Source: Siphonodentalium dalli
Taxonomy: Eukaryota; Mollusca; Scaphopoda; Gadilida; Siphonodentaliidae
Length of the DNA stretch: 64,000 nucleotides
Assembly: GCA_032622095.1 (NCBI GenBank)
Contig: CP136064.1
Coordinates: 191,983,948-192,047,947 of the forward strand
Reading direction: 5' to 3'
The translations under genes and the position numbers were made by a program. The notes under the pieces were generated by a model. It was given only the letters and a program-made list of their open reading frames with translations. It made no database searches and was not told the origin of the DNA. Positions 1 through 64,000 of the stretch are shown here, in pieces. Each line of letters opens with the position of its first letter. Position 1 is the first letter of the stretch.

Positions 1-185
1 AGGGCGCATTCGACATAAACCTGCTTCCAACACCCACCGCTATCGACTTTCTACAGAATCAAGACTCCAACTGCAGCCTGGGACCATTCTCTGTTGACTA
101 CACAAATTCTTATATCCGCCAGAATCCCAGTGGACTGTTTGATCATCTACCGATCATGCCCCTCCATTCTACAGCACTGATCTGA
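1..185 (+). CDS. T-box transcription factor copy A, 3' end of last exon (partial)
   Basis: These are the last 61 codons and the TGA stop (183-185) of a T-box gene whose remainder lies left of the window. The translation matches the C-terminal end of copies B to E (for example GAFDINLLPTPTAIDFL and the terminal LHSTALI). This part is outside the DNA-binding domain, so the family is assigned only through identity with the complete copies downstream. Whether copy A is intact cannot be told from here. Its 3' UTR follows, with a polyadenylation signal near 443. Confidence 0.93.
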   Translation, partial: GAFDINLLPTPTAIDFLQNQDSNCSLGPFSVDYTNSYIRQNPSGLFDHLPIMPLHSTALI

Positions 186-442
186 AAGTGAAACCTGCTA
201 TTGATTTCTAGGACAACCTAGATCATGACCACTCATTGTGCTTTTTTCTTGTGCTATACCTCAAACTTACAATGTGTTGCTACTGGCATTTAATGTATAT
301 TATGTATAGTTGTCGCTCCATACATAGTATTTAAGTTGTTGTTGCGTTTTTATGTGCATATGAACTAGTCATGACATTAGTTGTTAATTTTGTTGAGATA
401 TATAGTATTTTACGTGAATCCAATATGTATTAAATATGTATG

Positions 443-448
443 AATAAA
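443..448 (+). promoter_or_regulatory. Polyadenylation signal AATAAA, copy A
   Basis: AATAAA about 258 nt after the copy A stop codon. The same hexamer occurs at the matching place in every copy: 6498-6503 (B), 15098-15103 (C), 23784-23789 (D) and 32494-32499 (E). Conservation of position supports a roughly 280-nt 3' UTR. Confidence 0.7.
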
Positions 449-1227
449 CAAATTTCGATCAAGAATTTCTTTAATCAACACAATCCTTTTGAGGGTTTCT
501 CCCACTTGGTACGCGGGATTCATGTCATTTTCAGGCGGTACGCATGATTCATACCGCACTGTCAATCTTACAGGATGCACATCCCTTCTTTAATGGTAGT
601 CCGTATTCAATTAAAAGTCTGGTACGAGACTTTGGTGGCGATAAATTGTTATTTTGATGGCTAGAATGGTATTACGTCCATTTATTTTTGTATTTTTTCT
701 CTTCTAGTTTTAGCGAAAGTGTTTGTGGGTTTTTATTTAAATTTATTAACGTATCATTACTTCCGCTCTATTTACTTCAAGCTTTATATCCGATCTGGAC
801 CTTCATTACGAAAAATCTTATTTTGGTACACATGTACATCTTATCAGATTAGCATATATTAACACCTATTTCCTTGTCCTGTTTGAAAAAAAAACCAATC
901 AGGATAATCAGGGTAATTTAAGTTTTCTCCTTTTATTTTGCGTCTCTTACTTATATATTTTAATCTGTGCAGGTATGAGACCTGACCTTTATATGAACTT
1001 ATGAACCATGTAAATATCTCGAATCTGCACATATACTCTCCTATGATGGAGGCAAACAAACATAATCACTTAAGGGGTATGGTGAGTCCCGAGGTGTCCC
1101 TTTAATGTTTTTTTGTAGTTGTAGTTGCTGAGCGAACCGTGTGGTGCGCTGAAATGAGGAACGGGGCCCGTGTAATAATGTTAAAATGGTTTTAGTTGTG
1201 TTAGTTATGTCAGACTGCCTTGCAATC

Positions 1228-1630
1228 AGGGAGTGTTTTGGACGGGTCAAATCGTGAACCGACCTAACCTTGACCTTTAAAATGGTCAATTCAAGGTCAA
1301 ATCGCGCCTTTTGACGGGATTTCGACGAAATTTGATACCTAGGGGTACTTTTGTCCGGGAGTGTTTTGGACGGGTCAAGACGTGACCCCGATCTGACATT
1401 GACCTTCAAAATGGTCAATTTAAGGTCAAATCGCGCCTTTAGACGGGATTTCGACGAAATTTGAAACCTTGGGATACTTTGGTCCGGGGAGAGTTTTGGA
1501 CGGGTCAAATCGTGACCCCGACCTGACCTTGACCTTTAAACTGGTTAATTCAAGGTCAAATCGCGCCTTTTGACGGGATTTCGACGAAATTTGATACCTA
1601 GGGATACTTTTTTCCGGGGAGTGTTTTGGA
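1228..1630. repeat. 130-bp minisatellite, unit B (about three copies)
   Basis: Tandem repeat with a period of about 130 bp. Each copy begins near GAGTGTTTTGGACGGGTCAA (near 1229, 1360, 1490, with a last partial at 1620). Each copy contains TGACCTTGACC and, a short spacer later, TTCAAGGTCAAATCGCGCC, so a TCAAGGTCA-type sequence appears in both orientations. Open frames running through this stretch (repeated SKTLPD-like peptides) are a by-product of the period and not genes. Confidence 0.85.
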
Positions 1631-1639
1631 CTGCTAGTA

Positions 1640-2320
1640 GTATAAATAAGAAATTTATATTGTTTGTCACTCCATTGGCACATTTTTGTGTTTTTGTTTT
1701 GGTAGTTGAGTTTGAATTTTCAGTATGCTCAACACACTAACAGATTCAATGTGAAATCCACAAATTAACCAAACCCCTCTCACGTGAGTCTGATATTACA
1801 GCATTCTCTCAGGTCACCAGTACTGTTCAACACTGCCGATACGACCCAAAACGCCCCTTATATAGGTGACAAAGACAGGCGTGTCATTGTATCCCGCGGG
1901 TGTCGGTGATGAACTTTAGCACGTGTTGTTCACGTTATATTATGTTATATTTTGTTAATTTCTATCCATGGGTCCGGGTGGGCTTATATAGGCTTGCATG
2001 TTGCCTGGATCCGGTGCGATATCAAAGTGCTGCACAACTAAACTATTAAACAGAAATATCTTAATAGTTTTGTAGTTATCTGATTTGTATACAAAATTTT
2101 ATTAAGATTATGCACATGCAGGTCTTGTTCGAATTTGGGTCCGTTCCGATAAGTTTATGGAATTATGTCTCTTTTAGACTTAGAATTTGCTGATTATTTT
2201 GGTGTTCGGATGATAACTTTAGTTATAATTGTCTGACATTTATATAGCCCGTTCCGTACTAATTTATACAAACTCAGCTAATTTTATTTTATGAAATATG
2301 TCTGCAGTTTGGATATTATT
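1640..2320. other. 5' flank of copy B, no gene seen
   Basis: This stretch matches the upstream flank of the other units (for example 7575-8261 in unit C) with scattered substitutions. I see no coding exon. It ends at the deletion junction near 2318-2321, so the normal further 2.7 kb of flank, exon 1, intron 1 and the first part of exon 2 are absent from this unit. Confidence 0.6.
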
Positions 2321-3392
2321 GGATCTATGGGATAGATTCAACACGATAGGTACAGAGATGATTGTGACCAAACCAGGAAGGTTCGTATTTGTTTGTGTTT
2401 TGTTTTTGGGCAATCCTTGCATGGCAATATTAGAATAATATAGAATAATATTAGAATAATTGTTGTCTGATTTCGTAGACGTTCCAACATTTTACCATCT
2501 AGTAAAACGCAAAAGACCATGCGTGTGTGTGAGAAGCTGTTTATCACATAACCATGTGCACAATTAACTCTTGTAAATTTATAGATAATCTATGTATATA
2601 TTAAATCAAGTACAAACTTTCTGCAACTTTTATTGATGTTTTTAATACTTGGAGGTCAGTAATCAATATGTATGTATTACCGTCGGTGTATCGATATATA
2701 CACTATATAATTCCGCCTTATTTTAGAACGAACCCGTCGATTTTGCCTGTCCTGAAAATTTGAGTTATTTTGTTTTTCCTGACGAATGTTCCCCTTCGTG
2801 AAAGTGAGCTGTCAGAAGCTATCACAAAAGGCCAAATATGTCGTCTTAGCTGACGTCACCCCAGCCGACAACTGCAGATATAAATACCAGAACACCAGCT
2901 GGACTGTGACCGGAAAGGGCGAGCCACATACATCAGCCAGAATGTACGTTCACCCGGACTCCCCGGCTCCGGGATCATTCTGGATGAAGAAACCCATCTC
3001 CTTCAACAAAATGAAGATTACTAACAACCCAAACGACAAAAAAGGCCATGTAAGTTAACTTCATGGCACATAGGACAATTCAATCTCGATTCATAGCCGC
3101 TATGCATGTATACGTGTGACCGATGTATCTCAATTAGATGTTATCGTACATCCAGTATTTTTTTTTATTTACGGCTTTATTATGTATGTTATCTTCAAAA
3201 GATGATCGTCACAATATTCTGAATGAGCTTGTAGGCATATGTTTGAGTCAGCATGTGTTATATAGTCATTATACATTGAAAATAACTGGACGTATTCTAC
3301 ATCACAGTACCTTCAATGATATATCAAGATTTGCGAAGTGTTTTCAAAGTGGCTAATTAACATATTTTTGTTGTGAATATACTTAAGAAATG

Positions 3393-3520
3393 AATGTAGT
3401 TGGTGTGTTATTATGGGACACGGCGCTGTGGTCGTTTGTGGAACATTGTATCATAAACCGAGAAGCTTAATGTGCCACAATGACCACAACGCCGTATCCC
3501 CCAATAATACACACTACATT
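3393..3520. repeat. 128-bp foldback in intron 3 (copy B)
   Basis: Imperfect inverted repeat. The left arm begins AATGTAGTTGGTGTGTTATT and the right arm ends AATAATACACACTACATT. Inside are GGCGCTGTGGTCG and its near-complement CGACCACAACGCCG-like text, with a central loop of about 40 nt. It looks like a MITE or a structured intronic element. It is present at the same place in all units, so it predates the array. Confidence 0.75.
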
Positions 3521-3812
3521 CTTTTTATATTTATGTAGATTTTAAATTATTTATTCCCATAAAAAGCTGAATGTAATCTTATTTATTTTCACAAAATCTG
3601 CCGATACAATACATTAAGTCAGTCCAATATAAGATTAGCTACGATAACGTGATCGATCGATATAAATAACTGGCTTCAGATCCAATTCGGCTGACCTTTT
3701 AAAAGCAGGCCCAATTTTTCTGCTGACCGCGTTCATTGATTAGTTCAGATTAGGTCAACAGTGTGTAACTTCCTGTTCGTGATACACTCTTCGAATTATT
3801 GGGATGTAAACC

Positions 3813-3875
3813 GGGTGACCCAATTGGCAGTTGACCAATAACCAAACATGATTTAGTTTAACACATACGGGCTAT
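3813..3875. repeat. Short dispersed-repeat segment in intron 3
   Basis: The text GGTGACCCAATTGGCAGTTGACCAATAACC resembles the end of the dispersed repeat found upstream of the T-box genes (8219-8470) and again at 44667-44935. It is shared by all copies (12437, 21125 and 29811 regions). Confidence 0.5.
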
Positions 3876-6497
3876 TTAAATATATACAATTGAACACAGG
3901 CATGTGTGCCCATAATTTGTCATGCAAACATATTTTGAATGATGTATTATTTCCCCTAAACATGCCATCATATTCATATCCTAACTATTGTGTTTCTCTG
4001 TCCACAGATCATCCTGAACACGATGCAGAAGTACCAGCTGCGCGTCCACATCGTTAGAGCCAACGACACAAGTTCACTCAATTGGGGAAAGTTCAAGACA
4101 TCAAGCTTCAACGAGACAAAGTTCATAGCAGTTACTGCCTATCAAAGTGAAGAGGTAAGAACTTTTATCAGCTCCCTTTAACATAAGTTCATGTTCACCA
4201 ACTGACGTGTTATATAACTAGAACTTCAGAAGATTTTGTCTTGGGTGGTTAAAACACAAAGTCACTTGAAAGTTGCATTGAAAGTATTTCACAAGTACAG
4301 GCTAAAGGCTGTCAGTAATAACATTTTTTTTTTATCTAAATAAACAAAAATCTTTATTTGAAGTAAATAGCAGACCAAGCTTCAATATCTCCGAAAATAC
4401 TTGATTTTACATGGCGCTTTGCTTAACCAGATTTGTGTTCATTATGCTATCTATTATTTTCAGTGTACCAAGTTGAAGGTTGACAATAATCCGTTCGCAA
4501 AGGGCTTCAGGGATAACAGAAGGTAAGTCTGAAATAATTCTAAAATTTTGAATATGGGAGAATATATAGTGGGTACGATTTTCCAAATTGCTTCTTTTCG
4601 CTCTGTAATAAAAAGTCTCGTTTGATTTTGTAATATAAAATAAAAAATATGAAGTTATGTTTCCCAATTATGATGGGTTGAGTAAGTTTGAAAACGACCA
4701 GTGAATGGTTCATTGGATCCTTGCATGGTAACTCTAACATCATAATAGTATGCACGCAGTTGGATGCAGGATATATTAGTTCACTCAAGACCGCAATATC
4801 GGGCAAATATGACATTTAATCGTTTTCTCTTTCTTCACAGGACATGCTTCGGAGGAAAGCGACCATCACTTGATGACAAAGAAAACCAGTTCCTTCCAGG
4901 TAAGTTGAGATGTTATCAAATTATATAGATTCGCAATATCGTTACACCATGTTTGTTAATTTTACAAACATATTACAAGTGTTTCAGTTTCAATAATACC
5001 ACGATTTGCTTAATATTACCACACATACTTACTTGTAAATACCACATCAAATTCGAGGAAACAATCAGATATTAGTTCTCATGTATTAGTCGCTCTTAAC
5101 TTGAATATAATTTATGAAGACAACATTTATCACGTAACATACCGACCGTCAATGAATTGACCAGATTCCGGCATTGATACAGTATCTATCAATTTGCTCT
5201 CACTTTGATCTATTTTGCACAACTTAGAAGCAATTGCGAAGGTTTTAACTGTTAGAAAGATTATTTGATTTATATTTAAAAAAACGACTGTAAATTTCTT
5301 AACTTTCTCAGTGATTGAAACCATTTTGTACCCCGCATGCAAACATGTAACATAAAAACACATAACATGAAAACATTTCTACTTGCAGGAGTTTATCCGG
5401 AAGCAAAGCGTCAGCGAATTGAACCACAGATCTCATCACCAGAACTTCGGATTCTGAAAGATCAAGACGAGATGTGCCCAAAATACGTAACTGACCACAC
5501 CCACAGCTTCACAACAGAGTCTCGTGCCGATGGTGCTGTCTGCTCCCCAGATTCGAACGATTTCTCCACCAACCATTCGCCTTCGTCGGTTGAAACATAC
5601 GCGAGTGAATACGCAGAAAAAACACCATCTCCTCGCAACGTATCACCGTCTACTGACTCATTGAAATACACCAACTACAACTACAACAGTGTATCTGAAA
5701 GATCGTCACATAGCAACGAATTACTCATCGCTCCAACAACAACCGTGTCGCATCGCAACCAAACCAGGCAGCTAGAAGTGTCCACACCACATCAGAACCA
5801 ACTGTATGAACAACTTGTGGCTGGATTCGGCATTCCATCGATAGCTTCATTATCACCACCCCAGGGTATTCCGAGAGCAGTAGACAATACGAATTCCTTT
5901 GACTTTAAGCCAACGGTGTTCAACTTCATGGGGTCTTCGCCAACACAAAACCAACCCTTCATATGCGATCCACTGAATCTATCAACAAAGAGCGAGTCGA
6001 CCAACCTGCAGGCTGCCTCGAGTGATGTCTTATCGCCACCCAAGATGCCAAAACAGGGCGCATTCGACATAAACCTGCTTCCAACACCCACCGCTATCGA
6101 CTTTCTACAGAATCAAGACTCCAACTGCAGCCTGGGACCATTCTCTGTTGACTACACAAATTCTTATATCCGCCAGAATCCCAGTGGACTGTTTGATCAT
6201 CTACCGATCATGCCCCTCCATTCTACAGCACTGATCTGAAAGTGAAACCTGCTATTGATTTCTAGGACAACCTAGTTCATGACCACTCATTGTGCTTTTT
6301 TTCTTGTGCTATACCTCAAACTTACAATGTGTTGCTACTGGCATTTAATGTATATTATCTATAGTTGTCGCTCCATACATAGTATTTAAGTTGTTGTTGC
6401 GTTTTTATGTGCATATGAACTAGTCATGACATTAGTTGTTAATTTTGTTGAGATATATAGTATTTTACGTGAATCCAATATGTATTAAATATGTATG

Positions 6498-6503
6498 AAT
6501 AAA
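6498..6503 (+). promoter_or_regulatory. Polyadenylation signal AATAAA, copy B
   Basis: Same position relative to the stop codon as in the other copies. Confidence 0.6.
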
Positions 6504-7292
6504 CAAATTTCGATCAAGAATTTCTTTAATCAACACAATCCTTTTGAGGGTTTTTCCCCCTTGGTACGCGGGATTCGTGTCATTTTCAGGCGGTACGCAT
6601 GATTCATACCCCACTGTCAATCTTACAGGATGCACACCCCTTATGTAATGGTAGTCCGTATTCAATTAAAAGTCTGGTACGAGACTTTGGTGGCGATAAA
6701 TTGTTATTTTGATGGCTAGAATGGTATTACGTCCATTTATTTTTGTATTTTTTCTCTTCTCGTTTTAGCGAAAGTGTTTGTGGGTTTTTTTTTAAATTTA
6801 TTAACGTATCATTACTTCCGCTCTATTTACTTCAAGCTTTTTATCCGATCTGGACCTTCCTTACGAAAAATCTAATTTTGGTACACATGCACATCTTATC
6901 AGATTAGCATATATTAACACCTATTTCCTTGTCCTGTTTGAAAAAAAAACAATCAGGATAATCAGGGTAATTTACTAAGTTTTCTCCTTTTATTTTGCGT
7001 CTCTTACTTATATATTTTAATCTGTACAGGTATGATACCTGACCTTTATATGAACTTATGAACCATGTAAATATCTCGAATCTGCACATATACTCTCCTA
7101 TGATGGAGGCAAACAAACATAATCACTTAAGGGGTATGGGGAGTCCCGAGGTGTCCCTTTAATGTTTTTTGTAGTTTGTAGTTGTAGTTGCTGAGCGAAT
7201 CGTGTGGTGCGCTGAAATGAGGAACGGGGCCCGTGTAATAATGTTAAAATGGTTTTAGTTGTGTTAGTTATGTCAGACTGCCTTGCAATCAG

Positions 7293-7563
7293 GGAGTGTT
7301 TTAGACGGGTCAAATCGTGAACCCGACCTAACCTTGACCTTTAAAATGGTCAATTCAAGGTCAAATCGCGCCTTTTGACGGGATTTCGACGAAATTTGAT
7401 ACCTAGGGATACTTTTGTCCGGAAGTGTTTTGGACGGGTCAAGACGTGACCCCGATCTGACATTGACCTTCAAAATGGTCAATTTAAGGTCAAATCGCGC
7501 CTTTTGACGGGATATCGACGAAATTTGATACCTAGGGTTACTTTTTTCCGGGGAGTGTTTTGG
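7293..7563. repeat. 130-bp minisatellite, unit C (about two copies)
   Basis: Same repeat as at 1228-1630 but with only two full periods, so the copy number varies between units of the array. Confidence 0.85.
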
Positions 7564-8218
7564 ACTGCTAGTAGTATAAATAAGATAATTTATATTGTTT
7601 GTCACTCCATTGGCACATTTTTGTGTTTTTGTTGTGGTAGTTGTTGAGTTTGAATTGTCAGTATGCTCAACACACTAACAGATTCAATGTGAAATCCACA
7701 AATTAACCAAACCCCTCTCACGTGAGTCTGATATTACATCATTCTCTCAGGTCACCAGTACTGTTCAACACTCCCGATACGACCCAAAACGCCCCTTATA
7801 TAGGTGACAAAGACAGGCGTGTCTTTGTATCCCGCGGGTGTCGGTGATGAACTTTAGCACGTGTTGTTCACGTTATATTATGTTATATTTTGTTACTTTC
7901 TATCCATGGGTCCGGGTGGGCTTATATAGACTTGCATGTTGCCTGGATCCGGTGCGATATCAAAGTGCTGCACAACTAAACTATTAAACAGAAATATCTT
8001 AATAGTTTTGTAGTTATCTGATTTGTATGCAAAATTTTATTAAGATTATTCACATGCAAATACAGGTCTTGTTCGAATTTGGGTCCGTTCCGATAAGTTT
8101 ATGGAATTAAGTCTCTTTTAGACTTAGAATTTGCTGATTATTTTGGTGTTCGGATGATAACTTTAGTTATAATTGTCTGACATTTATATAGCCCGTTCCG
8201 TACTAATTTATACAAACT

Positions 8219-8470
8219 CAGCTGATTTATTTTATGAAATATGTCTGCAGTTTGGATATTATACCGTGCTTTATTGTAAGTTAGCCCAATATGCTACCTG
8301 TGAATTATCGGTCGATTAGTCTATGGCTGCGAACTCAAAAAACATGAAGGTCAACAAAATGTGAAGTCAAAATATATAATAGTGTGTTTTATTCAGATAT
8401 GACCCAGTTGGCAGTTGGCCCACCACCGAACAAGATATAGTGTAACACACGCATGCTCTGTAACTATTGT
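8219..8470. repeat. Dispersed repeat upstream of T-box copy C
   Basis: The segment from CTCAGCTGATTT through GTAAGTTAGCCCAATATGC to ATATGACCCAGTTGGC and CACCGAACAAGATATAGTG is also found, diverged, at 44667-44935 beyond the carbonic anhydrase gene, and in units D (16929-17170) and E (25615-25856). I read no protein from it; it is probably an old non-autonomous element. Confidence 0.7.
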
Positions 8471-8516
8471 CATATGAGAATGACTATACGATATCCTTCA
8501 TATCTGTGTGTTTGTG

Positions 8517-8770
8517 AGTATTTCCGCCACATGGCAACAAACACTCATTCATCGATGATTTGTGTTTGTAAAAATCACTATCATCAATAATTAGTGTTGG
8601 TGTGAATCACCCTGCCATGATTGATGTTTGTATAACATTGATGCGGTGATTACCGTACTCGTAGGATCTCGCTTCTGTCATACATGGTTGTGTTTGTTTA
8701 GTACTAATGCGGTGATTACTCGAAGAATCTCGCCGACATGGCTACAATCAGTGTTTGTATATATAGCGAG
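8517..8770. repeat. Short diverged tandem repeats 5' of copy C
   Basis: Three or so repeats of roughly 75 bp share words such as CATGGCNNCAA, GTGTTTGT and ATGCGGTGATTAC. Matching stretches lie at 17210-17470 (D) and 25896-26156 (E). The short open frames here are not conserved in a way that suggests coding. Confidence 0.55.
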
Positions 8771-10130
8771 TTTTAGAAAAAATATACTCACTGCCGATGA
8801 CAATCGAGCACGAAGCCTTGAATGACACACATAACGGTATAAATAATACCATATAGCTATTACAGAATCATATGCAATTTACATTCATCCAAGTACCTAA
8901 TCCATAATTATTTCCGAAATTAAAGGTATGTAAAACATCTTGTAAAATTCCATTGCCGTTCCATTCCATTCCAAATCGCCGAGTATTTAAAGACTTCAAT
9001 CTTATTTTAAAGATATTTAAATATAAATTCGCCATAACGCGAACTACCATATATATCACGCAATAATGATGCTTTAATAACTGAAAAAGAAAAAAAAACG
9101 ACTAATAACCACTATGACCAACAGATGTCGAAACATTTTTTTAAACATATTCTTAAACGAACTCTTCACGCACAGAAAGACTGATTCGAGTGCTCGAATT
9201 CAGAAAGCTTGTTAGTTTCTTCGGCATGCAACAATAAAGAGAGTTCCTTGTTAATTTATTGATGATATTGCAGAAATAAAAAGCGTTTTTCACTTCTACT
9301 CAAGTATTTTTCTGAGCATATGAAGCCCGAATATAAATATTTCGTGTATTGATAAACCTATGTTATGTCTCCTTCCAAATTACGTAGACAACATTTGGAA
9401 GTTTGAACGAGCTATGTCCGTTTAAACCAAATCACACAAAACTCACAAAGAGAGGAGGCAAAAGTCTGGATAAAATATATCGAATTGAGATAAATGTTGA
9501 GTTTTTATGAGTTCATCACTGTTCAGCTGATGAGTAATCAGAAACATGTAACAACATACATGCAATGATAACAAGGGATCCATAGAGCATGTTAGACAAA
9601 CAATGGTCAAAATGTATTGCTACCAACTAAACATCAGCCCCGCCAAAGAACATCAGACAACGCAGTAACAACACTCGCACGTTGAGATGAGGCATACTCA
9701 ACCATGACTAATTATGAGCATAAAGCTGGTCTTTTTCGTTAAATAGGAGTGTTCGTCGTGGCAGAGCATTTCATTCTCTCAACTGATAACCTGAGTAATA
9801 TCTCTTCAGGATTGTATACAGCTTTATATCAGGTAACTCTTACACAGAATTCACTTTGTGACCAGACAATATGAGTTTTCAAAACCATTCACGAATTTTT
9901 TTTATCACAACCCGTTACTCTGAAATGAAGTAATGGTTGGTTCTCTTGCACGATTGATAAACCAAATTCAACAGTGCATATTTGAATTGCACACAGTAAA
10001 ATAACATGCATGCCATTTTCTGCCAGTCATGCTCTCGCGTTAACTTAAACTTTTCGACTACATACCAAAATTATTTTGATAATAAATAATTTGCGCGATA
10101 ATTTTTAATGTACCCATGTTTTACTTCCAG
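8771..10130. other. 5' flank or first intron of T-box copy C
   Basis: About 1.4 kb with no supported coding exon; equivalents are 17471-18820 (D) and 26157-27506 (E). The first coding exon starts right after a strong acceptor (TTTTACTTCCAG), so an upstream exon, probably non-coding, should lie in or before this stretch. A small candidate between CTCTTCAG and GTAACT at about 9811-9833 is too weak to call. No clear promoter can be assigned. Confidence 0.4.
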
Positions 10131-10144
10131 ATTGCCACATACCT

Positions 10145-13100
10145 ATGATCAGCAACACCATGTATGGGTACGGTGCGCAGGCAGTGCCTTACCACGGCAC
10201 ACAAGGGTATACTTTGCCCACGAACCTTTCTCCGTCCAGCTTCCAGATGGCCAACCTGCACATGTATCCTGTTGCAATGCCAACACAAGCATCATTCTGT
10301 GGTATGTCATAATGAAAAGGATATAATTATATGCTGTAGTGATAGTGTTGACTAAAATCGTCTTTGAATTTTACCTGCAACGGATGAATTTGATGTCATG
10401 CTATATACGAGGAAATGCTACAAATATATATCGACAATAGTTGTAACACGCGATACAAATATGGTTCATATTTTTACACATACTAATTGTGCTTTTGATG
10501 CGATGTTGTCTATCGGAAGATCTTTCCAGACTATAACATCATTATACTCGGATATTACAAAACTATTTGAAATGCTAGATTTAAATTAACCATTGATTGC
10601 TTTATGTTCAAAACAGTTTAACGCCAAAACTGTTCTTATCATTCTTTCAACCAAATTAATATATTTCGACACGAAGAGCTCCCTTCGCCGCCGTTAGTTC
10701 TTCTGTATTATAGCATTGTGCAATTTGAGGACATACATTTAATCTATTCTATCTCTTCCAAATAAAACACTGTTTTTTGCTAAAACTTGATGTCTTTATG
10801 TTTCAATTTAAGATATGAAGAACACAGTTAGTCACGTAAAGATGCCACATATTCAGACAACGTTTCCTCCAGTTAGCTCTACACCGCCCGCGATCGCAGC
10901 ACCATCAGAAGATGACCACGTGACAATCACTTTAGACAACAAGGATCTATGGGATAGATTCAACACGATAGGCACAGAGATGATTGTGACCAAACCAGGA
11001 AGGTTCGTATTTGTTTGTGTTTTGTTTTTGGGCAATCCTTGCATGGCAATATTAGAATAATATAGAATAATATTAGAATAATTGTTGTCTGAATTCGTAG
11101 ACGTTCCAACATTTTACCATCTAGTAAAACGCAAAAGACCATGCGTGTGTGTGAGAAGCTGTTTATCACATAACCATGTGCACCATTAACTCTTGTAAAT
11201 TTATAGATAATCTATGTATATATTAAATCAAGTACAAACTTTCTGCAACTTTTATTGATGCTTTTAATACTTGGAGGTCAGTAATCAATATGTATGTATT
11301 ACCGTCGGTGTATCGATATATACACTGTATAATTCCGCCTTATTTTAGAACGAACCCGTCGATTTTGCCTGTCCTGAAAATTTGTGTTATTTTTTTTCTT
11401 CAGACGAATGTTCCCCTTCGTGAAAGTGAGCTGTCAGAAGCTATCACAAAAGGCCAAATATGTCGTCTTAGCTGACGTCACCCCAGCCGACAACTGCAGA
11501 TATAAATACCAGAACACCAGCTGGACTGTGACCGGAAAGGGCGAGCCACATACATCAGCCAGAATGTACGTTCACCCGGACTCCCCGGCTCCGGGATCAT
11601 TCTGGATGAAGAAACCCATCTCCTTCAACAAAATGAAGATTACTAACAACCCAAACGACAAAAAAGGCCATGTAAGTTAATTTCATTGGCACATAGGACA
11701 ATTAACTCTCGATTCATAGCCGATATGCATGTATACGTGTGGCCGATGTATCTCAATTAGATGTTATCGTACATCCAGTATGTTTTTTTATTTACGGCTT
11801 TATTATGTATGTTATCTTCAAAAGATTATCGTCACAATATTCTGAATGAGCTTGTAGGCATATGTTTGAGTCAGCATGTGTTATATAGTCATTATACATT
11901 GAAAATAACTGGACGTATTCTACATCACAGTACCTTCAATGATATATCAAGATTTGCGAAGTGTTTTCAAAGTGGCTAATTAACATATTTTTGTTGTGAA
12001 TATACTTAAGAAATGAATGTAGTTGGTGTGTTATTATGGGATACGGCGCTGTGGTCGTTTGTGGAACATTGTATCATAAACCGAGAAGCTTAATGTGCCA
12101 CAATGACCACAACGCTGTATCCCCCAATAACACACACTACATTTTTTTTTATATTTATGTAGATTTTAAATTATTTATTCCCATAAAAAGCTGAATGTAA
12201 TCTTATTTATTTTCACAAAATCTGCCGATACAATACATTAAGTCAGTCCAATATAAGATTAGCTACGATAACGTGATCGATCGATATAAATAACTGGCTT
12301 CAGATCCAATTCGGCTGACCTTTTAAAAGCAGGCCCAATTTTTCTGCTGACTGCGTTCATTGATTAGTTCAGATTAGGTCAACAGTGTGTAACTTCCTGT
12401 TCGTGATACACTCTTCGAATTATTGGGATGTAAACCGGGTGACCCAATTGGCAGTTGACCAATAACCAAACATGATTTAGTTTAACACATACGGGCTATT
12501 TAAATATATACAATTGAACACAGGCATGTGTGCCCATAATTTGTCATGCAAACATATTTTGAATCATGTATTATTTCCACTAAACATGCCATCATATTCA
12601 TATCCTAACTATTGTGTTTCTCTGTCCACAGATCATCCTGAACACGATGCAGACGTACCAGCTGCGCGTCCACATCGTTAGAGCCAACGACACAAGTTCA
12701 CTCAATTGGGGAAAGTTCAAGACATCAAGCTTCAACGAGACAAAGTTCATAGCAGTTACTGCCTATCAAAGTGAAGAGGTAAGAACTTTTATCAGCTCCC
12801 TTTAACATAAGTTCATGTTCACCAACTGACGTGTTATATAACTAGAACTTCAGAAGATTTTGTCTTGGGTGGTTAAAACACAAAGTCACTTGAAAGTTGC
12901 ATTGAAAGTATTTCACAAGTACAGGCTAAAGACTGTCAGTAATAACCTTGTTTTTTTTTTATCTAAATAAACAAAAATCTTTATTTGAAGTAAATAGCAG
13001 ACCAAGCTTCAATATCTCCGAAAATACTTGATTTTACATGGCGCTTTGCTTAACCAGATTTGTGCTCATTATGCTATCTATTATTTTCAGTGTACCAAGT

Positions 13101-14865
13101 TGAAGGTTGACAATAATCCGTTCGCAAAGGGCTTCAGGGATAACAGAAGGTAAGTCTGAAATAATTCTTAAATTCTGAATATGGGAGAATATATAGTGGG
13201 TACGATTTTCCAAATTGATTCTTTTCGCTCTGTAATAAACAATCTCGTATGATTTTGTAATATAAAATAAAAAAGATGAAGTTATGTTTCCCAATTATGA
13301 TGGGTTGTGTAAGTTTGAAAACGACCAGTGAATGGTTCATTGGATTCTTGCATGGTAACCCTAACATCATAATAGTATGCACGCAGATGGATGCAGGATA
13401 TATTAGTTCACTCAAGACCGCAATATCGGGCAAATATGACATTGAATCGTTTTCTCTTTCTTCACAGGACATGCTTCGGAGGAAAGCGACCATCACTTGA
13501 TGACAAAGAAAACCAGTTCCTTCCAGGTAATTGAGATGTTATCAAATTATATAGATTCGCAATATCGTTACACCATGTTTGTTAATTTTACAAACATATT
13601 ACAAGTGTTTCAGTTTCAATAATACCACGATTTGCTTAATATTACCACACATACTTACTTGTAAATACCACATCAAATTCGAGGAAACAATCAGATATTA
13701 GTTCTCATGTATTAGTCGCTCTTAACTTGAATATAATTTATGAAGACAACATTTATCACGTAACATACCGACCGTCAATGAATTGACCAGATTCCAGCAT
13801 TGGTACAGTATCTATCAATTTGCTCTCACTTTGAACTATTTTGCACAACTTAGAAGCAATTGCGAAGGTTTTAACTGTTAGAAAGATTATTTGATTTATA
13901 TTTAAAAAAACGACTGTAAATTTCTTAACTTTCTCAGTGATTGAAACCATTTTGTACCCCACATGCAAACATGTAACATAAAAACACATAACATGAAAAC
14001 ATTTCTACTTGCAGGAGTTTATCCGGAAGCAAAGCGTCAGCGAATTGAACCACATATCTCATCACCAGAACTTCGGATTCTGAAAGATCAAGACGAGATG
14101 TGCCCAAAATACGTCACTGACCACACCCACAGCTTCACAACAGAGTCTCGTGCCGATGGTGCTGTCTGCTCCCCAGATTCGAACGATTTCTCCACCAACC
14201 ATTCGTCTTCGTCGGTTGAAACATACGCGAGTGAATACGCAGAAAAGACACCATCTCCTCGCAACGTATCACCGTCTACTGACTCATTGAAATACACCAA
14301 CTACAACTACAACAGTGTATCTGAAAGATCGTCACATAGCAACGAATTACTCATCGCTCCAACAACAACCGTGTCGCATCGCAACCAAACCATGAAGCCA
14401 GAAGTGTCCACACCACCTCAGAACCAACTGTATGAACAACTTGTGGCTGGATTCGGCATTCCATCGATAGCTTCATTGTCATCACCCCAGGGTATTCCGA
14501 GAGCAGTAGACAATACGAATTCCTTTGACTTTAAGCCAACGGTGTTCAACTTCATGGGGTCTTCGCCAACACAAAGCCAACCCTTCATATGCGATCCACT
14601 GAATCTATCAACAAAGAGCGAGTCGACCAATCTGCAGGCTGCCTCGAGTGATGTCTTATCGCCACCCAAGATGCCAAAACAGGGCGCATTCGACATAAAC
14701 CTGCTTCCAACACCCACCGCTATCGACTTTCTACAGAATCAAGACTCCAACTGCAGCCTGGGACCATTCTCTGTTGACTACACAAATTCTTATATCCGCC
14801 AGAATCCCAGTGGACTGTTTGATCATCTACCGATCATGCCCCTCCATTCTACAGCACTGATCTGA
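10145..14865 (+). CDS. T-box transcription factor, copy C (complete, 7 coding exons)
   Basis: Exons: 10131-10301 (ATG at 10145), 10813-11002, 11404-11671, 12632-12778, 13091-13149, 13468-13526 and 14015-14865. All introns are GT-AG and the joined frame is open for 576 residues. Residues 1-92 form a Tyr/Gln/Met/Pro-rich leader. Residues about 93-274 form the T-box: LWDRF, GTEMIVTKPGRRMFP, YVHPDSPAPG, FIAVTAYQ and NNPFAKGFRDN are the family signatures for a nuclear, sequence-specific DNA-binding protein. A basic AKRQR lies near residue 300. The 280-residue tail is Ser/Thr/Asn-rich and holds PLNLS near 488-492, a possible CtBP-binding motif. The start is the first ATG of the exon; 14 nt of open in-frame sequence precede it, so coding could extend into an unseen upstream exon. 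The T-box subfamily is unresolved; it is not a typical Brachyury and is nearer to Tbx6/VegT-like or other divergent invertebrate T-box proteins by memory of motifs. Copy-specific changes include MQTYQ in exon 4, where the other copies have MQKYQ. Confidence 0.92.
12016..12143. repeat. 128-bp foldback in intron 3 (copy C)
   Basis: Same element and position as 3393-3520. Confidence 0.7.
12951..12961. repeat. Poly-T tract at the left edge of the 8686-bp duplication
   Basis: Intron 4 poly-T run. Left of it copy C differs from copy D (for example exon 4). Right of it copies C and D are essentially identical for the rest of the unit. It marks one recombination breakpoint; the equivalent tracts are near 21634-21646 and 30321-30332. 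Confidence 0.6.
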
Positions 14866-15097
14866 AAGTGAAATCTGCTATTGATTTCTAGGACAACCTA
14901 GTTCATGACCACTCATTGTGCTTTTTTCTTGTGCTATACCTCATTTAATGTATATTATCTATAGTTGTCGCTCCATACATAGTATTTAAGTTGTTGTTGC
15001 GTTTTTATGTGCATATGAACTAGTCATGACATTAGTTGTTAATTTTGTTGAGATATATAGTATTTTACGTGAATCTAATATGTATTAAATATGTATG

Positions 15098-15103
15098 AAT
15101 AAA
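15098..15103 (+). promoter_or_regulatory. Polyadenylation signal AATAAA, copy C
   Basis: Conserved position after the stop codon. The copy C and D 3' UTRs lack about 26 bp (ending CTCAAACTTACAATG...) present in A, B and E, a shared derived deletion. Confidence 0.6.
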
Positions 15104-15894
15104 CAAATTTCGATCAAGAATTTCTTTAATCATCACAATCCTTTTGAGGGTTTCTCCCCCTTGGTACGCGGGATTCATGTCATTTTCAGGCGGTACGCAT
15201 GATTCATACCCCATTGTCAATCTTCCAGGACGCATACCCCTTCTGTAATGGTAGTCCGTATTCAATTAAAAGTCTGGTACGAGACTTTGGTGGCGATAAA
15301 TTGTTATTTTGATGGCTAGAATGGTATTACGTCCATTTATTTTTGTATTTTTTCTCTTCTCGTTTTAGCGAAAGTGTTTGTGGGTTTTTTTTTAAAATTT
15401 ATTAACGTATCATTACTTCCGTTCTATTTACTTCAAGCTTTTTATCCGATCTGGACCTTCCTTACGAAAAATCTAATTTTGGTACACATGTACATCTTAT
15501 CAGATTAGCATATATTAACACCTATTTCCTTGTCCTGTTTGAAAAAAAAACCAATCAGGATAATCAGGGTAATTTACTAAGTTTTCTCCTTTTATTTTGC
15601 GTCTCTTACATATATATTTTAATCTGTACAGGTATGATACCTGACCTTTATATGAACTTATGAACCATGTAAATATCTCGAATCTGCACATATACTCTCC
15701 TATGATGGAGGCAAACAAACATAATCACTTAAGGGGTATGGGGAGTCCCGAGGTGTCCCTTTAATGTTTTTTGTAGTTTGTAGTTGTAGTTGCTGAGCGA
15801 ATCGTGTGGTGCGCTGAAATGAGGAACGGGGCCCGTGTAATAATGTTAAAATGGTTTTAGTTGTGTTAGTTATGTCAGACTGCCTTGCAATCAG

Positions 15895-16275
15895 GGAGTG
15901 TTTTAGACGGGTCAAATCGTGAACCCGACCTAACCTTGACCTTTAAAATGGTCAATTCAAGGTCAAATCGCGCCTTTTGACGGGATTTCGACGAAATTTG
16001 ATACCTAGGGATACTTTTGTCCGGAAGTGTTTTGGACGGGTCAAGACGTGACCCCGATCTGACATTGACCTTCAAAATGGTCAATTTAAGGTCAAATCGC
16101 GCCTTTCGACGGGATTTCGACGAAATTTGAAACATTGGAGTACTTTTGGACGGGTCAAATCGTGACCCCGACCTGACCTTTAAAATGGTCAATTCAAGGT
16201 CAAATCGCGCCTTTTGACGGGATATCGACGAAATTTGATACCTAGGGTTACTTTTTTTCCGGGGAGTGTTTTGGA
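15895..16275. repeat. 130-bp minisatellite, unit D (about three copies)
   Basis: Same repeat family as at 1228-1630. The middle copy is shortened around TTGGAGTACTTTTGGACGGG. Confidence 0.85.
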
Positions 16276-16928
16276 CTGCTAGTAGTATAAATAAGATAAT
16301 TTATATTGTTTGTCACTCCATTGGCACATTTTTGTGTTTTTGTTTTGGTAGTTGTTGAGTTTGAATTGTCAGCATGCTCAACACACTAACAGATTCAATG
16401 TGAAATCCACAAATTAACCAAACCCCTCTCACGTGAGTCTGATATTACATCATTCTCTCAGGTCACCAGTACTGTTCAACACTCCCGATACGACCCAAAA
16501 CGCCCCTTATATAGGTGACAAAGACAGGCGTGTCTTTGTATCCCGCGGGTGTCGGTGATGAACTTTAGCACGTGTTGTTCACGTTAAATTATGTTATATT
16601 TTGTTACTTTCTATCCATGGGTCCGGGTGGGCTTATATAGTCTTGCATGTTGCCTGGATCCGGTGCGATATCAAAGTGCTGCACAACTAAACTATTAAAC
16701 AGAAATATCTTAATAGTTTTGTAGTTATCTGATTTGTATACAAAATTTTATTAAGATTATTCACATGCAAATACAGGTCTTGTTCGAATTTGGGTCTGTT
16801 CCGGTAAGTTTATGGAATTAAGTCTCTTTTAGACTTAGAATTTGCTGATTATTTTGGTGTTCGGATGATAACTTTAGTTATAATTGTCTGACATTTATAT
16901 AGCCCGTTCCGTACTAATTTATACAAAC

Positions 16929-17170
16929 TCAGCTGATTTTATTTTATGAAATATGTCTGCAGTTTGGATATTATACCGTGCTTCATTGTAAGTTATCCCA
17001 ATATGCTACCTGTGAATTATCGGTCGATTAGTCTATGGCTGCGCACTCAAAAAACATGAAGGTCAACAAAATGTGACGTCAAAATATATAATAGTGTGTT
17101 TTATTCAGATATGACCCAGTTGGCCCACCACCGAACAAGATATAGTGTAACACGCGCATGCTCTGTAACT
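16929..17170. repeat. Dispersed repeat upstream of T-box copy D
   Basis: Equivalent of 8219-8470, with a short deletion within the GACCCAGTTGGC part. Confidence 0.65.
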
Positions 17171-17209
17171 ATTGTCATATGAGAATGACTATACGATATC
17201 CTTCATATC

Positions 17210-17470
17210 TGTGTTTGTGAGTATTTCCGCCACATGGCAACAAACACTCATTCATCGATGATTTGTGTTTGTAAAAATCACTATCATCAATAATTAGTGT
17301 TGGTGTGAATCACGCTGCCATGATTGATGATTGTTTTATATTGATGCGGTGATTACCGTACTCGTAGGATCTCGCTTCTGTCATACATGGTTGTGTTTGT
17401 TTAGTACTAATGCGGTGATTACTCGAAGAATCTCGCCGACATGGCTACAATCAGTGTTTGTATATATAGC
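17210..17470. repeat. Short diverged tandem repeats 5' of copy D
   Basis: Equivalent of 8517-8770. Confidence 0.5.
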
Positions 17471-18834
17471 GAGTTTTAGAAAAAATATACTCACTGCCGA
17501 TGACAATCGAGCACGAAGCCTTGAATGACACACATAACGGTATAAATAATACCACATAGCTATTACAGAATCATATGCAATTTACATTCATCCAAGTACC
17601 TAATCCATAATTATTTCCGAAATTAAAGGTATGTAAAACATCTTGTAAAATTCCATTGCCGTTCCATTCCATTCCAAATCGCCGAGTATTTAAAGACTTC
17701 AATCTTATTTTAAAGATATTTAAATATAAATTCGCCATAACGCGAACTACCATATATGTCACGCAATAATGATGCTTTAATAACTGAAAAAGAAGAAAAA
17801 AACGACTAATAACCACAATGACCAACAGATGTCGAAACATTTTTTTAAACATATTCTTAAACGAACTCTTCACGCACAGAAAGACTGATTCGAGTGCTCG
17901 AATTCAGAAAGCTTGTTAGTTTCTTCGGCATGCAACAATAAAGAGAGTTCCTTGTTAATTTATTGATGATATTGCAGAAATAAAGAGCGTTTTTCACTTC
18001 TACTCCAGTATTTTTCTGAGCATATGAAGCCCGAATATAAATATTTCGTGTATTGATAAACCTATGTTATGTCTCCTTCCAAATTACGTAGACAACATTT
18101 GGAAGTTTGAACGAGCTATGTCCGTTTAAACCAAATCACACCAAACTCACAAAGAAAGGAGGCAAAAGTCTGGATAAAATATATCGAAGTGAGATAAATG
18201 TTGAGTTTTTATGAGTTCATCACTGTTCAGCTGATGAGTAATCAGAAACATGTAACAACATACATGCAGTGATAACAAGGGATCCATAGAGCATGTTAGA
18301 CAAACAATGGTCAAAATGTATTGCTACCAACTAAACATCAGCCCCGCCAAAGAACATCAGACAACGCAGTAACAACACTCGCACGTTGAGATAAGGCATA
18401 CTCAACCATGACTAATTATGAGCATAAAGCTGGTCTTTTTCGTTAAATAGGAGTGTTCGTCGTGGCAGAGCATTTCATTCTCTCAACTGATAACCTGAGT
18501 AATATCTCTTCAGGATTTTATACAGCTTTATATCAGGTAACTCTTACACAGAATTCACTTTGTGACCAGACAATATGAGTTTTCAAAACCATTCACGAAT
18601 TTTTTTAATCACAACCCGTTACTCTGAAATGAAGTAATGGTTGGTTCTCTTGCACGATTGATAAACCAAATTTGAAGTGCACACAGTAAAACAACATGCA
18701 TGCCATTTTCTGCCAGTCATGCTCTCGCGTTAACTTAAACTTTTCGACTACATATCAAAATTATTTTGATAATAAATAATTTGCGCGATAATTTTTAATG
18801 TACCCATGTTTTACTTCCAGATTGCCACATAACT

Positions 18835-21800
18835 ATGATCAGCAACACCATGTATGGGTACGGTGCGCAGGCAGTGCCTTACCACGGCACACAAGGGTAT
18901 ACTTTGCCAACGAACCTTTCTCCGTCCAGCTTCCAGATGGCCAACCTGCACATGTATCCTGTTGCAATGCCAACACAAGCATCATTCTGTGGTATGTCAT
19001 AATGAAAAGGATATAATTATATGCTGTAGTGATAGTGTTGACTAAAATCGTCTTTGAATTTTACCTGCAACGGATGAATTTGATGTCATGCAATATACGA
19101 GGAAATGCTACAAATATATATCGACAATAGTTGTAACACGCGATACAAATATGGTTCACGATAATTACACATACTAATTGTGCTTTTGATGCGATGTTGT
19201 CTATCGGAAGATCTTTCCAGACTATAACATCATTATACTTGGATATTACAAAACTATTTGAAATGCTAGATTTAAATTAACCATTGATTGCTTTAGGTTC
19301 AAAACAGTTTAACGCCGAAACTGTTCTTATCATTCTTTCAACCAAATTAATATATTTCGACACGAAGAGCTCCCTTCGCCGCCGTTAGTCCTTCTGTATT
19401 ATAGCATTGTGCAATTTGAGGACATACATTTAACCTATTCTATCTCTTCGAAATAAAACACTGTTTTTTGCTAAAACTTTATGTTTCAATTTAAGATATG
19501 AAGAACACAGTTAGTCACGTAAAGATGCCACATATTCAGACAACGTTTCCTCCAGTTAGCTCTACACCGCCCGCGATCGCAGCACCATCAGAAGATGACC
19601 ACGTGACAATCACTTTAGACAACAAGGATATATGGGATAGATTCAACACGATAGGCACAGAGATGATTGTGACCAAACCAGGAAGGTTCGTATTTGTTTG
19701 TGTTTTGTTTTTGGGCAATCCTTGCATGGCAATATTAGAATAATATAGAATAATATTAGAATAATTGTTGTCTGAGTTCGTAGACGTTCCAACATTTTAC
19801 CATCTAGTAAAACGCAAATGACCATGCGTGTGTGTGAGAAGCTGTTTATCACATAACCATGTGCACCATTAACTCTTGTAAATTTATAGATAATCTATGT
19901 ATATATTAAATCAAGTACAAACTTTCTGCAACTTTTATTGATGCTTTTAATACTTGGAGGTCAGTAATCAATATGTATGTATTACCGTCGGTGTATCGAT
20001 ATATATATACACTGTATAATTCCGCCTTATTTTAGAACGAACCCGTCGATTTTGCCTGTCCTGAAAATTTGTGTTATTTTTTTTCTTCAGACGAATGTTC
20101 CCCTTCGTGAAAGTGAGCTGTCAGAAGCTATCACAAAAGGCCAAATATGTCGTCTTAGCTGACGTCACCCCAGCCGACAACTGCAGATATAAATACCAGA
20201 ACACCAGCTGGACTGTGACCGGAAAGGGCGAGCCACATACATCAGCCAGAATGTACGTTCACCCGGACTCCCCGGCTCCGGGATCATTCTGGATGAAGAA
20301 ACCCATCTCCTTCAACAAAATGAAGATTACTAACAACCCAAACGACAAAAAAGGCCATGTAAGTTAATTTCATTGGCACATAGGACAATTAACTCTCGAT
20401 TCATAGCCGATATGCATGTATACGTGTGGCCGATGTATCTCAATTAGATGTTATCGTACATCCAGTATGTTTTTTTATTTACGGCTTTATTATGTATGTT
20501 ATCTTCAAAAGATGATCGTCACAATATTCTGAATGAGCTTGTAGGCATATGTTTGAGTCAGCATGTGTTATATAGTCATTATACATTGAAAATAACTGGG
20601 CGTATTCTACATCACAGTACCTTCAATGATATATCAAGATTTGCGAAGTGTTTTCAAAGTGGCTAATTAACATATTTTTGTTGTGAATATACTTAAGAAA
20701 TGAATGTAGTTGGTGTGTTATTGTGGGATACGGCGCTGTGGTCGTTTGTGGAACATTGTATCATAAACCGAGAAGCTTAATGTGCCACAATGACCACAAC
20801 GCCGTATCCCCCAATAACACACACTACATTTTTTTTTATATTTATGTAGATTTTAAATTATTTATTCCCATAAAAAGCTGAATGTAATCTTATTTATTTT
20901 CACAAAATCTGCCGATACAATACATTAAGTCAGTCCAATATAAGATTAGCTACGATAACGTGATCGATCGATATAAATAACTGGCTTCAGATCCAATTCG
21001 GCTGACCTTTTAAAAGCAGGCCCAATTTTTCTGCTGACCGCGTTCACTGATTAGTTCAGATTAGGTCAACAGTGTGTAACTTCCTGTTCGTGATACACTC
21101 TTCGAATTATTGGGATGTAAACCGGGTGACCCAATTGGCAGTTGACCAATAACCAAACATGATTTAGTTTAACACATACGGGCTATTTAAATATATACAA
21201 TTGAACACAGGCATGTGTGCCCATAATTTGTCATGCAAACATATTTTGAATCATGTATTATTTCCCCTAAACATGCCAACATATTCATATCCTAACTATT
21301 GTGTTTCTCTGTCCACAGATCATCCTGAACACGATGCAGAAGTACCAGCTGCGCGTCCACATCATTAGAGCCAACGACACAAGTTCACTCAATTGGGGAA
21401 AGTTCAAGACATCAAGCTTCAACGAGACAAAGTTCATAGCAGTTACTGCCTATCAAAGTGAAGAGGTAAGAACTTTTATCAGCTCCCTTTAACATAAGTT
21501 CATGTTCACCGACTGACGTGTTATATAACTAGAACTTCAGAAGATTTTGTCTTGGGTGGTTAAAACACAAAGTCATTTGAAAGTTGCATTGAAAGTATTT
21601 CACAAGTACAGGCTAAAGACTGTCAGTAATAACCTTTTTTTTTTTTATCTAAATAAACAAAAATCTTTATTTGAAGTAAATAGCAGACCAAGCTTCAATA
21701 TCTCCGAAAATACTTGATTTTACATGGCGCTTTGCTTAACCAGATTTGTGCTCATTATGCTATCTATTATTTTCAGTGTACCAAGTTGAAGGTTGACAAT

Positions 21801-23551
21801 AATCCGTTCGCAAAGGGCTTCAGGGATAACAGAAGGTAAGTCTGAAATAATTCTTAAATTCTGAATATGGGAGAATATATAGTGGGTACGATTTTCCAAA
21901 TTGATTCTTTTCGCTCTGTAATAAACAATCTCGTATGATTTTGTAATATAAAATAAAAAAGATGAAGTTATGTTTCCCAATTATGATGGGTTGTGTAAGT
22001 TTGAAAACGACCAGTGAATGGTTCATTGGATTCTTGCATGGTAACCCTAACATCATAATAGTATGCACGCAGATGGATGCAGGATATATTAGTTCACTCA
22101 AGACCGCAATATCGGGCAAATATGACATTGAATCGTTTTCTCTTTCTTCACAGGACATGCTTCGGAGGAAAGCGACCATCACTTGATGACAAAGAAAACC
22201 AGTTCCTTCCAGGTAATTGAGATGTTATCAAATTATATAGATTCGCAATATCGTTACACCATGTTTGTTAATTTTACAAACATATTACAAGTGTTTCAGT
22301 TTCAATAATACCACGATTTGCTTAATATTACCACACATACTTACTTGTAAATACCACATCAAATTCGAGGAAACAATCAGATATTAGTTCTCATGTATTA
22401 GTCGCTCTTAACTTGAATATAATTTATGAAGACAACATTTATCACGTAACATACCGACCGTCAATGAATTGACCAGATTCCAGCATTGGTACAGTATCTA
22501 TCAATTTGCTCTCACTTTGAACTATTTTGCACAACTTAGAAGCAATTGCGAAGGTTTTAACTGTTAGAAAGATTATTTGATTTATATTTAAAAAAACGAC
22601 TGTAAATTTCTTAACTTTCTCAGTGATTGAAACCATTTTGTACCCCACATGCAAACATGTAACATAAAAACACATAACATGAAAACATTTCTACTTGCAG
22701 GAGTTTATCCGGAAGCAAAGCGTCAGCGAATTGAACCACATATCTCATCACCAGAACTTCGGATTCTGAAAGATCAAGACGAGATGTGCCCAAAATACGT
22801 CACTGACCACACCCACAGCTTCACAACAGAGTCTCGTGCCGATGGTGCTGTCTGCTCCCCAGATTCGAACGATTTCTCCACCAACCATTCGTCTTCGTCG
22901 GTTGAAACATACGCGAGTGAATACGCAGAAAAGACACCATCTCCTCGCAACGTATCACCGTCTACTGACTCATTGAAATACACCAACTACAACTACAACA
23001 GTGTATCTGAAAGATCGTCACATAGCAACGAATTACTCATCGCTCCAACAACAACCGTGTCGCATCGCAACCAAACCATGAAGCCAGAAGTGTCCACACC
23101 ACCTCAGAACCAACTGTATGAACAACTTGTGGCTGGATTCGGCATTCCATCGATAGCTTCATTGTCATCACCCCAGGGTATTCCGAGAGCAGTAGACAAT
23201 ACGAATTCCTTTGACTTTAAGCCAACGGTGTTCAACTTCATGGGGTCTTCGCCAACACAAAGCCAACCCTTCATATGCGATCCACTGAATCTATCAACAA
23301 AGAGCGAGTCGACCAATCTGCAGGCTGCCTCGAGTGATGTCTTATCGCCACCCAAGATGCCAAAACAGGGCGCATTCGACATAAACCTGCTTCCAACACC
23401 CACCGCTATCGACTTTCTACAGAATCAAGACTCCAACTGCAGCCTGGGACCATTCTCTGTTGACTACACAAATTCTTATATCCGCCAGAATCCCAGTGGA
23501 CTGTTTGATCATCTACCGATCATGCCCCTCCATTCTACAGCACTGATCTGA
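18835..23551 (+). CDS. T-box transcription factor, copy D (complete, 7 coding exons)
   Basis: Exons: 18821-18991 (ATG at 18835), 19496-19685, 20091-20358, 21319-21465, 21777-21835, 22154-22212 and 22701-23551. Splice sites, phases and length (576 residues) are the same as in copy C. Compared with C, exon 2 has DNKDIWD for DNKDLWD and exon 4 has MQKYQ and HIIRA. Exons 5-7 encode the same protein as C. Exons 1-4 are the same as in copy E. The gene is therefore a mosaic with the switch in intron 4, at the duplication breakpoint, and is probably the product of an unequal crossover. All T-box signature motifs are kept, so it should be functional if transcribed. Polyadenylation signal at 23784-23789. 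Confidence 0.92.
20703..20830. repeat. 128-bp foldback in intron 3 (copy D)
   Basis: Same element and position as 3393-3520. Confidence 0.7.
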
Positions 23552-23783
23552 AAGTGAAACCTGCTATTGATTTCTAGGACAACCTAGTTCATGACCACTC
23601 ATTGTGCTTTTTTCTTGTGCTATACCTCATTTAATGTATATTATCTATAGTTGTCGCTCCATACATAGTATTTAAGTTGTTGTTGCGTTTTTATGTGCAT
23701 ATGAACTAGTCATGACATTAGTTGTTAATTTTGTTGAGATATATAGTATTTTACGTGAATCTAATATGTATTAAATATGTATG

Positions 23784-23789
23784 AATAAA
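23784..23789 (+). promoter_or_regulatory. Polyadenylation signal AATAAA, copy D
   Basis: Conserved position after the stop codon. Confidence 0.6.
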
Positions 23790-24580
23790 CAAATTTCGAT
23801 CAAGAATTTCTTTAATCATCACAATCCTTTTGAGGGTTTCTCCCCCTTGGTACGCGGGATTCATGTCATTTTCAGGCGGTACGCATGATTCATACCCCAT
23901 TGTCAATCTTCCAGGACGCATACCCCTTCTGTAATGGTAGTCCGTATTCAATTAAAAGTCTGGTACGAGACTTTGGTGGCGATAAATTGTTATTTTGATG
24001 GCTAGAATGGTATTACGTCCATTTATTTTTGTATTTTTTCTCTTCTCGTTTTAGCGAAAGTGTTTGTGGGTTTTTTTTTTAAATTTATTAACGTATCATT
24101 ACTTCCGTTCTATTTACTTCAAGCTTTTTATCCGATCTGGACCTTCCTTACGAAAAATCTAATTTTGGTACACATGTACATCTTATCAGATTAGCATATA
24201 TTAACACCTATTTCCTTGTCCTGTTTGAAAAAAAAACCAATCAGGATAATCAGGGTAATTTACTAAGTTTTCTCCTTTTATTTTGCGTCTCTTACATATA
24301 TATTTTAATCTGTACAGGTATGATACCTGACCTTTATATGAACTTATGAACCATGTAAATATCTCGAATCTGCACATATACTCTCCTATGATGGAGGCAA
24401 ACAAACATAATCACTTAAGGGGTATGGGGAGTCCCGAGGTGTCCCTTTAATGTTTTTTGTAGTTTGTAGTTGTAGTTGCTGAGCGAATCGTGTGGTGCGC
24501 TGAAATGAGGAACGGGGCCCGTGTAATAATGTTAAAATGGTTTTAGTTGTGTTAGTTATGTCAGACTGCCTTGCAATCAG

Positions 24581-24960
24581 GGAGTGTTTTAGACGGGTCA
24601 AATCGTGAACCCGACCTAACCTTGACCTTTAAAATGGTCAATTCAAGGTCAAATCGCGCCTTTTGACGGGATTTCGACGAAATTTGATACCTAGGGATAC
24701 TTTTGTCCGGAAGTGTTTTGGACGGGTCAAGACGTGACCCCGATCTGACATTGACCTTCAAAATGGTCAATTTAAGGTCAAATCGCGCCTTTCGACGGGA
24801 TTTCGACGAAATTTGAAACATTGGAGTACTTTTGGACGGGTCAAATCGTGACCCCGACCTGACCTTTAAAATGGTCAATTCAAGGTCAAATCGCGCCTTT
24901 TGACGGGATATCGACGAAATTTGATACCTAGGGTTACTTTTTTTCCGGGGAGTGTTTTGG
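24581..24960. repeat. 130-bp minisatellite, unit E (about three copies)
   Basis: Same as unit D, offset 8686. Confidence 0.85.
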
Positions 24961-25614
24961 ACTGCTAGTAGTATAAATAAGATAATTTATATTGTTTGTC
25001 ACTCCATTGGCACATTTTTGTGTTTTTGTTTTGGTAGTTGTTGAGTTTGAATTGTCAGCATGCTCAACACACTAACAGATTCAATGTGAAATCCACAAAT
25101 TAACCAAACCCCTCTCACGTGAGTCTGATATTACATCATTCTCTCAGGTCACCAGTACTGTTCAACACTCCCGATACGACCCAAAACGCCCCTTATATAG
25201 GTGACAAAGACAGGCGTGTCTTTGTATCCCGCGGGTGTCGGTGATGAACTTTAGCACGTGTTGTTCACGTTAAATTATGTTATATTTTGTTACTTTCTAT
25301 CCATGGGTCCGGGTGGGCTTATATAGTCTTGCATGTTGCCTGGATCCGGTGCGATATCAAAGTGCTGCACAACTAAACTATTAAACAGAAATATCTTAAT
25401 AGTTTTGTAGTTATCTGATTTGTATACAAAATTTTATTAAGATTATTCACATGCAAATACAGGTCTTGTTCGAATTTGGGTCTGTTCCGGTAAGTTTATG
25501 GAATTAAGTCTCTTTTAGACTTAGAATTTGCTGATTATTTTGGTGTTCGGATGATAACTTTAGTTATAATTGTCTGACATTTATATAGCCCGTTCCGTAC
25601 TAATTTATACAAAC

Positions 25615-25856
25615 TCAGCTGATTTTATTTTATGAAATATGTCTGCAGTTTGGATATTATACCGTGCTTCATTGTAAGTTATCCCAATATGCTACCTGTG
25701 AATTATCGGTCGATTAGTCTATGGCTGCGCACTCAAAAAACATGAAGGTCAACAAAATGTGACGTCAAAATATATAATAGTGTGTTTTATTCAGATATGA
25801 CCCAGTTGGCCCACCACCGAACAAGATATAGTGTAACACGCGCATGCTCTGTAACT
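25615..25856. repeat. Dispersed repeat upstream of T-box copy E
   Basis: Equivalent of 8219-8470 and 16929-17170. Confidence 0.65.
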
Positions 25857-25895
25857 ATTGTCATATGAGAATGACTATACGATATCCTTCATATC

Positions 25896-26156
25896 TGTGT
25901 TTGTGAGTATTTCCGCCACATGGCAACAAACACTCATTCATCGATGATTTGTGTTTGTAAAAATCACTATCATCAATAATTAGTGTTGGTGTGAATCACG
26001 CTGCCATGATTGATGATTGTTTTATATTGATGCGGTGATTACCGTACTCGTAGGATCTCGCTTCTGTCATACATGGTTGTGTTTGTTTAGTACTAATGCG
26101 GTGATTACTCGAAGAATCTCGCCGACATGGCTACAATCAGTGTTTGTATATATAGC
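25896..26156. repeat. Short diverged tandem repeats 5' of copy E
   Basis: Equivalent of 8517-8770. Confidence 0.5.
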
Positions 26157-27520
26157 GAGTTTTAGAAAAAATATACTCACTGCCGATGACAATCGAGCAC
26201 GAAGCCTTGAATGACACACATAACGGTATAAATAATACCACATAGCTATTACAGAATCATATGCAATTTACATTCATCCAAGTACCTAATCCATAATTAT
26301 TTCCGAAATTAAAGGTATGTAAAACATCTTGTAAAATTCCATTGCCGTTCCATTCCATTCCAAATCGCCGAGTATTTAAAGACTTCAATCTTATTTTAAA
26401 GATATTTAAATATAAATTCGCCATAACGCGAACTACCATATATGTCACGCAATAATGATGCTTTAATAACTGAAAAAGAAGAAAAAAACGACTAATAACC
26501 ACAATGACCAACAGATGTCGAAACATTTTTTTAAACATATTCTTAAACGAACTCTTCACGCACAGAAAGACTGATTCGAGTGCTCGAATTCAGAAAGCTT
26601 GTTAGTTTCTTCGGCATGCAACAATAAAGAGAGTTCCTTGTTAATTTATTGATGATATTGCAGAAATAAAGAGCGTTTTTCACTTCTACTCCAGTATTTT
26701 TCTGAGCATATGAAGCCCGAATATAAATATTTCGTGTATTGATAAACCTATGTTATGTCTCCTTCCAAATTACGTAGACAACATTTGGAAGTTTGAACGA
26801 GCTATGTCCGTTTAAACCAAATCACACCAAACTCACAAAGAAAGGAGGCAAAAGTCTGGATAAAATATATCGAAGTGAGATAAATGTTGAGTTTTTATGA
26901 GTTCATCACTGTTCAGCTGATGAGTAATCAGAAACATGTAACAACATACATGCAGTGATAACAAGGGATCCATAGAGCATGTTAGACAAACAATGGTCAA
27001 AATGTATTGCTACCAACTAAACATCAGCCCCGCCAAAGAACATCAGACAACGCAGTAACAACACTCGCACGTTGAGATAAGGCATACTCAACCATGACTA
27101 ATTATGAGCATAAAGCTGGTCTTTTTCGTTAAATAGGAGTGTTCGTCGTGGCAGAGCATTTCATTCTCTCAACTGATAACCTGAGTAATATCTCTTCAGG
27201 ATTTTATACAGCTTTATATCAGGTAACTCTTACACAGAATTCACTTTGTGACCAGACAATATGAGTTTTCAAAACCATTCACGAATTTTTTTAATCACAA
27301 CCCGTTACTCTGAAATGAAGTAATGGTTGGTTCTCTTGCACGATTGATAAACCAAATTTGAAGTGCACACAGTAAAACAACATGCATGCCATTTTCTGCC
27401 AGTCATGCTCTCGCGTTAACTTAAACTTTTCGACTACATATCAAAATTATTTTGATAATAAATAATTTGCGCGATAATTTTTAATGTACCCATGTTTTAC
27501 TTCCAGATTGCCACATAACT

Positions 27521-30500
27521 ATGATCAGCAACACCATGTATGGGTACGGTGCGCAGGCAGTGCCTTACCACGGCACACAAGGGTATACTTTGCCAACGAA
27601 CCTTTCTCCGTCCAGCTTCCAGATGGCCAACCTGCACATGTATCCTGTTGCAATGCCAACACAAGCATCATTCTGTGGTATGTCATAATGAAAAGGATAT
27701 AATTATATGCTGTAGTGATAGTGTTGACTAAAATCGTCTTTGAATTTTACCTGCAACGGATGAATTTGATGTCATGCAATATACGAGGAAATGCTACAAA
27801 TATATATCGACAATAGTTGTAACACGCGATACAAATATGGTTCACGATAATTACACATACTAATTGTGCTTTTGATGCGATGTTGTCTATCGGAAGATCT
27901 TTCCAGACTATAACATCATTATACTTGGATATTACAAAACTATTTGAAATGCTAGATTTAAATTAACCATTGATTGCTTTAGGTTCAAAACAGTTTAACG
28001 CCGAAACTGTTCTTATCATTCTTTCAACCAAATTAATATATTTCGACACGAAGAGCTCCCTTCGCCGCCGTTAGTCCTTCTGTATTATAGCATTGTGCAA
28101 TTTGAGGACATACATTTAACCTATTCTATCTCTTCGAAATAAAACACTGTTTTTTGCTAAAACTTTATGTTTCAATTTAAGATATGAAGAACACAGTTAG
28201 TCACGTAAAGATGCCACATATTCAGACAACGTTTCCTCCAGTTAGCTCTACACCGCCCGCGATCGCAGCACCATCAGAAGATGACCACGTGACAATCACT
28301 TTAGACAACAAGGATATATGGGATAGATTCAACACGATAGGCACAGAGATGATTGTGACCAAACCAGGAAGGTTCGTATTTGTTTGTGTTTTGTTTTTGG
28401 GCAATCCTTGCATGGCAATATTAGAATAATATAGAATAATATTAGAATAATTGTTGTCTGAGTTCGTAGACGTTCCAACATTTTACCATCTAGTAAAACG
28501 CAAATGACCATGCGTGTGTGTGAGAAGCTGTTTATCACATAACCATGTGCACCATTAACTCTTGTAAATTTATAGATAATCTATGTATATATTAAATCAA
28601 GTACAAACTTTCTGCAACTTTTATTGATGCTTTTAATACTTGGAGGTCAGTAATCAATATGTATGTATTACCGTCGGTGTATCGATATATATATACACTG
28701 TATAATTCCGCCTTATTTTAGAACGAACCCGTCGATTTTGCCTGTCCTGAAAATTTGTGTTATTTTTTTTCTTCAGACGAATGTTCCCCTTCGTGAAAGT
28801 GAGCTGTCAGAAGCTATCACAAAAGGCCAAATATGTCGTCTTAGCTGACGTCACCCCAGCCGACAACTGCAGATATAAATACCAGAACACCAGCTGGACT
28901 GTGACCGGAAAGGGCGAGCCACATACATCAGCCAGAATGTACGTTCACCCGGACTCCCCGGCTCCGGGATCATTCTGGATGAAGAAACCCATCTCCTTCA
29001 ACAAAATGAAGATTACTAACAACCCAAACGACAAAAAAGGCCATGTAAGTTAATTTCATTGGCACATAGGACAATTAACTCTCGATTCATAGCCGATATG
29101 CATGTATACGTGTGGCCGATGTATCTCAATTAGATGTTATCGTACATCCAGTATGTTTTTTTATTTACGGCTTTATTATGTATGTTATCTTCAAAAGATG
29201 ATCGTCACAATATTCTGAATGAGCTTGTAGGCATATGTTTGAGTCAGCATGTGTTATATAGTCATTATACATTGAAAATAACTGGGCGTATTCTACATCA
29301 CAGTACCTTCAATGATATATCAAGATTTGCGAAGTGTTTTCAAAGTGGCTAATTAACATATTTTTGTTGTGAATATACTTAAGAAATGAATGTAGTTGGT
29401 GTGTTATTGTGGGATACGGCGCTGTGGTCGTTTGTGGAACATTGTATCATAAACCGAGAAGCTTAATGTGCCACAATGACCACAACGCCGTATCCCCCAA
29501 TAACACACACTACATTTTTTTTTATATTTATGTAGATTTTAAATTATTTATTCCCATAAAAAGCTGAATGTAATCTTATTTATTTTCACAAAATCTGCCG
29601 ATACAATACATTAAGTCAGTCCAATATAAGATTAGCTACGATAACGTGATCGATCGATATAAATAACTGGCTTCAGATCCAATTCGGCTGACCTTTTAAA
29701 AGCAGGCCCAATTTTTCTGCTGACCGCGTTCACTGATTAGTTCAGATTAGGTCAACAGTGTGTAACTTCCTGTTCGTGATACACTCTTCGAATTATTGGG
29801 ATGTAAACCGGGTGACCCAATTGGCAGTTGACCAATAACCAAACATGATTTAGTTTAACACATACGGGCTATTTAAATATATACAATTGAACACAGGCAT
29901 GTGTGCCCATAATTTGTCATGCAAACATATTTTGAATCATGTATTATTTCCCCTAAACATGCCAACATATTCATATCCTAACTATTGTGTTTCTCTGTCC
30001 ACAGATCATCCTGAACACGATGCAGAAGTACCAGCTGCGCGTCCACATCATTAGAGCCAACGACACAAGTTCACTCAATTGGGGAAAGTTCAAGACATCA
30101 AGCTTCAACGAGACAAAGTTCATAGCAGTTACTGCCTATCAAAGTGAAGAGGTAAGAACTTTTATCAGCTCCCTTTAACATAAGTTCATGTTCACCGACT
30201 GACGTGTTATATAACTAGAACTTCAGAAGATTTTGTCTTGGGTGGTTAAAACACAAAGTCATTTGAAAGTTGCATTGAAAGTATTTCACAAGTACAGGCT
30301 AAAGACTGTCAGTAATAACCTTTTTTTTTTTTATCTAAATAAACAAAAATCTTTATTTGAAGTAAATAGCAGACCAAGCTTCAATATCTCCGAAAATACT
30401 TGATTTGACATGGCGCTTTGCTTAACCAGATTTGTGCTCATTATGCTATCTATTATTTTCAGTGTACCAAGTTGAAGGTTGACAATAATCCGTTCGCAAA

Positions 30501-32236
30501 GGGCTTCAGGGATAACAGAAGGTAAGTCTGAAATAATTCTTAAATTCTGAATATGGGAGAATATATAGTGGGTACGATTTTCCAAATTGCTTCTTTTCGC
30601 TTTGTAATAAACAATCTCGTATGATTTTGTAATATAAAATAAAAAAGATGAAGTTATGTTTCCCAATTATGATGGGTTGAGTAAGTTTGAAAACGACCAG
30701 TGAATGGTTCATTGGATCCTTGCATGGTAATCCTAACATCATAACAGTATGCACGCAGATGGATGCAGGATATATTAGTTCACGCAAGACCGCAATATCG
30801 GGCAAATATGACATTTAATCGTTTTCGCTTTCTTCACAGGACATGCTTCGGAGGAAAGCGACCATCACTTGATGACAAAGAAAACCAGTTCCTTCCAGGT
30901 AATTGAGATGTTATCAAATTATATAGATTCGCAATATCGTTACACCATGTTTGTTAATTTTACAAACATATTACAAGTGTTTCAGTTTCATTAATACCAC
31001 GATTTGCTTAATATTACCACACATACTTACTTGTAAATACCACATCAAATTAGAGGAAACAATCAGATATTAGTTCTCATGTATTAGTCGCTCTTAACTT
31101 GAATATAATTTATGAAGACAACATTTATCATGTAACATACCGACCGTCAATGAATTGACCAGATTCCAGCATTGATACAGTATCTATCAATTTGCTCTCA
31201 CTTTGAACTATTTTGCACAACTTAGAAGCAATTGCGAAGGTTTTAACTGTTAGAAAGATTATTTGATTTATATTTTAAAAAACGACTGTAAATTTCTTAA
31301 CTTTCTCAGTAATTGAAATTTTGTTTGCCCCACATGCAAACATGTAACATAAAAACACATAACATGAAAACATTTCTACTTGCAGGAGTTTATCCGGAAC
31401 CAAAGCGTCAGCGAATTGAACCACAGATTTCATCACCAGAACTTCGGATTCTGAAAGATCAAGACGAGATGTGCCCAAAATACGTCACTGACCACACCCA
31501 CAGCTTCACAACAGAGTCTCGTGCCGATGGTGCTGTCTACTCCCCAGATTCGAGCGATTTCTCCACCAACCATTCACCTTCGTCGGTTGAAACATACGCG
31601 AGTGAATACGCGGAAAAGACACCATCTCCCCGCAACGTATCACCGTCTACTGACTCATTGAAATACACCAACTACAACTACAACAGTGTATATGAAAGGT
31701 CGTCACCTAGCAACGAATTACTCATCGCTCCAACAACAACCGTGTCGCATCGCAACCAAACCATGAAGCCAGAAGTGTCCACACCACCTCAGAACCAACT
31801 GTATGAACAACTTGTGGCTGGATTCGGCATTCCATCGATAGCTTCATTATCACCACCCCAGGGTATTCCGAGAGCAGTAGACAATACGAATTCCTTTGAC
31901 TTTAAGCCAACGGTGTTCAACTTCATGGGGTCTTCGCCAACACAAAACCAACCCTTCATATGCGATCCACTGAATCTATCAACAAAGAGTGAGTCGACCA
32001 ATCTGCAGGCTGCCTCGAGTGATGTCTTATCGCCACACAAGATGCCAAAACAGGGCGCATTCGACATAAACCTGCTTCCAACACCCACCGCTATCGACTT
32101 TCTACAGAATCAAGACTCCAACTGCAGCCTGGGACCATTCTCTGTTGACTACACAAATTCTTATATCCGCCAGAATCCCAGTGGACTGTTTGATCATCTA
32201 CCGATCATGCCCCTCCATTCTACAGCACTGATCTGA
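27521..32236 (+). CDS. T-box transcription factor, copy E (complete, last in array)
   Basis: Exons: 27507-27677 (ATG at 27521), 28182-28371, 28777-29044, 30005-30151, 30463-30521, 30840-30898 and 31386-32236; 576 residues, with all GT-AG splice sites intact. Exons 1-4 match copy D. Exon 7 differs from D at about ten residues, for example GVYPEPK for GVYPEAK, VYSPDSSDF for VCSPDSNDF, SVYERSSPS for SVSERSSHS and SPHKM for SPPKM. The T-box domain and the PLNLS motif are unchanged, so the divergence is in the disordered tail. This is the rightmost gene of the array; unit homology ends at 32720, 484 bp past the stop. Polyadenylation signal at 32494-32499. Confidence 0.92.
29389..29516. repeat. 128-bp foldback in intron 3 (copy E)
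   Basis: Same element and position as 3393-3520. Confidence 0.7.
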
Positions 32237-32493
32237 AAGTGAAACCTGCTATTGATTTCTAGGACAACCTAGTTCATGACCACTCATTGTGCTTTTTTCT
32301 TGTGCTATACTTCAAACTTACAATGTGTTGCTACTGGCATTTAATGTATATTATCTATAGTTGTCGCTCCATACATAGTATTTAAGTTGTTGTTGCGTTT
32401 TTATGTGCATATGAACTAGTCATGACATTAGTTGTTAATTTTGTTGAGACATATAGTATTTTACGTGAATCCAATATGTATTAAATATGTATG

Positions 32494-32499
32494 AATAAA
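32494..32499 (+). promoter_or_regulatory. Polyadenylation signal AATAAA, copy E
   Basis: Conserved position after the stop codon. Confidence 0.6.
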
Positions 32500-32720
32500 C
32501 AAATTTCGATCAAGAATTTCATTAATCAACACAATCCTTTTGAGGGTTTCTCCCCCTTGGTACGCGGGATTCATGTCATTTTCAGTCGGTACGCATGATT
32601 CATACCCGACTGTCAATCTTACATGATGCACACCCCTTCTTTAATGGTAGTCCGTATTCAATTAAAAGTCTGGTACGCGACTTTGGTGGCGATAAATTGT
32701 TATTTTGATGGCTAGAATGG

Positions 32721-33021
32721 AGCATTTAGCCCATATTTAAAATCATTTTTCGTGTCTGAAACGATACGAAAGTTTGGAGTTTGGGGATGAAACCCGGGAA
32801 GATTTGAAACGGCCATCGGCCCTCTCCTACAACCCACGTTTGAATGCCGTAATTCCACTGAAGAGGGTTTGTGAGATTGATATATACCCATGCGCAGTAG
32901 GTGTTTGCCTACTGTGCATGTGGTGGATGCCACCAAAGCAAGAAGCAAAGCCCCACTCCCATTCCGAATCAGGACCGGCGGAGAAGACTTACCTTGATTT
33001 CTCTGTGTGAGTTTTGTGCGT

Positions 33022-33023
<2 letters not shown>
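32721..33023. other. Unique DNA just outside the T-box array
   Basis: First sequence not shared with the repeat unit. It has open frames on both strands of about 78 codons, but no motif I recognise and no splice pattern I can defend. Somewhat richer in GC than its surroundings. Confidence 0.4.

Positions 33024-33075
<52 letters not shown>
33024..33075. repeat. (TA)n microsatellite
   Basis: About 26 uninterrupted AT dinucleotides. Length is probably polymorphic and prone to assembly error. Confidence 0.95.
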
Positions 33076-33079
<4 letters not shown>

Positions 33080-33482
33080 ATGAGTTGTGAATAGTTGTAC
33101 TTATTGTCCTATTTAGTGCTTGCTTGGACTCCAGTTGCCTTAGTCTTTTGTATTCCGGGCTTGTACTACGGGCTCAACTCTAGGAAGAGGGTGCAATGCC
33201 AGCCGGTTGACTTAAGGTCGGTTGGGGCTCCTCAACTCTCGATGGTGCAATGCCCGCCTTCCACTCCTGTGCGAGTGTCAGAACCCGTTGACCTGGTTGT
33301 GTAGTGCGTTCACAGATGAGGAAGTAGCTGAGGCCAGACTGTGTTGGTTGGTGTGTCTCTGAAGGTTTGGAGTGCCAAGTAGTGTTTCTAATTATTATGT
33401 CCCACCCGTCCTCCCATAAGCACAGGCGCGGGTGAAAGTGTGTATTGGCAAATTTGTATATGCAGTTGTTAGTAATTTTGAA

Positions 33483-33810
33483 AGAGATAATTATTCGATA
33501 GCTTATATTACCGTCACGACAAGCGTATCTATGCCGCCCGAGGACATTCATCAGCGCACAAGGAGCCATCTAGGGCGTGAGCCCGCTAGCCTAGATATTG
33601 ATATTGGTGTTAGTCGTGTTGTGTTTAGGTTTGTGAACTTGTTGTTCTGTGTAATGATTTTACAAGGTTAGCGGGTTAGTTGGTTGTTTAAAGGAGATAA
33701 TTACTCAATGGCTTATACTACGGCCACGACAAGCGTATATACGCCGCCCGATGACATTCATCAGCGCCCAAGGAGCCATCTAGGTCCTGAGCCCGCTGCC
33801 CTAGGTTTGA
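33483..33810. repeat. Pair of degenerate direct repeats
   Basis: About 115 bp starting GAGATAATTATTCGATAGC (33486) recur from GGAGATAATTACTCAATGGC (33692), sharing ACGACAAGCGTAT, GCCGCCCGA and CATTCATCAGCGC. Offset about 207 bp. A frame is open through both (DNYSxAYxTxTTSV then DIHQRxRSHLGxEPA), so this could be remnant coding sequence of an unknown element; the family is not recognised. Confidence 0.6.
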
Positions 33811-33929
33811 TATTATTGTTAGTCTTGTTAGGCGGTCGATATAGCGGTTCTAGCATTGGACTTTATTGAAGAAATTTGATATTTCTCGAGATGTGTAGTT
33901 TTTTATGGCCTGGTAAAAAGTCGTTAAAC

Positions 33930-34220
33930 CGACGGTCTCGGACCAAATTGCGGATGAAGATTGATAACTCTAAAATCAAGTGGCTTCGAGTGTATAAATA
34001 ATGACAATCCGACCAGATTTCGTTGCCCAAATTGTTGATAAATAACAGTCTTGTGCAATTTTATTCTATAGTTGACTGTAGTTAGCATTATATTTGGGCA
34101 ATTAATCGATTCTGTTAACAGAAGCGGCATTTCTAAAAAAAAATGTTGTTGTTGTTGGAATCTGATGATATGGGAACCATCAAATCGGACTTAGTACCTT
34201 TAAAGTGGCGCTTTCAAATT
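33930..34220. repeat. Dispersed repeat, copy 1
   Basis: The text around GCAATTTTATTCTATAGTTG, GAATCTGATGATATGGGAACC and ATCAAATCGGACT recurs, diverged, at 46965-47215. No coding potential seen. Confidence 0.6.
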
Positions 34221-34251
34221 AATAGTTTTTACTTGTTTTCTTAACGACAAG

Positions 34252-36198
34252 CCCCTGAGTCGTTATTTCGTGGGGAAATCTGGATTCAGATTACGGATTA
34301 GACCCCGAACGACGTGGTTCGGTAAACGAACAGACCAGAATCAGTAAACGAACAGACCGTAATCGTTATCAATCGTTATTTCGTCGTAATCTGGATTCAG
34401 ATTCTGATTCCGATTACGGACCAAACGTTCATAATGTAAACAAACCGAGATTTCGGCACATCGGGAGTTTAAAGCACAATAAAACATAAGAATCCGTCCC
34501 TTGTGTACAAATTATTGCAGAATATAAACGATCTATATCAAATAATTTTAAATGCGGAGACAAATTTGTGTTATCGAGTGTAAACGGGGAGAATATTACT
34601 GAAATTAGCCAAATAATAATGGTATTGATAGTACCGCTGTGGGAGCACTTCGGTTGATGGCGAAATTGAAGCAAATCATTGTCAATTTCATTGTCACTTT
34701 CATCATGTTCATTTCATAATTCCATCCATAAAATACCGCCGAACGCATGTCGGTTTCAGATTCGGCGGATACGTCACCATTGATCGAATTCACGTGAACT
34801 TGCATGGATATGTCTTCTGCTTTGTTCGTTATTATACGTTCCTTCTTATTCAAGAAATAGTAGGATTATATGATATCGATGGATTAAACGTACGTACTAT
34901 CTAGTCTTATAGCACTTTCATATTTAAAATGTTTTGTTTCGTTAAATGCAGTCGTTTTGCACAATAGTCTCTGTATAGTGCAGACACACATGTATTTTTT
35001 GGCCAACGTGCTGTACAATAGTTGGACAATAAAGCTTTGCCCATGAAGCTAATGTTGTGGCCTTGTGATCGCACGTGAACTGCATCTCCCAATCGCACAA
35101 ACACAGATGTAAAGCTTATTCTAGGATCTCAGGACTATATAGTGGAAATGTCAGTCAATTTATTGATTAAGTACCACACGTACAAGTTCTAGGGATGTGG
35201 CTAGAGGTTTCCCATGGGAGTGCTCCATCAAATTTCCGGCCAACTGCACCCCCCACATAATTCAATTTGCACTCCCTTGGAAATATCCAACCTGACACAC
35301 CCTATAAGATTGGAAAATTACCAACTTTTACCGAAAAATCAAAAAATGAGAACAATTCCAACCTATATATGGAAATGTACCAAAGTTTAGTTTAAACATA
35401 TTTATTTGTCAAATTTAGATAACACATGATATATAACACATACATTTGTTTATACAGACAATGGGATTGGAGGACAAGTGCTGACTCACTTAAGGGTACC
35501 CCCTCCCCCATATGTTATTACACTGAAAAATAAATAATTAGTAATGGCAAAGCAAGTTGAACATATATACAGATCACCGGTCACCCCCTCCCACGAGTTA
35601 GTCATAAGTTTGTATACGTATTTGTTTAAAATCGGGATAGCTTGTTGCGTTTGCTGGTTTGTACGTATCATTATTTGGAAAAGTTAGTCAAAATAATCCT
35701 GATTTGCCTCACGTATGAATGACTGAACATGTAATAAAATTGTACCAAAGTTCGGGGGGGGGGTTCGAGACACCCCAACCAACCCCTGTCGCCACGTCTC
35801 TGTACACCTGACAAGTTTCGTGTGTTCTCCACAACGTCTTCGGAATTTGATTCGGGGGATCTAGAGCTGTTATAAATGCTTGCCCTCATCAATACACACA
35901 CTTTAACTTAAACAAAAGATGCGATTAAGTCGGATTGGCAGCTAATTGGGTGTCATGTATATACACATATAAGAAAAGCATGACTTTCACAACAAACATG
36001 AACATTATAAATATAAGATACAAATGATACTTGTGCCATGTTTAACGCTGGGAGAACATTAAACATAGTATCGCAGAGTCAGAGACCCCGTGGATTTCAA
36101 AATATGACCTAGAATCCGTGTAATCTCGATGTATAGCCCCGCCCCGTAATCGGTTTAGGATTCTGAATCCAGATTCTCCCACCAAATAACGACTCTGT
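34252..36198. mobile_element. Candidate element with inverted ends GAGTCGTTATTT
   Basis: The left end reads GAGTCGTTATTTCGTGGGG then CTGGATTCAGATTACGG (34258-34303). The right end is its approximate reverse complement (TCTGAATCCAGATTCTCCC then ACCAAATAACGACTC, about 36154-36195). A third, internal, copy of the motif sits at 34375-34420. The inverted ends are clear. That they bound one element of 1.94 kb is inference, as no transposase is seen and the interior is non-coding. Confidence 0.45.
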
Positions 36199-36705
36199 GG
36201 TATTGGATTTGTTTAGAAAACCACGCCCATTGGAAATTTAACACAATGAGCACCGTCCTCTTGACGGATGTACAGGATGTTGTGGCTTTAGCAGTGAATA
36301 TCAAATGGAGTACAGCTCGGTCACCCATATATAATCCTTTGGTAGACCGACATTGACGATAAATTCCTTGGATATAAAAAAGCACTGCATAAATGTCACC
36401 TTGGCATCATTTAAAAAACTTTGCCAGAAGCAACTGCTATTGAACGTTATTTATAGACGTAATAATTTCGTCTCTTTACATTACACACAAAACATTACAA
36501 ACATATGAACTACATGGACGCTATTGCGAATTCAAACATTGGGTGATCGCCTGTGGACAGAACAAATGAACGTCACCGAAGGCACCGTTATGTTTGCACT
36601 CAAGCTATGAATTATCAATTTGAAGGTCATTCTTTCACTGTTGTAACACTCGCGAATATGGTTAGGATTCCTTTAATAAAGTCTTTCTTTCAGCTGTATA
36701 TATTA

Positions 36706-37064
36706 TTAAAGACAGCACTAAATCTGGGTATTTATGGGACCATCTTCTTTTATACTCAACAGAATGTATGGAACAAATGAATGAATTTGAGTCATGTATT
36801 AGTGCAAAATACAGCTCATGTGATCTATGGACGATGCAAACAACATGAATCGTAATTATCATAAACTTGAGTTTTTTACTCGAGTCACTTACTCATTTTC
36901 ATTATAATTACCATGTTGTTTGCATCGTTCATAGAGCACATGAGTGTATTTTGCTATTTTTCACTAATCCATGGCTCAAATTCATTCATTTGTTACATAT
37001 GCTGTTGAGTATAACAGGAGATGGTCCCATAAATGGCTGGATTTAGTGTATAGTGCCCCTTTAA
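36706..37064. mobile_element. Foldback MITE family 1, copy 1
   Basis: Long imperfect palindrome: AGCACTAAATCTGGGTATTT and TACTCAACAGAATGTATGG on the left, with reverse-complement partners ATGCTGTTGAGTATAAC and AAATGGCTGGATTTAGTGT on the right. It is closely related to 45951-46330. Non-autonomous; no coding. Confidence 0.75.
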
Positions 37065-37069
37065 GGTTC

Positions 37070-37690
37070 GGGTCCTATCAGAATTATTTACAAAATTATA
37101 AAACACGATTTCACCCGAGAGCTCTTCCGCTCTTTTGTGAAAAATGACAACGTCTAAATTCTATTGAAATTTCGTACCCGAGACAACCACTTACCGAACG
37201 AATTTGGCGCCTGGAAAAACTTCTATTAGTTAGATAGAGTATGCACTCTGTGTGCTATGAGTGTATCCAACAAATTCCATATGATATTGGAATATCCGTG
37301 TTCAGAAGATCAGCACATACTATTGTCGATCGAATACCATCACATTAAGCGAACATTTTAATTTCAACCGAACAAAAATCTTGAAAACATTTCCTTATTT
37401 ATCAGACAGGTCCTACTTGTCCAGGAGACCTCTGCACCCGCCCCAGAACTCAACTTCACCCCACTAATTCTCTTCCTTAAGTTCTCCTCTAATTGTTTTC
37501 ATTTTTAACAAGAAAAAAGTGGCAGCAGAGACTCTGGACAAGATGGCATCCATCATGGCGGGCATTTTGCTTGATATGCTCCTAGTCTCTTTGGTCGTCA
37601 TTATAGTAAATATAATATCACAATTGCTTTTATTTTCCACTCGATTCGTTATGCCAATATACAACGCTTACAAACTAGCAAAATAATCCG
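37070..37690. other. No gene seen
   Basis: AT-rich DNA without a supported feature. Short open frames only. Confidence 0.4.
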
Positions 37691-37699
37691 ACACTGAAA

Positions 37700-38560
37700 T
37701 CCAATATGGCGGCAAAGATGGCGGCCGAAATGTGCAAAATTTATAAATTTAATTTTAGACATTTCACAAAATATCGTCTGTCTGCGGGAAAACGTATAGG
37801 CCGCTTGGTGTGTATAATCCGACCAAGGCCAAATCGACGCAAATCACGTAATGTGTTTCGGATAAGTGGGTGCTATTGCTATTTTAAATCTACGCATGCA
37901 TGTACATGTGTAGGAGATATCCGACCTAAGACTACTCTTAAATTTGAGATGAGGAATATATACCCAAATCCATGACGGCGGCCAAAATGGCACCAATAAT
38001 TGAAAAATCACCGAAAATCGCTGATTTTTACAATAGTGAGCGTTATCGTCAAGACAACTCCACCAATAAGTACAGTTGTGAGCTGGGAATGCTGAGGCGA
38101 AGTACTTACCTTATATCTGATCTTTCAATAATTCCCCAATTCCAAAATGGCGCCCAAAACGGCGGACAGATTTTGAAAAATTACAGAAAATCCCTTATAT
38201 TCACATAAATGGGTGTTATTGTCATGACAACTCCCATTAATGCTTGCAGTTTAGTTCGGAATACTGATTCGAGGTAATTACCATACATCTCATCCAAGTA
38301 ATATTTTTATTAAATCCAAGACGGCGGCTAGAATGGCGAGCGAAATTTGAAAACACGCCTGTATTCCTTTAGTTTCTGACAATCGGCGTTATTATTACGC
38401 CTATTCTATCCACATTTACATTTGGGTGGGGAACATTGATACGAATTATTTGTTAAAGTTGACAGTTGATACTCGCTGCCAAGATGGTGGCCAAACTGGT
38501 TGCCAGAATTTTTTGAAAATTTCAAGATATTTTCACTTATTAATATCCAGTTTTGTTCAT
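37700..38560. repeat. Satellite-like repeat with GGCGGCC blocks
   Basis: Five diverged blocks centred on ATGGCGGCCGAAATG (37718), ACGGCGGCCAAAATGGC (37975), AAATGGCGCCCAAAACGG (38145), GACGGCGGCTAGAATGG (38322) and AAGATGGTGGCCAAACTGG (38481), spaced about 160-255 bp. They share following text such as GAAAAATC and TGTTATTGTCATGACAACTCC. The same family lies in reverse orientation at 41745-42380. Confidence 0.7.
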
Positions 38561-38619
38561 AATATCAATATGTTTCGACGAAACGGTACACACATCATCA
38601 TATCGATTTATATTTAACA

Positions 38620-41600
38620 CGTCTTCAAATGAATAACATAGCGAGCAGCATTATGATAGGACGAAAACCCCAGTTAATAATCGCGATAAGGCAATTCGAA
38701 ATCCTTTCTCCAGTAAGCGCCAATGGTGGCCGTAACCGTAGGTGCCCAGAACAGTCATATGATATATGACTAGCAAGATTCAGAACAATTACATGAGAAC
38801 CAATTTTGATTTGCCACATTCATAATTATCTGGACCAGCTTCAATCTCTTCGTCTGGTCAATCTACCTCGATCATATCAACAAAGTATGCTACACCACTG
38901 TCGAGCTTACGATTTTGCCCCAAAAAGCGGCGGATTCGTTATTTTCTTGAGCTTCTCTTTGGTAGCATATATTATAACGAACCAAAACCGAGGCTTTGGT
39001 CTACAGACTATATCTGAGTTTGTGACGTCACCAATTATTATCTAATACGACACTGCTGTTTTGAATTTTTGCGAGCGCTTTTGTTGCACAGTAGATCGAT
39101 AGGCTTAAAGCATTAATTTCGTAATCTGAAATAAACGTGTGCGTCTTTCAATGGCCGGCGTTCCAAATTGAGGGGAGTTACTATCGGAATTATGCACAGT
39201 GAAGTTCAGTCGTAGCCGCGGTTTACATTTTATAGAGAACATAATTATAACATTATGGACTGTCAAATATTTGCAATGGAGTGGCCTAAAATATAAATGT
39301 CGCGTGCAATGGGAAAATCTCAATCACTCTGGCTGGGCTGGGGACAATACTGGAATCGAAATCGAAATTCGTGATGCAAGAAAACGTTATTATATCGCGT
39401 TTAAATTATCATAATATTACCGAGTAGATACGTGAATCTGATAATCCTCAGATATCCTTCCATGTTCATGAATGGACAAGAAATACATGCATATGAAGAA
39501 AGCAAAATATACATTCAGGTTATCGCAAATTTGGTCGGTGGTGAAAGCTACACGATGACGTTGCTCGTTGAGTTTCGTTGAAATGGACACGATGGCATTT
39601 TTATGAATGAAATCGACACGATGAAATCGACAAGCTTCTTAGTATAGTACACATCTCACTCGGATTTCGCACACATGCAGCGTCAATAGTATAATGGTTA
39701 AGTTCAGTTCAATACCCTCTCTAGACAACAACAGACAGGCTTGACTTTTGAATACTTTCAGTTTGATGTTGGTAGTTGATATTCTATAATAATTTGTTCA
39801 AAAGGAATGTTTTTTAAAAGTTATTTATTTAGGTTTTAAGTCTGAGTCGGCGAGTTCGTAGTCTGTTTGCATTGTGAATCTCTGATTTCTCACATGCCTT
39901 GATGTATGATATGATTGACCTAATTTATACACGAAATTGCTATAGAACCCACTCTGTCGATGAACCCTTGTGCATGTATGGAGTGTTATATATCATAATC
40001 ACATAATCGTATTTGATGGGAATACATCTATGAAGTTATTTTTAGGATTAAAAAGACACAGATATATCATAGCTTATGCATGTGTTTTAGCTGTGGTTCG
40101 TTAATTATGCTAGCGTATAGTCATATTATTAATTCATCTGCTAAATATGGGATTTTTGTGTCATCTTGAACAAGAAAGAGATACAGTCTGTGAGTATATA
40201 TGTATTAGCTTTCAGAAGATCATCTCTATCTACGACTTTATTATACTTCATGGGGCTAACCACGTGCACGTCTGGTGATCTTCCAAGCTATCTATTCACT
40301 TCTCAATAAACGATTCGTCAATTCACAAACTCATCGAACGCATCGACAGTGTTTTGAAGGTTGCTGTATTTCTCATTCCATTGGACGGATGCCTCTGTTA
40401 TACCATAGAAGACCATACTGTATCCACGCTGCTTGATCGCTATCCTATGCAATATTTGTGTCGTCCAGTAGTCGTCTCACACTGAAGAGCTCCCAACAAA
40501 GGAGAATACACGGGGTGCTAGTGTATGGACATGCGCCATGATAGTGGGAATGGAATGAGGCCACGATCTACACCGGCCCTACATTAGGTGTATGTTTAAG
40601 ATATAGAATCACATGTGTTTCCGTGTTTTTTATGTGCTAAGATTGTATTACTACATCCGTTTTGAAGCTGTTCAGAATCAACTGGATCAGGCGTATACCA
40701 TTGTCTGCATAATACTATGCTAGTATTCACCAAGACTATAGTCTAAAAGTCGATGTCTTTGATAATTTGGTGTTATTGCGTCATTCAAATAATGATAATA
40801 ATAATCAGTAAGTGAGCGTTAGAATTCAATAAAATGACAGAAAATGTGCATTTTCAGTGTGTTTATTTCAATCATTTATGGCTGTGAACGTTGTGTGAAC
40901 GTCGAACGTGATATGTGCCATTAATATCCCACAGGATAGCGTTAGAAGACTGTTGTTATGTCTCAGGCCCAACTGGTCGGAATGGTGGTGTATCCGATGT
41001 GTGTTGAAGTGATTGTATAAGATCTCATATTCCTCTAGATGTTCTTTGCGTTTGACATGTCATCCTCGTGCTGATGTCATTCCGATTATCTCGAAAAATA
41101 TCCATTACTTCTGAGCGGGGGCCGGGGGGTCATAACAACGCATACCTACATGTTTTGAATGACATATAACCAAGCTATCAAAGGCATAGTCTTTAAGATT
41201 GAATACTAGTTATGGGGAAGGCTTATACATAGTATTATCCAAAGGTACACAACTGACACAGTTGATTTAGAACTGCTTCCAGATGGGTGTAGACATACTA
41301 TCTTAGCACATAAAGAAAGCAACACCACGCATAAGATCCTGTCTGTATTTTAAACATACCACTGGTGTATGGGTGGTGCAGTTCATGGCCCTATTTCATT
41401 TCCACTATCATGAGGCATGCCCACAAACTAGCACCGATTGTGTTGGGCTCTTCGACGAAACGACTGCTGAATGTTACAAAGACTTCTTTGGATCATGATC
41501 AAGAAGTGCGGATACATTATAGTCTACAACCTTAGCAGAGAGGCATCCGTCAACGGGAAAGCTAGCAACCTTTGAAACGTCATCAATGGGTTTGCTGAGT

Positions 41601-41740
41601 AGGCTATATATAGCTGACAATCGCCAGATGTACATGTTGTTTTACCCATCAGCTCGCCAATGCTCAGAAATACGTAGATAAAGAGAACCTTCTGAAACTA
41701 GTATACTCATTGACCTTATGTCATTCCAGTTCATCTCGCA
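38620..41740. other. No gene seen
   Basis: About 3.1 kb of AT-rich DNA. Open frames are all short and without recognisable motifs, and no exon series could be assembled on either strand. Confidence 0.4.
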
Positions 41741-41744
41741 AGAT

Positions 41745-42380
41745 GGCGCTCAATTCACATATGTAACAGGGTGGAATTGTCGTAACAATAACGCTCACTG
41801 TTGTGGAAATAAGCAATTTTCGGTAATTTTTCAATTTCTGGTCGCCATTTTGGCCGCCATCTTGTGTTTGGGTTATAATTCCTCATCTCATTTATAAGAG
41901 GAGTCCTAGCTCGGGTATATTCCACGTATGTTGATGCATGTATGGAGTTATAATAACAATAACATCCATGCACTTATCAGAAACTGACATAACGCGATTT
42001 GGAAATATGGTGAAATCTGGCAAATATATCCGGCTTGGAATGCATATTATGGCATCATTGTGTGCGCAAATGACTTTTTTATAATACAAATGTATAACAT
42101 CCCACCAAGGGATTGGCACAGAGTGAGTTATAATAACAATAACATCCATGCACTTATCAGAAACTTACATAACGCGATTTGGAAATATGGTGATATCTGG
42201 CAAATATATCCCGCTTGGAATGCATATTATGGTATCATTGTGTACGCAGATGACGTTTATATAATACAAATGTATAACATCCCACCGAGGTGCCCATGGT
42301 TGCCCACACAGACAAACGATATGTGGTGAAATGTCTAAATTTGATAATTTTTTCACATTTCGGTCGCCATATTGGATTTT
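41745..42380. repeat. GGCGGCC-block repeat, reverse orientation
   Basis: The reverse complement reads ATGAGATGAGGAATTATAAC then CAAGATGGCGGCC, matching GAGATGAGGAATATATACCC and GACGGCGGCC at 37950-37985. It contains the 180-bp direct duplication listed next. Confidence 0.7.
41947..42306. repeat. 180-bp direct tandem duplication
   Basis: Two adjacent copies (41947-42126 and 42127-42306) start GTTATAATAACAATAACATCC and end TGTATAACATCCCACC. A few substitutions separate them (GTGCGCAAATGAC against GTACGCAGATGAC). Confidence 0.9.
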
Positions 42381-42389
42381 AGTGTCGGG

Positions 42390-44630
42390 TTCTATGGATA
42401 ATTAATTTAACTATTTCACTTTAATTTTCAGATTCAATTTTATATATTTAAATTTGCATTTCGATGAGATTCCAGTGAATAAACAAATATATGTAAAAAT
42501 TTACAGGCTATGCATCTTTGAACTCTGGTAATTGTGAGGCAATTTGTGGCATTTTAGGTAAGTGGCCACCAGACTATGTTTAAAATTCAATATATGTTTA
42601 TCATTTATGTGTACAATCAGGGCCGTGTTTGTTTTTTCATTCTATTTTACTTTAGTACTGGTTGATCAATTTAGCAAGCATCAGTTGTTTATAGTTTTCT
42701 CGACTCCTGTTTGCTTTTTGTATTTTATTAACCGAGTTCAAAATATTCGAAAAAGAATGTTTTAGAAGATTTTCAGAAAATGTCGTTTTTAGCGTTGATT
42801 TTGGTCTAATGTTTCCCGCGGCCGCCTTTGTGTTGTTGGTTCCTAATTTGGTAAATTGACACCAAATGAGTTGGTGAAGGTTACTGGCAGTCTGTTATAA
42901 GCCAAGTCATGCATGAATACTGGTGTTTGGTGTGTATAGAGGTCACAGAATTTCAGAATGTTCAGTTTTTTAAAAGGGGTTCAGTGTTACTATTGTATTT
43001 AGCATTGGTTATTGTTTATTGCAATAAACATATATTATTTGTGGTTGCCACATGCCCCCATATCTGAATGTGTAAGATTATCATACACTTTGGAAAATTA
43101 TGTAATGGTTAGATGCCGGGGATGACACACAAAGTCATATATGACAACTTGTTTCCGCTGTGTCTCCAGGTAGATCCCATGCCATGTAAGCTGGGTTAAC
43201 TCTTTCTAAACTGAATACTCATTGGCATGTAGTTCCCTTAGGAAATGTTCAGATATTAAGTTCAATTATTATCTGAACATTTTCAACCAATGAATACATG
43301 AACCCTTCTGGACTGTACATATTAGCTTTTGATGTCTGCCATATATGTGTATGTGGGGTAGAACCAACGTGAATAAACAAGGATGCATGCCAAATAATGT
43401 AATTACACTCTAACGTGGTTATGGCCTGGTCGCATATATGATCCCCGACAGAAGACATACTATTTAAGATCAAAACATAAACGTGACAAATTAAAGCAAG
43501 AGGGTGTGAGATTTTCACGTCCACTGCGCACTTGGAAGGCCCATTTCTCTTATGCCACTGACATATTTCTCGTCCCTGACGAAAACCATGTGGGATGGGT
43601 GCATCAAAAACACAATGTCACTTAAATATATGTGTATATATATAAATATGAATAATAAAAAACCCGGTAGATTTACGACTGTGCAGCAAAAATGACAACG
43701 TCGCTTATATGTGACTATTGTTTTCAAATTGTTGCACAGAGTCGACAAAAATCGGATACTTTCAGTACTGTTCATTAATTAAGACGAGATATGTGGCTGC
43801 TTAAGAATTAAATTGTGTTTTTGAGGTATTAATCTCCAACGTGATCGTCGGTGATCTGAATAATGTAAGTTATATCAGAGAAACGGGGTTTTCGAACAGG
43901 CAATGGACGTTAAAAGGACACATCCACTCGCCTTATGAAGCCTATTGTTTACTTGGAAGCTATTACAGTTTCAGGGAAGCATGTTATAATCGCAGCATAT
44001 TAATAATAATTATTAATAAGTATTCCTACCTATCCAATCTCTTTTCATTCTGTGAACACCCACAGCCTCTCGCAAAATACAATGATGTAGCCAGATAGGC
44101 GGCCTTGAATGCCAGAGAGGCGACCATAGATGCGGCAAATCGAATGGTAAATGTGTGGGCACTGCATTTGGCTGCTTGGAGAAGCCTATTAGATGCATAT
44201 ACGATACACGTTGTCAGCTGTCGGTTGGGGCCAACTTTGGATGTTACAACAACCACTGAATCACTTGAAATTTGAGGCCCAAGCAACGATATTGAAAGAT
44301 CTTATAGATGTACATCATGGTTATTCCCCAAGACACGACATGTGTATCGGAAAGCTAAGAACAGCCAACCAAACGAAAGGAAAGCAAACGAAGGAAGACT
44401 CGAAAACATGCATGTTGACTCTGTTTCAAACATGTCGGGGGCAAATATCATTTCACTTTAACGTGAAAGGCATTGAGCAATATCCGTGGTAAGCACTCAC
44501 CAAAACTATATCACGAGCAATGTATGTCATAGTAATTATCACTGGGTGAATGAAAGCAATTAAATTAACTGTGTTCCAACGGCCACAGCGCAACACCTCT
44601 CAATCAAAGACACAGGCTACATTCATTTCT
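42390..44630. other. No gene seen
   Basis: Spacer downstream of the carbonic anhydrase gene. Short frames on both strands lack motifs and no transposase or RNA gene was recognised. Confidence 0.4.
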
Positions 44631-44636
44631 TTTATT
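44631..44636 (-). promoter_or_regulatory. Candidate polyadenylation signal for carbonic anhydrase
   Basis: AATAAA on the minus strand, 384 nt after the stop of the distal terminal exon. A second AATAAA (44678-44683) is nearer. Either could serve. Confidence 0.4.
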
Positions 44637-44666
44637 TAGATAGCTTTTTCCTTTTTAATTGCTAAA

Positions 44667-44935
44667 AGCTCAGCTAATTTATTTTCTTCTGATATCTGTC
44701 TGCAGTTTATATATTATACCATGCCGTACTATAAGTTAGCCCAATATTCTACCTGTGATGTATCGATTGATATGTTTATGGCCGCCAACTTAAAAACTCA
44801 CAGTTAATATATTTACACCTTTTAGTCGGTTCATGTTATGGTGTATTATATTCATTTGAGATATGACCCAATTTAACAGGTGACCAATCACCGAACAGGA
44901 TTTAGTGTAATACACACGTGCTATGTGAAGATTAA
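44667..44935. repeat. Dispersed repeat shared with T-box 5' flanks
   Basis: CTCAGCTAATTTATTTTCTT, GTCTGCAGTTTATATATTA, AAGTTAGCCCAATATTCTACC and ACCGAACAGGATTTAGTG align with 8219-8470. Confidence 0.7.
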
Positions 44936-45019
44936 CTGATGACAGGAAGTAACATGTCGAAAACAAAACACAATAGCGAATTCTCGTCTTTTAATATAAC
45001 CGAAAAAATATATCTTTGC

Positions 45020-45163
45020 TTATTTGTCGTCGTCTTCACTGCCAGGTGAATGGTGGTAGACTCTTCTTCCGTTTATTGGCTGTGTGGGTCTGAAATTGTC
45101 TTCAATCCTAACAACATGGCTGTCTTCTGCTGCGTTCTCTAGCAATTCTCTGAATTTTTCCAT
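45020..45163 (-). CDS. Carbonic anhydrase terminal exon, distal alternative
   Basis: After an acceptor TTTTTTAG it encodes 47 residues from [18 protein letters not shown] through the family C-terminal motif [14 protein letters not shown] to an acidic end (SEDDDK) and TAA. The intron is phase 0, as exon 7 requires. NGR after PTQP is the canonical alpha-CA form, so this is probably the ancestral last exon. Confidence 0.85.
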   Translation of the reverse strand: MEKFRELLENAAEDSHVVRIEDNFRPTQPINGRRVYHHSPGSEDDDK

Positions 45164-48100
45164 CTAAAAAATAACACCAAAGAATACTGATGTGTGAACC
45201 GCTATGCCATGTTTACATTATAACTAAACATCTCAAAAGAGTAAGTTACCCCTAACACATTGGCTGATATATCCCAAGATATGGATCCGATTGCTATGAA
45301 ATTTCACATAACGTATACAATTAAATTGGATAACAGTGTTAACGCCAAACATTTGATTGAAGGAAACCTTGAATGAGAACCATTTTATGCGAAAAAAAAG
45401 TCGAATTCAAAAATCACAGTTGAGGATTCAAACCTGACCTATTCCATGCAATTTGCAGGGGGCTGAACAAGTTCGAATGTGTTCAACAGCAATCGCCCAT
45501 GTTCATAGAAACTGTTGGCCACATTCTCGTTTGTGACATGTATGGTAACAACCCCGGATATATTGTGTCTAACATTTGCAGAATGAGGTCCACAGAGGGT
45601 GAATTTAGTAACGCTATCCCGCACAGCTGGCTAACATCACTAAATTCACCATGTGTGGACCTCATGCTGCTTAGACATCATCTTCTGGGACGTATTTATA
45701 GTCTCAAATTAAACATTGTTTTTAGATAGTTTTCCCTTATATTCAGTTTCTATATCCCCTACTTTTTTAAAGATAAATTGCATAATCGGGGTGACTAATG
45801 GGTGAAAATCATCAAATTCAACTGGGGAACTTCAATTTGTTCCTAGGTCTCCATTTGCAGTTGAGGGCTAAGCAGAATGAGGTTCCCGTATGGCGAATTT
45901 GGTGGTGCTATAGCCCGATGTGGTACGGCCTCCATGCATTATTTTTTAATATACCAGAGAACGTTAAAAGGGACTGTACACTAAATCCGACCATTTGTTG
46001 GGACCCTATCCCTTTTTACTCAACAGAATATATGCAACAAATTAATGAAATTGAGCCGTGGATTAGTGCAAAATACACTCATTTACCGTATGATCTATAC
46101 AAACAACATGGTAATTATAACGAACATGAATTTATGACTCCAGCCATAAATTCATTTTCATTATAATTACCATGGTGTTTACTTCGTTCATACGGTGAAT
46201 GAGTGTGTTTTGCACTAATCCATGGCTCAAATTCATTCATTTGTTGCATATATTCTGTTGAGTATAAAAGGAGGTGGTCCCATAAATGGCCGTATTTAGT
46301 GTACAGTACCCCTTTAATGTTCTCTGGTATATTATGATCTAACTCTCGATTTGTGCTCACTCAAGCGCAATACTACACGCATGCAAGTAGTTACCGGATG
46401 GCTCATTTTCCAGATAGATATTATTTGTGGTCAATTTCATAAGAATGTAACCCATAAAATTGGAAGAGAAAACCGAAATATTAGTGCATGGGGCTTACTT
46501 GTTGAGGTATTTATCTAATCGTCAGAATTAGGAGAGTGGTGATATACAGTTCTTCCGTTCAAGTCCTGTGTGGGTCTGAAGTTGTCTTCAATCCTGACAA
46601 CATGGCTGTCTTCTGCTGCGTTCTCCAGCAAGGTTCGGAATGTTTCCATCTAAAATCACGAAGAGAACTGAAAGGAACGCCCTGCATCGCGAAAATGTCC
46701 AAGAAACCGCATCACATTTGACACAAAATTACCCAATTTCCGATTACTATGTGAATAAGCCAGGAAATTAATTGAAATTAACATCATTCGTACACATTTG
46801 GGTAACGCTAAAGATAATCCGAATTAACGCTCCTTACTTACAATTTCTTTGGCTTCGGATGAAAAAAATAATATTTGATTCGTGTCGAGGAACCCACCAG
46901 TCAAATCTCAATTTATCAGATATCGATTTTTTAAATCTGTTATTTTTCTCCACCTGGACTATTTGGCGGCCTGACACTTATTCGACGAGCCGACCGACAT
47001 ACGCTCGATAGCAAATTGCGTTGAACAAAATGTTGATATATATAACACTTTTTGGGCAATTTTATACTATAGCTGACAGTGGTTAGCTTTATTTTTTTGC
47101 AATTAATTGATTCTGATAACTGAAGCGTCATTTCAAGAAATGTTGTTATTGTTGTTGTTGGAATCTGTTGATATGGAGACCATCGAATCGGATTGTGTAC
47201 TTTTAATATAAGAACATCCGAAAATTAGACGAAAATCAGCACAAAAGTCTCGGGAACGCTGTTTAATATGCGTCGTTGGTGCGTGAGTAAACCATAAGCT
47301 CTCTTGTCATAATTATACACAGGCACCTGGGGATAAATACCAGATATACCAATATATACTTTAACAGTAACTGGTTATTTTCCATAGGGGCCTGTGAAGT
47401 TTGGTACATGTAGTCGTTTTTATATGTTGGATTCTTTTGATCTTGTTTAAGTTACCCTCACACCATAGCGTATGCTGAAACCTATGAGTTGCGTGTAAAA
47501 AATATTTGTATACGCACCAAACACAAGCGAAATCAACAATTTTGTCAATTTTGTAACCTATTCGACCTATGGGTTGCGTGTTAGTTGCGTGTGGGTTGCG
47601 TGTGGGTTGCGAACTGAACTTATGATCCCCCAATATCTGCGATCACCGGCATAGGAGTTGCCTGCGAGTTGCGTGTGAGTTCCGTGCAGAACTTACGAGT
47701 TTCGTTTGAGTTGCGTTCAAAACTTACAAGTTGCGTTTGACCTGCGTGCTAGTTGCGTGGTATTTGTGACCAGATTAAACTGATATCCAATAACAGCCAG
47801 AGGTAGCTCCATGTTGTCACATCGGAGGTCCACCAACAACTGACACGGATCTAGAAAGGGCCCACTATTTATACCATTTCTCAACACGCATGTAGTACGC
47901 AACTAGCACGCAACTCACACGCAACTAATATGTTGGATACGCAGTGCATAGGTTGGGGATACGCTGGGAATAAGCACAATAGGTTGGGGGTACGCTACAC
48001 ACGCAACAGTATCACAACAGGCACGCAACACGATCGCAAAATTATCGCAACAGGCACGCAACACGATCGCAAAATGATCGCAACAGGTACGCAACACATT

Positions 48101-51100
48101 CGCAACATGTACAAGTTGCGTACCTGTTGCGATCGTGTTGCGCGCTTAGCGTACCTGTTGTGTCCCTGTTGCGTTTAAATTGATCGCAGGCATTCGCAGA
48201 GAATTATTGAACATGTTCAAAATTTCGAACTTACTCTGCGTGTGTCTGCGATCACCTGCGTGCTTGTTGCGTACTTCAAACCTATAACACTTATTAGTTG
48301 CGTGTGAGTTGCGTTCTGAACTTATGACCACTATTTTTTATTCGCAACCATACGCAACTGGTGATCGCTATGGTGTGAGGGTAACTTTACCAAGAAGGCA
48401 CGTGCGTGTGTGATGGGTGTGATAAGTGGGGTGATAATATATCGGATCTCTGAAAGTTTTATTAGCATTGACATGCATGATTATACACATAGTGTAGATT
48501 CGCTGAGTAGCTGATCATTGTATTCACGCACATCAGAATTATGACACACAGTGGCATTGACTGCACATATATATTGGATCAACATACCTGTTCACTTGAT
48601 ATTTTGATGGTGTTTTTCAGATTTGTCCAGATGACACTTTCGTAGCACGGAGGTGTGGTCAGACTGCCCTGGTATCTGTAAAAGTTGTCCGGTGATGACG
48701 GGAGCAGCGGAGCAAAACCAGCGACAAGTTCCTCCAGATCACCTGTGGGTGAATCCACATGAGCGTGATATTACTGATGCAAGTGTATAATTTTATCCAC
48801 TTCATTTTATATATGCTTTTAAATTAGTTTTTTTTTTAAGCAGGCAAGTGGCTAGGGTCTCCATTGGTGGTGTCCAGTTTGAAATTTCCAACTACACCGC
48901 CCCCACCCCGCCCCCCTGAACCAGACAGAAATGTCCAAATCAGGAAAATACCACGTGCACCATTGGGCTGGGACCTCAAGCTTGCCCACTGTTGGAATTT
49001 CCAACCTGACACCCCCCCCCCTAAGGTCTAAGTTTGGACATTTGCCAACCAATGGCCATTTACACTGTGGGGAATCACGTGGTTTCGACTTGGTGACTAC
49101 CACGCATTCAAAATGGCACATGCGATCGCAAACGCGACCAGAAACGAGGAAAAGGATATAATAAACTTGATGACATATTGCATATTAGATTGGCAGCTAC
49201 GAGACTATGCTATACTATTTTTTAAACAGGCTGATACCGGTATCTCATTTGTGCCCAAACGCAGAGTTGTTTGCTGTAACATTCTGACCAAAGTTGTCCG
49301 TCGAAGGATTCTCCTAGATGTATGGACTGTTCTGGCCAAAGATGTCGGTCGAATGATTTTTTCTATATGTATGGACTGGTGTATTCCACGAACCTCCGAC
49401 TGGCAACTTCAGTCAGAATGTCATAGAAAACTAATGAGTATTTCGGAACAAATATGCTATCAATTTGTTTAAAAAAAAAAAACTATGCTCATAACAGTAA
49501 AAATGCTATGTTTTGTGACAGTTCCTCATATATTATGTTTTTGTGCGTTTGTGCTCGCCTCGGCCATTTTGAATGCGTGGCACTCACCAACCTCGAAACC
49601 ACGTGATTCCCCATCGTGATTTAAAATAATGACATAATGTAAGAAAATATTCGACTTTTGATTGAAAAACAACAAATGTCACACTAAATACTGGTTTAAA
49701 AATTCAACTATCAGAACATTTTCAATACACACATACCCATGCTAATATTTTGGAAAAGAGCGCTCTTCTCGCCCAATTAAGTTGGCCAACAAACTAGCAT
49801 CAGAGAGACGGGGATAAATTGTTTCGCAAATCTACTCTCACAATCAACATAAAAACTATAGACAAAACCAATTGATCAATCAATACCCAGAAATAACCAA
49901 TCACGACGGCCCACAAGCAAACAAATCGAATTTTCTAGGGATCTCGACCCCAATTGCAAGTAGAACGTCATAACACGACAGGGATGGTAGGACAATGCAC
50001 GGTAGAGTTCTGTTCCATCGCCACGCTGGTGTGACAACTTCCACAACGTGCTTTAAGTGTCTATTTTTGGAGATAGGAAAGATTTAAAAATGGCTGTTAT
50101 CACGTGTAACATGTGTACTTTCTAACAATGTATCATTGTGTAACTTCTATCAAATCCAGTTGATTAAAGGGATCCAAGACACTCGTGAACAGTGGATAAA
50201 TGTGCAAAAATATATACTACAAAAAGTCTGTAAAACCATCATGATATCACCACAATGAAAAACATGGAGAAAAAGATACACTTTGTTCTTGTATTCATTA
50301 TACTCCAATAACGAAATTTCGCTCCTTGAAACCATCGCTATGTAAACAGATCTGTCACAGTAATTCGTCAACAAACAGCGCTAATGATGTAGTAAGTTCA
50401 ATTATTTTAGTCATAAAGACATATTATGGACTTGTTCGGGTGCGTGAAATTGATAAGTTAGTACTCAGGTGCTATGCCAACCTGGGGAATGTAGCATTCT
50501 GCTAACATTGCCGAGATGTTCAAAGAAATCGACCATACCATTCCACAGAAAAACTCGCATGAACTACGCCCAATTGTAAATATCTACATCTCGATTCGGG
50601 ACGCAACTATATATCGGCAATAATCTAACACAAATGATTTCGCTATCGATAATCATTGCATTTAATTAATATATCAGAGTGACTGTGTGCATTGTCAAAT
50701 TGGATTAATATTTGTAACAAATATCTACTTTGAGCAAGATTATTCTAAATTTCTTTTTTGATCACCCTACCAGAGTGTTTCACATCACTTTAATTACATT
50801 TTCAGAAAATGTTCGCTGATTCAGGCTGATTTGGCATTTCCAGTGTTGATTGAACGATGGTATCTTATCGGACTAATTTGATTTTGAATCGGTAATTGCA
50901 CTGTAAAGGTAATGTTTCCATAATATTGGTTTTGACATGAGAAATCTAATATGTCATGTACTTAATGATATTCACTGTTGTTTTACAGACTTCTATGTTA
51001 TTGCGCATGATCCCATTATGGATAACTTTGAAATAGCCCCCTTCAAGCTTACAAGCACTTCATAAACTTCATTCACATGGCTTGACATAATAATTACCGT

Positions 51101-54100
51101 TATTATGGACGTGTGCAAGATGGTCGGATATCTTGTGGAAGTCTGAGTTATCATCGCCAATCTGAAGGAAATAAGACGAGTGAATGTTAAAGATAAAATG
51201 TTTATTTGAACGCGTTCAATAATCTTCTATTGGTCAATTGAGGAATCTTCAGTTGGGATAGTTACCAAAAGCTTGATAAGTGATGGCCGTGTGATATATT
51301 CAACAAAACTAATTGAGTGAATGTCTGTTTCATTGAAACTAAGTTTTTGATATATACAAACCGAACGAATTTATACTCTACCGTTGTGACGGTTAGGACA
51401 TCGTGGCTACAGATATAACCTGCCAATTACTTGATGACATCCTGCATGCACATAATTTCATGACGTATTACCCTAAACGTATAATCGTAACTCTTGCCGT
51501 GTATTTTGCGAACGTCCCTGATACTCACCTCAAAGAAGATGCCAACGACAGCGAGACCGTTGGATTTATCTGCCGCTTCACTGATGCCACTGTACCCTTC
51601 TTTGTAATGGACAATGTGCATCTAGAATGGAAAACATGTACAATTTGAATTGCATTGAGTTTTATAAGCGCATAGCCACAGTGAAAACATCATACGTAGA
51701 ACATGTATGGACGAAACGCCAGAAACGCACAGAAGCATGTTTTGTTACAACTGATCGGGGATTACGGGAACATTGTGTTTTTATAATGGGGAATGGTCTC
51801 ATCTATCATATACCAAATGTTCCCAAACTTAGATTTGCACATTTTGTAGACCAAATTTGTGTATAGTTCTTCACCAAAATATTAAAAAGTATATTCAGCC
51901 TAAACAAAGCAGGTGGACGCCCCTAAACACATTTCATTGCAAACTAGCATCGACAGACGATCATAATATAATGTAAGATATTGTCATCAATATATGCTTT
52001 GGTGGAGATAAAAATAAAAGTTTGAATATCAGTTTTCCTAATTTAATTTTAAAATTAGAGTTATCTCTCTTTGCTTGTGGTTTCAATTCCCAGTCCAGGC
52101 GGGCGCTTGGTGTAACAATTGTGCAAAATGTGATACATGTATGAAAGTTGGCACCTATATTCGTCATGCACTACATTTTATCATAAAAAAACAACAACAA
52201 ATTATCACGGTAGTAATAATATCCATGCATATTGACGTGGCACATTGTGTCAATAGCGACGCTTTTGTTAAAGTGCATGATTGTTTAAAAGACATTCCAA
52301 CTTACCAAGCTATAGAACATACAAGCAATCATCGTCATATGTATGGCATCAGTATCACGAACAACCACATCAGCCACAAGTTTTACGTTGAAAACGAGAA
52401 CAGCATATCATAATGGAGAACGCTTTTATTGTCAACTGCTTTTAGGAAACGAACCTATGTACACGCTTTATCAGAGACGATCATTGGAATTTATGCTAGC
52501 CTGACAAAATTTCAAAACGTGTTATATTTCCACTTTTGGAAATCGATATCCGACCATCAGAACCTCGTATTAATGTGTTCATTGACACCATTTAATTATC
52601 TATTAATAAAACGTAAAAACGTCATATTGTTATTGTGTCACATTGGACAGTGGATATTTTTATACCGCCAACTGCCATAATATCAGCCATATGTGCATTA
52701 CTTTGATTTTGGGTAATGTTCCTAGCAACAGTTACCACCACTGTAAGTAATACTATGGGAATTTTTGAGTCAGGTCCACACTAACAACAACTATATTATA
52801 ATTGTTTTCACCATTACATCCTAGTCTACTACGCGACATCGAATAAATGCACATATTTGACAAATATTATGGGAGTTTTAACAAACTAAACTACGCCATG
52901 TATCATTTTATGGTGAAAACAATTATAATAGTTGTTGTTGTTAGTGTGGATCTGACATGAAAATTACCATATGTCTAACTTACAGGGGTGGTAACGGTTT
53001 GCTAGGGACATACAAAAACTCGAAAATATACATATTACTGTTACTATGGCAGTTTTAACAAATTAACCTACACCTTGTAGGATGTAATGTGCAACCAATT
53101 ATAATATAGTTGTCGTTAGTGTGGACCTGACTCAAAAATTCCCATAATATTACTTACAGTGGTGGTAACTGTTGGTAGGAACATTACCCGAAATCAAAGT
53201 AATGCACATATGGCTGATATTATGGCAGTTAGTGGTATAAAAAATCCACGGTCCAATGTGACACAATAACAATATTACTTTTTACGTTTTATTAATAGAT
53301 AATTAAATTGTGCCAATGAACCCATTAATACGAGGCTCTGATGGTCGGATATCGATTTCCAAAGTGGAAATATAACACGTTTTGAAATTTTGTCAGGCTA
53401 GCATAAATTCCAATGATCGTCTCTGATAAAGCGTGTACTAGTGACATAGGTTCGTTTCCTAAAAGCAGTTGACAATAAAAGCGTTCTCCATTATGATATG
53501 CTGTTCTCGTTTTCAACGTAAAACTTGTGGCTGATGTGGTTGTTCGTGATACTGATGCCATACACATGATGATGATTGCGTGTATGTTCTATAGCTTGGT
53601 AAGTTGGAAAATATAACCTAGAAAAGTTTTTAAATGTCTTTTTTAAAAATCATGCACTTTAACAAAAGCGTCACTATTGACTCAAAGTGCCACGTCAATA
53701 TGCATGGATATTATTACTACCGTGATAAAATCATATTGTATGGTAATTTTCCTGAATTTACGAGAATCTTGTAAAACTTGGTAAAACAGCATCGAAATCC
53801 GTGAGAGGATAGATATAGATATTATATATTTTAATAGGTAAACACTACGGGATATATATCCCATTTACATGTCCTATATATGTAGAAATAACATAAATAC
53901 TCATAACAATAAACATGATACAGTGACATTAATGTGTTCAGAAAGTGCCGTGAATGTAATGTTTCACCATGGATAGGAAATTGGATTGCCAGAAAAAGTC
54001 AAGCTCTGGGTGGACTTTCATGATATCATTGAGAGTTGTCGCAGTTCTAACAATATGTGAGTTGGTGTGGATGTTGATGCGTGACTTTCTGTGCCTAAAT

Positions 54101-57100
54101 AAATCACAGTGACGCGTTGACCGAATAGGAACGTTAATGTTCACAGTGGCTACTAATTCAGGCACATCGTTGATTCCATGGAGGCATTTGTATATTAATG
54201 ACCATGATAGAGCTTGAGATGTCATATATGCGTGTACCTCCAGTGGGAAATGTTTGCCGTTAAGTAGATGCTCAGAGCCATCCTTGTCAGTGTGACCCCA
54301 GTGAAAGTGGAACTGTCCAGCAAAATAATCTGCTCCAAGACCACCACCGCTGATTTTCACTTCCGCTGGGATGTTAAGAACCACTGCAACAAGAATATTA
54401 AGTTTATTGCAAACAGTATATATTAACCCTTTCTTCACTAAATGGATTCTCCCATTCAGCTATATAAAAAAATACATTGGAATGATCTATTATTCATTTA
54501 GAGGGGTGTTTAGGAAAATGAGCAGCAACAGACAGATAAAGAGATAGTAGAATTCAGCTAGAAGTATTCCGATTCTTTGGTGGGAATGTTCCTATATGGT
54601 CGGTTGTTGAACTTATTGTCTGAACATATCCTAAGGGTATCGGTCGGCAATTAGTATTTAATATTGAAAGATGAATTCACGGCTCCAGGCTATTTATTTT
54701 TATATTTTTTTTATTTTCACAAAACTTGTTAATTATTTAGATCCTACTGTATAAAATAACTCGTTTGAAACGAAAATGCCATTTGAAAGACACTACCTTG
54801 ATTAGTAATGAATTTGCTATCCATTTATTTCATACCATTTCGAAGTTTTAGAGGAACAGCAATAATGTTTTGGTGATAAATTTTCAATAACAAAATGATA
54901 GTCATGGGTAATTGTAGGTCTAGCTTATATATGTCATGTTTTGTTGTCACCATGCACACGTTTCACTGAAACTGACCAACACATTTTTAAATTAGATGAT
55001 GTATGTTGTTGATGTAACTGCGAGTCTGGAATCCTGAATTGGTCTTTAATCCATATAACTGAACATCGCGATGCAATACGCACGTATATTGGTGAATACG
55101 ACTTACACACATATGGGATACAAGTGACATTTCAAATTATTATTTAGAAAATAAAAGATAAAGTGATACTACTAGTAACTAATTATATAACTGTGAACTG
55201 GAAACAAGCCTGAGTTCAATGTGCCTGTCATTTTCAGAATGAGGTCCCCAGAGGGTGAATTCGGTGACGCTATCCCACATAGCGTGCTGGCATCACTAAA
55301 TTCACCCTCTGGTGACCTCATTCTACTTAGGCCTCATATTACATGGAAAGATACTTTATTATTTCTATACTCTTCACATAGCTTCTATTTCTGTTTTAGT
55401 TTAGTTTCTCTATATCCCCAAATTGGCAGACGACACATTGCATAATCGAGGTTCCCAATGGGTGTACATCACAATATTCACCAATTGGGAACTTCAATCT
55501 GAGTACACACAGTCATGTCTCTCATAGCAGATGAGGATTGACTGGAAATACCAGTAGCTGAAGTACAAATGTCTCCTTTATTTATATCAGTGAGGGACGT
55601 GGCTAGATGGTCCCAGTTTCCAACTGTTGGACATTTCCAACCTAACATCCCTATATAGTTGCACAATTTCCAACTGATTGCTATTTCAGTCCAAACAGTA
55701 TACGGAGAGTTAGTCTGACAACTGGTATAAAATAGACCAAGTCTTCTCGGTCCATAACAGCATGAGATATCGGTTGGGTTTGGTGATGTTTTTTGTTATT
55801 TTGGATGCCGTGTGTCCCGTTACTCTTCTATAACGGACTTTACGCCCAGAATCGTGGGCGGGAGTTATCTTGCTTGTATATCTTCGGATTAGATCAAATG
55901 GGTACATTGCGTATTATATGAACATAGATGACAGCCTTTCCCAAGCATGATGATATCAAACATGCATGCATATTATGTCATAGGTCCGTTAAATGTCAAA
56001 GCGACGAGATTGATAAGTAAACAAACCCTTGTATTTCAGAGAATTTCTATGTGTCGCGCTATCAGAAAATGAATTAATGTAAACAATAATTATTAAACGG
56101 TCGTAACATCAGTATAACTTTTTCAGCCATTGAGGACAGACATATCGCGGACATCCTGTCAGATGAGTAATTGCATTCGGGGGGTTATGTGAATTCCCTG
56201 TACATGTAGTACGTCTTTTTGGGTGAAAGTCCATTATAGCAAAGCAACGGGGAGGGACTCAGTTCAAAACAGCATCACCCCAACTGATATCCCAAGCTGA
56301 TGTGGACCGAGAAGACTTTATCTAAGTCTAAAACAACACATTTCATACTAATTACTGGTATAATAATAAGACATTTAGAATAATTTTAACATATTTTTAA
56401 TTTGAAATTTCCAATTGATGTTGTGTCAGCCATGACATTTCACATTAGTGACCATGCTGGCGTTGTGACGACACATTGCATAATCGATGTTTCCAATGGG
56501 TGTACATCACTATATTCACCATTTGGAAAGTTCAATCTGAGTTTATGTCTCTCATAGCAGCTGAGGCCATGTAGAATGAGGTCCACAGAGGGTGAATTTG
56601 GTTATGCTAGCCCGCTGTGCACTAAATTCACCCTCTGGGGACCTCATTTTGCAAATGACAGGCACACTAAACTCAGGCTTGGTATATAGCTACATACCCG
56701 TGTGTCCGTTGTTTACGAGAGTCAGTTTCATGTCCTTGATATTTTCGTATTCAGATAGGTCCAGATGGCCAAGTGAGCTCCTTTCTCTAGCATCGTCCGA
56801 AATTATATTGATGGGCGATTGGTGTTCGCCACCACAATATTCGTAGTGTTCACTCCAGTGGTCTGGGTCTGCAATAGAGGCAACATGTGGCTATGGCTGT
56901 TACAGTGATGAGTAACACTCCGCTGGGGTGATCGAATATTCACTGATAATAAAACAAGCTGCAAAACAGAGTTCGGTCACCTCGCTACGCTATGTATGAA
57001 TGTTGCCGGCATGTGTATATTTTCTTAATTAAATTTAACATTTTTTATTGAAGTGTTTTGTCAGTTACAATTAATTCTGGCTTGATCTAGACAATTTTCA

Positions 57101-60100
57101 AATGAATATGAACAGTTGAGTTTCTCAGAACAATGCAGAATGAATCGAAACAAAAATCTCAAATAAATAAGTGTGACATTTCTTCACATTACGTGTAGGT
57201 GCTGGCAGCGGTAAGTCCTGCGTAGGGGACTGGACTCTTCGTGGAGCTTGATAATAAAGTAGTTATTTTCATAAAATATATATTCATATTGGCAGCATGC
57301 AATGTCATTCTTGTACATGAATTATACGCAGCGAATATCGCTGGCTTATCGGCTATACATTCGTCCCGAAATAAGGAGTAAGTATTTGCAAATTGTTTGC
57401 ATTTCAGACGTTGTGTCTTCTGAAATGTATCTGGTTTCAATGTACTAGCGTCCATGGCTGTTGATGTGAGGTTCTAATCAAAGACACTGTTGTGAAAAGA
57501 TTAAAATACTTTATACATTTCGGTTGCAGAAGGCATGGGTAATACATCACTTATATACGAAGATCCCATCTTGATTCTACATAATGTTAGCCCACATGAT
57601 ACAATAGTTGAATTACTTATGGGTAACCAATTCATCTCTATTAAAGTTCCAGCCTAAGTGAACCCTAAGTGAACTCACTTAGACTATTACTGCCCCCCCC
57701 CCCCATTTTGCTTTTGAAATCGATTTTCTGTGTGTTCTGGCACCATTGATATTAGCCATGTTCAGCCACACGTACGTGTAACTTATAACATGTGTTTCCA
57801 TTACCAACGGATTTCACATGACTCGTGACCATTTGGCCTATACGTGCAGTCAACCCGTTTATTAACGCCCATCGGGTGTATACTGTGGTACAGATTTTAG
57901 AAAGCTGTGGTTCGCTGGGCATTTTATAAATATATAATGGGTTTTTCCGGTTGTGACAATTCGCAGTAGGTCGCTATTTACGGACGTCTATTTGCGGAGT
58001 TCCCCGAATATTCGCGGAGGTCCCCTAAAATTGTCGAAATATGTTGATTTTAATTAGGGAACGGGTGCGTATATGTCAATTGATACGTATTTAAACAGAT
58101 AACGACACGATCATCATAATAGTGGTTTGTTCTATCAATCATATCATAATCATCATCATCATCATCGTTATCATCATCATAAAATGGAACAATTCTTGCG
58201 ACTGTTCGTCCCAATAACACTATTTGCAATGCTTGTTTACAAATATATGTATCGTCATTCGATATTTACTTGAACATAATACTTGTCGTCGAACTCGTAT
58301 TTTATATAATTGAAGAATGAGTCTATGTATATTTTGAATTGATCGGGTGTTGGAGCCTCAACACCGAAGTCTGGCTGAGAGTTCCAGCTATTTACCACCC
58401 TCTGCGTGAAGAAATATTTTCCTATGGCCTTGTTAACAATGGGCATCTGTAGGTTTTTATTATGTCCTCCTGTTCTTCCTGATGAATGTCTTTCTAATAG
58501 GTCACATGTATCCCTGAACATAGTATGACATGTTGACAATGGTTGGTTTTATGAAAGCTTCGAGTTCGCGATTGACATCTTTAACTGTCGATGACGGGAG
58601 TTGGTGCAGCATTAAAGATCCGGTGCCAGTGCATTCTTTTATATATGTGAGTCTCCCATGTGGAGCCTCGCATATATATGAGAATGCATTGGCTCACAAG
58701 GTCAATGTAAATATTGTTAGGCTAATGTATTCTCGTATGTATGCGAGGTTCCCTATGGGAGACTCGCATATTTAAGAGAATGCGATGGCACAGGGTTTTC
58801 GCCAAATTTCAGGAAGCACCAGTCATCGAAGGGTTAATCTTTCGATAACGGGAGCCGCGATGATGCAGCATTAAAGACCATGTGCCAGTGCATTCTCTTA
58901 AATATGCAAGAAAATATTGTTAGGCCAACGTATTCTCTTATATATGTGAGGCTCCTTAAAATGGGAGACTCGCATATATAAGAGAATGCTTTGGCACATG
59001 GTTTTCGCAGGGTTATTTCAGGGTTGAGAACCTACGTCATAATTTGTTCACATATGGCGGCATGATATCTCACATCGAAGTGAGTAATCATAAATGTGTT
59101 CCCCATATAATAACTCAAGCAAAAACGATAGCGAATGTCCTATGTATCAATTTTCGCTATAGCTCAGGATGCATCCCGTCCCTATAAAATATGACTGTTG
59201 AGAAGATATAAGCGTTCAGTTAACTTCGGTCACCAGTTTTTGAGGTCGTGGAATTTGAACGCCAAAAATATCCTAAAACATATCTATTCAGTATAGTTTT
59301 TTGCAATATCCGAGATGAATTGTTGATATATCCCAGTGTTGGTATAAATTGAATATATCATTGGGAAATATATTAGCAACGAAGGAATTGGCAGTAGGTT
59401 CCCGGTCATATATATGATAAAAGACACAGGGCTTGTAACGCCCTGCGCCCCCCCCCCCCCAATCGGGCCACTTGCATTGCTCGTATACACCGTCGCTATA
59501 TACGTGCTTAGTATAATTGTGATGCTACTCACCAATATTTGCGTCGTAGTATCCCCACGCTGAAAATAGACATGCAGTTGTTAATTCACATGTGTACATA
59601 CGCGTATATACATACACATATATAAATGCACATTCCTATATATGCCAATATCATTAAAATGTTCTATCTATTCGCTTGACCAGTTTCTACAACAGCAACA
59701 AAACAGATTTGTTCTGGAGTTATAATACATTCAGCAGACTATGATGATCAGCTAATCATTTTCATCGATGTAGTCATCTACCTAACGTTCTATGTCACTA
59801 TTGTATACATGATAGTCAATAACAGAGATATACTAAGAGTTCATGTGTGTTGCAATTAATGCTCAAAACGTATGGACATGTTGGATAAAAACATACCAAA
59901 ATAAATTTAAAAAACAAATTTAAAAATTCAAAAATCTAAATAAAACGTCCAATGCGGGCCATTTATTTCAATGTGGTGGTGTCTGAGATTCAAATAATAT
60001 TTTTTATTTGACGTAACCGTATGGATATATTATCATTAGGCAAGATATTGAAGTTTAAGCAAATGAATATGGACTTATTTCTTCTTGATGGATCTGTACA

Positions 60101-63100
60101 AATAAGCGGCAGAAATTATTAATTATAAAAGTTGCCTGTCCCAGGGACTCGATGCAAAAGGCAGAAAACACATGAATTAATGTAATGACTACAATACAAC
60201 ATGAATATAATAGTATATGTAACATAACATCATATAAGTTATCTTGTGTAGACATCTGGGCGACGAATTACATCAGTAACATATTGCATGATGTATACAT
60301 GGCTTTTGCATTGTTGTTTGCGCGTGACTTAATCAATATGCCGCTGCAATGGGACGAACAGCTATACAGACGGACGGACGGATGGTTAGACCAACCACAT
60401 AATACGGCCGTTTTATCAAACGGGCGTATAAAAAAAAAAACACACACATATACTGTATATTCACGTCCAAAGGTTGTTCAAAGAGTGTTTCTGTGGGTAC
60501 CGTCTGATTGTGTTCTGTTAGTTTGAGCGAGAAATCACAATCTTTGGTGTGTTTTAAAGAATTCTGAAATCCACCTTGAAATACATCATCTTGTTAAGCA
60601 ACAGCTACCATACAAATTCGTATTAAAGAAATATAATACACATGCCGTGCAAATGGGGTTATCATTTTCGAAACATTTACATTGTTAGCCTTATGAAACC
60701 GCCCGACTGTGGGGCAAGAGAGTGATGTATAATCAGCTCGAAATTTCCGTTTCCATGACAAAGAATGAATTTTTAGGACAACTGATGGAAACAGATTTCT
60801 GACAGCATCCGTCCGATTGTAGTCGCATTTGTTCACACAAATGTACACTACTATCAATTTCCCACAACTCTGGTATACATAGAACCCAAATTCAGTCATT
60901 GTCATACGTAACATTCAAGATCGTCAGGAAATCATCTCAAAATGTCCATATTTTCATTTGGTACATATAAAATGACGTGGCTAGAGGGCACCGTTTGTGT
61001 ATCCAGTGCTATCCACCACGATTGACATAAGAACAGTAAATTCCCCACTAATTTCTGGTTGGAAATCCAGCAAATTTATAGTCTCAACTATATATAATTG
61101 CCATGCATATGCATTTGTGGAGGGTCACTGCTTCCGCTTCAGGGTGTCATCAATTCATCGCTTGGATAAGATGACTCAAGTACCTGGAACAGATCGACGG
61201 TCTCTGTGGCGGCATGCGTATCGGGGTGGGTTGTGACTCGGGGAATCATTCTGCATGCTGGTGACCAAATCTATATAATATCCTACTTTAATTGTTTAGT
61301 TATATGCTGCTGGGACAGACATGAAAATTTGATGTGAAAAAAAAAACACTTTTCCAGAATGACCTTGACCTTTGTAAGTGTGACCTTCACCTGTACACAT
61401 AACAGATGACGGCACATTGGATATGACCTTCCCTTAGATGCATGTACATCAACTAACCTTATGCATACCAATTATATTTTTTTATATGACCTTTTTCAAT
61501 TTTCAACCAAAAATATTATTCCGTTGCCATGGCAACATGAATTGCCACATTCTCTAACCACTTTTGCTCATGGCTAATACTAATGGACATTACATAAGCC
61601 GTCCTAATGTATATAATAATCGCATATGAACGATTGTGCATTAAAGTCTTTAAATATGGCCCTTTTCCTCTATTGTCTAACAATTATCAATTCTAGTTGA
61701 GCGGTATGCTCAACTAGAATTGATAATTGTTAGACAATTTTTCCTGGGTGCTAAACGCCAACAAATATTACCATGAAAGGACGTTTGTCGTTTGTTGAAC
61801 TTGTTGTCTGAACATTTCCCCACCAATGAACTGGTATCCCTCAACACTTGTATTATTTGTTCGCATGTTTGTCGTCTTCTTAAATTCAAGAATTCCCCCC
61901 CCCCCAAATGAATAATAGACATTTCAAGATAGAACTTTATAAATGAATCCGTGAATTAATTTAGTAAAGAAATTGTTAAAGATACGGGCGGCGTTGGCGG
62001 TGGGTATGCTGTTAAAATATTCAGCTCCGTCAAAAACCGCCATAAACAAAATATTGTCAAATGTTTCCTTTTGTTACAAAACAAAAGCAAAAACGTTACA
62101 GAACCTGGCTTTTGTTTAGATCCGGATATGATAAATATAAAGAGCGTTATTTGTTACTGCTTTCCTGATATGGAAATAATAAAGAGCGCATTTATATCAT
62201 TTGTGTGTGATTAACCAATAGAATTTCGCTATGTTATGTAAACAGAACCAAAACGTCTGTAACACGAGAAGGTTCTTGTTTACGTACACCATCGTACGTC
62301 TTGACGACAATATAATATTTACGCGCTGATTATGTTTGGCATATGAAAAAATATATATATATTTTAATATTCCTTCCTTTGATGGCGATTTGAACAAATA
62401 TGAATATTTCTGCAACGAACGCCGCCCGTGCCTTTAAAATGCGGTTGACACCAAATTAGTAACTTCCTAAGGCAATGTTCAGCTAATCACACAAAGATAA
62501 AAGATGAATACTTCCAAACACCATCATTTATATGGCACATGCATGGCGAAAATCCGCAGAAGCATCCATCAGATTTAAGATGAAAATGAATACGGTACAA
62601 AGGATAATTATTGATGACGCTCTTTATTATTTACTGCTTTGACGCGCTTTATCACAGACGATCATTGGAGTTTTTGCTAGGCTGACAAAAATACGAAACG
62701 AGCTAAAACTACCAGAACCTCATATTAACCCTTTGATGACGAGAGAAGCGCTGGTACAGCATTAAATATCATATACCAGTGCATTCTCTTATATATGCGA
62801 GTCTCACATAGGGAGCCTCGCATTTATAAGAGAATGAGCTGTCAAGGTAAATATTGTTAGGCCAATGTATTATCTTATATATGGCAGACTCGCATATGTA
62901 AGAGAATGCATTGGCGTAGGGTTTTCGCAAAATGTCAGGAAGTTCCAGTCATGGAAGGGTTAATGGACAATGGTGTCAATGGTAATTTTATGGTGTTAAA
63001 TACAGGGCCGTAACCTATACGTCACTAATGTAATCTCTGAACCATCGCTTCAGACGACCCATTAGCTGCTATCTGGACCCCATGCAGTGGATGAGCTAGA

Positions 63101-63493
63101 TATTTATTGCATGTGGATTTTACGAAAATCCATTAAATAGTTAAGGTGTGTTTGATGTTCAAAATCAATTCACAATCGATAGATACCTATATTTTCATTG
63201 TAAATTCCAGGAGTTTTTAACGATTACTGATCTTTGAATTTGCGTTGTGAATTTCCACAGTTCATGTACTATTTTTTCACGTCATACAGACGTTTATTGT
63301 CGTTTTAAACGAATTTAAAATCAAAACTCCTTTGGGTTAGAGGCATGATTTATGTCGTAGGTTCCTGGTTCTGAATAAAGAACTGAGGTCTTTGGTGTTG
63401 CTTTTTGTAAGAATAACAAAATTATATATATAACAACTTACATGCAGCATTGGAATATCCGAAGCACAACGCGACGACAAGGAGGAGCTTCAT
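45020..63493 (-). CDS. Secreted alpha-carbonic anhydrase (8 coding exons, two alternative last exons)
   Basis: Interconverts CO2 and bicarbonate using zinc. Exons in coding order on the minus strand: 63493-63442, 59559-59533, 56868-56698, 54383-54238, 51621-51529, 51161-51098 and 48742-48588, then either 46649-46515 or 45163-45020. All introns have GT-AG ends and phases join without a break (280 or 283 residues). Residues 1-17 ([17 protein letters not shown]) form a signal peptide. Zinc ligands H109 and H111 (QFHFHWG) and H134 (EMHIVHY), gate residues E121 (GSEH) and T213 (LTTPPC), and proton-shuttle H82 (NNGHT) are all present, so it should be catalytically active. Cys38 and Cys217 match the disulphide pair of secreted family members. 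No membrane anchor is seen. A biomineralisation or ion-transport role is possible but not shown. Introns are long and packed with transposon remnants. Confidence 0.96.
45582..45665. mobile_element. Short hairpin element, copy 1 (GAATGAGGTCC family)
   Basis: Inverted arms AATGAGGTCCACAGAGGG and its complement ending GGACCTCAT flank a central ACGCTATCCCGCACAGC. Copies at 55238-55323 and 56574-56648. A shared tail (GCATAATCG...AATGGGTG) follows at 45777-45840. Confidence 0.8.
45951..46330. mobile_element. Foldback MITE family 1, copy 2
   Basis: Terminal inverted repeats ATACCAGAGAACGTTAAAAG (left) and TTTAATGTTCTCTGGTAT (right), flanked by TA-rich target-like bases. The palindrome extends inward through ACTCAACAGAATATATGC and CATGGTAATTATAACGAA. 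Related to 36706-37064. It sits between the two alternative carbonic anhydrase last exons. Confidence 0.85.
46515..46649 (-). CDS. Carbonic anhydrase terminal exon, proximal alternative
   Basis: Follows acceptor ATTTTAG and encodes 44 residues, [18 protein letters not shown] through [16 protein letters not shown] to NSDD and a TAG stop. It is a paralogue of 45020-45163 (37 of 44 aligned residues the same by eye) and open, with the same phase-0 entry. Splicing to either exon would give a full-length enzyme with a different C-terminus. Confidence 0.85.
   Translation of the reverse strand: METFRTLLENAAEDSHVVRIEDNFRPTQDLNGRTVYHHSPNSDD
46965..47215. repeat. Dispersed repeat, copy 2
   Basis: Partner of 33930-34220: GCAATTTTATACTATAGCTG, GGAATCTGTTGATATGGAG and ATCGAATCGGATT. 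Confidence 0.6.
47449..48387. mobile_element. Foldback element with GTTGCGTG internal repeats
   Basis: Ends are inverted repeats AAGTTACCCTCACACCATAG (left) and CGCTATGGTGTGAGGGTAAC (right). The left half carries many GTTGCGTGTG/GAGTTGCGT words. The right half has the complement (ACGCAACTCACACGCAAC) and a tandem ACGCAACACGATCGCAAAAT. No protein. It lies in intron 7 of the carbonic anhydrase gene. Confidence 0.85.
49069..49612. mobile_element. Element with about 60-bp terminal inverted repeats
   Basis: The left end GGGGAATCACGTGGTTTCGA continues to CCACGCATTCAAAATGGC. The right end is the reverse complement (GCCATTTTGAATGCGTGG to ACCACGTGATTCCCC). The interior holds a 119-codon open frame (49113-49472, + strand) with two related segments ([12 protein letters not shown] and [12 protein letters not shown]). 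No known domain is recognised, so it may be chance. In intron 6 of the carbonic anhydrase gene. Confidence 0.7.
49620..51097. other. Carbonic anhydrase intron 6, remainder
   Basis: No further gene, RNA or repeat recognised. Confidence 0.4.
52203..53728. repeat. 1.5-kb long inverted repeat in carbonic anhydrase intron 4
   Basis: Arm 1 (about 52203-52822) and arm 2 (about 53083-53728) are near-perfect reverse complements. Examples: TTATCACGGTAGTAATAATA at the left end and TATTATTACTACCGTGATAA at the right. Arm 2 has a few insertions relative to arm 1. The centre (52911-53060) holds a third, more diverged, partial copy in arm 2 orientation. A related fragment occurs at 62578-62995. It is probably a non-autonomous element inserted twice head to head, or a foldback transposon. 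Confidence 0.85.
55238..55323. mobile_element. Short hairpin element, copy 2 (GAATGAGGTCC family)
   Basis: Arms AATGAGGTCCCCAGAGGGTG and CACCCTCTGGTGACCTCATT around GACGCTATCCCACATAGC. The shared tail GCATAATCGAGGTTCCCAAT follows at about 55441. Confidence 0.85.
56465..56680. mobile_element. Short hairpin element, copy 3, with shared flanks
   Basis: Hairpin 56574-56648 (arms GAATGAGGTCCACAGAGGG and CCCTCTGGGGACCTCATT). Here the GCATAATCGATGTTTCCAATG module precedes the hairpin (56470), whereas it follows it in copies 1 and 2. The trailing CAAATGACAGGCACAC is the reverse complement of the lead-in of copy 2. It ends about 20 bp from the exon 3 donor. Confidence 0.75.
58145..58182. repeat. (ATC)n microsatellite
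   Basis: Interrupted run of CAT/ATC trinucleotides. Confidence 0.85.
58258..58539 (-). pseudogene. LINE reverse-transcriptase C-terminal fragment
   Basis: The minus-strand frame encodes about 94 residues ending in a natural stop. It has the conserved C-terminal tail of non-LTR retrotransposon ORF2 proteins: GGHNKNL, then [13 protein letters not shown], then P, then FKIYIDSFF. Only this tail remains, as expected of a 5'-truncated insertion. It lies in intron 2 of the carbonic anhydrase gene, on the same strand. The clade (CR1, L2 or Jockey type) is not resolved. Confidence 0.75.
58585..58833. mobile_element. TTAA-flanked hairpin MITE, copy 1
   Basis: Bounded by TTAA at 58581-58584 and 58834-58837, with outer text CTGTCGATGACGGG and CCAGTCATCGAAGGG. 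The interior has nested hairpins made of GTGCATTCTCTTATATATG-like arms around GCGAGTCTCCCAT. Same family as 62729-62959. Confidence 0.75.
58838..59030. mobile_element. TTAA-flanked hairpin MITE, copy 2 (abutting copy 1)
   Basis: Begins at the TTAA shared with copy 1 (CTTTCGATAACGGGAGCC) and repeats GCAGCATTAAAGACC, TGCATTCTCTTAAATATG and CTCGCATATATAAGAGAATG. The right end is degenerate after GGTTTTCGCAGGGTTA. Confidence 0.6.
59560..61670. other. Carbonic anhydrase intron 1, distal part
   Basis: No gene, RNA or strong repeat recognised. A poly-C tract near 59449-59460 lies just downstream, in intron 2. Confidence 0.35.
61673..61737. repeat. Perfect 30-bp hairpin, 5-nt loop
   Basis: Arm 61673-61702 (ends CTAGTTGAGC) is the exact reverse complement of 61708-61737 (begins GCTCAACTAG), with loop GGTAT. 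Intronic in the carbonic anhydrase gene. Confidence 0.95.
62578..62995. repeat. Fragment of the intron 4 inverted-repeat family, interrupted by a MITE
   Basis: ACGATCATTGGAGTTTTTGC, GGCTGACAAAAAT and ACCAGAACCTCATATTAA match arm 1 at about 52470-52575. After the MITE the match resumes (ACAATGGTGTCAATGG against TTCATTGACACC). Confidence 0.7.
62729..62959. mobile_element. piggyBac-like MITE with TTAA target duplication
   Basis: 231 bp flanked by TTAA on both sides (62725-62728 and 62960-62963). Termini are CCCTTTGATGAC and the complement of GTCATGGAAGGG. Internal hairpins are GTGCATTCTCTTATATATGC with its partner, and AGACTCGCATATG. The related undisturbed sequence at about 52570 has a single TTAA, an empty-site comparison that supports target duplication. 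TTAA and CCC ends are typical of piggyBac-superfamily elements; no transposase is present. Confidence 0.85.
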
Positions 63494-63528
63494 GTTTCTG
63501 AGTGATGCCGGTCTCTGGCCAGTGATCG

Positions 63529-63536
63529 TTTATATA
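63529..63536 (-). promoter_or_regulatory. TATA box of the carbonic anhydrase gene
   Basis: TATATAAA on the minus strand, 35 nt upstream of the ATG at 63493. With usual TATA-to-start spacing the 5' UTR would be only about 5-15 nt. A CRE-like half site TGACGT lies just upstream (63545-63550). Confidence 0.6.
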
Positions 63537-63554
63537 AGGTCCCGTGACGTGGTA

Positions 63555-64000
63555 GAGGCATCAGTAACGAGGAGGGGCTTGTAACACGTCGACCTAATCC
63601 TGGGGCGAACGCATCCTAGGGATGTGTACACGGTATACAAAATCTGAGCAAATATTTTATATTAATTAAAAACATATCGTTTGTAAATTTGTAGGACATC
63701 CCGGTGTCATCTTGTACTCTGTTGGTCATAGTGAAATATAGGACGAAGGTGACTTTTCATGACTAATCGAAAACCATTCATTCGTTCGGGTATATTGACC
63801 GCAATTCATATATGTGAATATGTATTTAAATTTGCATTAATATAACGTGCATGGACTTATTTTTATACGCCTATTTTTTCAGGGGGGTAATAACAAATTT
63901 GCAGGAAGGTATGCCTGGGTGGGTGGGTAGTCCGAGAGGCAAAAAACGCATTTTTTTCAACCTCATGCAATTTTTTTTTCTAAGGACCTTTTGTTGCCAT
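63555..64000. other. Upstream flank of carbonic anhydrase
   Basis: AT-rich sequence with no exon seen. Probably promoter-proximal DNA of the minus-strand gene. Confidence 0.4.

Follow-up and report, generated by a model that had tools for sequence, protein, structure and literature searches.

An array of 29 lineage-specific T-box genes that appears to be homogenised and to lose copies around an intact core under purifying selection

The genome analysed here (an assembly of 2.23 Gb in nine contigs) contains 29 copies of a T-box gene within ~460 kb (C4:191.56-192.02 Mb), and the reading we favour, with a probability of roughly 0.7, is that this array of lineage-specific genes is being homogenised and is losing copies, with an intact core held under purifying selection. 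The copies of this array (array A) occur in both orientations, and its right end lies in the 64,000-bp stretch of DNA under study (the window, G000:C4:191983948-192047947), which holds three complete genes (W3-W5), one 5'-truncated pseudogene (W2) and, from a fifth copy (L025), the end of the last exon. The count is made up of 28 copies found by a protein search with exon 3 and one copy without exon 3 that was detected by its other exons (L020); the existence of array A is surer than the exact number of its near-identical copies. An earlier note on this DNA had proposed at least five head-to-tail T-box copies within 33 kb, three of them complete, in an array that runs off the left edge and whose true copy number is higher. 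Five head-to-tail units, with a match to PF00907, are indeed present at window 1-32720, the number of complete genes was exact (start codons at 10145, 18835 and 27521, seven coding exons, GT-AG introns and open 576-codon frames), and extension of the contig leftward to 29 copies makes ‘at least five’ an understatement for the genome.

The T-box of the unit gene is encoded by exons 2-5, which are present and in order in W3-W5 (Table 1). Exon 3 alone matched PF00907 at an E value of 1.6e-31 (110 bits; curated cut-off, 26), and the best PDB sequence matches were to TBX3 (114.5 bits), TBX5 (106.6 bits) and a Brachyury (T) protein (87.4 bits). Self-comparison of the window revealed a main period of 8,686 bp, with unit pairs 95-99% identical and with introns and flanks co-duplicated, as the earlier note had also claimed. 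Window 1-2319 matches the 3' flank of one unit and homology resumes in mid-exon 2 from 2321, with ~2.65 kb lost relative to other units. W2 is thus missing the start, all of exon 1, most of exon 2 and the promoter block, and as its exon-3 acceptor also reads TG, it is considered a pseudogene. When six open reading frames of window 1-32720 were compared with Pfam for other genes within the repeat unit, no match was obtained at E 0.01. A search with the last exon at E 0.001 gave matches confined to array A (36 matches; 42 of 42 candidates scored), and a T-box gene at 222.24 Mb (L069) bears a distant likeness to it (22.6% identity).

Table 1. Coordinates of features in the window (E1-E7, coding exons)
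Feature	Position	Strand	Basis or remark
L025 copy, end of E7 (last exon) with stop	1-185	+	gene complete left of window
Deletion junction between one unit's 3' flank and mid-E2 of the following unit	2319-2321		unit comparison
W2, 5'-truncated T-box copy	2321-6239	+	exon mapping; no promoter block, no E1
W2 exons	E2 end 2321-2380; E3 2782-3049; E4 4008-4154; E5 4464-4522; E6 4841-4899; E7 5389-6239		E3 acceptor TG
TTAAATAG at left end of W3 promoter-like block	9739-9746	+	read in sequence
Conserved promoter-like block, W3	9742-9797	+	56/56 identical to L009, L010, L012
Proposed end of non-coding exon 0, GT donor at 9833	9798-9840	+	inferred from conservation
W3, complete T-box gene, 576 aa	10145-14865	+	exons, splice sites, frame
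W3 exons	E1 10145-10301; E2 10813-11002; E3 11404-11671; E4 12632-12778; E5 13091-13149; E6 13468-13526; E7 14015-14865		
PLNLS motif in W3 E7, codons for DPLNLSTKS	14593-14619	+	read in sequence
W3 AATAAA, candidate polyadenylation signal	15098-15103	+	read in sequence
W4, complete T-box gene	18835-23551	+	exons, splice sites, frame
W4 exons	E1 18835-18991; E2 19496-19685; E3 20091-20358; E4 21319-21465; E5 21777-21835; E6 22154-22212; E7 22701-23551		
W5, complete T-box gene	27521-32236	+	exons, splice sites, frame
W5 exons	E1 27521-27677; E2 28182-28371; E3 28777-29044; E4 30005-30151; E5 30463-30521; E6 30840-30898; E7 31386-32236		
Right end of array, unit homology stops	32720		self-comparison, unit comparison

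To the right of the array, the window contains an open frame on the reverse strand (53938-54459) that includes an exon of carbonic anhydrase, as shown by a match to PF00194 (E 1.8e-15) and by carbonic anhydrase 4 as the best PDB match, plus an inverted repeat (52202-52823 and 53078-53728) with arms of ~620-650 bp that are 91% identical and ~255 bp apart, which may be a fold-back element.

Across the genome there are ~66 T-box loci, 62 of them on contig C4 and 52 in two arrays. A PF00907 profile search returned at least 154 matches, with 150 of the 279 candidates scored, and two exon 3 protein searches in which all candidates were scored returned 66 (72/72) and 72 (76/76). The second array (array B, G000:C4:247175492-247726486) comprises 23 copies (L045-L067), again in both orientations and within the same wider clade, and four further T-box genes lie at 222.24-222.39 Mb, giving 56 loci in one clade (29 + 23 + 4). 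The other ten are conventional loci: five Tbx2/3-like, two Brachyury and one each of Tbx1, Tbx20 and Eomes/Tbr.

Several other features were observed during this inventory. The second exon 3 protein search gave six additional short matches with stops in array B. Beside an array B gene, the reverse strand of L070 (~1389-1820) has an open frame in which a YADD stretch resembling that of reverse transcriptases was spotted by eye; a decayed T-box fragment lies on the strand opposite to that frame. Two Tbx2/3-like loci, L027 and L028 (G000:C4:79.621 and 79.631 Mb), are 9.7 kb apart and identical over 2,501 bases, and represent either a very recent duplication or an assembly duplicate. A copy of mitochondrial cox1 that spans the whole PF00115 model (L071, G000:C1:108127492-108128832) lies inside a chromosome contig and is open under the invertebrate mitochondrial code, with AGA/AGG at Ser, ATA at Met and AAA at Lys positions; it is either a recent nuclear copy or an assembly join. 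Repeats of TTAGGG are abundant (1973 + 5394 matches of five repeats; 0 for a reversed-pattern control). Taken with the code used by the cox1 copy, they make a spiralian host probable.

The earlier note had suggested placing these genes among the known T-box families, and a tree (65 rows; L003 left out, L020 not included, identical rows merged) sets them in a clade apart from the conventional loci of the same genome; its references are all vertebrate, which limits family placement. Array A and the pair of genes at 222.24-222.25 Mb join at a support of 99/93 and array B, which has a long branch, then joins at 98/93, leaving L031 and L037 (222.33-222.39 Mb) outside this clade (99/93); a grouping of arrays A and B without the 222 Mb pair had an AU p value of 0.051. 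The genome's own Tbx2/3-like (99/99), Tbx1, Tbx20, Brachyury and Eomes loci group with their human namesakes. In the best tree the neighbour of the array clade is, weakly (35/0 and 38/70), Tbx6/VegT, one of the families named in the earlier note, together with MGA, and grouping with TBX6 and VegT to the exclusion of MGA had AU p values of 0.048 and 0.060. It is conceivable, although we consider it unlikely, that the arrays are instead fast-evolving duplicates of Tbx2/3 (or Tbx4/5) and not a clade of other or separate origin: TBX3 and TBX2 are the top single-exon matches among known T-boxes, and groupings with Tbx2/3, which are absent from the best tree (AU p 0.49 and 0.345), or with Tbx5 (0.28 and 0.13) were not rejected, but five of the genome's own loci (four distinct rows) join human TBX2 (support 99-100) and stay separate from the arrays, and the best tree, albeit weakly, places the array clade elsewhere.

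The core that the favoured reading proposes consists of 18 of the 29 array A copies that look intact by exons, splice sites and frame (L001, L002, L004, L005, L007, L009, L010, L013, L014, L015, L018, L022-L025 and W3-W5), with exon 2 of L004 assigned by eye and with eight copies (L004, L007, L009, L010, L013-L015 and L018) in which the sequence examined ends short of the stop codon and the matched part of the last exon contains no stop. The other 11 (L003, L006, L008, L011, L012, L016, L017, L019, L020, L021 and W2) are broken or incomplete; exon mapping of array A copies did not find exons 4-7 in L003. Selection was assessed by Nei-Gojobori dN/dS in the 300 pairs, which are not independent and are distorted by gene conversion, among 25 array A copies with exons 1-6, including L016 and L017, each with a stop in exon 1. 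Median dN/dS was 0.21 in 157 pairs at dS 0.1-0.3, 0.19 in 37 pairs at 0.3-0.6, 0.17 in 47 pairs at 0.6-1.2 and 0.32 in 28 pairs at 0.02-0.1. The 31 closest pairs (dS <0.02) had a pooled Nd/Sd of 3.3 and, in those for which it was defined, a median dN/dS of 0.54; constraint is thus barely visible, if at all, in the youngest copies. When 10 pairs were divided by part, dN/dS was 0.07-0.12 for the T-box taken together with the short tail in exon 6, 0.26-0.49 for the N-terminus and 0.27-0.54 for the C-terminus; with values of ~0.1 in the T-box and higher ones at the termini, the DNA-binding domain is therefore held and the tails drift.

In array B, where each copy was read over exons 3 and 4 and their surroundings (and the gene region of L070 more fully), both exons are open in 22 of 23 copies, the exception being L060. 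When 253 pairs were sorted by dS into four bins, exon-3 dN/dS was 0.29, 0.13, 0.07 and 0.11; where dS exceeded 0.05 it was 0.07-0.13. These values bear on the proposal that the amplification is real but largely neutral, the product of a recombination-prone locus whose extra copies are useless. Such a process would account for the broken copies of array A (11/29) and for the slight or absent constraint among its youngest pairs, and gene conversion could mask some decay; it is nonetheless distinctly improbable, given a T-box dN/dS of ~0.1 in diverged copies of both arrays and the persistence of frames and splice sites in 18/29 copies, even at dS ~0.6.

Evidence for turnover comes from the structure of the units, since W4 and W5 show no difference over about the first 4.5 kb of their comparison and diverge after it, whereas W3 and W4 are diverged over the first ~5 kb and almost identical beyond. 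Such mosaics of identical and diverged stretches point to recent unequal crossing-over or gene conversion and not to an assembly echo, and array A shows the traits expected of birth-and-death evolution with homogenisation: copies arranged head to tail and differing in age by degrees, identity in mosaic patches, and dead copies among them. An assembly artefact, in which false tandem copies were stitched from haplotypes or repeated reads, could produce the identical ~4.5 kb of W4 and W5 and near-identical copies such as L014 and L015, which differ by one mismatch in 5 kb, but is rejected as very improbable, because an echo would yield uniform identity, and the copies span dS 0.005 to 0.647 against W3, occur in both orientations, and show mosaic patterns and a distinct deletion junction.

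Upstream of exon 1, W3 carries a conserved block that may be a promoter. In the next intron, W3 is identical to L009, L010 and L012 at 222, 221 and 223 of 283 positions, and for L009 the difference between block (56/56) and intron (222/283) has a Fisher p of 1.1e-5, which is a guide only because the block borders were chosen after viewing the alignment. Comparison with L013 and L018 gave 49/52 in the block against 211/274 in the intron, and comparison with L007 and L008 gave 53/56 and 54/56 in the block and 280/288 and 282/290 in the intron, so that in the latter two the block is no better conserved. A genome search with the block returned 21 matches, all in array A (21/21 candidates scored); it is found close upstream in 13 of the 18 intact copies and in six broken ones, and the search gave no match for the intact copies L001, L002, L004, L005 and L023. 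Two block copies (G000:C4:191813863 and 191827909) are distant from any detected exon 1; one of them lies ~5 kb upstream of L011, a copy whose near upstream sequence has been replaced.

Two features of the encoded proteins are relevant to function. The PLNLS sequence in exon 7, which we take to be a motif of the CtBP-binding kind, is present in 20 of the 24 last exons that were aligned, and L001, L002, L004 and L005 lack it (L006, L008, L019 and L021 were dropped beforehand, and L003 is without a last exon). The stretch that forms the alpha-3/3-10 helix (VTAYQSEE...NPFAKGFR) is near-fixed in 25 array A copies, with 25 of 28 printed positions invariant and the others occupied by C/V/L (21/3/1), N/T (21/4) and K/R (24/1). 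Within it, the Asn of AYQN is replaced by Ser in all 27 array A rows that hold the stretch (the 28th, L003, is without the exon), in 23/23 array B rows and in both rows from 222.24-222.25 Mb, and is kept in 12 of 14 other rows from the same genome and in 10/10 reference sequences. As an excerpt of one study places T-box specificity in the alpha-3 and 3-10 helices (PMC4434323), the AYQS change may indicate a changed binding code.

The events that the sequence supports would be growth and homogenisation of array A by unequal crossing-over or gene conversion, and loss of copies through deletion and mutation, with purifying selection keeping the intact core. Because young-type units each have a similar promoter-like block, their copies would probably be expressed together; retention of the T-box and of the nearly invariant alpha-3/3-10 stretch suggests that their products probably bind T-box-like sites, which for this family resemble GGTGTG, and PLNLS, with its presumed recruitment of the co-repressor CtBP, in most younger copies makes repression probable. 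The earlier note had proposed that amplification reflects rapid turnover, lineage-specific use or a demand for dosage, for example in early-embryo patterning. Turnover and lineage specificity are upheld by the 29 and 23 copies, the mosaic units, the 11/29 broken copies and the separate clade; use of the array genes for dosage or in the early embryo is speculative. It can be speculated that the likeliest benefit would be rapid production of more of one regulator, or a division of expression among copies, at a lineage-specific developmental step. A bolder scenario, which we regard as doubtful, is that in a spiralian lineage one T-box founder gave rise to two AYQS arrays, of which the larger homogenises and co-fires from shared promoters as a set of early-development repressors, possibly with a changed DNA code; if true, it would be a T-box counterpart to multicopy, dose-driven gene batteries.

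Small tandem sets of Tbx6-type genes, such as Drosophila Dorsocross 1-3 and the Ciona Tbx6 copies, resemble these arrays in that a developmental regulator of the T-box family is repeated in tandem, but they comprise few copies as opposed to 29 and 23, and Tbx6 kinship is weakly supported here. Lineage-specific growth of developmental transcription factors is also known from the spiralian SPILE TALE genes, which are homeobox and not T-box genes. The same likeness and difference apply to the lepidopteran Shx expansion, described in the consulted excerpt as four homeobox genes in the Hox cluster with a link to extra-embryonic tissue (PMC4207634). Within the T-box family, the excerpted sources give 17 genes for human (PMC8608327) and 22 for C. 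elegans, 18 of them without one-to-one orthologues (PMC4434323). Going by the same excerpt, the nematode and the present case share lineage-specific family growth and altered residues, in DNA contacts of some nematode members and in the recognition helix here; they differ in that the present genome has ~66 loci, 56 of one clade and 52 in two dense arrays, with a T-box dN/dS of ~0.1, as well as near-identical neighbours and mosaic units in array A, and in that binding specificity was measured in the nematode, whereas a change of it is a possibility raised by sequence here. Among the matches listed in open-licence PMC full text (including PMC12021676 and PMC11310086), none, in the portions seen, describes a comparable T-box array, and the nearest precedent in print among them is the nematode expansion (PMC4434323). 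What is new, then, is that expansion of a transcription factor family, a known phenomenon, has occurred in a family that is usually small, and in homogenising arrays.

T-box genes are textbook examples of dosage-sensitive regulators of the body plan. A genome with ~66 T-box loci, 52 of which are in two arrays with constrained T-box exons, thus provides a natural test of what follows from amplification of such a regulator, for which the possible outcomes include dosage, division of labour and new DNA specificity.
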